Shown here piece by piece: positions 1 to 44,813 of a stretch of 44,813 nt of DNA. The DNA lies in assembly GCF_003207795.1 (NCBI RefSeq), contig NZ_NIRT01000024.1:1-44813 (forward strand). Reading direction: 5' to 3'. Position numbers and translations under genes: made by a program. The notes below the pieces were generated by a model that made no database searches, was not told where the DNA came from, and saw only the letters and a program-made list of their open reading frames with translations. Source of the DNA: Komagataeibacter nataicola (GTDB taxonomy: Bacteria; Pseudomonadota; Alphaproteobacteria; Acetobacterales; Acetobacteraceae). The number at the start of each line of letters is the position of its first letter. The stretch's first letter is position 1.

Positions 1-337
1 CTCGCATACAACTGCAAAAGAATGGCACGGCTTCAGGCAGCATAAGCCGGGTCAGCCTCGGCGTTATCAGCCGCAAAATGCCCAACCCGACAGGCTGCTA
101 GACGCGGAATGAAAAATACTGTGGCACACGGTTATCCATGCATCCGTTTTGCTGCAAGATGGCACTCCATGCCCCGCTGGCCAAGCAGGCTGGGGGGATG
201 GCAGGCATGTGCCCGCCTTTCCTTTTAACATGTGTGGCGCAGGCGGCCAGCCCCCGTGGCGGAATGGGGCATTGAAGTGCATGCGTGCCTCGTCTAAACG
301 CACGGCACTCCCCAATTCCATGCAAAGGTGCCGTGCA
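1..337. other. Upstream region of truB, no gene supported
   Basis: I see no convincing gene here. A frame open from base 2 to a TGA at 110-112 has only about 56% G or C at third codon positions, unlike the real genes nearby, so it is probably not the tail of a gene. The truB frame stays open back to a TTG at 149, but the added residues look like nothing in TruB. The stretch probably holds the leader and promoter of the truB-rpsO-pnp cluster; no clear promoter boxes were found. Confidence 0.5.
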
Positions 338-1258
338 ATGCGACGCAGACGTGGCCGCCCGCTTGACGGCTGGCTGATCATCGACAAGCCCCTGGGCATG
401 ACCTCCACGCAGGTGGTGGGCCGCGCGCGCTACCTGTTCGATGCCGCCAAGGCGGGCCATGGCGGCACGCTCGACCCGCTGGCCACCGGCCTGCTGCCCA
501 TCGCCTTTGGCAAGGCCACCAAGACGGTGCCCTACATCATGGATGGCACCAAGCGCTACCACTTCACCCTGCGCATCGGCGAGGCGCGCGATAGCGATGA
601 CGCCGAGGGTGCGGTCACCGCCACATCGGACGTGCGGCCTGATAACGCCGCGTTCGAGGCCGCGCTTGCCGCCTTCCGCGGCGAGATCATGCAGGTGCCG
701 CCGGTGTTTTCCGCGCTCAAGGTGGGCGGCCAGCGCTCGTATGACATGGCGCGCGCGGGCAACGCGCCCGAACTCGCGCCAAGGCCCGCGCGCATCGACC
801 GTTTCGAGCTGATTGCCCGCCCCGATGCCGATACGGCGGTGTTCGAGGTGGAATCGGGCAAGGGAGTGTACATGCGCGCGCTGGCGCGTGACATTGCGCT
901 GGCTTGCGGCACGGTGGGGCATGTGGCGGCGCTGCGGCGGCTGAACGTGGGGCCATTTGATGAATCCCATGCGATTCCGCTGGACAAAATTGTCGCAAGC
1001 GCCGACAACGCGCCTGCTCCACCGGATCTGCTTCTTCCGGTCGCGACCGCGCTGGCCGACATCCCGGCGCTGGCCCTGACCCGTGAGGAAGCGGATGCCC
1101 TGTCATTTGGCCAGGTGATCGACCTGGACCAGCTGGCAGGCCGGATGCCCGCGCACACCGACCCCCGCAGCGGGGTCGTGCGTGCGATGGATGGGGCGCG
1201 CGTGGTCGGGCTGTGCCGCCCCGAGGGGGGCATGCTGCGATCAGTGCGCATGCTGTGA
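338..1258 (+). CDS. truB: tRNA pseudouridine(55) synthase TruB
   Basis: Converts U55 in the T-loop of nearly all tRNAs to pseudouridine in the cytoplasm. The 306-residue product has the usual family length. The signature GTLDPLATG carries the catalytic aspartate, D46, close to D48 of the E. coli enzyme. The N-terminal GWLIIDKPLGMTS motif and a C-terminal PUA-like region are also recognisable. I chose the ATG at 338 because AAAGG lies 9 bases upstream and the protein then begins just before the first conserved block. An in-frame ATG at 320 and a TTG at 149 are alternatives. The gene is followed within 25 bases by rpsO and then pnp, the order common in bacteria, although rbfA, often next to truB, is not visible upstream. 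Confidence 0.96.
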   Translation: MRRRRGRPLDGWLIIDKPLGMTSTQVVGRARYLFDAAKAGHGGTLDPLATGLLPIAFGKATKTVPYIMDGTKRYHFTLRIGEARDSDDAEGAVTATSDVRPDNAAFEAALAAFRGEIMQVPPVFSALKVGGQRSYDMARAGNAPELAPRPARIDRFELIARPDADTAVFEVESGKGVYMRALARDIALACGTVGHVAALRRLNVGPFDESHAIPLDKIVASADNAPAPPDLLLPVATALADIPALALTREEADALSFGQVIDLDQLAGRMPAHTDPRSGVVRAMDGARVVGLCRPEGGMLRSVRML

Positions 1259-1282
1259 ACCGAATGATCAATGGAGAGAATG

Positions 1283-1552
1283 ATGTCGATTACTGCCGAA
1301 CGCCGCACGGCGCTTATTGGTGAATACCGCAACGCCGCGACCGATACCGGCTCGCCGGAAGTGCAGGTTGCCCTGCTGACCGAGCGGATCGTGAACCTGA
1401 CCGACCACCTCAAGACCCACGCGAAGGATTTCCATTCCCGCCGTGGCCTGCTGATGCTGGTTGGCCGCCGCCGCCGCCTGCTTGACTATGTCAAGCGCAA
1501 GGACGTGGCCCGTTACGAAACGCTGATCAAGCGCCTCGGCCTGCGTCGCTGA
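1283..1552 (+). CDS. rpsO: 30S ribosomal protein S15
   Basis: Primary-binding protein of the small ribosomal subunit; it binds the three-way junction of 16S rRNA helices 20-22. The 89-residue product matches the standard S15 length exactly when the ATG at 1283 is used. GGAGAGA at 1273-1279 is the ribosome binding site for this start. The frame also reads from ATGs at 1280 and 1271, which would add residues not usual in S15. The S15 signatures [16 protein letters not shown] and [19 protein letters not shown] are intact. It lies 24 bases after truB and is followed by a 304-base gap with strong hairpins before pnp, as in other bacteria where the rpsO-pnp transcript is processed. Confidence 0.98.
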
Positions 1553-1562
1553 TTTGCGACCG

Positions 1563-1596
1563 CGCGGGAGGATGGGCATAATGCCCGCCTCCCGCG
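1563..1596 (+). promoter_or_regulatory. Long hairpin downstream of rpsO
   Basis: CGCGGGAGG at 1563-1571 pairs perfectly with CCTCCCGCG at 1588-1596. Inside it GGGCAT pairs with ATGCCC, so the whole 34 bases form one near-continuous stem. No T-run follows, so it is not a standard intrinsic terminator. A processing or stability element in the rpsO-pnp transcript fits better. Confidence 0.6.
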
Positions 1597-1659
1597 TGGC
1601 CCATGCGGGCATGGCGCATGCACAGGCATGGCCATGCCCCGCCGGGCCGCATTTTTTCA

Positions 1660-1678
1660 GGCGCCCCTGACGGGCGCC
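1660..1678 (+). promoter_or_regulatory. Short GC hairpin in pnp leader
   Basis: GGCGCCC at 1660-1666 and GGGCGCC at 1672-1678 form a 7-bp stem with a 5-base loop. A run of six T lies just before it (1652-1657) rather than after it, so termination in the plus direction is not expected. It could be part of the pnp leader structure. Confidence 0.4.
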
Positions 1679-1856
1679 GCCAACACGCTGCCGACGCCAC
1701 GGCGGAGATGTCCGGACCGGATCGCAGCGTTTCAGGCCACATGGTGTTCTGGCGGTATGTGCCGCCATCGCTCCATGCCGTCCGAGGCGCTGCCATCATA
1801 CGTTCCAATGTCCGGCCCGCCTGCATTGCGGCAGTCAACGGACAGGGTTTGTCTGG

Positions 1857-3995
1857 ATGTTCAATTATTTTCGCAAGGAAATGGAATGGGGCGGTCGCCC
1901 GCTGGTGCTGGAAACGGGCAAGGTCGCCCGCCAGGCCGATGGCGCGGTGGTCGTAACCTATGGCGACACGGTGGTGCTGTGCACGGCCGTTGGCGCCAAA
2001 AGCGTCAAGCCGGGGCAGGACTTCTTCCCGCTTACGGTCAACTATCAGGAAAAAGCCTACGCGGCTGGCAAGATCCCCGGTGGCTTCTTCAAGCGTGAAG
2101 GCCGCCCGAGCGAGGCCGAAGTGCTGAACTCGCGCCTGATCGACCGCCCGCTGCGCCCGCTCTTCCCCGAGAACTTCCGCAATGAAGTTCAGGTCGTGGC
2201 CACCGTGCTCAGCCACGACATGGAAAACGATCCCGCCGTCGTGGCGCTGATCGGCTGTTCGGCGGCGCTAACGCTGTCGGGCATTCCGTTCTTTGGCCCG
2301 GTGGGTGCGGCTCGCGTCGGCTATTCCAACGGCGAATACGTGCTGAACCCGACCATCTCGCAGCTCAAGGAAAGTGCCCTTGACCTCGTGGTGGCCGGCA
2401 CCGCCGAAGGCGTGCTGATGGTCGAGTCCGAGGCGGTCGAGCTGTCCGAGGACGTGATGCTCGGCGCCGTGACGTTTGGCCACGAAGCCTTCCAGCCGGT
2501 GATCGACCTGATCATCGACCTCGCCGAAGACGCCGCCAAGGCCCCGTGGGACCTGGCCGAGCCGACGGCAGAGGAAATCAAGCTGCGCAAGAAGGTGGAC
2601 AAGGCCGGTCGCGCCCTGATCGCCGAGGCCTACAAGGAGCGCGCCAAGCAGGTGCGCTACAAGAAGGTCGCCGCCGCCCGTGAGGCGATTCTCGCCAAGA
2701 TCGGCGAGGCCGAGGCCGACGCCGCCAAGCCGATGATCAAGGACCTCGAAGCCGACGTGGTGCGCACCGAGGTGCTCGACACTGGCTACCGCATCGATGG
2801 CCGCGACCTCGAGACGATCCGCCCGATTGTGTCCGAAGTCGGCATCCTGCCGCGCGCGCATGGTTCCGCCCTGTTCACCCGTGGCGAGACGCAGGCACTC
2901 GTTGTCGCGACCCTCGGCACCGGCCAGGACGAGCAGATCGTGGACGCGCTGGAAGGCGAGTACCGCAACAACTTCATGCTGCACTACAACTTCCCCCCGT
3001 TCTCGGTGGGTGAGTGCGGGCGCATGGGCTCGCCGGGCCGCCGCGAAATCGGCCATGGCAAGCTGGCATGGCGCGCCATCCACCCGCTGCTGCCGGGCAA
3101 GGACACTTTCCCGTACACCATGCGCGTGGTGTCCGAGATCACGGAAAGCAACGGTTCGTCCTCGATGGCGACGGTGTGCGGCACGTCGCTGGCGCTGATG
3201 GATGCGGGCGTGCCGCTCAAGCGCCCGGTGGCCGGTATCGCCATGGGCCTGATCAAGGAAGACGAGGACTTCGCCGTCCTGTCCGACATCCTTGGCGATG
3301 AAGACCACCTTGGCGACATGGACTTCAAGGTGGCGGGCACCGAGCAGGGCGTGACCGCGCTGCAGATGGACATCAAGATCACGTCCATCACCCCCGAGAT
3401 CATGAAGATCGCGCTGGGTCAGGCCCGCAATGGTCGCATGCACATCCTGGGCGAGATGGCCAAGGCGCTGACCGAAGGCCGCACGGATGTCTCCTCCTCC
3501 GCGCCGAAGATCACCACGATCTCCGTGCCGAAGGAAAAGATCCGCGATGTGATCGGGCAGGGCGGTAAAGTCATTCGTGAGATCGTTGAATATTCGGGTG
3601 CGAAGATCGATATCAACGATGACGGCACGATCATGATCGCCGCATCCTCCGACGATCAGGCCGAGAAGGCCATCGAGCGGATCCGTGGCATCGTGGCTGA
3701 ACCCGAAGTGGGCCACATCTACAACGGCAAGGTGGTCAAGACCGCCGATTTCGGGGCGTTCGTCAACTTCCTCGGCCCGCGTGATGGTCTGGTGCACATC
3801 TCCGAGCTGGCACAGGGCCGCGTCTCCAAGACGACGGACGTGGTCAAGCAGGGCGACGAAGTGAAGGTGAAGGTTCTGGGCTTTGATGACCGCGGCAAGG
3901 TGAAGCTGTCCATGCGCGTGGTTGATCAGGAGACCGGTGCCGACATTACCGAGACCGTGGGCGCCAAGCCCGGCCGTGCTCCCGCCGCACGCTAA
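1857..3995 (+). CDS. pnp: Polyribonucleotide nucleotidyltransferase (PNPase)
   Basis: A 3'-5' phosphorolytic exoribonuclease that degrades RNA to nucleoside diphosphates, usually as a trimer and in many bacteria within a degradosome. The 712 residues match the family. Two RNase PH-like domains (about 12-220 and 315-550) flank a helical linker. A KH domain has its GxxG loop at 567-570 (GQGG), and an S1 domain runs from about 615 to 690. The second core carries the conserved [16 protein letters not shown] block. The ATG at 1857 is preferred because the product starts [16 protein letters not shown], the usual PNPase beginning; the ribosome binding site is weak (CAGGG). A hairpin follows 25 bases after the stop. 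Confidence 0.98.
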
Positions 3996-4020
3996 GCGCG
4001 CGGTTCCGGCCTACAGACAG

Positions 4021-4061
4021 CCCGGCCACCCGTGCGCCTGCATGGCGCCCGCGTGGCCGGG
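4021..4061 (+). terminator. Hairpin after pnp, terminator-like
   Basis: CCCGGCCAC at 4021-4029 pairs perfectly with GTGGCCGGG at 4053-4061 around a 23-base loop. It stands between the pnp stop and the next gene. No T-tract follows, so it may act as an RNA 3' barrier or processing site rather than as an efficient terminator. Confidence 0.45.
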
Positions 4062-4085
4062 TAGACACATGACGATGGAATGGTG

Positions 4086-5504
4086 ATGAAGCCGATCAAT
4101 GCGATCCGTATGGGCGGGACGGATATTCTGCCCCTGGTCGAGGGGGGGAAGGGCGTCTCGATCTCCACCGGCATTTCTGCCGGGCACTGGGCGGCAGCCG
4201 GGGGGGCGGGCACGGTCTCGATCGTGAACGCCGATTCCTACGATGCGGACGGCAACATCGTGCCGCAGATCTATCACGGCAAGACCCGGCGCGAACGCCA
4301 TGAGGAACTGGTTGACTACGCCATTCGCGGCGGCATCGCCCAGGCCCGCATCGCGCATGAGATCGCCGGTGGCAAGGGTCGCATCCATGCCAATATCCTG
4401 TGGGAAATGGGCGGTGCGGAACGGGTCATCAATGGTGTGCTCGAAGGCGCGCCGGGCCTGATCCAGGGCCTGACTTGTGGCGCGGGCATGCCGTACCGCC
4501 TGTCGGACATCGCGGCGAAATTCGGCATCCATTACTATCCCATCGTGTCATCCGCCCGTGCGTTCAACGCCCTGTGGCGGCGGTCGTATCACAAGACCGC
4601 CGAACTGCTGGGCGCGGTGGTGTATGAAGACCCCTGGCGGGCAGGCGGCCATAATGGCCTGTCCAACACCGAGAACCCGCTGGCACCGGAAGATCCGTTC
4701 CCCCGCGTGCTGGCGCTGCGCAAGCAGATGCGGGCCTTCGGGCTGGACGAGACCCCCATCATCATGGCCGGTGGCGTGTGGTGGCTGGAGGAATGGCAGG
4801 ACTGGATTGACAACCCCGAACTCGGGCCGATCGTGTTCCAGTTTGGCACCCGCCCGCTGCTGACGCAGGAAAGCCCGATTCCACAGGCATGGAAAGACCG
4901 CCTGCTGACGCTGAAGAAGGGGGATGTGTTCCTCAACCGCTTCTCGCCTACGGGTTTTTATTCCTCTGCCGTCAACAACAGCTTCCTGCGTGAACTGCGC
5001 GGGCGCTCGGAGCGGCAGATCCCGTTCTCGCCCGAGGCCGTGGGCGAGCACACCACTGCGCTGGCCATTGGCGCGCGCGGGCGGCAGGTTTTTGTCACCC
5101 CTGCCGATGGGCAGCGCGCCCATCTGTGGATGGAAGAAGGCCACACCGAGGCCATGCGCACGCCGGACAACACGCTGGTGTTCGTCTCACCCGAGCGCGC
5201 GCGTGAAATCCTGACCGATCAGGGGGCCTGCATGGGCTGCCTGTCTGAGTGCCGCTTTTCCAACTGGTCGCAGAAGCCGCCTGCCTATTCCAACGGGCAC
5301 AAGGCGGACCCGCGCTCCTACTGCATCCAGAAAACCCTTCAGGATGCGGCCCACGCCCACGGGCCGGACCAGGCCGAGGTGATCGACCACAACCTCATGT
5401 TCGGTGGCACCAATGCGTGGCGGTTCGCGACCGACCCGTTCTATGCCAACGGTTTCGTGCCCACGGTGGCGCAACTGCTCGAGCGGATCATGACCGGGCG
5501 CTGA
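4086..5504 (+). CDS. Nitronate monooxygenase-family FMN protein
   Basis: Resembles the nitronate monooxygenase (2-nitropropane dioxygenase) family, FMN-dependent TIM-barrel enzymes that oxidise nitronates to carbonyl compounds and nitrite. Recognisable blocks are GLTCGAGMPYRLSDIA, YYPIVSSARAF and RAGGHNG, with the MAGGVW motif typical of the flavin phosphate site. At about 472 residues it is longer than the usual 320-360. The extra C-terminal part contains a Cys-x2-Cys-x3-Cys cluster (C382, C385, C389) and another cysteine at 413, which could bind metal or an iron-sulfur centre; that is inference. GGAA at 4077-4080 supports the ATG at 4086, while an ATG at 4080 is also possible. A strong bidirectional terminator follows. 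The true substrate is unknown. Confidence 0.82.
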   Translation: MKPINAIRMGGTDILPLVEGGKGVSISTGISAGHWAAAGGAGTVSIVNADSYDADGNIVPQIYHGKTRRERHEELVDYAIRGGIAQARIAHEIAGGKGRIHANILWEMGGAERVINGVLEGAPGLIQGLTCGAGMPYRLSDIAAKFGIHYYPIVSSARAFNALWRRSYHKTAELLGAVVYEDPWRAGGHNGLSNTENPLAPEDPFPRVLALRKQMRAFGLDETPIIMAGGVWWLEEWQDWIDNPELGPIVFQFGTRPLLTQESPIPQAWKDRLLTLKKGDVFLNRFSPTGFYSSAVNNSFLRELRGRSERQIPFSPEAVGEHTTALAIGARGRQVFVTPADGQRAHLWMEEGHTEAMRTPDNTLVFVSPERAREILTDQGACMGCLSECRFSNWSQKPPAYSNGHKADPRSYCIQKTLQDAAHAHGPDQAEVIDHNLMFGGTNAWRFATDPFYANGFVPTVAQLLERIMTGR

Positions 5505-5521
5505 GCTTGGGCGGATCACGC

Positions 5522-5558
5522 AAAAAAGGCCGGTACCCGTAAGGGGCCGGCCTTTTTT
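5522..5558. terminator. Bidirectional intrinsic terminator
   Basis: AAAAAAGGCCGG at 5522-5533 pairs with CCGGCCTTTTTT at 5547-5558, and the loop holds a further CCC/GGG pairing. The A-run and T-run let it work for the nitronate monooxygenase-like gene on the plus strand and for rdgB on the minus strand. Confidence 0.9.
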
Positions 5559-5563
5559 CATGC

Positions 5564-5621
5564 AGAAGTTTCTGGTGAAGCTTTTTTCAAAAAGGCGGCA
5601 CCCCAAAACCTTTAAACTTCT
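5564..5621 (+). repeat. Convergent-gap palindromic repeat, copy A
   Basis: A 58-base copy of the dispersed repeat, bounded by AGAAGTTT at 5564-5571 and AAACTTCT at 5614-5621. Compared with the full copies it lacks one internal hairpin: the GAAGCTTTTTTCAAAAA part runs straight into GGCGGCACCCC. It starts 5 bases after the terminator. Its right arm overlaps the end of rdgB, so the final residues and TAA stop of RdgB lie inside it. Related copies are at 25171, 32675 and 42743. Confidence 0.75.
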
Positions 5622-6226
5622 GTTTTTGGCAGGCACGCCTCGCTGAACAGCGCAAAGGCCAGGCCCCGGTGGCTGATGGCGTTCTTTTCCGCATCCGTCA
5701 TGTCCGCAAAGCTGCGCGTGCCGGTGCCGGGGGCAAAAAGCGGGTCGTAGCCGTGGCCGTTGGCGCCATGCGGCGGCCAGATGACGTGGCCATCAATCCG
5801 GCCCTCGAAGGTTTCGGTGCGACCATCGGGCCAGGCCAGGCACAGCACCGAAATGAACCACGCGCTGCGGTCGGGGTTGTCGCCCATCTGCTCATGGATG
5901 CGGCGCATGGCGTCGGGGTAGTCCTTGCCGGGGCCAGCCCAGCGGGCCGAGAAGATGCCCGGCGCGCCATCCAGCGCCGCAACACAGAAGCCCGAATCAT
6001 CGGCCAGCGCGGGCAGGTTAGCGGCCTTGGCCGCTTCTAGGGCCTTGATGGCGGCATTGCCCGCGAAGCTGTCCGCCGTCTCGTCAGGCTCGGGCAGCGA
6101 CAGGTCGCCCGCGGAAATGACGCGGATGCCGTAGCCGCCCAGCAGGGCGGCGAATTCGGCAATCTTGCCCCTGTTATGCGTGGCAAGCACCAGCGTGTCG
6201 CCACGGTTGAGGTGGGGGATGGTCAT
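5612..6226 (-). CDS. rdgB: Non-canonical purine NTP pyrophosphatase RdgB/HAM1
   Basis: Hydrolyses dITP, XTP and related deaminated purine triphosphates to monophosphates, keeping them out of DNA and RNA. The 204-residue product shows the family blocks: [16 protein letters not shown] near the N-terminus, [23 protein letters not shown] and the C-terminal EKNAISHRG. The ATG at 6226 overlaps the TGA of rph by four bases, so the two are translationally coupled. The last codons and stop fall in repeat copy A, which suggests the repeat reshaped the gene's end. In many alphaproteobacteria a hemW-like gene follows; here it is absent. Confidence 0.97.
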
Positions 6227-6951
6227 GATGCAAGCGCCTCGTTCACGGTTACGGTCTGGATATGGAACAGCTCGGCGGTGCCGGTGCGGGCCAGGCGCAT
6301 GAGCGTGTTGAACTGTGCCTCGGTAAAGGGGTCTTTTTCCGCCGTGCCCTGAATTTCCACAATGCCGCCATCAGCAGTCAGCACGAAATTGGCGTCGGCG
6401 CTGGCATTGCTGTCCTCGGCGTAGTCAAGGTCGAGCACGGCGCCTGCCTCGGTCAGCCCGCAGGATATGGCCGCAACCTGCCCCTTGAGCGGAACAGCAG
6501 GCAGCACGCCGTCACGTACCAGCTTTTCCAGCGCCAGGCGCAGCGCGATCCACGCGCCGGTAATGGCCGCACACCGCGTGCCGCCATCGGCGTTCAGCAC
6601 ATCGCAATCCACCGTGATCGAGATCTCGCCCAGAGCCTTGAGGTCCACCACCGCGCGCAGCGCGCGGGCGATCAGGCGCTGGATTTCCTGCGTGCGGCCG
6701 CTCTGCTTGCCGCGGGCCGCCTCGCGCGGGCCACGGTTATGGGTGGCGCGTGGCAGCATGCCGTATTCCGCCGTGACCCAGCCCTGCCCCTTGCCGCGCA
6801 GGAAGGAGGGCACGCGTGGCTCCACGCTCGCCGCGCACAGCACCTCGGTGCCGCCCATGCGGATCAGGGCGGAGCCTTCCGCATGGCGGGCAAAGCCGGT
6901 CTGGATAAAGACAGGACGCAGCGCGTCGGGGGCGCGGCCGGATGGGCGCAT
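6223..6951 (-). CDS. rph: Ribonuclease PH
   Basis: A phosphate-dependent 3'-5' exoribonuclease that trims the 3' ends of tRNA and other RNA precursors. The 242-residue form from the ATG at 6951 ([14 protein letters not shown]) matches the usual length of about 238; the frame extends 15 codons further upstream without resembling the family. Visible motifs include the [17 protein letters not shown] block, [17 protein letters not shown] and [11 protein letters not shown]. It overlaps rdgB by ATGA and is divergent from hrcA, an arrangement common in alphaproteobacteria. The 133 bases between the rph and hrcA starts should carry promoters for both. Confidence 0.97.
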
Positions 6952-7036
6952 GGGGCAACTCCGCAAGGTGAGGGGGCGGCATAGCGCGCAATCCACCTCT
7001 ATTTCCAGTCCCGCGTGGGCAGGGACGGGTGGGATC

Positions 7037-7045
7037 TGTTATAAT
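7037..7045 (+). promoter_or_regulatory. Extended -10 promoter for hrcA
   Basis: A perfect extended -10 element, TGTTATAAT, lies about 40 bases before the hrcA start. No good -35 is seen at the right distance, which an extended -10 can tolerate. No CIRCE inverted repeat (TTAGCACTC-N9-GAGTGCTAA) is present, so self-repression by HrcA at this site is not supported. Confidence 0.55.
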
Positions 7046-7084
7046 GGGTGCTGGCGGATGACGATGTGCAAAGGAGGCATGGCG

Positions 7085-8158
7085 ATGGAAACCCGATCAC
7101 CGGTATCGCAGCCGGCCCTGCTGTCCGGGCTTGATGCGCGTTCCGCCGCGATCCTGCGCGAGATCGTGGAACAGTATGTGGAAACGGGCGAGCCGATGGG
7201 CTCGCGCACCCTGTCGCAGCGCCTGCCGCTTTCGCTCTCGCCGGCCACGATTCGCAACGTCATGGCCGACCTGACCGATGCGGGGCTGCTGTTCTCGCCC
7301 CATGCCTCGGCGGGCCGCCTGCCAACCGAAAAGGGCGTGCGGCTGTTTGTCGATGGCCTGCTACAGTTCGGCAGCCTGAGCGAGGAGGAGCGCGAGAGTA
7401 TTGCGGGCACGCTCGATGTGAAGGGCCGCTCGCTTGAGGACATGCTGGCGCAGGCATCGTCCATGCTCTCGGGCCTGTCCTCGGCGGCGGGGCTGGTCAT
7501 GGCGCCCAAGAGCGATGCAGGCACCATCAAGCATATCGAATTCGTGGCCCTTGGGCCGGGGCGCGCGCTGGTCATTCTGGTCAGCGCGGACGGGCAGGTG
7601 GAAAACCGCGTGATCGAGACACCGCCCGGCCTGCCGCCCTCGGCGCTGGTCGAGGCGGGCAACTATCTCAACGCCCACCTGTCGGGCCAGACGCTCGACC
7701 GCCTGCGCGAGACGGTCAGCACCGACATGACCGCCAACCGCAACGAACTCGACCACCTGACGGCAGGGGTTGTGGCCAGTGGCCTTGCCACATGGAGCGA
7801 TGCCGAGGAGCGCGGCGGCACGCTGTTCATCCGCGGGCAGGGTCGCCTGCTGGCCGATGTGACCGAGATCGAGCGGCTGACCACCATCCAGATGCTGTTC
7901 GAACGGCTGGAAACACAGGAGACCATGCTGCGCCTGCTCGACCTTGCGCGTGAATCCGAGGGGGTGCGCATCTTCATCGGGGCGGAAAGCGGGCTGTTCG
8001 GCATGGCGGGCATGTCGGTCGTGGTGGCGCCCGCGCGCACCGACAGCAACCGCATCGTGGGCGCGATTGGCGTGATCGGGCCGACCCGCATCAATTATGG
8101 CCGTATCATCCCGGTCGTGGATTACACCGCGCGCGTGATCGGCCGCCTGCTGGGCTGA
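7085..8158 (+). CDS. hrcA: Heat-inducible transcription repressor HrcA
   Basis: Represses chaperone operons such as groESL and dnaK by binding CIRCE operators; its activity depends on GroEL. The 357-residue product has the winged-helix N-terminus ([20 protein letters not shown] and [18 protein letters not shown]) with the usual [12 protein letters not shown] sequence, then the GAF-like and insertion domains. The start at 7085 is set by AAGGAGG at 7071-7077, seven bases upstream; an ATG at 7079 is too close. The open frame continues far upstream but without HrcA similarity. It is usually followed by grpE; here an aldo/keto reductase follows, so its targets must lie outside the window. Confidence 0.96.
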
Positions 8159-8219
8159 ACTGCCGCATCGGCATGCAACCCCGCCCCCCACGCACCCTTA
8201 TGGTGGGCAGGCACCAACC

Positions 8220-8248
8220 GCACGCCCGCCACACAGGCGCGGGCGTGC
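8220..8248 (+). terminator. Hairpin between hrcA and the reductase gene
   Basis: GCACGCCCG at 8220-8228 pairs with CGGGCGTGC at 8240-8248 around an 11-base loop. It ends 22 bases before the next start codon and has no T-tract. It could be a weak terminator of hrcA or a leader structure of the reductase mRNA. Confidence 0.4.
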
Positions 8249-8270
8249 CCATCGAGCAGGGAGTAAAGCC

Positions 8271-9158
8271 ATGTTCACGCCTGATGCCCGCCAGTCCGGG
8301 TCATTCATGATCGGGGGCGATATCGAGGTTACAAGGCTCGGCTTCGGAGCCATGCGCATTACGGGTCCGGGCATATGGGGTGAGCCGGCCGACCGGGCGA
8401 AGGCACTCGCCACGCTGAAGCGCCTGCCTGAACTCGGCATCAATTTTATCGATACCGCCGATGCCTATGGCCCCGAGGTGAGCGAGAACCTGATCCGCGA
8501 GGCGCTGCACCCCTATGAGGGCATGCTCATCGCCACCAAGGGCGGCCATACGCGCCACGGGCCGGATATCTGGAAGCCGGTCGGCAACCCCGATTACCTG
8601 CGCCAGTGCGTGCTGATGAGCCTGCGCAGGCTTGGCGTCGAGCGCATCGACCTGTGGCAGCTGCACCGCGTGGGGGCCGACTGCACGCCCGAGCGCCAGT
8701 TCGAGGCCATTGCCGCCATGCGCGCGCAGGGGCTGATCCGCCATGTTGGCCTTTCTGAGGTGACGGTGGAGATGATCGAGCGCGCACGGCTGTATTTCCC
8801 GGTCTCGACGGTCCAGAACCGCTTCAACCTCGTCAACCGCTTTTCGGAGGACGTGCTCGATTACTGCACGCGTGAGAATATCGGTTTCATTCCATGGGCG
8901 CCGCTTGCCGCGGGCGGGCTGACCAGGGGCGATACCGTGCTCACGCGCCTTGCGGGCGAGAAGGGCGTGCAGCCCGGCCAGATCGCGCTGGCGTGGCTGC
9001 TGCGCCGCGCGCCGGTCATGCTGCCCATTCCCGGCACGTCCAGCCCCGAGCACGTGGCCGATAATGCGGCGGCTGCCGCGATCGAGCTGAGCGATGAGGA
9101 ATTCCGCCAGCTTGATAATGATGGCCGGGCCGAATGGGCCAGCCGCAACGCAGGCTGA
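8271..9158 (+). CDS. Aldo/keto reductase
   Basis: An NAD(P)H-dependent oxidoreductase of the aldo/keto reductase TIM-barrel superfamily, which reduces aldehydes and ketones or oxidises alcohols. The catalytic tetrad is visible: D61 and Y66 in DTADAYG, K90 in IATKGG and H132 in QLHRV. The C-terminal part contains the cofactor-binding [14 protein letters not shown] motif. AGGGAG at 8258-8263 gives a well-spaced ribosome binding site for the ATG at 8271. At 295 residues it is typical of the short bacterial subfamilies. The substrate cannot be told from sequence. It lies between hrcA and the PBP1A gene with gaps of about 100 bases on each side, so it may be transcribed alone. Confidence 0.93.
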
Positions 9159-9257
9159 ACGGGCACGGGCGGATCGGGGGCGACGGCAGCGCGGGACAAT
9201 GCTAGACAGGGGCCTCACGACACAGAACAGCCCCTTTCTCTCCTTATTGGACACCGG

Positions 9258-11822
9258 ATGACGCTTGCTGACGGATCAGGCCGCGATGGCCGGATGGATG
9301 GACCCTCCCGCCCTGGTGGGGGTGGCCCGCGCCGCCCGCGCTACCGCATGGTGCGCTGGCTGGCGGGCACCACGCTGGCGGTGCTGCTGCTTGGCGGCGG
9401 CGGTGCGGGCATTGTGGGCTGGTGCGAATATGAGCGCCTGAGCGAGGGCCTGCCCACCGTCGATGGCCTGCGCACCTACCAGCCCCCCGTCATGAGCCGC
9501 CTGTATTCCGGTGATGACCAGGTGATGGCCGAGCTTGCCGCCGAGCGGCGCATCTTCGTGCCCTACAGCGCCATACCCGAGCGCGTGCGCAGCGCCTTCC
9601 TTGCCGCCGAGGACCAGAAATTCTTCAGCCATGGCGGCGTGGACCCGCTGGCCATCCTGCGTGCTGGCGTGACCGACATGATGATGCACGGCACCAAGCA
9701 CCGCCCCATCGGGGCCTCGACCATTACGCAGCAGGTCGCGCGCATCATGCTGCTGGGGTCGAATGCGGTGTCGATCGACCGCAAGATCAAGGAGGCGCTC
9801 CTGGCAATGCGCCTCGAGCAGACGCTGAGCAAGGAGCAGATCCTCGAGATCTACCTCAACGAGATCTATCTGGGCGAGGGCGCGTACGGCATTGGCGCCG
9901 CCGCCCAGACCTATTTCAACAAGCCGCTCGACCAGCTTGACAATGCCGAGGCCGCCTTCCTTGGCGCGCTGCCCAAATCGCCCACCAACTACAACCCGCA
10001 CCGCTACGTGCAGGCGGCGACCAACCGCCGCAACTGGGTGCTCGACCGCATGGCCGACCTCAGGGTGATTACGCCAGAGGAAGCGCGCGCCGCCCAGCTT
10101 GAGCCCCTCGTGCCCGCCAACTTCACCCGTCCCGGCCCCGTGCCCGGCTCGGAATGGTTTGCCGAGGAAGTGCGCCGCGAACTGATCGAGCGCTACGGCA
10201 TCGGCACCACCATGGAGGGCGGGCTTTCGGTCCATACCTCGCTGGATTCGCACCTGCAGCAGGTGGCCACCGGCGCATTGCGCGAGGGACTGCTGCGCTA
10301 TGATCGTGCCCATGGCGGCTGGCGGGGCGCGTTCGCGCATGTTGACGAGGCAGACGTGGCGGGCGACTGGGCCAATGCGCTGGTGCATGTTAGCGCACCC
10401 GCCGCCATGCTGGAGCAGTGGCGGATGGCGGTGGTGCTGTCCGCCACCACGGGTCGGGTGGGCTGGCTTGAGGGGCGCGATCCCGTCATGCCCCATACCG
10501 GCACGGTGCTGGCGCGTGACATGGCGTGGATGCGTACCGGCAAGGGCATGAAGACCGGCGACGTGGTGCTGGTCGAGCCCCAGGCCGATGGCAGCGGCGT
10601 TGCCATCCGCCAGGTGCCGCGCGTGGAAGGTGCCCTGGCCACCATCGATGTGCGCACCGGACGCGTGCTGGCGATGGTGGGGGGCTGGTCGTTCCGCGAA
10701 TCGCAGTTCAACCGCGCCATTCAGGCCGCGCGCCAGCCGGGGTCCTCGTTCAAGCCGTTTGTCTATCTGGCGGCGATGGAGCAGGGGATTTCGCCTTCGC
10801 AGAAATTCGATGATTCCCCGGTCAGCTACGGCGAGTGGCACCCCAACAACTACGAGAAGGATTTCTGGGGCCCCACCACCCTGCATGACGCGCTGCGCGA
10901 ATCGCGCAATCTCGTCACCATCCGCCTTGCCGCCCAGATCGGCATGAAGCCGGTGGCCGGGCTCGCACAGAGCCTTGGCCTCGTGCATTCCATGCCGCTG
11001 GTGCTGCCCGCGGCCCTCGGCGCGGTCGAGACCACCGTGATGAAGGAGGCTGGCGCCTACGCCACCATTGCCAACGGCGGCAGGCTGGTCACGCCCACCC
11101 TGATTGATGACATCAAGGACCGCAACGGCAACGTGGTGTGGCGGCCCGAAGGCGTGACGTTGCAGCCCGGCAGCACGCCGCAGGAGGGCCCGCAGGTGGC
11201 CGATACCCGCCCGCAGGTCGTCTCCGCCACCAGTGCGGCCCAGATCGTGGCCATGATGCAGGATGTGGTGCGCCGGGGCACGGGCGTGCGCGCGGGCGCG
11301 GGCATCGACCGGCCCATCGCGGGCAAGACCGGCACCAGCCAGGACTTCAATGATGCGTGGTTCGCGGGTTTCTCGCCCGATCTGGTCACGGTGGTGTGGA
11401 TCGGGTTCGACACGCCGCAGTCGCTGGGCAAGAACGAGACCGGCGGCGTGATCGCAGGCCCCATCTGGAACCAGGTGATGAAGGCGGCCCTCGCCACGCG
11501 TCCGCGCCTTGACTTCCGCGTGCCCGATGGCGTGCAGCTTGCACGCTACGATACCGGCATGGGAGTCGCAATCGATGCGTTCAAGCCCGGCCAGGTGCCC
11601 GGTGAGAGCGTGGATCTGGGCGCAGGCTCGGGCATGGCGCTGACGGCGGCGGATACGGGGGCCGAGAACATGCCCGATTCCGAGAATGACATGGCTACGA
11701 TGGCCGCGAGCCCCACCACCATGCCTGATGGCACGACATCGGCAGGCCACCCCTCAGCGCCTGCGGCGGCCCCCGCCACGCAGCCTTCCGGGGGTGACAT
11801 TGGCATGGGCGGGCTGTATTGA
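9258..11822 (+). CDS. mrcA: Penicillin-binding protein 1A (bifunctional class A PBP)
   Basis: Polymerises and cross-links peptidoglycan. After a short cytoplasmic Gly/Pro/Arg-rich tail there is one membrane anchor (about 34-55). The glycosyltransferase-51 domain follows, with the catalytic E118 in EDQKFFSHGGVDP and the GASTITQQ motif. The transpeptidase domain has the acyl-acceptor serine S496 in SSFK, SRN and KTGT at 690-693. A segment between the two domains (about 335-460) corresponds to the outer-membrane-facing loop region of PBP1A. The 854 residues fit PBP1A, and the last 80 or so are Ala/Pro/Thr-rich and probably disordered. The start is the ATG at 9258, with only a weak ribosome binding site. 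prfB follows after 68 bases. Confidence 0.96.
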   Translation: MTLADGSGRDGRMDGPSRPGGGGPRRPRYRMVRWLAGTTLAVLLLGGGGAGIVGWCEYERLSEGLPTVDGLRTYQPPVMSRLYSGDDQVMAELAAERRIFVPYSAIPERVRSAFLAAEDQKFFSHGGVDPLAILRAGVTDMMMHGTKHRPIGASTITQQVARIMLLGSNAVSIDRKIKEALLAMRLEQTLSKEQILEIYLNEIYLGEGAYGIGAAAQTYFNKPLDQLDNAEAAFLGALPKSPTNYNPHRYVQAATNRRNWVLDRMADLRVITPEEARAAQLEPLVPANFTRPGPVPGSEWFAEEVRRELIERYGIGTTMEGGLSVHTSLDSHLQQVATGALREGLLRYDRAHGGWRGAFAHVDEADVAGDWANALVHVSAPAAMLEQWRMAVVLSATTGRVGWLEGRDPVMPHTGTVLARDMAWMRTGKGMKTGDVVLVEPQADGSGVAIRQVPRVEGALATIDVRTGRVLAMVGGWSFRESQFNRAIQAARQPGSSFKPFVYLAAMEQGISPSQKFDDSPVSYGEWHPNNYEKDFWGPTTLHDALRESRNLVTIRLAAQIGMKPVAGLAQSLGLVHSMPLVLPAALGAVETTVMKEAGAYATIANGGRLVTPTLIDDIKDRNGNVVWRPEGVTLQPGSTPQEGPQVADTRPQVVSATSAAQIVAMMQDVVRRGTGVRAGAGIDRPIAGKTGTSQDFNDAWFAGFSPDLVTVVWIGFDTPQSLGKNETGGVIAGPIWNQVMKAALATRPRLDFRVPDGVQLARYDTGMGVAIDAFKPGQVPGESVDLGAGSGMALTAADTGAENMPDSENDMATMAASPTTMPDGTTSAGHPSAPAAAPATQPSGGDIGMGGLY

Positions 11823-11890
11823 CGCCCTTTATGGCCGGGCCTGAGCGTATATGGGCCCGCACTGTTGACCGTTGACCAAGGAGCAAGCCC

Positions 11891-13022
11891 ATGTCTGCCG
11901 AGACAGAGGCCCTGAACGACCAGATCAAGCAGTCGGTGGCGCTGCTGAGGAGGCATCTTTGACTGGGATGTCGCAATCGACCGCCTCGCGGAACTGAACA
12001 ACCGGGCCGAAGATCCCGACCTGTGGAACGATTCGGACGCAGCGCAGAAGCTCATGCGCGAGCGCACCATGCTGGCCAACCAGATCGAGGGCGTGCAGCG
12101 GCTTGAAGCCGATGTGAACGATACGATCGAACTCGTTGAACTGGCCGAGATGGAAGGCGACGAGTCCGTGGTGGCCGAGGCGCTTGGCACGCTGCGCGCC
12201 CTGGCCGAGGAAGCCAAGCGCCGCGAGACCGAGAGCCTGCTTTCGGGCGAGGCCGACAGCAATGACTGCTACCTCGAGGTCAATGCGGGCGCGGGCGGCA
12301 CCGAGGCGCAGGACTGGGCCGAGATGCTGCTGCGCATGTACACCCGCTGGGCCGAGCAGCATGGCTACAAGGTGACCATGATGGAAAGCTCGGAGGGCGA
12401 GCAGGCCGGGATCAAGTCCGCCACCATCCAGGTGACCGGTCCCAACGCCTATGGCTGGCTCAAGACCGAAGCGGGCGTGCACCGGCTGGTCCGCATCTCG
12501 CCGTTTGATGCGGCGGCACGGCGGCAGACCTCGTTTGCTTCCGTGTGGGTCTATCCGGTGGTGGATGACTCGATCGAGATCGAGATCAACGAGGCTGACC
12601 TGCGTGTCGATACCTTCCGTGCCTCGGGTGCTGGCGGCCAGCACGTCAACAAGACGGAATCGGCCATCCGCATCACGCACATCCCCACCGGAATCGTGGT
12701 GGCGTGCCAGACCGACCGCTCGCAGCACCGCAACCGCGCCACCGCCATGACCATGCTCAAGGCGCGGATGTACGAGCAGGAACTCCAGAAGCGCGAGGCC
12801 GCCGCCGCCCAGACCGAGGCCAGCAAGACCGATATCGGCTGGGGGCACCAGATCCGCTCCTACGTTCTGGCCCCTTACCAGCTGGTGAAGGACCTGCGCA
12901 CCAATGTCGAGAAAACCAACCCGGATGCGATTCTGGATGGTGACATCGATGACTTCATGGCCGCCGCCCTTGCCGCCCGCGTGGGGGCCACCCGCTCGGA
13001 AGCAAGTGCCCAGGCGCAGTAA
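11891..13022 (+). CDS. prfB: Peptide chain release factor 2, programmed +1 frameshift
   Basis: Recognises UGA and UAA stop codons and triggers peptide release. The ATG at 11891 (AAGGAG at 11878-11883) opens a 23-codon frame ending at an in-frame TGA at 11960-11962. The main frame continues at GAC 11961 and ends with TAA at 13022. The join gives 376 residues, close to the usual 365. The slippery CTTTGAC with an upstream AGGAGG is the classic RF2 autoregulatory site: low RF2 lets the ribosome pause at UGA and slip forward. The main frame carries the tripeptide anticodon SPF and the catalytic GGQ ([12 protein letters not shown]). A strong terminator follows. Confidence 0.97.
11948..11963 (+). 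promoter_or_regulatory. prfB programmed frameshift site
   Basis: An internal Shine-Dalgarno-like AGGAGG (11948-11953) lies three bases before CTT TGA C (11957-11963). This matches the known RF2 frameshift signal in spacing and sequence, so the in-frame TGA is regulatory rather than a sequencing error or mutation. Confidence 0.95.
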
Positions 13023-13051
13023 CGCCGCAACCAGGGCGTGCATGCAGGCAA

Positions 13052-13079
13052 CCCCGTGGCTCAGGCCACGGGGTTTTTT
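13052..13079 (+). terminator. Intrinsic terminator of prfB
   Basis: CCCCGTGGC at 13052-13060 pairs with GCCACGGGG at 13065-13073 around TCAG, followed by six T. A textbook rho-independent terminator 30 bases after the prfB stop. Confidence 0.95.
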
Positions 13080-13245
13080 CATGCCGTGGGCGTTGGGGCA
13101 TTGTTCTGCCAAGGGAAAATTGTTTCGAACCTGTGTCATATGATGCTTGACACAGCGCCCCCGAGCACGCCCAATTCCGCTTCGGGCAATTTGAACGGCA
13201 GGCGCCCGCGCGGGTTGCTGCGCAGGGGGGCTGGACAGGAGCGGC

Positions 13246-13575
13246 ATGTGGTCTGACGAAGTCATGGGAGAGGATTATGCCGCCAAGCAGCGGCGGCGCA
13301 CGCCGTACCTGCGCGTGGCGGGGGTGATCGTGCTGGTCCATGTCGTTGTCGTGTCGGCGTTGGCCTACGGGCTGCGCCCCAAGGCCAGGCCCATGTTTCC
13401 CGAGCCATATCGCCCCCTGCCGCCGCTGGCGATCCGCATCATTCCCGAGCCACCGCCGCCGGTTCCCCCCGCGCCGCCACCCGTGCGTCCGGTCATGGTC
13501 GTGCCGGTGGTTCCGGTCATTCCCGCCCCGGTCATCGGGCGTGATAACAGGGTCCGTCAGCCGGAATTGTTCTGA
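13246..13575 (+). CDS. Small TonB-like membrane protein without C-terminal domain
   Basis: A 109-residue protein with a short charged N-terminus, one membrane segment (about 20-42, YLRVAGVIVLVHVVVVSALA) and a periplasmic Pro/Val-rich tail (EPPPPVPPAPPPVRPV). This is the layout of the N-terminal half of TonB, but the C-terminal domain that contacts the TonB box of outer-membrane receptors is missing. The ORF ends with an intact TGA after QPELF, and no TonB C-terminal domain is seen downstream. AGGAG at 13237-13241 supports the ATG at 13246. exbB starts 108 bases later, which strengthens the TonB-like reading. It may be a partner of ExbB with another function or a decayed tonB. Function is unproven. 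Confidence 0.7.
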   Translation: MWSDEVMGEDYAAKQRRRTPYLRVAGVIVLVHVVVVSALAYGLRPKARPMFPEPYRPLPPLAIRIIPEPPPPVPPAPPPVRPVMVVPVVPVIPAPVIGRDNRVRQPELF

Positions 13576-13683
13576 AAACGATACAGGTGGATTGATTTTC
13601 AGCGTCCGGACTGGTCAGATAACAGTCATGAAATGTGTTGCGGGCCAGAAGCATGGCCCTATTCGTCAGAGGATTTGAGGTAA

Positions 13684-14451
13684 ATGACCCGACAGCATCG
13701 TAAACCAGTCATGGCGGCCGCGCTGCTGACCGCCTTTTCAGCACTGGCCTACGCCACGCCCGCCGCCGCCGCCGATAATCCCTACGGGCTGGGTGCGCTG
13801 TGGTCGAATGGTGACTTCATCGCCCGCACCGTGCTCATCATCATGGTCGTGATGTCTGTCGGGACATGGTACATCATGATTACCAAATTCCTCGAGCAGG
13901 CCCGCATGATGAAGGCGGCGAAGGAAGTGAAGGCCAAGTTCTGGCCCGCGCACGACATCAAGGAGGGTGCTGCCCTGCTCGATACCGCATCGCCCTTCCG
14001 CTACATCGCCGATACCGGCATTACCGCCGCCGAGCACCATGAAGGCACGATGCAGGAAACGATCGACCTGTATTCCTGGACCACCATGTCCATCCAGCGC
14101 TCGGTCGATTTCATCCAGAACCGCCTGCAGGGTGGCCTTGCCTTCCTCGGCACGGTGGGCTCGACTTCGCCGTTCGTGGGGCTGTTCGGCACGGTGTGGG
14201 GCATCTATCACGCGCTGACGGCCATCGGCATCGCAGGCCAGGCCTCGATCGACAAGGTGGCGGGCCCGGTGGGTGAATCGCTGATCATGACCGCCATCGG
14301 CCTGGGCACCGCCGTGCCTGCGGTGCTGGGCTACAACATGCTGGTCCGCCGCAACAAGGGCGCGCTTGACGAGGTGCGCAACTTCGCCGCCGACGTACAG
14401 TCCATCCTGATCGGCGGCTACCGCCATGAAACGCACGACCCGGCGGAATAA
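13684..14451 (+). CDS. exbB: ExbB/TolQ/MotA-family proton channel subunit
   Basis: A subunit of the inner-membrane proton channel that energises TonB- or TolA-type transport. The 255-residue product begins with a cleavable-looking signal (about 1-30, ending TPAAAA), then a membrane helix at about 46-66. The large cytoplasmic loop is followed by two helices, the first within LGTVGSTSPFVGLFGTVWGI, the family's signature, and the second around GESLIMTAIGLGTAVPAVLG. The N-terminal extension is seen in ExbB more often than TolQ. GAGG at 13676-13679 precedes the ATG. The upstream neighbour is the TonB-like stub. No exbD gene follows, which is unusual because ExbB needs ExbD; a partner must be encoded elsewhere. 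Confidence 0.9.
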   Translation: MTRQHRKPVMAAALLTAFSALAYATPAAAADNPYGLGALWSNGDFIARTVLIIMVVMSVGTWYIMITKFLEQARMMKAAKEVKAKFWPAHDIKEGAALLDTASPFRYIADTGITAAEHHEGTMQETIDLYSWTTMSIQRSVDFIQNRLQGGLAFLGTVGSTSPFVGLFGTVWGIYHALTAIGIAGQASIDKVAGPVGESLIMTAIGLGTAVPAVLGYNMLVRRNKGALDEVRNFAADVQSILIGGYRHETHDPAE

Positions 14452-14492
14452 ACCCGCCATCCGCACGTAACCTGATTTCAACGTCACGGCGC

Positions 14493-14512
14493 GGCGGCTC
14501 GATGGAGCCGCC
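14493..14512 (+). promoter_or_regulatory. Hairpin between exbB and the repeat-protein gene
   Basis: GGCGGCTC at 14493-14500 pairs perfectly with GAGCCGCC at 14505-14512 around a GATG loop. No T-tract follows. It may attenuate transcription or protect the exbB mRNA 3' end. Confidence 0.45.
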
Positions 14513-14615
14513 CCGCCTGCGGTCGGGGGCGGATTGAATGATGGGCCGCACGGGTCCATCGTGATGCCCTGGCCGATCATTCGGGCCATGACCCGTTCAT
14601 GGAAGGACATCACAG

Positions 14616-15872
14616 TTGAAAAACATCACATCCAAATCGCTGTTCCGGCTGCGTGGCCGCCTGCTGGCCGGGGTCATGATGGCGCTGCCGGTAGCAGGCA
14701 TCCTGCCCCTGCACGGCGCGCACGCGGCTGACCAGCTTGGCCAGAAGGTGGGCACGGCGCTGCAGAAGGCCCAGACCGACCTCGCCGCCAAGAAGTATCC
14801 GCAGGCCATGGCCGATGTGGACGCAGCCGACGCCGTAAGCGGCAAGACCGATTACGAATCCTACACCATTGCCCAGATGCGCGCCGCCGTGGCCGCCCAG
14901 TCGGGCAACGTGCCTGCCGCCATCTCGGCCTATGACACGCTGATCGCCTCCCCGCGCACGCCTGCCGCCACCAAGGAGCAGATGGCGCTGGCCGAAGGCA
15001 GCATGGCCTTTACCGCCAAGGATTACCCCACTGCCGTTACGGTGAGCGAAAAATACATCAAGGCGGGTGGCAAGAACCCGCAGATGCTGACCATCCTGAT
15101 CCAGGCCTACTATCTGCAGCATGACTTCGCCAACGCCGCGCGCGTGCAGCAGGGCCAGATCGATGCCACCATCAAGGCCGGTGGCAAGCCCACCGAGAAC
15201 CAGCTCCAGCTGCTCGCCGCCTGCCAGGCGCAGCTGAAGGACAACGCGGCGCTGACCAAGACCTATGTCATGCTCGCCACCTATTACCCCAAGCCCGATT
15301 ACTGGGCGCAGGTGGTCCATTCCGTGCTGAGCAACCCCAACATGGCGCCGGGCCTGCGGCTTGATATCGACCGCGTGCGCCTTGAGTCCGGGCTGGTCAA
15401 GACCTCGGCCGAGTATATGGACATTACCGAGCTGGCCATGCAGGCGGGCCTGCCCCAGCTTGCGCTCGACATCATCAACCAGGGCTATGCCAGCGGTGTG
15501 GTGGGGCATGATGCCTCTGCCCCGCGCAGCGAGAAGCTGAAGGCGATGGTGGCCCAGACTGCCGAGAGCACCAAGGCCAACCTCGATACGGCTGCCAGCC
15601 AGGCCGCAACCGGCAACGCCATGCTTACGGCAGGCTACAACTACGTGCTGAATGGGCAGGCCGACAAGGGTCTGGCGCTGATGCAGCAGGGCCTGGCCAA
15701 GGGGCCGACCGATATCAATATCGGTCGCCTGCATTATGGTCTGGCGCAGGCGGCAGCGGGCCAGAAGGCGGCTGCCATCACCACGTTCAACAGCGTGGAA
15801 GGCACCAATGGCGCGCGTGACATCGCGCAGTTCTGGGTGCTCAAGCTGAACGCGGCGCCTGCCGCACACTGA
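14616..15872 (+). CDS. Exported TPR-like repeat protein
   Basis: A 418-residue protein with a clear signal peptide (KSLFRLRGRLLAGVMMALPV then AHA-ADQ), so it is probably periplasmic. The rest is Ala/Gln/Lys-rich helical sequence in tetratricopeptide-like units such as AQTDLAAKKYPQAMADVDAA, AFTAKDYPTAVTVSEKYI and NYVLNGQADKGLALMQQGLA. No catalytic motif is seen. The start is a TTG at 14616 supported by GGAAGGA at 14601-14607. It follows exbB by 164 bases. Tetratricopeptide proteins occur beside ExbB-ExbD genes in some other bacteria, where they assist TonB systems, so a role as a periplasmic scaffold for this ExbB is a reasonable inference. No specific family was recognised. Confidence 0.75.
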   Translation: MKNITSKSLFRLRGRLLAGVMMALPVAGILPLHGAHAADQLGQKVGTALQKAQTDLAAKKYPQAMADVDAADAVSGKTDYESYTIAQMRAAVAAQSGNVPAAISAYDTLIASPRTPAATKEQMALAEGSMAFTAKDYPTAVTVSEKYIKAGGKNPQMLTILIQAYYLQHDFANAARVQQGQIDATIKAGGKPTENQLQLLAACQAQLKDNAALTKTYVMLATYYPKPDYWAQVVHSVLSNPNMAPGLRLDIDRVRLESGLVKTSAEYMDITELAMQAGLPQLALDIINQGYASGVVGHDASAPRSEKLKAMVAQTAESTKANLDTAASQAATGNAMLTAGYNYVLNGQADKGLALMQQGLAKGPTDINIGRLHYGLAQAAAGQKAAAITTFNSVEGTNGARDIAQFWVLKLNAAPAAH

Positions 15873-15873
15873 T

Positions 15874-15931
15874 AAAAACAGGCGGGCGCCGCCTTTTCAG
15901 AACAGGGCGGCGCCCAGAAATTTCTGTTTTT
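15874..15931. terminator. Large bidirectional terminator hairpin
   Basis: AAAAACAG at 15874-15881 pairs with CTGTTTTT at 15924-15931. Inside, GGGCGCCGCC at 15884-15893 pairs with GGCGGCGCCC at 15906-15915. The A-rich left and T-rich right edges give an intrinsic terminator directly after the repeat-protein stop. Confidence 0.85.
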
Positions 15932-15945
15932 TACAGGCTGTCTGC

Positions 15946-15980
15946 CAGACGGGGTGCCGGATTATCCGGCGCCCCGTCTG
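15946..15980. promoter_or_regulatory. Second long hairpin before the response regulator
   Basis: The 15-base arm at 15946-15960 (CAGACGGGGTGCCGG) pairs with 15966-15980 with only one G-T pair, around a 5-base ATTAT loop. It starts 15 bases after the previous terminator and has no T-tract. Such a stable cruciform-capable element upstream of the two-component genes may be regulatory. Confidence 0.6.
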
Positions 15981-16093
15981 TGTATGTGGCAGACATTTTA
16001 TGATATGAACGATGGCCTTATCCCCATGCCGCGCGTTGGTTATGCTGGGTGCCGTTGCATGACGGGCACCTGGCGTTGCCCCTGAACCGGAAC

Positions 16094-16879
16094 ATGGCCG
16101 AGAGAATGACACAGATACCTGCCACAGCCGATCTGCCCGCCCGCATCCTCGTGGTGGAAGATGATCCCGGCATGCGCACCCTGATTGTCCGCGCCCTGCA
16201 GGGTGATGGTTACCGCGTGCGTGGCGTGCAGGATGGCCCCGAAATGTGGGATGCGCTCAAGGCGCAAACGGCCGACCTCATCATCCTTGACGTGATGCTG
16301 CCGGGCACCAACGGGCTGGACCTGTGCCGCAGCCTGCGCGCGCAGGCTGACCCCTCGGTGCCGGGCGAGGCTCCGCTGACGGAGGTGCCGGTCATTATCG
16401 TCTCCGCCCGTGGCGAGGAACTTGACCGCGTGCAGGGCCTTGAACTCGGCGCGGATGATTACGTGCCCAAGCCCTTTGGCCAGAAGGAACTGCTCGCCCG
16501 CGTGCGCGCGGTGCTGCGCAGGCGCGGCGGCGGCGTAACCACGCCAAGCGCCGGGCGGCAGCGCAAGGAAACCGTGCGCTTTGGCGGGTGGATGCTCGAC
16601 CTGCGGCGGCGTGAACTGACCGACCCCTCGGGCATGGCGGTCGAGATTTCGGGGGCGGAGCATGACCTGCTCACCAGTTTTCTTGACAACCCGCAGCGCG
16701 TGATCGGGCGTGACCGGCTGCTCGAACTGTCGCGCACGCGGCTGGGCGATGTGTCCGACCGCAGTGTGGATGTGCTGGTCAGCCGCCTGCGGCGCAAGCT
16801 CGGGCCGGATTCGGATGGGCTGATCCGCACCGTGCGCGGCATGGGCTATATCTTTACCGCTGAAGTGGAGCGGGTCTGA
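16094..16879 (+). CDS. ompR: OmpR-family response regulator
   Basis: DNA-binding regulator of a two-component system. The receiver domain (about 18-140) shows the acidic pair in VVEDDPG, the phospho-acceptor D66 in ILDVMLPG, and the conserved lysine in DDYVPKPFG. The C-terminal winged helix (about 155-255) ends with the typical SVDVLVSRLRRKLG and IRTVRGMGYIF. Starts at 16094 and 16106 are about equally likely; neither has a strong ribosome binding site, and a GTG at 16049 is also in frame. The histidine kinase gene follows 11 bases later, so the two form one operon. The pair looks like OmpR/EnvZ, but the controlled genes cannot be read from this sequence. Confidence 0.93.
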   Translation: MAERMTQIPATADLPARILVVEDDPGMRTLIVRALQGDGYRVRGVQDGPEMWDALKAQTADLIILDVMLPGTNGLDLCRSLRAQADPSVPGEAPLTEVPVIIVSARGEELDRVQGLELGADDYVPKPFGQKELLARVRAVLRRRGGGVTTPSAGRQRKETVRFGGWMLDLRRRELTDPSGMAVEISGAEHDLLTSFLDNPQRVIGRDRLLELSRTRLGDVSDRSVDVLVSRLRRKLGPDSDGLIRTVRGMGYIFTAEVERV

Positions 16880-16890
16880 GGCCGCGCGGG

Positions 16891-18255
16891 GTGGCGGGGC
16901 CGGCCAGCCCACAGGGCGCGCGCGCGCCGCAGGCGGTTGCAAGGCGCATTACGCTGTGGCCGCGCGGGCTGGTCGGGCGTGTCATGTTCGTGCTGCTCGT
17001 GGCGGTGGCGCTCGTGTTCGTGGGCAGTTCCGTTTTCTATGAGGAAGCCGAGACCTACACCATAGACGACGCCCAGCTTGAACAGGTGGGCGAGCGGCTG
17101 GTGATCGACGCGCGCGTGCTGGCGGCAACGCCAACCTCGCAGCGCATGGTGCTCGCCGCCATGCTCTCCACCAGCGATCTTACGGTGGACTGGCGCAACC
17201 AGGGCCAGCAGGGCGCCCTGAAGGTCGAGCCCCCCTCGCTGCGCAAGCTGCATGACCGGCTGGCGGGCACGCTGCCGGTGCTGCAGGGCGATGCGCTCAA
17301 CCTGTCGGGCACCATCATGGGCACGGCGGATGTGCGCGGTACGCTGCGCCTGCCCGATGGCAGCTACATGGGCTTTCTCGCCCCCGATATCCTCGAGCCG
17401 CATCACATGCGCCGAGGGCTGGTCTCGGCGGCCATTCTTGCTGGCGCGGTCATCGGGGCGGCCGGCATGCTGGTGCGCGCCCTGAGCATGCCGCTGCGCG
17501 CGCTGGCCGACGTGGCCGATACGGTGGGGTCAGGCCAGTGGGTGCCACTGGCCGACAAGGGCCCGCGTGAGGTGCGCTACCTCGCCCGCGCCATCAACGC
17601 CATGCAGGAGCGCATCAACCGCCTGATTGCCGACCGCACCGAGGCGCTGGCTGCCGTATCGCACGATCTGCGCACGCCTCTGGCCCGCCTGCGCCTGCGT
17701 GCGGGCTTTCTGGAGGATACGAACGCGCAGAAGGAGATCGAGGCCGACGTGACCGAAATGGAGGCCATGATTACCGGCGTGCTGGCCTACCTTTCTGGCG
17801 AGAAGGACCCCGAGCCCGCGCGTTCGGTCAATGTGGCCTCCATTCTCGCCACGCGGGTGGATGACGATGCCGATCAGGGCCGCGACGTGACCTATGATGG
17901 CCCGGACCAGGCGCAGGCCATCGTGCGCCCGCTGGCGCTCAAGCGCGTGGTGGGTAACCTGATTGACAATGCCGTGAATTATGGCGGCAACGCCCATGTC
18001 AGCCTGACGCTGATGGAAGATGCGCTGTGCATCCGCGTGGAGGATAACGGCCCCGGCCTGCCCGAGGCCGAGCTCGACCGGGTCACCACGCCATTTTACC
18101 GCGTGGAGGGCTCACGCTCGCGCAGTACGGGCGGGCTGGGGCTGGGGCTGGCCATTGTCAGCCGTGAGGTGGCGCGTGGCGGCGGCCGGTTCAGGCTGTT
18201 CAACCGGCTGGGGGGTGGATTGTGTGCGGAAATTGTCCTGCCGCGCATGCCGTGA
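16891..18255 (+). CDS. envZ: EnvZ-like sensor histidine kinase
   Basis: The 454-residue membrane kinase partner of the preceding regulator. It has a membrane helix at about 29-50, a periplasmic sensor region of about 120 residues, a second helix near 177-197, and a HAMP linker (ALSMPLRALADVADTVG). The phospho-acceptor H258 sits in AAVSHDLRTPLARLRLR, almost identical to the EnvZ H-box. The ATP-binding domain has the N box NLIDNAVNYG and glycine boxes DNGPGLP and GGLGLGLAIV. It starts with GTG at 16891, 11 bases after the regulator's stop. The periplasmic region matches no sensor I can name, so the stimulus is unknown. Confidence 0.92.
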   Translation: MAGPASPQGARAPQAVARRITLWPRGLVGRVMFVLLVAVALVFVGSSVFYEEAETYTIDDAQLEQVGERLVIDARVLAATPTSQRMVLAAMLSTSDLTVDWRNQGQQGALKVEPPSLRKLHDRLAGTLPVLQGDALNLSGTIMGTADVRGTLRLPDGSYMGFLAPDILEPHHMRRGLVSAAILAGAVIGAAGMLVRALSMPLRALADVADTVGSGQWVPLADKGPREVRYLARAINAMQERINRLIADRTEALAAVSHDLRTPLARLRLRAGFLEDTNAQKEIEADVTEMEAMITGVLAYLSGEKDPEPARSVNVASILATRVDDDADQGRDVTYDGPDQAQAIVRPLALKRVVGNLIDNAVNYGGNAHVSLTLMEDALCIRVEDNGPGLPEAELDRVTTPFYRVEGSRSRSTGGLGLGLAIVSREVARGGGRFRLFNRLGGGLCAEIVLPRMP

Positions 18256-18297
18256 TAGGCCACGGGGCGTAAATGCACGCCGTGCGTGTGCGTGGGG

Positions 18298-18327
18298 TTG
18301 GATTTGTGATCGGGTCGATCATATAAC
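18298..18327 (+). promoter_or_regulatory. Candidate nfuA promoter with inverted repeat
   Basis: TTGGAT (18298-18303) and TATAAC (18322-18327), separated by 18 bases, form a plausible sigma-70 promoter. The spacer holds a perfect inverted repeat, GATCG-GGT-CGATC (18308-18320), in a position suitable for a repressor. Which regulator binds, if any, is unknown. Confidence 0.5.
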
Positions 18328-18387
18328 AGGACCCGGGAAGTACTTTTGCCTGTCCCCCCTTTCCCGTCATGTCTGGAAGACCGAGCA

Positions 18388-18951
18388 ATGTTCATCGAAA
18401 CGGAAGACACACCCAATCCCGCCACCCTGAAGTTCCTGCCCGGGCGCGAGATCATGGCCAGCGGGGCGACGGCTGACTTCATCAGCCCCGATTCCGTGGC
18501 GGGCCGTTCGCACCTTGCCGAACTGCTGTTCGACCTTGATGGCGTGGCCCGCGTCTTCTTTGGCAATGACTTCGTGGCCGTGACCCGTGCCGATGCCACC
18601 GAGTGGGAGGCCCTGCGCCCGCAGGTGCTCTCGGTGCTGGCCGATTACCTCTCCACCGGCCAGCCCGTGGTGGAAAGCGAAGCCCTGGTGGTTGAAGACC
18701 TGATCGCGCCGGGGGATGAGGAGATCGTGCAGCAGATCAAGGAACTGCTCGATACCCGCGTGCGCCCCGCCGTGGCGGGCGATGGCGGTGACATCGTGTT
18801 CCGTGGCTACCGTGATGGCGTGGTGCGCCTGACCATGCAGGGCGCATGCTCGGGCTGCCCGTCCTCGCGCGCCACCCTCAAGCACGGGGTCGAGAACATG
18901 CTGCGCCATTACGTGCCGGAAGTGGTATCGGTGGAGCAGGTAGAGGCCTGA
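18388..18951 (+). CDS. nfuA: NfuA/Nfu1-type iron-sulfur scaffold protein
   Basis: Carries iron-sulfur clusters to client enzymes. The 187-residue product has the Nfu N-terminal domain at 1-90 (FIETEDTPNPATLKFLPG), as in mitochondrial and alphaproteobacterial Nfu1, and a NifU-type C-terminal domain at about 110-180. The cluster-binding C154-x2-C157 lies in GACSGCPSS. The start is the ATG at 18388 because it begins with the conserved FIETEDTPNP; the frame reads 14 codons further upstream without similarity. The succinate dehydrogenase in this window is a possible client. A RutE-like gene follows 35 bases later and tsaB-rimI after that, so the four may be one operon. Confidence 0.95.
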   Translation: MFIETEDTPNPATLKFLPGREIMASGATADFISPDSVAGRSHLAELLFDLDGVARVFFGNDFVAVTRADATEWEALRPQVLSVLADYLSTGQPVVESEALVVEDLIAPGDEEIVQQIKELLDTRVRPAVAGDGGDIVFRGYRDGVVRLTMQGACSGCPSSRATLKHGVENMLRHYVPEVVSVEQVEA

Positions 18952-18986
18952 TCGGCAGGTCTTGCGCGTAAGCTTGGGAATGTTTC

Positions 18987-19571
18987 ATGGCGCTTGATGA
19001 TGCTGGGCTTGACCTTCTGTTCCGTAACGCACGCACGCCGGTGGCGTGGAATGACCGGCCCGTCGGCACCGATACGCTGCGCCAGCTCTATGACCTGGTG
19101 CGCCTTGGGCCGACATCGGGCAACTGCTGCCCCGCCCGCTTCGTGTTCCTGACCACGGAGGCCGCGCGCGAGCGCCTGCGCCCGGCGCTCTCGGCAGGCA
19201 ACGTGCAGCGCATGATGACGGCCCCGGTTACGGTGATTGTGGCGCATGACCCGCTGTTCTTCGAGCGCATGGATACGCTGAACCCGCAGGCCCATGTGCG
19301 CCAGTGGTTCGCCGCTGATGTTGGTCTGGCCGAGGAAACCGCCCAGCGCAACGGCACGCTGGAAGGCGGCTACATGATCCTGGCCGCCCGCGCGCTGGGC
19401 CTGTCGGCGCTGCCGCTGTCGGGGTTCGATGCGGCGATGGTGGAAGAGGCCTTTCTGGCCAATCAGGGCTGGCAGGCCAATTTCCTGCTCTGCCTGGGCT
19501 ATTGTGACGGGCCGCCGCCTGAGCCGCGTGCCCCGCGGCTGGGCTTTGATGATGCCTGCGTGATTGTCTGA
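18987..19571 (+). CDS. Nitroreductase-family protein, RutE-like
   Basis: A 194-residue FMN-dependent oxidoreductase of the nitroreductase fold. It closely resembles RutE, the probable malonic semialdehyde reductase of the pyrimidine-degrading Rut pathway. Shared features are LRQLYDLVRLGPTSGNCCPARFVF, RLRPALSAGNVQRMMTAPVTVIVAHD and GLSALPLSGFD. None of the other rut genes lies nearby, so the enzyme may serve another aldehyde or quinone substrate here. It sits 35 bases after nfuA and 3 bases before tsaB in the same direction, which suggests co-transcription but no obvious shared pathway. The RutE resemblance is clear, but the substrate is not established. Confidence 0.85.
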   Translation: MALDDAGLDLLFRNARTPVAWNDRPVGTDTLRQLYDLVRLGPTSGNCCPARFVFLTTEAARERLRPALSAGNVQRMMTAPVTVIVAHDPLFFERMDTLNPQAHVRQWFAADVGLAEETAQRNGTLEGGYMILAARALGLSALPLSGFDAAMVEEAFLANQGWQANFLLCLGYCDGPPPEPRAPRLGFDDACVIV

Positions 19572-19574
19572 CCC

Positions 19575-20288
19575 ATGCGGATTGTGGTCATGGACGGGGC
19601 TGCGACCGGTGCGCAGGCGCAGGCCCTGATCGCCTGCCTGGCGGCTGATGCGGCGGGCGCGCCTGTTCTCCTTGCCACCCGTATCGCCACCGGGCGTGGC
19701 GCGGCCGAGCAGTTTCCGCTGCTGGCCACCGAACTGTTCACGCACTGTGGCTGGGGCCATGGCATGCCCGAACTGGCGGGCGTGGTCGTGGGGCCGGGAT
19801 CGTTCACGGGGCTGCGGGCCTCGCTGGCGTTTGCGCACGGGTTGGCGGCGGGGGCGGGCTGCATGGTGGTGGGTGTTACCGGAGGCGAGGTCATGGCCCC
19901 GGCCCTGCGCGCGGCCGCAACCCCGCTGGGAGCAACCGCCCTGCATTGCACCATGGCCCGCCGGGGCCGCGTGTTTATTGAAACGCCGGGCACGCACTCA
20001 GCCTTGGGGCAGGTCCGCGCCTGCATGCTTGATGCACTTGACCTGCCGCCGGGGCCCCTGCTGCTGGCCGGTAACGGCGCGCAGGCGGTAGCAGAGGCTG
20101 CCGCCGCCCGGCGGGATGACATGCACCTGCTGCCCGATGCACCACCCGACCCGCAGGCCATTGCCGCCGCCGCCCTGCTGCGCGTGCAGGGCGATCTGCC
20201 GCCACGCGTGGCCCAGCCGCTTTATGTCGATGCGCCGGAAGCCCGGCTGCCCGCCGCGGGCCTGCGCCCGGCCCCCGTCACCCCATGA
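19575..20288 (+). CDS. tsaB: tRNA threonylcarbamoyladenosine biosynthesis protein TsaB
   Basis: A non-catalytic partner of TsaD in making t6A37 on tRNAs that read ANN codons. The 237-residue product contains the family motif VVVGPGSFTGLRASLAFAHGLA and ends with the usual AQPLYVDAPEARLP stretch. The N-terminus (MRIVVMDGAA) is more divergent than typical TsaB, which normally has a DTS/DTA motif there. It starts 3 bases after the RutE-like gene and overlaps rimI by ATGA, so translation of tsaB and rimI is coupled. TsaB next to RimI is a widespread pairing in bacteria. Confidence 0.93.
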   Translation: MRIVVMDGAATGAQAQALIACLAADAAGAPVLLATRIATGRGAAEQFPLLATELFTHCGWGHGMPELAGVVVGPGSFTGLRASLAFAHGLAAGAGCMVVGVTGGEVMAPALRAAATPLGATALHCTMARRGRVFIETPGTHSALGQVRACMLDALDLPPGPLLLAGNGAQAVAEAAAARRDDMHLLPDAPPDPQAIAAAALLRVQGDLPPRVAQPLYVDAPEARLPAAGLRPAPVTP

Positions 20289-20728
20289 CAGACAATGCCG
20301 TGCCCGCAGGGCAGGCTGCGCTGCTGGCCCGCATCCACGCGGCGGCCTTCACGCCAGTGCACCGGTGGGATGCGCAGGCCATGACGGCCCTGCTGGCCAT
20401 GCCGGGCGTGTTCGTGCTGCTTGCGCAGGGTGAGGGTATTCCGCCGGTTTCGGGCTTCATCATGGCCCGTGTCCTGCTTGATGAAGCCGAGATCCTGACC
20501 TTTGCCGTGGACCCCGCCTGGCAGGGGCAGGGCATTGGCCGCGCCCTGCTCGGGCGGTGCCTGGATGAGGCCGCGCGCGCGGGGGTGGCCAGCATGTTCC
20601 TTGAGGTGGCGCGCGATAACGTGGCCGCGCTAGGGCTTTATCACGCGGCGGGATTCGTGGTGGTGGGGGTGAGGCGGCGCTATTACCCCGATGGCGCCGA
20701 TGCCTGTGTCATGAAGCGGGAGATTTGA
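20285..20728 (+). CDS. rimI: Ribosomal protein S18-alanine N-acetyltransferase RimI
   Basis: A GNAT-fold acetyltransferase expected to acetylate the N-terminal alanine of ribosomal protein S18. The 147 residues match RimI length. The acetyl-CoA loop is GQGIGRALL, preceded by the TFAVDPAWQ strand, and the C-terminal GLYHAAGFVVVGVRRRYYPDGADA block is typical. It overlaps tsaB by four bases at the start. Its last 20 bases overlap the end of the converging tusA-like gene, an unusually tight 3' arrangement. Confidence 0.93.
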   Translation: MTDNAVPAGQAALLARIHAAAFTPVHRWDAQAMTALLAMPGVFVLLAQGEGIPPVSGFIMARVLLDEAEILTFAVDPAWQGQGIGRALLGRCLDEAARAGVASMFLEVARDNVAALGLYHAAGFVVVGVRRRYYPDGADACVMKREI

Positions 20729-20957
20729 GCACGGTCAGCTGGTGCGTTATGCCATCTGTTTCTGTCTGTATTTCTTCCACGACATGACCAAGCAGCTTCA
20801 GACTGCGAGAAACATTGTCCAGCGGGCCTGCTCCCCGCAGGCGGACAAGCAGTTTTCCCCCGGCTGGAAGTCTGTCAAGTGCCAGACGGGTGTGTACGAA
20901 AGTCATGGGGCACACTTCATGGGTGATATCCAGTTTCGCCATCTCTATATCAGACAT
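20709..20957 (-). CDS. TusA-family sulfur carrier protein
   Basis: An 82-residue protein of the TusA/SirA fold. It carries the single conserved cysteine, C16, in the motif EVCPMTFVHTRLAL, followed by the LLVRLRGAGPLDNVSRSLKLLGHVV region. TusA proteins carry persulfide sulfur between enzymes, for example for tRNA 2-thiouridine formation. This one belongs to the broader family; which sulfur pathway it serves is not clear. It starts at the ATG 20957, divergent from mucR, and ends inside the rimI coding region with a 20-base overlap. Confidence 0.85.
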   Translation of the reverse strand: MSDIEMAKLDITHEVCPMTFVHTRLALDRLPAGGKLLVRLRGAGPLDNVSRSLKLLGHVVEEIQTETDGITHQLTVLKSPAS

Positions 20958-20985
20958 ATTACCATGAGACCTCTGTTATGACCGG

Positions 20986-21032
20986 TTGCGATCCTTCTGG
21001 AATTATTTATATAGGATGCATCATTATTCCAG
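20986..21032 (+). promoter_or_regulatory. mucR promoter with overlapping inverted repeat
   Basis: TTGCGA (20986-20991) and TATATA (21008-21013) with a 16-base spacer form a likely promoter in a locally AT-rich stretch. CTGGAATTAT at 20997-21006 and ATTATTCCAG at 21023-21032 form a near-perfect inverted repeat flanking the -10 box. MucR/Ros proteins are known to bind AT-rich sites and often repress their own genes, so autoregulation is plausible. Confidence 0.5.
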
Positions 21033-21050
21033 AGTGACAGGATCAGATTA

Positions 21051-21455
21051 ATGGCTGATGCAGCGGCAGAAGTTGAAGTGCGCGAACTCGCTGCCGAAAT
21101 CGTTTCGGCATATGTCTCGCGGAATGAAATCGATGCGGAAACTCTCCCCGATCTGATTCACCGGGTCTATGAGGCCGTTGCCTCCCTCGGTCGCGTCGAG
21201 CCCGTGCCCGAGAAGCCGGTGCCGGCGGTGCCGCTCAAGAAATCCGTCTTCCCTGACTACATTGTCTGCCTTGAGGACGGGAAGAAGCTCAAGATGCTCA
21301 AACGCCACCTCAAGACCGCCTATAACATGACGCCCGATGAATATCGCGAGCGCTGGGGCCTGCCGCATGACTACCCCATGGTGGCGCCGAGCTATGCCAG
21401 CCACCGTTCCACCCTGGCCCGCAAGATCGGGCTGGGCACGAAACGCGAGGACTGA
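21051..21455 (+). CDS. mucR: MucR/Ros-family transcriptional regulator
   Basis: A 134-residue zinc-finger-type DNA-binding protein found mainly in alphaproteobacteria, where it controls exopolysaccharide, motility and surface genes and often represses itself. The family core is VCLEDGKKLKMLKRHLKTAY, then MTPDEYRERWGLP and DYPMVAPSYA. The metal site reads Cys-x2-Asp-x9-His with the second histidine of the Ros finger not obvious, as in MucR-like variants that replace the second Cys with Asp. The protein starts at the ATG 21051 after an AT-rich promoter region and is divergent from the tusA-like gene. fur follows after 58 bases. Confidence 0.95.
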   Translation: MADAAAEVEVRELAAEIVSAYVSRNEIDAETLPDLIHRVYEAVASLGRVEPVPEKPVPAVPLKKSVFPDYIVCLEDGKKLKMLKRHLKTAYNMTPDEYRERWGLPHDYPMVAPSYASHRSTLARKIGLGTKRED

Positions 21456-21474
21456 TCCCCGTGCCGGGTGGTCA

Positions 21475-21510
21475 TATGGACAGGTATCGGCAGGATCGGC
21501 TACGTCCATA
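21475..21510 (+). promoter_or_regulatory. Stem-loop just before the fur start
   Basis: TATGGAC at 21475-21481 pairs perfectly with GTCCATA at 21504-21510, ending three bases before the fur ATG. The fur ribosome binding site is weak, so this stem could limit initiation. Functional effect is inference. Confidence 0.4.
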
Positions 21511-21513
21511 GGT

Positions 21514-22005
21514 ATGGCAACAGATCGTAACGGACTACAGACGCGTATCGAGCGCATGTGCATGGAGCGCGGCCTGAAAATGACAGGCCAGCGCCGTGTC
21601 ATCGCGCGCGTGCTGTCCGAGGCCCATGACCACCCGGACGTGGAGGAACTCTACCGCCGCGCCTCGGCGCTTGATGGGCGCATATCGGTTGCCACGGTGT
21701 ATCGTACCGTTCGCCTGCTGGAAGAAAACGGTATTCTGGAACGCCGTGACTTTGGCGGCGGCCGCGCACGGTACGAGGCGACGGAGGAAGGCGACCACTA
21801 TCACCTGATCGATGTTGAAAGCGGGCAGGTCGTTGAGTTCACCCATGCCGCCCATGCCGAACTGCTGCGCCAGATCACGGCTTCCCTGGGGTTCGAGCTG
21901 GTATCTCATCGGCTGGAACTGTTTGCGCGCAGGCGACCCGACGTGGCACAAGAACAGACGGACCATACGGCGCAAACGGAGCAGAAGGGCAGGTCACGGC
22001 CTTGA
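21514..22005 (+). CDS. fur: Fur-family transcriptional regulator
   Basis: A metal-responsive regulator of the Fur superfamily, 163 residues. The winged helix includes HPDVEELYRRA and ISVATVYRTVRLLEENGIL; the metal-binding part shows HYHLIDVESGQVVEF. The CxxC pair that holds structural zinc in E. coli Fur is missing, replaced by DVES, as in many alphaproteobacterial Fur/Mur proteins. The family therefore fits better than a strict E. coli-like iron sensor, and iron or manganese response cannot be decided. I chose the ATG at 21514; the frame continues upstream into mucR without similarity. The stop overlaps the TTG start of olsB, so the two are coupled. Confidence 0.92.
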   Translation: MATDRNGLQTRIERMCMERGLKMTGQRRVIARVLSEAHDHPDVEELYRRASALDGRISVATVYRTVRLLEENGILERRDFGGGRARYEATEEGDHYHLIDVESGQVVEFTHAAHAELLRQITASLGFELVSHRLELFARRRPDVAQEQTDHTAQTEQKGRSRP

Positions 22006-22847
22006 GTATCGAGAAAACCATACAGTCCCTTTCCACTCTGGACCTTGAGCGCAACGGTTTTCCCGAGCTGCGCGGGGGGAACCTTGGCGTCAGGATCGCC
22101 GCGACAGATGAGGAGCGCGATGCCGCCCAGGCGCTGCGCTACCGTGTCTTCTATGAGGAAATGGGCGCGCGCCCCGATTCCCGTACCGCCCGGCTGAAGC
22201 GGGATGTGGACGAATTTGATGAATACGCCGATCACCTTCTGGTGATCGACCATGCCATCTCGTCGGGTGCGAAAGGCGTTGTGGGCACCTACAGGCTCAT
22301 GCAGGGGGATGCTGCGAAGAAGCTGGGCAAATTCTATACATCGGGCGAATATGACATCTCGCGCCTGACCGAGTTTCCCGGTCGGCTGCTTGAAGTGGGT
22401 CGCTCCTGCGTGGACCAGAACTATCGCGGTCGCGCGGCCATGCAGCTGTTGTGGCGTGGCATTGCCTCCTACATCTTCCTGCACCGCATTGATGTGCTGT
22501 TCGGCTGCGCGAGCCTGCCCGGCACCAACCCCGATGCTCTGTCTGATGAGCTGACCTATCTGTACCACAATCACCTTGCCCCGCCCGCGCTGCGCATCAG
22601 CGCCGTGCCGGAGCGCCGGGTGGAAATGCTGCGCACCGATCCGCAGACCCTCGACCATCGCCGTTCGCTCGCGCGCCTGCCGCCCCTGATCAAGGGTTAT
22701 CTGCGGCTTGGGGGTTATGTGGGCGATGGCGCGGTGATTGATGAGCAGTTCAACACCATTGACGTGGCCGTGCTCGTCAAGAGCGAGCTGCTGGCTGACA
22801 AATACTACCGCCATTACGAGCGCCGCCTGCGTGACGCGCTGGACTAG
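22002..22847 (+). CDS. olsB: L-ornithine N-alpha-acyltransferase OlsB
   Basis: A GNAT-like acyltransferase that transfers a 3-hydroxyacyl group from acyl carrier protein to ornithine, giving lyso-ornithine lipid. Ornithine lipids are phosphorus-free membrane lipids common in acetic acid bacteria. The 281-residue product has the OlsB blocks ALRYRVFYEEMGA, DEFDEYADHLLVID, VGTYRLM and LEVGRSCVDQNYRGRAAM. It starts with a TTG at 22002 that overlaps the fur TGA. The second enzyme, OlsA, is not in the window. lnt follows after 36 bases, so two lipid N-acyltransferase genes sit together behind fur. Confidence 0.92.
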   Translation: MSIEKTIQSLSTLDLERNGFPELRGGNLGVRIAATDEERDAAQALRYRVFYEEMGARPDSRTARLKRDVDEFDEYADHLLVIDHAISSGAKGVVGTYRLMQGDAAKKLGKFYTSGEYDISRLTEFPGRLLEVGRSCVDQNYRGRAAMQLLWRGIASYIFLHRIDVLFGCASLPGTNPDALSDELTYLYHNHLAPPALRISAVPERRVEMLRTDPQTLDHRRSLARLPPLIKGYLRLGGYVGDGAVIDEQFNTIDVAVLVKSELLADKYYRHYERRLRDALD

Positions 22848-22883
22848 GCGCGTCCTCTCCCACGGCGCGGATCGTTGCGCTGC

Positions 22884-24422
22884 ATGAGGTTCCTTTCTGA
22901 TCTGTATATGAGGCTGTCGCGCCAGCATGGATGGCGCGCGGACCTTGCCATGGTACTGGCGGGCGGGCTGTACGCACTGGGCTTTCCCCCCGTGCATGCG
23001 GTCGTGGTGCTGCCGGTGGCCTTCTGCCTGCTGGCGCTGGCCATTGATAACGCGACCAGCTGGAAAGAGGCCGCGCGGCGGGGCTTCATGTTCGCCATGG
23101 GGCTGTACACCGTGGGCCTTTACTGGCTCATGTACGCCATCCTGCTCCGGGCGGATGATTTCTGGTGGCTGGTGCCGCTGGCCTCGCCGGGCTGCGCGGT
23201 CATTCTGGCGCCGCTCAGCGCGCTTTCGGCCGGGTTGAGCCGGCTTGTGCCGCGCGGCACCGGGCGGCTGGTGGTGCTGGCGGCGTTGTGGACGTTGACG
23301 GACATGGCGCGGGTTTACGTGTTCAGCGGTTTTCCGTGGAATCCGCCGGGCAGCGTGTGGGCATTTCCGGGGCTTGCGGGGGATGTCATGCTCCAGCCCG
23401 CCGCGTGGATCGGGGTGGATGGGCTGACGCTGCTGACCTGCCTGCTCTCGCTTGCGCCGCTTTATGGCCGCACGGGGCGCCTGGCCTGCACGGGCGCGCT
23501 GGCGGCATGGGTGGCCTGTGGCGCGCTGCGGGTTGCCAGCATCCATGATACCTATGGCCATAACCCCGAGGTGGTGCTGGTGCAGGGCAACGTGCCCGAG
23601 ACCGAGAAAATATCACGCGATTCCGATGTGGCGGTGTTCCGCCGCTATCTGGAACTGACGCATGCGGGCGTGCAGGCGGGGCTGCATGAGGCGGATGGCC
23701 GGCCGGTCGTGTTTGCGTGGCCGGAATCGGCTTTTCCCGGCCTGCTTTTGGAAGATGACATCGCGCGCCCCATGATCATGCGGGCAGGCCAGGGGGCTGC
23801 GGCGGGCGTAATCGGCACGCTGCGCTGGCTGGAGGACAGGCACTGGCGCAACAGCATGGTGGCGCTCCTGCCTGATGGCCAGCCCGCCACCCCTTATGAC
23901 AAGGCGCATCTGGTGCCGTTTGGTGAATACCAGCCTGCCTTTCTGCCCTTTCATGTCGTGCCGGGGGAAGGGATGACCCCCGGCCCCGGCGTGCAGACCT
24001 GGCACCTGCCGGGTGTTGCCCCGGTGGGGCCGCTGATCTGCTACGAGGTGATTTTCTCGGGTCAGGTGGTTGATCCGCATGATCGCCCCACCTGGCTGCT
24101 CAACAGCACGAATGACGCCTGGTATGGCAATAGCGCAGGCCCCCGCCAGCACCTTGCCGCCGTGCGCATCCGTGCGGTGGAGGAAGGCCTGCCGGTGGCG
24201 CGTGCCGCCAATACCGGCATTTCAGCCATTTTTGACGGGCGTGGCCGCGAGTTGGCCCGGCTGGGGTGGGACCGGCAGGGCGTGCTGGTCCATGCGTTGC
24301 CCGATGCGCTGCCTTGTACGTTTTTTGGTCATTATGGCCGTCTGGTGCCCCTGCTGCTGGTGTTGCTGACGGGGGTTGCGGGCGTAATCTGGCGGCGGCC
24401 GCGTCTTAAAGAGGGTTCTTGA
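22884..24422 (+). CDS. lnt: Apolipoprotein N-acyltransferase Lnt
   Basis: An inner-membrane enzyme that adds the third acyl chain to the N-terminal cysteine of lipoproteins. The 512-residue product has several membrane helices at about 20-215 and one near the C-terminus. Between them lies the nitrilase-like periplasmic domain with its triad: E281 in WPESAFP, K340 in YDKAHLVPFGEY and C386 in LICYEVIF. The ATG at 22884 is preferred over an in-frame TTG at 22875; the ribosome binding site is weak. It follows olsB by 36 bases. The stretch after the stop is AT-rich and holds a palindrome. Confidence 0.95.
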   Translation: MRFLSDLYMRLSRQHGWRADLAMVLAGGLYALGFPPVHAVVVLPVAFCLLALAIDNATSWKEAARRGFMFAMGLYTVGLYWLMYAILLRADDFWWLVPLASPGCAVILAPLSALSAGLSRLVPRGTGRLVVLAALWTLTDMARVYVFSGFPWNPPGSVWAFPGLAGDVMLQPAAWIGVDGLTLLTCLLSLAPLYGRTGRLACTGALAAWVACGALRVASIHDTYGHNPEVVLVQGNVPETEKISRDSDVAVFRRYLELTHAGVQAGLHEADGRPVVFAWPESAFPGLLLEDDIARPMIMRAGQGAAAGVIGTLRWLEDRHWRNSMVALLPDGQPATPYDKAHLVPFGEYQPAFLPFHVVPGEGMTPGPGVQTWHLPGVAPVGPLICYEVIFSGQVVDPHDRPTWLLNSTNDAWYGNSAGPRQHLAAVRIRAVEEGLPVARAANTGISAIFDGRGRELARLGWDRQGVLVHALPDALPCTFFGHYGRLVPLLLVLLTGVAGVIWRRPRLKEGS

Positions 24423-24450
24423 ATACCTCTTTAGGATAAGTCCATTTTTT

Positions 24451-24475
24451 ATTCGTGCATCAAAAATGCATGAAT
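24451..24475. promoter_or_regulatory. Palindrome downstream of lnt
   Basis: ATTCGTGCAT at 24451-24460 and ATGCATGAAT at 24466-24475 form a 10-base inverted repeat with one G-T pair, around CAAAA. It lies in an AT-rich 269-base gap between lnt and the regulator gene. It could be a weak lnt terminator or an operator for the downstream gene. Confidence 0.4.
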
Positions 24476-24691
24476 ATTTTCCTAATTTTTCCCTGCCTGT
24501 TGCAGTGGGAAAGTTTTATGCATGCCTGCCTCATTTGGGCGCAGACAGTGCAGGAAATAGCGTATGTAGTGTACCCGGGCTTGCTTTAAAAAAGATTAAT
24601 GCCCGGCCCATTATCTGATGGGTATCTGCACGTTCCAGCGGTTTGCGCCGTATGAGACAGGAAAGGTAAGGCTATCACTGTGATCGGGAAA

Positions 24692-25156
24692 ATGTCTGCT
24701 GCGTCCAACCCGGTGGATGTGCATGTTGGCAACCGTATCCGCCTGCGCCGTACCCTGCTTGGCATGTCACAGGAGCGGTTGGGCAATGCCCTTGGCCTCA
24801 CATTCCAGCAGGTGCAGAAATACGAGCGCGGCCGCAACCGTGTGGGTGCGTCGCGTCTGTATGACCTTGCCTGCGTGCTCGACGTGCCGGTGGCCTTCTT
24901 TTTTGAGGGCCTGCCCGATCGTGGCATGGAGCAGGGTGCTGGCGTAGCGGATGCAGCTGCGGGCATGGCTGAGCCTGTGGCCTGCGTGGCCCCGATTCCT
25001 GCCCTGAAGGAAGACGCCAGGGCGGAGTTGCCGGTCGATGATCTCGCCCTGCTGTCACGCCGCGAGACGATTGACCTGGTGCGCGCCTATTACGGAATCG
25101 AGGATAGCGGCACGCGCCGCCGCGTGCTGGACCTTGTGCGCTCCATGGGGGCATAA
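24692..25156 (+). CDS. XRE-type helix-turn-helix regulator
   Basis: A 154-residue regulator with a Cro/CI-type helix-turn-helix at about 13-70. The block NPVDVHVGNRIRLRRTLLGM followed by SQERLGNALGLTFQQVQKYE is typical of a conserved alphaproteobacterial group that includes rhizobial PraR-like proteins. A variable linker is followed by a conserved C-terminal helix (ETIDLVRAYYGIEDSGTRRR). The ATG at 24692 is preferred; a GTG at 24680 is in frame. Targets are unknown. It is preceded by an AT-rich gap and followed by repeat copy B, then converges on the tyrosine phosphatase gene. Confidence 0.85.
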   Translation: MSAASNPVDVHVGNRIRLRRTLLGMSQERLGNALGLTFQQVQKYERGRNRVGASRLYDLACVLDVPVAFFFEGLPDRGMEQGAGVADAAAGMAEPVACVAPIPALKEDARAELPVDDLALLSRRETIDLVRAYYGIEDSGTRRRVLDLVRSMGA

Positions 25157-25170
25157 GCCTGTCATTATCA

Positions 25171-25258
25171 GAGCGTTTCCGGGTGTCGCTTTTTTTTCAA
25201 AAAGGCGGCGTCTTCTGAAGCGTTATAAAAAAGCTTCACCAAAAACTTTTTTATAACG
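25171..25258 (-). repeat. Convergent-gap palindromic repeat, copy B
   Basis: About 88 bases, in minus orientation relative to copies A and D. It keeps both halves of the full element: the GGGTGTCGC-T8-CAAAAAGGCGGCG hairpin and the TTCTGAAGC ... GCTTCACC half. The right side also has a perfect 13-bp inverted repeat, from CGTTATAAAAAAG at 25221-25233 to CTTTTTTATAACG at 25246-25258. It fills the gap between the helix-turn-helix regulator and the tyrosine phosphatase, where no other terminator is seen. Confidence 0.8.
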
Positions 25259-25275
25259 ACTGGCGCGCCCCACTT

Positions 25276-25938
25276 TCATTCCCGCCGCAGCACCTGGTCG
25301 GTCATGAAGGATGCGATCTTGCCTGCGCGGAAGTCTTGGCGCAGGCGGTCTTCATCATATTCCGTGCGCACCCAGTCCATGAAGGGGATGCGCCCTTCGG
25401 CTTCCGCCTGATAACGCAGGAAGAAGGCATCAAGCACGCCGGTGCGTGATGAATTGAAATGCCCATTCTTCCATGAAAGCTGGCGCAGCGCCTGTTGCGC
25501 CGTGCCGCCCTCGAACAGGATGACCAGCCCTGCGGCAAGCCCGGTGCGGTCAGCGCCCGACTTGCAGTGCATGAGCATGGGAAAGCGGATATCGCGGTAA
25601 ATCCGCTCGAAACGTTCGATACGGTCGCGGTGGGGGGCATTGCGGCTCTCGAACGCCATGTCGATATGCCGCAGGCCAAGGGCATGCGCCGCCTCGCGTG
25701 AGAGGGCATCGGAGCCGCATTTGCGGTGCCCGCGCAGGTTGACCAGCGTTTTCAGGCCCAGTCGGCGCGTGGCCAGCCGCAGCCGCCACGGCGTGGGGTG
25801 GTTGCAGCGATAGACCCGGCCAGGAATGACCGTGCGGAAGTTGGTCCAGGTCTGGCGCAAAATGGCGTGGTCAACAAACAGGCTGTCGATCCAGGCGCGG
25901 CTTCGGCCAGCGGGGGTGGACAGGTTTCCCTCAAACAC
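25276..25938 (-). CDS. Cysteine-based protein tyrosine phosphatase
   Basis: A 220-residue phosphatase of the dual-specificity/tyrosine phosphatase type. The signature loop HCKSGADRTG holds the nucleophile C125 and R131, with the fold's VYRCNHPTPWRL and LKTLVNLRGHR blocks upstream. A likely general-acid aspartate cannot be fixed by eye. No signal peptide is seen, so it is probably cytoplasmic. It follows sdhB on the same strand but a strong terminator separates them, so it is likely transcribed on its own. The substrate, which could be a protein, sugar or inositol phosphate, is unknown. Confidence 0.87.
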   Translation of the reverse strand: MFEGNLSTPAGRSRAWIDSLFVDHAILRQTWTNFRTVIPGRVYRCNHPTPWRLRLATRRLGLKTLVNLRGHRKCGSDALSREAAHALGLRHIDMAFESRNAPHRDRIERFERIYRDIRFPMLMHCKSGADRTGLAAGLVILFEGGTAQQALRQLSWKNGHFNSSRTGVLDAFFLRYQAEAEGRIPFMDWVRTEYDEDRLRQDFRAGKIASFMTDQVLRRE

Positions 25939-25968
25939 CGGCCTTGTCCTTTCAAACGGGTGGAGACG

Positions 25969-26002
25969 AAAAAAGCGCTGGATTTTTCACATCCAGCGCT
26001 TT
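25969..26002 (-). terminator. Intrinsic terminator of the sdh operon
   Basis: Read on the minus strand, AAAGCGCTGGA pairs with TCCAGCGCTTT (25992-26002 and 25972-25982) and the stem runs into six T (25969-25974). It lies 31 bases after the sdhB stop. Confidence 0.92.
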
Positions 26003-26033
26003 CCGCGTCAATCAGGAATGAAGGAAGAAGTCC

Positions 26034-26816
26034 TTACGCCTTGCGTTCAAGCTGCAGTTCCTTGATCCGGCCAATCGCCTTGGCGGGGTTCAGGCCCTTG
26101 GGGCAGGTCTGGGTGCAGTTCATGATCGTGCGGCAGGCATAGAGCTTGAGCGGATCTTCCAGCGCATCAAGCCGGTCGCCCGCATGCTCGTCGCGGCTGT
26201 CGGCAATCCAGCGATAGGCCGCCAGCAGCGTTGCCGGGCCGAGGTAGCGATCACCATTCCACCAGTAGGACGGGCACGAGGTGGAGCAGCAGAAGCACAG
26301 GATGCACTCCCACATGCCATCAAGCTCGGCACGTTCCTCAATGCTCTGGCGGCGCTCGGAATCGGGCGGCGGCGCCGTGTCGGATTTCAGCCACGGATCA
26401 ATCGAGCGCAGCTGGGCATACGCGCCATCAAGGTCGGGCACCAGATCCTTGATGACCGGCATGTGCGGCAGCGGGTAGATCGCGATATCACCCTCGATGT
26501 CGCGGATCGGCTTGAGGCAGGCCAGCGTGTTCTCGCCTGCGATGTTCATCGCACACGACCCGCAGATGCCCTCGCGGCACGATCGGCGGAAGGTGAGCGT
26601 CGAGTCCACATCGTTCTTGATATGAATCAGCGCATCGAGCACCATCGGGCCGATCTTGTCGAGGTCGATCTCGTAGGTATCGACCACGGGGTTGCTGTCA
26701 TCATCCGGGCTCCAGCGATAGATCCGGAAGTTCTTGACATTGGAGGCGCCGGGAGCAGCCGTGAAAATGCGGCCTTTGCCCACCGTGCTGTTCTTTGGCA
26801 GTCTGAATTCGACCAT
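26034..26816 (-). CDS. sdhB: Succinate dehydrogenase iron-sulfur subunit
   Basis: Passes electrons from SdhA to ubiquinone through three iron-sulfur clusters on the cytoplasmic face of the membrane. The 260-residue product contains the [2Fe-2S] cysteines in [10 protein letters not shown] and later C in TLACLKPI. The CxxCxxxC sets for the [4Fe-4S] and [3Fe-4S] clusters lie in [16 protein letters not shown] and [17 protein letters not shown]. It follows sdhA by 26 bases as the last gene of sdhCDAB. NfuA, also in the window, could supply clusters. Confidence 0.98.
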
Positions 26817-26842
26817 CGTCTCGTTCCTTTTCCGCCGTTACG

Positions 26843-28654
26843 TCAGTAGACGCGCTTCTTGGGGGGGAAGACCTGCACATCGTCGGTCAGCGTTTTCATG
26901 TGCACGGGGCGGTAGCTCAGCGTGACATCGCCCGCGTCGGTCATGTGGGCGACGGTATGCTTCATCCAGTTCTTGTCATCACGATCGGGGTAATCGTCAT
27001 GCGCCTGCGCGCCGCGGCTTTCGTGGCGGGCATCGGCGCCTGCCATGGTCACGGTGGCATTGGCCAGCAGGTTCTCGAACTCGAGCGCTTCCATCAGGTC
27101 ACTGTTCCAGATCAGCGAGCGGTCGTTGATCGAGATGTCGGGCAGTTCCGACCAGATTTCCTTTATCTTCTCCACACCTTGCGCCAGGCTTTCGGTGTTG
27201 CGGAACACGGCGGCGTGCTTTTGCATGGTGCGCTGCAGCTTGGAGCGCATATCGGCCACATGGGTCTTGCCCTTGGCGTAGCGCAGCCTGTCAAAGCGCG
27301 CGATCGCAGCGTCACCCGCACCCTCGGGCAGCGGGCGGATCACTTCCTCGCTCTTGATGGTGGCGGCGGCGCGCTGGGCGGCGGCGCGGCCAAACACCAC
27401 AAGGTCGAGCAGCGAGTTGGTGCCAAGGCGGTTGGCGCCATGCACGGACACGCAGGCGGCCTCGCCCACGGCCATCAGGCCGGGCACCACCGCATCAACA
27501 TCATCGGCCGTGGGGCGGATGACCTCGCCATGGTAGTTGGTGGGGATGCCACCCATGTTGTAGTGCACCGTGGGCAGGACCGGCACCGGCTCCTTGGTCA
27601 CGTCGATGCCTGCGAAGATGCGCGCGGTCTCGGAAATGCCGGGCAGACGCTCATGCAGGATCTCGGGGCCAAGATGCTCGAGGTGGAGCATGATGTAGTT
27701 CTTCTCTGGCCCGCAGCCGCGCCCCTCGTTGATCTCGATGGTCATGGCGCGCGAGACGACATCGCGCGAGGCGAGATCCTTGGCGGTGGGCGCATAACGC
27801 TCCATGAAGCGCTCGCCCTTGGAGTTGGTGAGGTAGCCACCCTCGCCACGGCAGCCTTCCGTCAGCAGGCAGCCTGCGGGGAAGATGCCGGTGGGGTGGA
27901 ACTGCACGAACTCCATGTCCTGCATGGGAATGCCCGCGCGGATGGCCATGCCGCCGCCATCACCGGTGCAGGTGTGGGCGGATGTGCAGGAATGATAGGC
28001 GCGGCCATAGCCGCCGGTGGCCAGCACCACCTTCTGCGCGCGGAAGCGGTGCAGCGTGCCATCTTCCAGGCACCAGGCCATGACGCCACGGCAGGCGCCT
28101 TCTTCATCCATGATCAGGTCGATGGCGAAGTATTCGACAAAGAATTCAACGTTATGCTTCAGGCACTGCTGGTACAGCGTGTGCAGGATGGCATGGCCCG
28201 TGCGGTCGGCTGCGGCGCAGGCGCGGGGCACAGGGGCCTCGCCATAGTTGCGCATGTGGCCACCAAAGGGGCGCTGGTAGATCTTGCCATCTTCCGTGCG
28301 TGAAAACGGCACGCCCATGTGCTCGAGTTCCTGCACGGCGGGCACCGCTTCGCGGCACATGTATTCGATGGCGTCCTGATCGCCCAGCCAGTCCGACCCC
28401 TTTACGGTGTCGTACATGTGCCAGCGCCAGTTATCCTCGGCCATGTTGCCAAGCGATGCACCAATGCCGCCCTGGGCTGCAACGGTGTGGCTGCGTGTGG
28501 GGAAAACCTTGGTCACGCAGGCGGTCTTGAGGCCAGCGGCCCCCATGCCCAGCGTGGCCCTCAGGCCGGAGCCACCAGCACCTACGACAACCACGTCATA
28601 TGCGTGGTCAACGATCCTGTAGGAGCCGGTGAGTGGTGAAGTGGTCGCGTTCAT
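26843..28654 (-). CDS. sdhA: Succinate dehydrogenase flavoprotein subunit
   Basis: Oxidises succinate to fumarate using covalently bound FAD. The 603-residue product begins with the FAD-binding [16 protein letters not shown]. The covalent histidine lies in [17 protein letters not shown]. The substrate-site region [21 protein letters not shown] and the C-terminal capping residues are also recognisable. Length and domain order are normal. It lies 97 bases downstream of sdhD, the largest gap of the operon, which contains a strong hairpin, and 26 bases upstream of sdhB. Confidence 0.98.
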
Positions 28655-28680
28655 TTCTTGGACGTGTCCCGATGCTCGTT

Positions 28681-28715
28681 CGGACGGCCGGCCGCAGGTG
28701 CGGCCCGCCGGTCCG
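28681..28715 (-). promoter_or_regulatory. GC hairpin between sdhD and sdhA
   Basis: The segment 28681-28695 pairs with 28700-28715 with one bulge, giving a stem of about 15 bp around a 4-base loop. It may separate the membrane-anchor and catalytic parts of the sdhCDAB mRNA by processing or stability. That role is inferred. Confidence 0.55.
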
Positions 28716-28751
28716 CGAATGTCATGTTCTGCTCAGGCGATTGCGCGGGCT

Positions 28752-29183
28752 TCAGCCCGCGGCGATCGTGCTCCGGCTGCTGCCGGCCAGCGCCAGCTTC
28801 AGTACGGAAACCGCGCCGAACAGACCCAGAAGGAAGACGATCCCCTTCATCAGCAGGCCGGCAGGCAGGTGCGCCTTGCCGTGCACGTAGTCATCAATGA
28901 TGACCTGCAGCCCAAGCTGGGTGTGGTAGAAGGTCAGGATCACCAGCGACAGCATCATGGTGGTGTTGAAGGGGCGTGCGCCCCACTTCGCCACTTCCGG
29001 CTGTGATGCGCCCGCAAGGCGGAACACCTGGATCACGAACCAGCCCGACAGCGGCACGAGGGCCACCGCCGATGCGCGCTCGGCCCACCAGTGGCCGACG
29101 CCGGCCTGTCCCGAACCCAGGCCCCGCGCGCGTGAAAGCTGCGAGCGCATGACCGTGACATGTGGCTTCTTTGGATTGCTCAT
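28752..29183 (-). CDS. sdhD: Succinate dehydrogenase membrane anchor SdhD
   Basis: A 143-residue cytochrome b subunit that helps anchor the enzyme and bind ubiquinone and heme. It shows three hydrophobic helices: around WWAERASAVALVPLSGWFVI, TMMLSLVILTFYHTQLGLQV and LLMKGIVFLLGLFGAVSVL. The HWWAERASA and FYHTQLGLQVIIDDYVH motifs are typical, the latter with the likely heme histidine. It starts 2 bases after the end of sdhC, so the anchors are translated together. Confidence 0.95.
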   Translation of the reverse strand: MSNPKKPHVTVMRSQLSRARGLGSGQAGVGHWWAERASAVALVPLSGWFVIQVFRLAGASQPEVAKWGARPFNTTMMLSLVILTFYHTQLGLQVIIDDYVHGKAHLPAGLLMKGIVFLLGLFGAVSVLKLALAGSSRSTIAAG

Positions 29184-29185
29184 GG

Positions 29186-29644
29186 TCAGGATGCCTTCTT
29201 GCGGGAGCGACAGATCGCAACGCCAACGATACCGGCGACGAGTGCCAGCGTGGTGCCGACCGTGACACCCACGGCGACCGGCCCATCCTCGTTGATTTCC
29301 TTTTTGGAGAAGCGATAGCCGCTATCCCACGCCAGATGGCGCAGCCCCGCCACGAAGTGGTAGACCAGAGCCAGCGCCCAGCCTGCCATCAGCATCTGGC
29401 CAAGCGGGTTGCCGGTCACTTTCTGGACCTTGCTGAAAGATTTGGGTCCCTTTGCCGCCGCGCTGATCCAGCACAGGCCAAGTGCCGAACCGCCTGCGGC
29501 GGCGACACCGGCAGCGCGGTTCGCGATTGAAAGGAACATGGAAAGACGGAAGCGGTAGACCTGGAGGTGTGGGGACATAGGCCGCCTGGTCAGAGTTCCG
29601 TCGCTTCGCTGCCCTACATAGAGCGCATCACGGACATCCTGCAT
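29186..29644 (-). CDS. sdhC: Succinate dehydrogenase cytochrome b556 subunit
   Basis: The first gene of sdhCDAB; 152 residues from the ATG at 29644. The frame reads about 30 codons further upstream without similarity, so the downstream start is preferred. The RPMSPHLQVYRFRLSMFLSI sequence, the NRAAGV element and the HFVAGLRHLAWD heme-ligand region are characteristic. Three membrane helices are expected. A candidate promoter lies about 60-90 bases upstream on the minus strand. Confidence 0.94.
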   Translation of the reverse strand: MQDVRDALYVGQRSDGTLTRRPMSPHLQVYRFRLSMFLSIANRAAGVAAAGGSALGLCWISAAAKGPKSFSKVQKVTGNPLGQMLMAGWALALVYHFVAGLRHLAWDSGYRFSKKEINEDGPVAVGVTVGTTLALVAGIVGVAICRSRKKAS

Positions 29645-29705
29645 GGTCGTCTCGTCAATTTCCCTGTTATGGCTTCGGTTTGTTCCGTCGCCTTGTCTGA
29701 ATTCG

Positions 29706-29734
29706 GTCCTACGCCGCGCGGCGGGCGGGGTCAA
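29706..29734 (-). promoter_or_regulatory. Candidate sdhC promoter
   Basis: On the minus strand, TTGACC (29729-29734) and TAGGAC (29706-29711) are separated by 17 bases. The -35 box is good and the -10 weak. Position fits transcription of sdhCDAB. Confidence 0.4.
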
Positions 29735-29778
29735 CGCAGGCGGGGAACACGAGGTTGAGAGACCCTGCCCCCGCCACG

Positions 29779-29808
29779 GTGGCGGTACAGCCGCGTTGCG
29801 CCGCCACC
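29779..29808 (-). terminator. Hairpin after asd
   Basis: GGTGGCGG at 29779-29786 pairs with CCGCCACC at 29801-29808, 13 bases past the asd stop when read on the minus strand. No T-tract follows, so termination strength is uncertain. Confidence 0.4.
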
Positions 29809-29821
29809 GCAGGCCTGTTCT

Positions 29822-30841
29822 TCAGTGCCCGAGCAGGTCGAGGGCGACCATGGTTTCGGCAATCTGCACGGCGTTCAGGGCAGCGCCCTTGCGCAGGTTG
29901 TCAGCCACGCACCAGAAGCCGAGTCCGTTAGGCACGGTGGGGTCGATGCGCAGGCGCGAGACATAGGTCGCATCCTCGCCCACGATCTCGAGCGGGGTGG
30001 CGTAGCCGCCATCCTCGCGCTTGTCGTGCAGCACCACGCCCGGTGCCTCGCGCAGGGCCTCGCGGGCGCGTGCAAGATCAACGGGTTCCTCGAATTCCAC
30101 GGTAATGGCCTCGGCATGGCCAATGAACACCGGCACCCGCACGCAGGTGGCGAAAACCGCGATGTCGGGATCGAGGATCTTGCGGGTCTCGACCGTCATC
30201 TTCCACTCTTCCTTCGTGGCGCCATCATCCATGAAGCGGTCGATGTGGGGGATGCAGTTGAACGCGATCTGCTTGGTGAACTGCTCGGCCTTGAGCGGGT
30301 CGCCCACAAGGCTGCCGCGCGCCTGGTTGAACAGCTCGTCCATGCCGCTCTTGCCAGCGCCCGCAACCGCCTGGTAGGTGGCCACCACCACGCGCCTGAT
30401 TGTGAACAGGTCGTGCAGCGGCTTGAGGGCCACCACCATCTGGATGGTCGAGCAGTTCGGGTTGGCAATGATGCCGCGCTTCGCCTTCTTCACATCGTTG
30501 GGATTGACCTCGGGCACCACGAGCGGCACATCCGGTTCCATGCGGAAGTGGGATGTGTTGTCGATCACGATGCAGCCCGCCTTGGCCGCGCGCGGCGCAT
30601 GCACGGCCGAGACCGCGCCGCCGGGGGAGAAGAGGGCGACATCCCAGCCGGTGAAGTCGAAGGTCTCGAGGTTCTGGACCTTGAGCACTTTTTTGTCGCC
30701 AAACGAGACTTCCTTGCCCGCCGAGCGGGCGGAGGCAAGGGCCACGATCTCATCCACAGGGAACTGGCGCTCGGCCAGAGTCTTGAGGATTTCGCGCCCC
30801 ACAGCACCGGTGGCGCCCACCACCGCAACGCGGTAACCCAT
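29822..30841 (-). CDS. asd: Aspartate-semialdehyde dehydrogenase
   Basis: Reduces aspartyl phosphate to aspartate semialdehyde with NADPH, a shared step for lysine, diaminopimelate, threonine, methionine and isoleucine. The 339-residue product has the NADP motif VAVVGATGAVGRE at the start, the catalytic C130 in ANPNCSTIQ and the GKSGMDE and PHID regions. I chose the ATG at 30841 (MGYRVAVVG), with AGGAAAG upstream; the frame extends a further 11 codons. It is divergent from zwf, leaving a 282-base gap that holds the leader of each. Confidence 0.97.
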   Translation of the reverse strand: MGYRVAVVGATGAVGREILKTLAERQFPVDEIVALASARSAGKEVSFGDKKVLKVQNLETFDFTGWDVALFSPGGAVSAVHAPRAAKAGCIVIDNTSHFRMEPDVPLVVPEVNPNDVKKAKRGIIANPNCSTIQMVVALKPLHDLFTIRRVVVATYQAVAGAGKSGMDELFNQARGSLVGDPLKAEQFTKQIAFNCIPHIDRFMDDGATKEEWKMTVETRKILDPDIAVFATCVRVPVFIGHAEAITVEFEEPVDLARAREALREAPGVVLHDKREDGGYATPLEIVGEDATYVSRLRIDPTVPNGLGFWCVADNLRKGAALNAVQIAETMVALDLLGH

Positions 30842-31123
30842 AATCGTCTTTCCTGTCCTGTCATGCCGGTCCATTCGCGCGGAACCGGCTGTTTTCCGTC
30901 ACTGTAGGCACACCTAGAGCCTGTGCCGCCAACGTGCAAGCAGCCTGTGCCGCCCCAAACGGGGGGAATCGAATCGGGGGCAGGTCAAGGTGGCGGCTTC
31001 CATGCGGTGATAGGCCTTGTGGCGTACCGCGTGCCCGAGGCACGCTTGACCCATCGCGCCCGTGCGCGGGAGGCCTCTGTGGCCTGCCCCACGGCCGCGC
31101 AGGCAAGGACGGTTAGAGAGATC

Positions 31124-32668
31124 ATGGCCTCACCAACTGATATTTCCGCAACGCCCGCAGCAGGGCGCCCGGTCACCCCCGCAGGCGCGCACCGCGCCCC
31201 ACCGTGCACGCTGGTCATATTCGGCGCACATGGCGACCTGACCAAGCGGCTGCTGGTGCCCGCGCTGTACAACCTGGTGGGCAGCGGCCTGCTGCACCCG
31301 GATTTCCGCGTGATCGGGGTGGACCGGGTGGACAGCACCACCGCTGCATGGCGCGACGGACTGAATGACATGATGCAGTCCTTTACCCATGACCCCAATG
31401 CCGAGTTCCACCCCGCCCACATCGATGCCGCGCAGTGGGACTGGCTGGCGCAGCGGCTGGAATACGTGAAGGCGGATTTCAGTGACGTGGCGGCCATCCG
31501 CGCGCTCGGTGAAAAACTGCCCGCCAACGCCATTTTCTACCTCGCCATTCCTTCGCGCTTTTTCGCCACCGTGGTGGAAACGCTGGGGGCTGCCGGAGTC
31601 GTGGCGCAGAAGGATGGTGCCTTCCGCCGGGTGGTGATTGAAAAGCCGTTTGGTTCCGACCTTGCCAGCGCGAAAGAACTTAATCGCCGCGTGCTCTCGG
31701 TGCTCGACGAGTCGCAGGTGTTCCGCATCGACCACTTCCTGGGCAAGGAGACGGTGCAGAACATTCTCGCCATGCGATTCGGCAATCTGATCTTCGAGCC
31801 GCTATGGCGCAATGAATATGTCGATCATATCGAGATCACCGCCGCCGAGACCATTGGCGTGGAGCAGCGCGGCGCGTTCTATGAACCCACCGGCGCGCTG
31901 CGCGACATGGTGCCCAATCACCTGTTCCAGCTTTTCGCCATGGTGGCGATGGAGCCGCCCAACACCTTTGATGCCGAGAGCGTGCGCAACGCCAAGGAGC
32001 AGCTGTTCGAGGCCGTAACCCCCATCGACCCCCGCGATGCCGTGCGCGGGCAGTACGCCGCAGGCACCGTGGAGGGCAAACCCATGGTGGGCTACCGCGA
32101 AAGCCCCGGCGTGGCCCCGCACAGCAATACCGAGACCTATGTGGCGCTCAAGCTGCATGTGGAGAACTGGCGCTGGGCGGGCGTGCCGTTCTACCTGCGC
32201 ACCGGCAAGGGGCTGGGGGGCCGCCGCACGGAGGTGGTGGTGCAGTTCCGCAAGCCGCCGATGCTGATGTTCCGCGATACCGAGACCGAAAACCTGCCGC
32301 CCAACCGCATCATTCTCAACATCCAGCCCGCGCAGGGGCTGACGGTGGAACTTGGTGCGAAAAAGCCGGGGCCGGAAATGGACCTGACCGACGTGCAGGC
32401 CCGTTTCCGCTACGAGGACGTGTTCACCAAATCACCCAATGTGGGTTACGAAACCCTGCTCTATGACTGCCTGATGGGTGATGAGACCCTGTTCCAGCGC
32501 GCCGACAATATCGAGGCGGCATGGAAGGCGGTTGATCCCGTATTGCAGGCCTGGGCGCAGGACAGCACTGGCCCCGAACTATATGAGGCAGGCGCCACCG
32601 GCCCGAGGAGCGCTGATGAACTGCTCGCGCGTGACGGGCGGACCTGGTACCCGCTGGATAAAGCCTGA
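31124..32668 (+). CDS. zwf: Glucose-6-phosphate 1-dehydrogenase
   Basis: Oxidises glucose 6-phosphate to 6-phosphogluconolactone, the entry to the oxidative pentose phosphate pathway, which is a main sugar route in acetic acid bacteria. The 514-residue product has the cofactor motif FGAHGDLTKRLL (variant of GASGDLAKRKL), EKPFG, and the catalytic histidine in RIDHFLGKETVQN. The ATG at 31124 follows AGAGAG at 31115-31120; the frame continues upstream without similarity. A Pro/Ala-rich stretch of about 28 residues precedes the conserved core. Repeat copy C begins 6 bases after the stop. Confidence 0.97.
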   Translation: MASPTDISATPAAGRPVTPAGAHRAPPCTLVIFGAHGDLTKRLLVPALYNLVGSGLLHPDFRVIGVDRVDSTTAAWRDGLNDMMQSFTHDPNAEFHPAHIDAAQWDWLAQRLEYVKADFSDVAAIRALGEKLPANAIFYLAIPSRFFATVVETLGAAGVVAQKDGAFRRVVIEKPFGSDLASAKELNRRVLSVLDESQVFRIDHFLGKETVQNILAMRFGNLIFEPLWRNEYVDHIEITAAETIGVEQRGAFYEPTGALRDMVPNHLFQLFAMVAMEPPNTFDAESVRNAKEQLFEAVTPIDPRDAVRGQYAAGTVEGKPMVGYRESPGVAPHSNTETYVALKLHVENWRWAGVPFYLRTGKGLGGRRTEVVVQFRKPPMLMFRDTETENLPPNRIILNIQPAQGLTVELGAKKPGPEMDLTDVQARFRYEDVFTKSPNVGYETLLYDCLMGDETLFQRADNIEAAWKAVDPVLQAWAQDSTGPELYEAGATGPRSADELLARDGRTWYPLDKA

Positions 32669-32674
32669 AGTCAT

Positions 32675-32755
32675 AAAAGTTTTCGGGTGCCGCCTTTTTT
32701 TAAAAAGGTGGCGTTCTTCTGAAGCTTTTGGAAAACAGCGTCACCAGAAACTTTT
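32675..32755 (-). repeat. Convergent-gap palindromic repeat, copy C
   Basis: An 81-base copy, minus orientation, and the clearest full-length example. The outer ends AAAAGTTTTCGGGTG (32675-32689) and CACCAGAAACTTTT (32742-32755) are complementary with few mismatches. Inside is a hairpin GCCGCC-T7-AAAAA-GGTGGC (32689-32711) and a second half TTCTGAAGCTTTTGGAAAACAG. It starts 6 bases after the zwf stop and ends 8 bases before a bidirectional terminator. Confidence 0.8.
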
Positions 32756-32763
32756 CACTGAAC

Positions 32764-32798
32764 AAAAAAAGCCCGCGCCATCACGGCGCGGGCTTTTT
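32764..32798. terminator. Bidirectional intrinsic terminator
   Basis: GCCCGCGCC at 32771-32779 pairs with GGCGCGGGC at 32785-32793, flanked by seven A on the left and five T on the right. It can serve zwf and the exported-protein gene on the other strand. Confidence 0.9.
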
Positions 32799-32818
32799 CA
32801 TGCCTGTGGGGCAGGAGG

Positions 32819-33361
32819 TTACTGCGCGGCGGGGGCGGCGGCTGTTGCTCCCTGCGCTGCGGCGGCACGCTCCTGCTGCTTCTCGGCATGCGCGCTGTCA
32901 CCCTGCACGAACAGGGTATCGGCATGCTTACGCTGCTTTTTGGAGAAGCTGTCATAAAGCGGTGCAAACGCGCTGTTGAGCGTCTGCATGTCATGCGCGC
33001 GCTCGGCCACGAGGTCGGCATAGGACTGCATGTTTTCCACCGCGTTCATCTTGGGCAGCTTCTCGCGGCGGGCCTCGATGGCGTCATGCAGGCGCTGGGC
33101 GTTGTCCATCATGTCCTGCGCGAACGGCGTCCAGAGCGCTTCCTGCTTTTTGGTAATGCCCAGCTCGTCATGCAGGGCCTTGATGTGGGCCTCGACCTCG
33201 TCGGGGGCAGGGTCATGCGGGGTGTGGGCGAGCGAGGCGGTGGAGTTGGGCGTGCCCTGCGCTGCGGGGGCCGTGGGGGCCGCAGGCTGCGGGTCGGCGG
33301 CCAGGGCCATGGCGGGCAGCATCAGGAGGGCGGCGGCGGGGAGGAACCGGCGGAACATCAT
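32819..33361 (-). CDS. Exported LTXXQ/Spy-CpxP-like protein
   Basis: A 180-residue protein with a clear signal peptide (MMFRRFLPAAALLMLPAMALA). The mature part is Ala/Pro-rich then helical, with an LGITKKQEALW motif that resembles the LTxxQ repeat of Spy/CpxP periplasmic proteins and is rich in charged residues (LHDAIEARREKLPK, LYDSFSKKQRKHADTLF). Such proteins act as periplasmic chaperones or stress sensors. A second exported protein gene, Gly/His/Pro-rich, lies directly upstream on the same strand 51 bases away. The exact function is not known. Confidence 0.75.
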   Translation of the reverse strand: MMFRRFLPAAALLMLPAMALAADPQPAAPTAPAAQGTPNSTASLAHTPHDPAPDEVEAHIKALHDELGITKKQEALWTPFAQDMMDNAQRLHDAIEARREKLPKMNAVENMQSYADLVAERAHDMQTLNSAFAPLYDSFSKKQRKHADTLFVQGDSAHAEKQQERAAAAQGATAAAPAAQ

Positions 33362-33412
33362 GTTGTGTATTTTCCTTCGCGGGAGAGATCGGGTGCGTGG
33401 GATGTCAGGCGG

Positions 33413-33766
33413 TCAGTAACCGCCGCCATACGGGTAGTAGGCCGGGGGTGGCGGCGGTGGCGGCGGTGCGGGGTAATAGGCGGGCGGCGGGGGCGCTGCG
33501 CCCCGTTCGGCCAGGGCGCTGCCCAGCATGGCGCCAACCGCAAGGCCCGCAATGCCGCTGCCTACGGCCAGCCCCGCGCCACCGCCACCACGGCGGTAGC
33601 CACCACCATGCCACCCGCCACGGGGCGGGCCGCCATGCCAGCCGGGGCCGGGACCGCGCGGGCCACCATGCCAGGGCTGTGCGTGGGCCGCAGGCACAGC
33701 GGTGGCCAGCAGCCCAAGGGCGAAGCTGGCTGACAGGAGGGAAGCAGTGAGTTTACGCAGCTTCAT
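33413..33766 (-). CDS. Exported Gly/His/Pro-rich protein with glycine zipper
   Basis: A 117-residue protein with a signal peptide (MKLRKLTASLLSASFALGLL, cleaved near AHA-QP). The mature part opens with Gly/His/Arg/Pro-rich sequence (HGGPRGPGPGWHGG), passes through a glycine-zipper-like hydrophobic segment (GLAVGSGIAGLAVGAMLGSA) and ends with a Pro/Tyr-rich tail. Glycine-zipper segments of this kind occur in small outer-membrane or periplasmic proteins. The histidines may bind metal, but that is inference. It lies between the 2OG-Fe(II) oxygenase and the Spy-like gene, all on the minus strand. Confidence 0.7.
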   Translation of the reverse strand: MKLRKLTASLLSASFALGLLATAVPAAHAQPWHGGPRGPGPGWHGGPPRGGWHGGGYRRGGGGAGLAVGSGIAGLAVGAMLGSALAERGAAPPPPAYYPAPPPPPPPPAYYPYGGGY

Positions 33767-33854
33767 GGGCTTTGAGTACCTCGGCGTGTCGTGAAGGCGA
33801 AGAACGCGGGCATGATAGGCGCCGCGCGTGGCGAAACAATGGCCCGGGCTGGGT

Positions 33855-34499
33855 TCAGGCCACCCAGGGCAGCCGCTTGGTCAGGGCGGATAACCGGTGA
33901 CGGCGCAGTTCGTTGCGCGCGCGGGTGTCATTGGTCATGTAATTGAGCTGGATGGTATGGCGCGGGCCGACATACTGCCGGTGCCCATGCCATGTGTCCG
34001 GCCCGTTGGGAAAGATGAGCAGCGTGCCGTTGACGGGCGGGATCTCGGCGGCGAAATCCTCAAGGTCATGCCCGTTGCGCAAGAGGCGCAGGCAGCCTTC
34101 ATGCCGGGCCCAGGCGGCCTCGTCGGCCGGGTTGAGGTACAGCAGCACGGTCACGCGCTTGCTGTCGGAATCGCGATGGATGCGCCCGTCCTTCGCCCGT
34201 GTGCGCCCGCGCAGGGTCAGCATGGTGGGGGCGGCATCAAGGTCGAGGTCGAATTTGGCGGCAATGAGCGCGCGCAGGCGCGGCCCCTCCAGCTCCGCCA
34301 CCAGCCCTGCCATGAGCGGCGAGAGGCTGAGCGCCGCAGGCGGGAACGATCCGCCCGAGCGGATGGCGGGCAGGCTCGTGGCCAGCGCGCGCAGGTCGGG
34401 GGGCGTGATGAAATGCGGCACCACCACATGGGCGAAGGGTGCGGTTGCGACCGGCGTCGCCTCAAGTGCTGCATAGTCGGGGGTGACGGGTTGGATCAT
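33855..34499 (-). CDS. 2OG-Fe(II) oxygenase-like protein
   Basis: A 214-residue protein with the double-stranded beta-helix iron site: H108-x-D110 in GRIHRDSDSK, a distal histidine at 171 in DTWHGHRQY, and a possible 2-oxoglutarate-binding arginine at 180 in GPRHTIQLNYM. Enzymes of this superfamily hydroxylate or demethylate proteins, nucleic acids or small molecules. The substrate here is not evident. It is a single gene separated from neighbours by 88 and 106 bases. Confidence 0.8.
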   Translation of the reverse strand: MIQPVTPDYAALEATPVATAPFAHVVVPHFITPPDLRALATSLPAIRSGGSFPPAALSLSPLMAGLVAELEGPRLRALIAAKFDLDLDAAPTMLTLRGRTRAKDGRIHRDSDSKRVTVLLYLNPADEAAWARHEGCLRLLRNGHDLEDFAAEIPPVNGTLLIFPNGPDTWHGHRQYVGPRHTIQLNYMTNDTRARNELRRHRLSALTKRLPWVA

Positions 34500-34605
34500 G
34501 CCATCTCTGCAAGCACGCGGGTGAAAGCGGCCCTGTCATCGGGCCAGAAAACCAATACGCGCCAGATTAGGGCCAGTTGCCTTCACCCGCAAGTGATCGG
34601 GCAGA

Positions 34606-34944
34606 TCAGGGTTTGACCGTATCCACCGCATCGAGCACGCGGCTGGAATAGACCACGGCGGCCCCCGCGTTCAGCGCCACGGCAACGCCCAGCGCCTCGG
34701 CAATTTCCGCTTTGGTGGCCCCGGCCTTTACCGCCGCGGTGGAATGCACGGAGATGCACCCGTCGCACCGTGTGGTCACGGCCACGGCCAGGGCGATGAG
34801 TTCGCGGGTCTTGGCATCGAGGTGGCCGGTTTCGGCCCCTGCGCGATCGAGGGTCTGGAGTCCCTTGAGCGTGCCGGGCGAGAGGGTGGCAAACGCGCCG
34901 ATGGACTCGCCCAGATGGGCGCGGTAGGCGTTCCAGTCAGTCAT
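34606..34944 (-). CDS. AhpD-like carboxymuconolactone decarboxylase-family protein
   Basis: A 112-residue protein of the AhpD/CMD family with the redox motif C60-x2-C63-x3-H67 in TTRCDGCISVHS, in the usual helical context. Members are small thiol peroxidase-related proteins that protect against peroxides, so an antioxidant role is likely but the partner is unknown. GGAGGT at 34951-34956 (minus strand) sets the ATG at 34944; a GTG one codon upstream is also in frame. It is divergent from zapE with about 120 bases between them. Confidence 0.88.
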   Translation of the reverse strand: MTDWNAYRAHLGESIGAFATLSPGTLKGLQTLDRAGAETGHLDAKTRELIALAVAVTTRCDGCISVHSTAAVKAGATKAEIAEALGVAVALNAGAAVVYSSRVLDAVDTVKP

Positions 34945-35064
34945 CACAAAACCTCCATCTGATGGGGTTTGAGTTCACCAGATGGAGAGAACCCCTGTCA
35001 TGACACAGTTTGGCGAGATCGGGGCCTTGCTGGGGCTTTTTTAACGGACTATCGCCAAAATATC

Positions 35065-36264
35065 ATGAATACGGATATCGCCCCCGCCCGCCTGTCCGCT
35101 GCGGCGCAGCCCGCAGGCACCGGCCCCTTCGCCGCCTATGAGGCCCGCGTGGCTTCAGGCCGTCTTGATCGCGACCCCGAGCAGGAAAAAGCCGCCCGCA
35201 GGCTCGACCAGCTCTGGCGCGAACTGCGCGACTACCACCCGGTGGTCCAGTCCGCGCCACCCGCCAGTGGCTGGCTTGGCGGGCTGAAGGCGCGGCTTGG
35301 CCTTGCGGGCCGGGCGGCGCAGGGGCAGCCCCGGCCGCGCGGCGTGTACATGGTGGGGCAGGTGGGGCGTGGAAAAACCATGCTGATGGACCTGTTCTTC
35401 AGCCTCGCCCCGGTCGAGCACAAGCGCCGGGTGCATTTCCACCGCTTCATGCAGGATGTGCACCAGCGCCTGCATGACATGAAGGAAGCGGATCCCGACC
35501 TGTCCGATCCCATCCCCCCGCTTGCCCGCCAGATCGCACAGGAGGCGTGGCTGCTGTGCTTTGATGAATTCCAGGTCAATGACATCGCGGACGCCATGAT
35601 CCTTGGCCGCCTGTTCGATTACCTGTTCGCCGATGGCGTGGTGGTGGTGGCCACATCCAACACAAAGCCCGAGGACCTGTTTCAGAACCGCCCCGGCGCG
35701 GATGCGTTCAAGCCGTTCATCGCCGCGATCCTCAAGGAGGTTGATACCGTCATCCTCGATTCCCCGCGTGATTACCGCCGGGGCAACGCGCCGGGCATGC
35801 AGACATGGATCATCCCCGTCGATGCGGCGGCGACAAGGCAGCTCGACTCGATCTTTGCCAGACTGGCCGGTGGCGCGCCGGTGGTGCCCGTAACCCTCGA
35901 CATCATGGGGCGCCCGCTGAAGGTGGCGCGCGCGGCAGGCCCGGTGGCGCGGTTCAGCTTTGCCGAGCTGTGCGGCAGGCCGCTCGGCGCGGGTGATTAC
36001 CTGGCACTGGCCACGCGCTTCCCCAACCTCGTGCTCGATGGCGTGCCGCGCATGGGGCCGGATAATTTTGACGAGGCCCGCCGGTTTATCGTGCTGATCG
36101 ACACGCTGTACGAACAGAACGTCAAGCTGTTCGCCTCGGCCGAGGACCAGCCCGATGCCATCTATGCCAGGGGGCAGGGGGCGACCGCGTTCGAGCGCAC
36201 GGCCTCGCGGCTCGAGGAGATGCAGAGCGCGGCCTATATGCAGCTGCCGCACCTCAACGCATGA
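35065..36264 (+). CDS. zapE: Cell division protein ZapE (AFG1-family ATPase)
   Basis: An AAA-like ATPase of the ZapE/AFG1 family, known in E. coli to act at the division septum by affecting FtsZ polymers, and in mitochondria as Afg1. The 399-residue product has Walker A GQVGRGKT at 98-105, Walker B in WLLCFDEFQVND and the downstream VATSNTKPEDLF. I chose the ATG at 35065 (MNTDIAPA); the frame is open further upstream without similarity. The ribosome binding site is weak. It is followed by a 346-base gap before sucA. In many alphaproteobacteria zapE lies near TCA-cycle genes, as here. Confidence 0.94.
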   Translation: MNTDIAPARLSAAAQPAGTGPFAAYEARVASGRLDRDPEQEKAARRLDQLWRELRDYHPVVQSAPPASGWLGGLKARLGLAGRAAQGQPRPRGVYMVGQVGRGKTMLMDLFFSLAPVEHKRRVHFHRFMQDVHQRLHDMKEADPDLSDPIPPLARQIAQEAWLLCFDEFQVNDIADAMILGRLFDYLFADGVVVVATSNTKPEDLFQNRPGADAFKPFIAAILKEVDTVILDSPRDYRRGNAPGMQTWIIPVDAAATRQLDSIFARLAGGAPVVPVTLDIMGRPLKVARAAGPVARFSFAELCGRPLGAGDYLALATRFPNLVLDGVPRMGPDNFDEARRFIVLIDTLYEQNVKLFASAEDQPDAIYARGQGATAFERTASRLEEMQSAAYMQLPHLNA

Positions 36265-36610
36265 TGGACGCAAACGGCAGAAGGGTCACGCCATCGTGAC
36301 GGTTATGGCGGTGGTGTGACTGCCGGGGCGGTAGGCAAGCCGTGCGGTCTTTGCTTGGGTATGGGCAAGTTCGCATCAGCCGGGATCCGTGCCGCGAAAA
36401 GCGATGTTTTGCAGCGCCATGCCCCGCCATTACGGGTCAGGCACGAAAATGTCAGTATGCGCGGCAAGCAGACCTGATCCTGATGAAAGATGGCGGCATC
36501 CCGGCAAGGGTGCGGCTAGGGTAGCGATACAAATCGGGCCGGCTGCCGTTTCAGGCCGGATCCGGAAATAGCGCGGCCACAAAGGCCGCCAGCGAGGAGA
36601 TGTCTTCAAT
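36265..36610. other. zapE-sucA intergenic region
   Basis: A 346-base gap with no convincing gene. Short frames exist but none looks conserved. It probably contains the sucA promoter and leader. A short hairpin (GCGGCC at 36573-36578 with GGCCGC at 36584-36589) lies just before the sucA ribosome binding site GAGGAGA (36594-36600). Confidence 0.5.
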
Positions 36611-39484
<2,874 letters not shown>

Positions 39485-39605
39485 TACGGACCGGGTAGAA
39501 CATAACAACACGGGGGCGGCCTGCCGGTCGTACCCCCAAATAACGAATGGGGCCGCCCCGCAGCCTGGTTGGGGCAGGGGCGGCCAAGGGATTGGGAAAC
39601 AGGAA

Positions 39606-40865
39606 ATGTCCGCCGAGATCAAGGTACCGACACTGGGTGAAAGCGTAACCACGGCAACCATCGCCAAGTGGCTCAAGCAGCCGGGTGACGCCGTGAACGA
39701 GGATGACCCGTTGGTGGAACTGGAAACCGACAAGGTCAGCGTGGAAGTGCCCGCCCCGCAGGCTGGCGTGCTTGGCCCGCTGCTGGTGCCCGAAGGCGCT
39801 GAAGTGGAAGTGGGCACCGTGCTCTCCACCATCGAGGCCGGTAGTGGCGCCGCCCCCAAGGCCGCTGCCACTCCCGCGCCAAAGAAAGAAGCCGCCCCTG
39901 GTGGCGTGCAGGCCCAGCCCGCAACCCCGGGCCCGGTGGCGCGCCCCGCCACGCCGCCGTCCGATGTCGCGGCTCAGGGTGCGGCCAACGTGGCTTTCCC
40001 CGCCGCGCGCAAGGCCATGGCCGAGCAGGGTATAACGCCCGCCCAGGTCGGCACCGGCACGGGCAAGGACGGGCGCATCACCAAAGGTGACGTGCAGAGC
40101 TTCCTCGCGCAGCCGCGCGCGGCTGCCCCCGCTGCCGCCCCGCGCCCGCCGCGTCAGGACGACCCGCGTGAAGAGCGCGTGAAGATGACGCGCCTGCGCC
40201 GTACCATCGCCCGCCGCCTGAAGGATGCGCAGAACACCGCAGCCCTGCTCACCACCTTCAATGAGGTGGACATGTCGGCGGTGATGCAGATGCGCGCCGA
40301 ATACAAGGAACTGTTCATCAAGAAGCATAACGGCGTGAAGCTGGGCTTCATGTCCATCTTCAGCCGCGCGGTCATTGCAGCGCTGCAGGAATTCCCGGCC
40401 ATCAACGCCGAGATCGACGGCGATGACGTGATCTACCGCGAGTTCGTCAACCTCGGCATTGCCGTGGGCGGCCCCAACGGGCTGGTCGTGCCCGTGATCC
40501 GCGATGCCGACAAGATGGGCTTCGCCCAGATCGAGAGCGCGATCGCAGGCTTTGGCAAGAAGGCGCGCGAAGGCACGCTCAAGATCGATGAGCTGTCGGG
40601 TGGCACGTTCTCGATCACCAATGGCGGCATCTATGGCTCGCTCATGTCCACGCCCATCATCAACGCGCCACAGTCGGCCATCCTTGGCATGCATGCCATC
40701 CAGGAGCGCCCGATGGCGGTGAACGGGCAGGTGGTGATCCGCCCGATGATGTATATCGCGCTGACCTACGACCACCGGATCGTGGATGGCAAGGAGGCGG
40801 TCAGCTTCCTTGTGCGCGTCAAGCAGAACGTGGAAGATCCGCGCCGTCTGCTGCTGCAGGTCTGA
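39606..40865 (+). CDS. sucB: Dihydrolipoyl succinyltransferase (E2 of OGDH)
   Basis: The core of the 2-oxoglutarate dehydrogenase complex, transferring the succinyl group to CoA. The 419-residue product has one lipoyl domain at 1-76 with the lipoyl-lysine K43 in [11 protein letters not shown], an Ala/Pro-rich linker, a peripheral-subunit-binding domain ([11 protein letters not shown]...[10 protein letters not shown], about 130-170) and the catalytic acyltransferase domain with HRIVDGKEA near the C-terminus. It starts 121 bases after sucA. The lipoyl domain is nearly the same as the one fused to the following E3 gene. Confidence 0.98.
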
Positions 40866-40873
40866 TGCCTGCC

Positions 40874-40898
40874 GGGGCCGCGCCTGTGTCGCGGCCCC
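40874..40898 (+). promoter_or_regulatory. Hairpin between sucB and lpd
   Basis: GGGGCCGCG at 40874-40882 pairs perfectly with CGCGGCCCC at 40890-40898 around a 7-base loop. No T-tract follows, so partial termination or mRNA processing between sucB and lpd is more likely than full termination. Confidence 0.5.
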
Positions 40899-40934
40899 TA
40901 CGCGCAACCGCATAGCAAGCAGGACTGACAAGAC

Positions 40935-42674
40935 ATGACAATCGATATCAAGGTGCCCACGCTGGGCGAGAGCGTGACCACGGCCACGGTCGCCAAATGG
41001 CTGAAACAGCCCGGTGATGCGGTCAATGCCGATGACCCGATCGCCGAGCTGGAAACCGACAAGGTCAGCGTGGAAGTACCCGCCCCGCAGGCGGGCGTGC
41101 TCGGTGCCCATGCCGTCAAGGAAGGTGATGAGGTCGAGGTCGGCACAGTGCTGACCACCCTTACGCCGGGTGCTGGCGGCGCCAAGGCGGCTCCGGCCCC
41201 CGCAGCCCAGCCCGCGCAGGCGGCTGCCCCTGCCGCGTCCGCTCCGGCGGCCCCCGCGTCCAGCCCCGCGGCCGAGGCGCCAAGCGAGACGGATTACGAC
41301 GTGATCGTGATCGGCGCGGGCCCTGGCGGTTACGTGTGCGCCATTCGCGCAGCCCAGCTTGGCTTCAGGGTGGCATGCGTGGAAAAGCGCGCGACCCTTG
41401 GGGGCACCTGCCTCAATGTGGGCTGTATTCCGTCCAAGGCGCTGTTGCAGCAGTCAGAGAACTTCCATGCCGCCAAGGATGAATATGGCGAGATGGGCAT
41501 CATCATCGACAGCGTGAAGCTGGATCTGGCGAAGATGATGGCGCGCAAGCAGTCCGTGGTCGATGCGAACGTGAAGGGCGTGGAGTTCCTGTTCAAGAAG
41601 AACAAGGTCACCTGGCTCAAGGGCACCGGCAGGATCGAGGGTACGGGGCGCATCACGGTTGATGGCAAGCCGGTTACGGCAAAGCACATCGTCATTGCCA
41701 GCGGCAGCGACAGCGCGGGCCTGCCGGGCGTGGACGTGGATGAAAAGCAGATCGTCACCTCCACCGGCGCGCTTGAGCTTTCCGCCGTTCCCAAGAAGAT
41801 GGTGGTGATTGGCGGTGGCGTGATCGGCCTTGAGCTGGGCAGCGTGTGGCACCGCCTCGGCGCGGATGTGACGGTGATCGAATATCTCGACCGTCTGGTT
41901 CCCGGCACCGATAACGAAGTGGCCAAGACCTTCCAGCGCATCCTGACCAGGCAGGGCCTCAAGATGAAGCTCGGCCACAAGGTGACCAAGGCCGAGAAAA
42001 GCCCCAAGGGCGTGACCCTGAGCGTGGAACCCGCCAAGGGTGGCACGGCCGAGACGCTGGAAGCCGATGTGGTACTGCTGGCCATTGGCCGCACGGCAGC
42101 CAGCAAGGGCTTTGGGCTGGAGGAAGCCGGCATTGAGCTCGACAGGCGTGGCCGCATCGTGACTGATGCGCATTACGCCACCAGCGTGCCCGGCATCTAC
42201 GCCATTGGCGATGTGATCGCTGGCCCCATGCTGGCCCACAAGGCCGAGGAAGAAGGCGTTGCCATAGCCGAGCTGCTGGCAGGCCAGGCAGGCCATGTAA
42301 ATTATGGCGCGATCCCGGCCGTGGTCTATACGTGGCCGGAAGTGGCGACCGTGGGCAAGACCGAAGAAAACCTGAAGGAAGAGGGCGTTGCCTACAAGGT
42401 TGGCAAATTCCCCTTCACCGCCAATGGCCGCGCGCGCGCCATCGGCATGACCGACGGGTTTGTGAAGGTTCTGGCCGATGCCACCACCGACCAGGTGCTC
42501 GGCGTGCACATTATCGGCCCGATGGCGGGCGAACTGATTGCCGAATGCACCATGGCGATCGAGTTTGGCGCCTCGTCGGAAGATATTGCCCGCACCTGCC
42601 ACGCCCACCCCACGTTGAGCGAGGCGGTGAAGGAAGCAGCCCTCGATGTGGACAAGCGCGCCATCCATATCTGA
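40935..42674 (+). CDS. lpd: Dihydrolipoyl dehydrogenase with N-terminal lipoyl domain
   Basis: The E3 flavoprotein that reoxidises dihydrolipoamide with NAD. The 579-residue product is longer than the usual 470. The extra part is a lipoyl domain at 1-76 with lysine K43 in [11 protein letters not shown], an Ala/Pro-rich linker to about 115, then the E3 core. The core has FAD motif [20 protein letters not shown], redox cysteines C159 and C164 in [13 protein letters not shown], a second NAD-binding [13 protein letters not shown] and the C-terminal [13 protein letters not shown] with the active histidine. The domain differs from SucB's at only 14 of 76 positions by my count, pointing to duplication. 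It is the last gene of the operon and ends at a strong terminator. Confidence 0.97.
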
Positions 42675-42690
42675 CCCGGCGCAACAACAC

Positions 42691-42730
42691 AAAACCCACC
42701 CGGCAACAGAGCTGCCGGGTGGGTTTTTTT
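42691..42730 (+). terminator. Intrinsic terminator of the suc operon
   Basis: AAAACCCACCCGGCA at 42691-42705 pairs perfectly with TGCCGGGTGGGTTTT at 42713-42727 around a 7-base loop, ending in seven T. A very strong rho-independent terminator 17 bases after the lpd stop. Confidence 0.95.
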
Positions 42731-42742
42731 ATGAATGACAAA

Positions 42743-42804
42743 AGAAGTTTGTGGTGAAGCTGTTTTCAAAAAGCTTCACAAGTCCGCCGTCTTTCTGAAA
42801 AAGT
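42743..42804 (+). repeat. Convergent-gap palindromic repeat, copy D
   Basis: About 62 bases, same orientation as copy A, starting 13 bases after the suc terminator. It has AGAAGTTT, then a perfect hairpin GTGAAGCT (42754-42761) with AGCTTCAC (42772-42779), then a diverged remainder with CCGCCGTCTTTCTGAAAAAG. The outer right arm is missing, so the copy looks truncated. It ends 15 bases before the converging cyclic-di-GMP gene. Confidence 0.75.
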
Positions 42805-42818
42805 CGGCCCACGCCCTC

Positions 42819-44555
42819 TCAGGCCGTGGGCGTCTTTACAGGGTTCCAGGCATCGCGCTGGGTGATGCGGATCAGTTCTGTTGCGGAAACCGCGCGTGAG
42901 ATGAAGAAGCCCTGCACGTAATCCACGCCCAGCGCACGCACGGTGTCGAATTCCTCCTGTGTTTCCACGCCTTCCACCGTTACGGCCAGGTTGTAGCCAT
43001 GGCCGAGCTTGATGAGGGCGGCAAGCAGGTTGCGGGCTTCCGCGTCGGTGGCGATGTCACGCACGAGGCAGCGGTCAAGCTTGAGCGACTGCAGCGGCAG
43101 TTCGCGCAGGGTGGACAGGCGCACTGTACCGTAACCGAAATTGTCCATGGCCAGGCCAAACCCGTCTTCCGCCAGGGCGCGCAGGCGCAGGCGGCTTTTT
43201 TCTGCCCGCCGCCCCTGCAGCATCTGCTCGGTCACTTCCAGCATGAAGGTGGACGGTTCAAGGTTGAGTTCACGGATCTCGCTGAACAGATCGATCTGCT
43301 GCTCGAGGTTGAGCAGGTCCAGATGCGACAGGTTGACCGCCAGCCGCAGGCTGGGCAGGCCTGCTTCCTTCCATTTCTGGATATCGTCATGGAAGGACTG
43401 CACAAGGTGCGTCTCCATGATCTGGGCCAGGGCCGAGTCGGCAAATACATCGGTAAACGCCCCGGCGGAGAGCAGGCCCCGGTCCGGGTGGTGCCAGCGC
43501 ATCAGTGCTTCCGCCTGCTCGATGCGGCCCGTGCGTGCGTTCAGTATGGGCTGGTAGTAAACCTCGAACTGCCTGAGTTCCACGCCCTTGCGGGCCTCGG
43601 TCAGGATCTTGGCCCGTTCCATCGTGGTCTTGTGCAGGCTGGGTGTGAACATGCGCGCCTGCTTGCCGCCCGACTGCTTGGCGGCATAGACCGCCACATC
43701 GGCGTTTTTCTGCAGGCCCTCGAGCGTGTCCGCTGCCGTGATCGGCGTGGCCCCGATGCTGCCGGATATGCGCACCGTGGCGCTATCGAGCATGATCGGC
43801 TCCTCAAGCAGGTTCTGCACCTTGGTCAGAATGGTCTCGAGCGGCATGAGCTTGAGGCTGCGGCGCAGGATGATGGCGAACTCATCGCCACCAAGGCGGC
43901 TGATCGCGTCATCGGGGCCGATCAGTTCGATCAGGCGCTGCCCGATCACCTTGAGCACTTCATCGCCCGCATGGTGGCCATGGATGTCATTGACGGGCTT
44001 GAACCCGTCAAGATCGAACATGACCAGCGCCTGCGGCTCGGGGTGCGGGCGCTTGGCGTTCTCGAGTGCGGTGACAAGGCTGGCATTGAAGCCGCCACGG
44101 TTGAGCAGCCCGGTCAGCACATCGGTCGCGGCCTGTTTCTTGAGCCGGACCTTGGTGTTCATCAGTTCCGTGATTTCAAACCGGCTTGCCACGAAACCGG
44201 TGATCTCGCCCTGCGCATTGTGGTGCGGCATGATGGTGGTGGCCACCCAGTAATGGCTGCCATCCTTGGCGCGGTTGCACAGGTTGCCATACCAGGTGCG
44301 GCCTGCGAACAGGGTCTGGTACATCTCGCGGAAGAAGGCCTTCCCATGCTCGCCCGAGTTCAGGATGCGGTGGGTATGGCCAAGAAGCTCCTCGCGGGAA
44401 TACTGGCTGATCTCGCAGAATTTGTCATTGACGTAAGTAATAACGCCCTTGCGGTCAGTGACTGCAACAATAAGGACATTATCCACCACATCCGCCCAGA
44501 AGTCGGCATCTTCATGTGTAAGGGCACGGAGCCTGTTATCATGCGGTGCTGACAT
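42819..44555 (-). CDS. PAS-GGDEF-EAL cyclic-di-GMP protein
   Basis: A 578-residue protein with a PAS domain (about 20-130), a GGDEF domain (about 142-305, GGDEF at 222-226 intact) and an EAL domain (about 315-565, EAL at 349-351). GGDEF domains make cyclic di-GMP and EAL domains degrade it. The inhibitory I-site RxxD is absent (GPDD precedes GGDEF). In the EAL domain N408, E440, K492, E528 and Q548 match metal or catalytic positions, but the DDFGTGYSSL loop reads DNFGYGTVRL (D471, N472), so phosphodiesterase activity may be weak. The PAS part resembles Aer-type flavin PAS domains (RTWYGNLCNRAKDGSHYWV). Net synthase activity is my inference. No membrane segment is seen. Confidence 0.9.
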   Translation of the reverse strand: MSAPHDNRLRALTHEDADFWADVVDNVLIVAVTDRKGVITYVNDKFCEISQYSREELLGHTHRILNSGEHGKAFFREMYQTLFAGRTWYGNLCNRAKDGSHYWVATTIMPHHNAQGEITGFVASRFEITELMNTKVRLKKQAATDVLTGLLNRGGFNASLVTALENAKRPHPEPQALVMFDLDGFKPVNDIHGHHAGDEVLKVIGQRLIELIGPDDAISRLGGDEFAIILRRSLKLMPLETILTKVQNLLEEPIMLDSATVRISGSIGATPITAADTLEGLQKNADVAVYAAKQSGGKQARMFTPSLHKTTMERAKILTEARKGVELRQFEVYYQPILNARTGRIEQAEALMRWHHPDRGLLSAGAFTDVFADSALAQIMETHLVQSFHDDIQKWKEAGLPSLRLAVNLSHLDLLNLEQQIDLFSEIRELNLEPSTFMLEVTEQMLQGRRAEKSRLRLRALAEDGFGLAMDNFGYGTVRLSTLRELPLQSLKLDRCLVRDIATDAEARNLLAALIKLGHGYNLAVTVEGVETQEEFDTVRALGVDYVQGFFISRAVSATELIRITQRDAWNPVKTPTA

Positions 44556-44605
44556 TCTGTTACCTCGGATACGGATCGGAAAACCTGAATTGACCTATCG
44601 GTAAT

Positions 44606-44813
44606 TTAGGATGATTTCTTTTCTGGCGAAACATTTTTGGCAGTCTTCGCGGCAGGCAGCATCTGGCGGATCGTGTGGTGGTGGCGCATCCACTTCTCGA
44701 AGTCGTCGGGTGCGAGCGGCTTGGCGAACAGGTAGCCCTGCATCACGTCGCAGTTCAGTTTTTCCAGCAGGTCGCGCTGCTGCTCGGTCTCGACGCCTTC
44801 GGTCACGACCGTC
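44606..44813 (-). CDS. EAL-domain protein, 3' end (partial)
   Basis: The C-terminal 68 residues of a gene running off the right edge. The [19 protein letters not shown] sequence with [13 protein letters not shown] is the end of an EAL domain, including the EGVE and QGY motifs that hold catalytic and cyclic-di-GMP-contacting residues. A Lys/Ala-rich tail follows. It lies 50 bases upstream of the PAS-GGDEF-EAL gene on the same strand, so the two are probably co-transcribed, in the order pdeA then dgc known from the cdg operons of Komagataeibacter xylinus. Upstream domains cannot be seen. Confidence 0.85.

Follow-up and report, generated by a model that had tools for sequence, protein, structure and literature searches.

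A dispersed three-helix palindrome positioned just past stop codons in Komagataeibacter, a candidate transcript 3'-end element partly carried by a MITE

The element and its neighbourhood

The window, a stretch of 44,813 nucleotides from the vinegar- and kombucha-type bacterium Komagataeibacter nataicola, carries five copies of a palindromic repeat (Table 1). Four of these had been named in the original prediction; they were located where it had placed them, can all be aligned with one another, and reach profile E values of 3.5e-21 to 2e-6, the profile matches spanning 32674-32755, 25171-25250, 42742-42809 and 5564-5613. The fifth, truncated copy sits in a same-direction (++) gap, 12 bases past the stop at 15872. 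Copy 3 lies between the stop of a G6PD gene at 32668 and the end of an LTXXQ-family gene at 32819, and arms similar to those flanking copy 2 are present in a congener (G018). The ORFs that the original prediction called rimI and tusA (20285-20728, + strand, and 20709-20957, - strand) do overlap, as it had said. It had also placed an intrinsic terminator beside three of the copies, and by eye canonical-looking hairpins do lie within about 10 bases, with that 5' of copy 4 kept in congeners and a hairpin resembling that at 5528..5558 present in congeners at the same site; a strict terminator scan of 5400-5800, however, called nothing, this hairpin included.

Table 1. Element copies and adjoining features in the window (profile E values refer to a search of 2.03 Mb, except where no search space is given).
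Feature	Position	Strand	Description
Terminator, canonical-looking	5528..5558	+	directly 5' of copy 1; from sequence by eye
Copy 1	5563..5613	+	internal-deletion derivative, incomplete; E=2e-6 in 2.03 Mb
Copy 1 outer arms			AGAAGTTT/AAACTTCT
Copy 5, truncated	15885..15925	+	hairpin 2 and 3' arm only; E=0.003
Left outer arm of copy 2	25158..25168	+	CCTGTCATTAT; pairs with 25253-25263 at 9/11
Copy 2	25169..25252	-	full length, reverse orientation; E=9e-20 in 2.03 Mb
Right outer arm of copy 2	25253..25263	+	ATAACGACTGG; from sequence
Copy 3	32673..32757	-	full length, reverse orientation; E=3.5e-21 in 2.03 Mb
Bidirectional terminator, canonical-looking	32764..32798	.	adjoining copy 3; from sequence by eye
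Terminator, canonical-looking	42696..42731	+	5' of copy 4; from sequence by eye
Copy 4	42741..42812	+	without 3' outer arm, incomplete; E=7.7e-13 in 2.03 Mb

Family and structure

An 18-base core pattern, with at most 2 mismatches allowed, matches 190 sites in the Komagataeibacter genome containing the window (G000; 3.67 Mb) versus 1 for the pattern read backwards; the family occupies about two hundred or more places there, with at least 190 core sites. In four close genomes, of each of which a fraction was covered (2.03 Mb in total), the profile found 258 copies, with 53-81 cores per genome, and 0 matches at E<=0.01 in 2.03 Mb read in reverse. The family is present in all 19 genomes of the genus examined; among the matches listed, other Komagataeibacter genomes and one Novacetimonas genome hold many copies, and diverged relatives with the same three-helix shape and different letters occur in other Acetobacteraceae genera. 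A search limited to titles and abstract openings of the open-licence PMC literature found no earlier description of this repeat in Komagataeibacter or Acetobacteraceae. A known Rfam family was rejected, as Rfam 15 gave 0 matches at gathering score on the window and, at the elements in five element-bearing loci, only miRNA families, all below their gathering scores; a phage origin was likewise rejected, one copy having no match in 50,697 phage records.

The unit is a near-palindrome of about 84 bp, reading AUAAAAGUUUUUGG-UGAAGCUUUUUUCAAAAAGCUUCG-AAGAA-CGCCGCCUUUUUGAAAAAAGGCGGC-A-CCCAAAAACUUUUAU in the best copy, and its modelled fold is an outer stem enclosing two hairpins, the outer stem having 8 or more pairs in 240/312 folds. 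The consensus from 33 Komagataeibacter copies is 84 nt long, and the three-helix structure was supplied by hand after RNAalifold had returned only 9 pairs on a plain MAFFT alignment. Under this structure, covariation across the 33 copies as a whole does not exceed that of shuffles; the covariation support comes from a cross-genus set of 34 copies, one orientation each. In that set 94.5% of the cells are paired, two-sided base changes affect 26/34 pairs, and 177 cells carry such changes against a shuffle mean of 52 and maximum of 74, counts that lean towards structure in that they come from an alignment (A3) fitted to the model. Divergence amounts to 9.6% in stems, 18.8% in loops, 16-17% at fourfold sites and 23% in intergenic flanks, and double changes number 49 versus 22 expected, with 29 still paired; template switching in palindromes could be an alternative source of the stem conservation and the paired changes. 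Locus-specific outer arms in Komagataeibacter were rejected, complementarity showing no excess over permuted partners. By eye, some copies in other genera do show locus-specific outer arms.

Placement relative to genes

Gap occupancy was counted for gaps of 60-400 bp in the four close genomes. Copies occupy 127/157 convergent gaps (per genome 34/50, 31/36, 30/37 and 32/34), 74/545 same-direction gaps (29/229, 12/103, 15/109 and 18/104) and 6/196 divergent gaps (1/77, 1/38, 2/42 and 2/39). The 258 copies, extragenic and mostly downstream of genes, divide into 150 convergent, 95 same-direction and 10 divergent ones, the other 3 lying within a gene or at the end of a contig. The near-absence from divergent gaps that had been predicted is thus borne out, while the predicted restriction to convergent gaps is wrong, given truncated copy 5 and the same-direction share (28 to 48% across the four genomes; 40/84 copies in a first count of G000). 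The further copies are many, many of them same-direction and few divergent, rather than missing or spread equally over these two gap types, the outcomes by which the original prediction would have been refuted. The six plasmid places examined comprise two convergent cases, three same-direction ones (two being one site in two strains) and one without annotation.

The failure of the convergent-only claim points to a stricter rule, namely that copies begin just past stop codons. The upstream stop lies at most 30 bp away for 71/95 same-direction copies (per genome 27/38, 12/15, 14/18 and 18/24), and core boundaries in these gaps fall mostly 3-25 bp past it; in the first count 72.5% were stop-proximal versus 21% expected, and the highest share among 5000 random placements confined to those gaps was 42.5%. 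Copy density is 4.53/kb next to stops, 2.73/kb in convergent gaps and 0.14/kb in divergent ones, and falls 17-fold, to 0.27/kb, in other same-direction safe space (more than 30 bp from the stop and more than 100 bp from the next start), which should also tolerate copies; the earlier suggestion of an element tolerated only between converging genes is insufficient to account for this.

This distribution bears on two rival explanations. Were the repeat to act as DNA, as a cruciform or A/T-tract binding gyrase, IHF or another nucleoid protein and relieving positive supercoils at convergent transcription like E. coli BIMEs, the high occupancy of convergent gaps, the palindromic, A/T-tract-rich sequence, the fact that relatives carry the copy inverted at the same site and the REP precedent (PMC1525189) would all fit. 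Same-direction copies nevertheless hug the upstream stop instead of spreading through the gap, and a linear binding site needs no branched shape kept across genera; a DNA-level role of this kind is considered improbable. A 3'-UTR hairpin tuning translation or stability, which would stall ribosomes or block 3' exonucleases and have no part in termination, would account for the copies that 261/1728 genes with a clear stop have between 6 bp upstream and 30 bp downstream of it, some copies sharing the stop codon itself (TAAAAG), and ribosome stalling has been reported for stop-proximal REPs of E. coli (PMC12306157). It leaves the convergent excess unexplained, though some same-direction gaps lie within operons, and is also given little probability.

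Placement in the other genera, judged from the few loci open to classification, is like that in Komagataeibacter: 25/29 loci comprise 20 same-direction, 5 convergent and 0 divergent cases, 19 of the 25 lying at most 34 bp from the upstream stop, and the 4 unclassified loci include one with a partial copy only (L366). It has to be noted that this result depends on the gene model used. The calls come from a model for which 1273 Komagataeibacter genes served as the training set and in which no gene was allowed to overlap the element by more than 30 bases, whereas an earlier model, with only the loci themselves for training, yielded 13 same-direction, 8 divergent and 2 convergent cases, 4 within genes and 2 unclassified.

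Mobility

The original prediction had also allowed for a small mobile element, and this part is supported too: in the window gaps the presence, side and orientation of the element vary across species, some congeners being element-free at the same gap, and some copies are MITE cores with TTA/TAA duplications. Full-length copies stand at the copy 1 site in G015, G007, G003 and G018; the gap with copy 2 measures 120 bp here and 10-19 bp, element-free, in 16/19 genomes of the genus; copy 4 runs opposite to its counterpart in G007, G014, G003 and G018, behind a left flank that is near-identical; and at the gap orthologous to that of copy 5, G003 and G018 have full copies whereas G004 has a deletion derivative. 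An automatic empty-site search in four genomes returned 299 comparisons with copies in the same orientation, 44 with opposite orientations and 27 scored 'none', in which each pair may count twice, and 12 inspected 'none' cases were mostly remnants or rearranged gaps, not clean empty sites.

A minority of copies are the cores of a MITE of about 160 bp (152-165 bp) with arms of about 40 bp, 15-bp inverted ends GAGRCTGTTTGAAAA, and TTA/TAA duplications, the ends enclosing no called gene. Exact end repeats number 21 in the four genomes (9 in G000, 8 in G003, 1 in G004 and 3 in G018), and six units are two-ended, most cores being without terminal inverted repeats. TTA or TAA stands on both sides of five of the six (two of these five being one plasmid site), and the sixth has CAA/TAA. 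At 25 end-repeat loci, defined by exact ends in 4 to 6 genomes and with neighbouring genes untyped, no autonomous relative or transposase partner was recognised; a gene near the end repeat in L394 was rejected as a partner, as it lies outside that repeat. A 99.4% MITE match on a Novacetimonas hansenii plasmid was rejected as an independent transposition, its flanks being those of the plasmid site of G000 and G018.

A rival reading is that of a purely selfish MITE, in which a TTA/TAA target preference that includes TAA stops, together with purifying selection alone, would produce the distribution, the core having no host function. Besides the duplications, a TAA stop directly adjoins the end repeat in three cases (L372, L383 and L387), one unit is located on a conjugative plasmid, and the gap of copy 2 resembles a gain. 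Stops neighbouring copies are TAA in 42.5% versus 25.2% of cases, which, with MITE insertion at TAA, leaves room for target preference. Against this, exact end repeats are few beside the 53-81 cores per genome, core edges lie nearer the stop than arms of that length permit unless the arms were lost, stems are conserved relative to fourfold sites, and other genera, with different letters, show the core shape again. Selfish spread as the whole explanation is considered unlikely, although it retains a real share of the probability.

Terminator properties and proposed role

Few copies are called as conventional terminators: only 24/302 strand scans of full copies passed the strict intrinsic-terminator scan (1 forward, 23 reverse). 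The element is A-rich on the 5' side and T-rich on the 3' side, and the exits are T-rich on both strands, with about 8-9 T in 16 versus 3.6 in the background; other genera frequently have CTTTCATCC or CTTTTATCC as the tail, followed by few U. For same-direction gaps, T counts at the sense and antisense exits are 8.1 versus 7.9 for forward copies (n=23) and 8.4 versus 9.7 for reverse copies (n=37); the sense exit is not T-richer than the antisense one, and strand-specific selection for a U-tract is thus not apparent. The terminator adjacency seen in the window does not generalise, with a strict canonical terminator outside the element in only 41/131 occupied convergent gaps of the four genomes; 90/131 occupied convergent and 74/79 occupied same-direction gaps lack one. 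Element-free gaps carry a strict terminator only slightly more often than occupied ones, at 10/26 versus 41/131 for convergent and 51/466 versus 5/79 for same-direction gaps.

The role at transcript 3' ends raised in the original prediction draws support from position, stem conservation and the cross-genus two-sided changes, and the stop-proximal placement together with a shape kept across genera suggests a shared gene-end signal spread around the genome. On this sequence evidence the copies may well constitute a dispersed, orientation-independent transcript 3'-end element that fills a REP-like niche without being REP and has spread partly as a MITE, a reading held with middling confidence. 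The element would work in the RNA of whichever gene, or of both converging genes, is transcribed into it, as a 3'-end structure that, in either orientation, curbs read-through, protects the 3' end or does both. It is proposed that inversion is harmless because the structure works both ways round, and that convergent pairs hold the element most often because an end is needed there on both strands. Copies would spread by transposition in the MITE form plus other means, and those next to stops would be retained for 3'-end function while the MITE arms decay. A bolder version, in which this partly MITE-borne, structure-conserved module, portable in either orientation and without a REP transposase in the genomes searched for one, would be the main 3'-end signal of converging Acetobacteraceae genes, is put forward tentatively and is rather doubtful; if true, it would mean that a mobile element supplies and rearranges part of a genome's terminator repertoire.

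Relation to known repeats

Some forty years of REP work have left undecided whether palindromes at gene ends serve a function or are simply tolerated. The GTAG- or CGTC-tagged, RAYT-linked REP/BIME palindromes resemble the present family in being many, extragenic and mainly downstream of genes, between unidirectional or convergent ORFs (PMC3733652, PMC1525189), and according to PMC3733652 the Acetobacteraceae lack CGTC repeats. They differ in that a REP is a 20-40 bp hairpin and the unit here an 84-bp three-helix one, in whose 33-copy consensus there is no GTAG or CGTC tag, CGTC appearing only in a few hairpin 2 variants. A RAYT-associated REP was rejected, as the Y1 transposase (Y1_Tnp, PF01797) was found in 0/19 genomes of the genus and detected in 5/14 control genomes. 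Bidirectional intrinsic terminators share the stop-proximal position between convergent genes and the A-rich 5' and T-rich 3' sides; the element, by contrast, has a branched stem mostly failing the strict scan and is one repeated, mobile family. The intrastrand triplex or PIT motif, a G/C-rich triplex with 9-nt stems for which PMC4666352 reports no terminator activity, is likewise an abundant folded intergenic repeat.

Bacterial MITEs, for which the comparison group is what we take to be the IS5/IS1031-type TNA duplicators, are matched by the minority of units with inverted ends and duplications. Most copies, however, are without such ends, the core shape is more widespread than the MITE, and the 25 end-repeat loci, with neighbouring genes untyped, yielded no transposase partner. 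Here an element lacking the REP transposase fills the niche of REP; paired changes preserve its shape from genus to genus, its MITE form can still be made out in places, and 19 genomes of the genus allow its differences to be followed site by site. The relevance extends to annotation and terminator choice in bacterial-cellulose producers. Orthologous convergent gaps amount to a natural experiment, in that the element may face either way in them, may lie to the left or right of a conserved terminator, and may be truncated or missing.

Occurrence and structure of the element

The four palindromic elements first reported in the window are present as described on direct sequence reading, and further copies are abundant in the host genome (G000; 3.67 Mb, 105 contigs, 64% G+C in sampled parts), where an 18-base core pattern with up to two mismatches is found at 190 sites, versus one for the pattern read backwards. 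Comparison of the copies in parallel yields an 84-base unit, in which an outer arm is followed by the hairpin GAAGC..GCTTC, a linker, the hairpin GCCGCC..GGCGGC, and the second outer arm. Copies or partial copies adjoin each other in two single gaps, and the window also carries a 177-base direct repeat (81% identity) at two neighbouring gene starts (see table).

Coordinates of element copies and other features
Feature	Sequence	Position	Setting
Truncated fifth copy	window	15885-15925	++ gap, 12 bases past a stop
Two copies or partial copies	G000 C35	60075-60243	single gap
Two copies or partial copies	G000 C49	65902-66118	single gap
177-base repeat, first	window	39599-39775	gene start
177-base repeat, second	window	40928-41104	start of neighbouring gene, lipoyl domain (Pfam)
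Inverted copy	G004	113165	flanks match G003 on both sides
Truncated counterpart	G003	103001
terC RNA (RF03067)	G160 L361	1649-1711 (+)	element relative ~73 bp away

Placement relative to genes

The confinement of copies to gaps between converging genes, as originally noted, is contradicted by the fifth window copy, whose orthologous site holds a full copy in two congeners and a deletion derivative in a third. In 845 kb of G000 (the window plus further stretches selected contig by contig, with genes from a purpose-written script), 84 copies at E≤1e-3 comprise 41 in convergent, 40 in same-direction and 2 in divergent gaps and 1 at a contig end. A second profile applied to 2.03 Mb of G000 and three close congeners (G003, G004, G018) detected 258 copies, of which 150 occupy convergent, 95 same-direction and 10 divergent gaps, with three falling inside genes or at contig ends; the four genomes are not independent, because these close species have many copies in common. 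The reversed-sequence control gave no matches at E≤0.01. When only gaps of 60-400 bp are counted, a copy is present in 127 of the 157 between converging genes, in 74 of the 545 same-direction gaps and in 6 of the 196 divergent ones, such that the originally noted absence from divergent gaps nearly holds, but same-direction gaps do carry copies. Convergent gaps below this range are almost all free of copies, with a single one of 32 in G000 holding one.

Tolerance alone, as in the original suggestion of a small mobile element, does not account for the placement of the same-direction copies, 71 of 95 of which lie within 30 bp past the upstream stop. With elements, and in same-direction gaps also the 100 bp preceding the next start, subtracted from the available space, the 57 copies in the 30 bp next to the stop amount to a density of 4.53/kb and the 22 copies further off to 0.27/kb, where pure tolerance would give no such drop; another 16 copies fall in the excluded 100 bp before the next start. 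The corresponding densities are 2.73/kb in convergent (150 copies) and 0.14/kb in divergent gaps (10 copies). Some copies contribute the stop codon itself (TAAAAG), and TAA is enriched at copy-adjoining stops (42.5%, n=261, vs 25.2%, n=1728).

Mobile form and turnover

A minority of copies are the cores of a MITE. The 21 exact end repeats GAGRCTGTTTGAAAA in the four genomes, representing at most 18 separate units, all adjoin a core, and of the six two-ended units (152-165 bp) five have TTA or TAA at both sides, two of these being a single plasmid site that also occurs on a conjugative Novacetimonas hansenii plasmid. In G003, a one-ended insertion directly behind a terminator-like T-run has no counterpart in G018 or G004. 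No transposase partner was recognised at the 25 end-repeat loci examined. On N. hansenii plasmid p1 (locus L395) an IS630-family transposase gene adjoins the MITE; none does so in L380, which has the left flank and the MITE in common with L395.

In a comparison of the four convergent window gaps across 19 genomes, a copy is present at gap 1 in 15 of the 18 genomes where that gap was resolved, at gap 2 in 3 of 19, at gap 3 in 13 of 19 and at gap 4 in 16 of the 18 resolved, with gap 2 measuring only 10-19 bp in the 16 genomes where it is empty. At gap 1 orientation differs between genomes, and the element precedes a terminator-like hairpin in G002, G013 and G008 and follows it in others. At gap 4 the element of G000 and G004 is inverted relative to G007, G014, G003 and G018, with a near-identical left flank; on the right side, G007 retains a MITE arm and end repeat that were presumably lost in G014, G003 and G018, where the core is intact. 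A sharper inversion is that between G004 and G003 (see table). Orientation is kept in 86 orthologous full-copy pairs (median identity 0.89, compared with 0.915 for the flanks and 0.86 for random pairs) and opposite in 22, with both copies full in five; since the immediate flanks differ in several of the 22, those may represent independent insertions.

Conservation and distribution

Divergence between orthologous copies from three species is 9.6% in stems, 18.8% in loops and linkers and 23% in 25-nt intergenic flanks, compared with 16-17% at fourfold sites. In the 86 pairs, 49 double changes fall in stem pairs versus 22 expected, with pairing kept in 29, and one-sided changes keep pairing in 168 cases and break it in 180; palindrome-templated repair could contribute to this pattern.

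All 19 Komagataeibacter genomes searched are positive (39 to at least 75 matches each), and two of 41 other genomes in the same draw have matches (4 and 1). In an even draw of 150 family genomes, with at most 30 matches per genome recorded, 22 have matches, representing 15 of 102 genera including the element's own. Among named organisms, a 43-base pattern is carried by Komagataeibacter, Novacetimonas and Gluconacetobacter entanii. Beyond the closest genera the three-helix layout is kept with changed letters (e.g. AAAGTTTTTTGGTTCTTTTTTTCAAAAAAGAAC...), including stem swaps recognisable by eye (GAAGC/GCTTC, GGCCCC/GGGGCC, TTCTT/AAGAA). In a set of 34 copies, each taken in one orientation and 29 of them belonging to more distant genera, 94.5% of cells pair and 26 of 34 pairs show two-sided changes, the two-sided cells numbering 177 against a shuffle mean of 52 (141 against 38 in the 29 distant copies alone), figures flattered by an alignment fitted to the structure model. 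In L344, L345 and L346 (G185, G062, G160) copy-specific yet complementary arms, e.g. CAATTAACAAAAG/CTTTTGTTAATTG, lengthen the outer stem. Placement in other genera (20 same-direction, 5 convergent and 0 divergent among 25 of 29 loci classified) is weaker evidence, because an earlier, poorer gene model classed the same 29 loci differently (13 same-direction, 8 divergent, 4 in genes, 2 convergent, 2 unclassified).

Proposed function and comparison with known systems

The position rule, the stem conservation, the variation in orientation, and the circumstance that converging genes would need a transcript end on both strands suggest that the element is best regarded as a putative orientation-independent 3'-end element. 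Termination proper would be only one form of such a function, and a plain intrinsic terminator is disfavoured, since strict intrinsic-terminator scans seldom call the element, T-richness at its exit does not favour the sense strand and the U-tails of relatives in other genera are weak.

The element occupies the same niche as repetitive extragenic palindromes (REPs), but lacks two of their defining features, the transposase, which none of the 19 genomes of the genus yielded, and the tag. A published account (PMC3733652) reports CGTC REPs as missing in Acetobacteraceae, where the element may take their place. The element has no Rfam family match at threshold in the window or in five element-bearing loci; the terC RNA near a relative in G160 scores 55.8 bits, above the gathering score.
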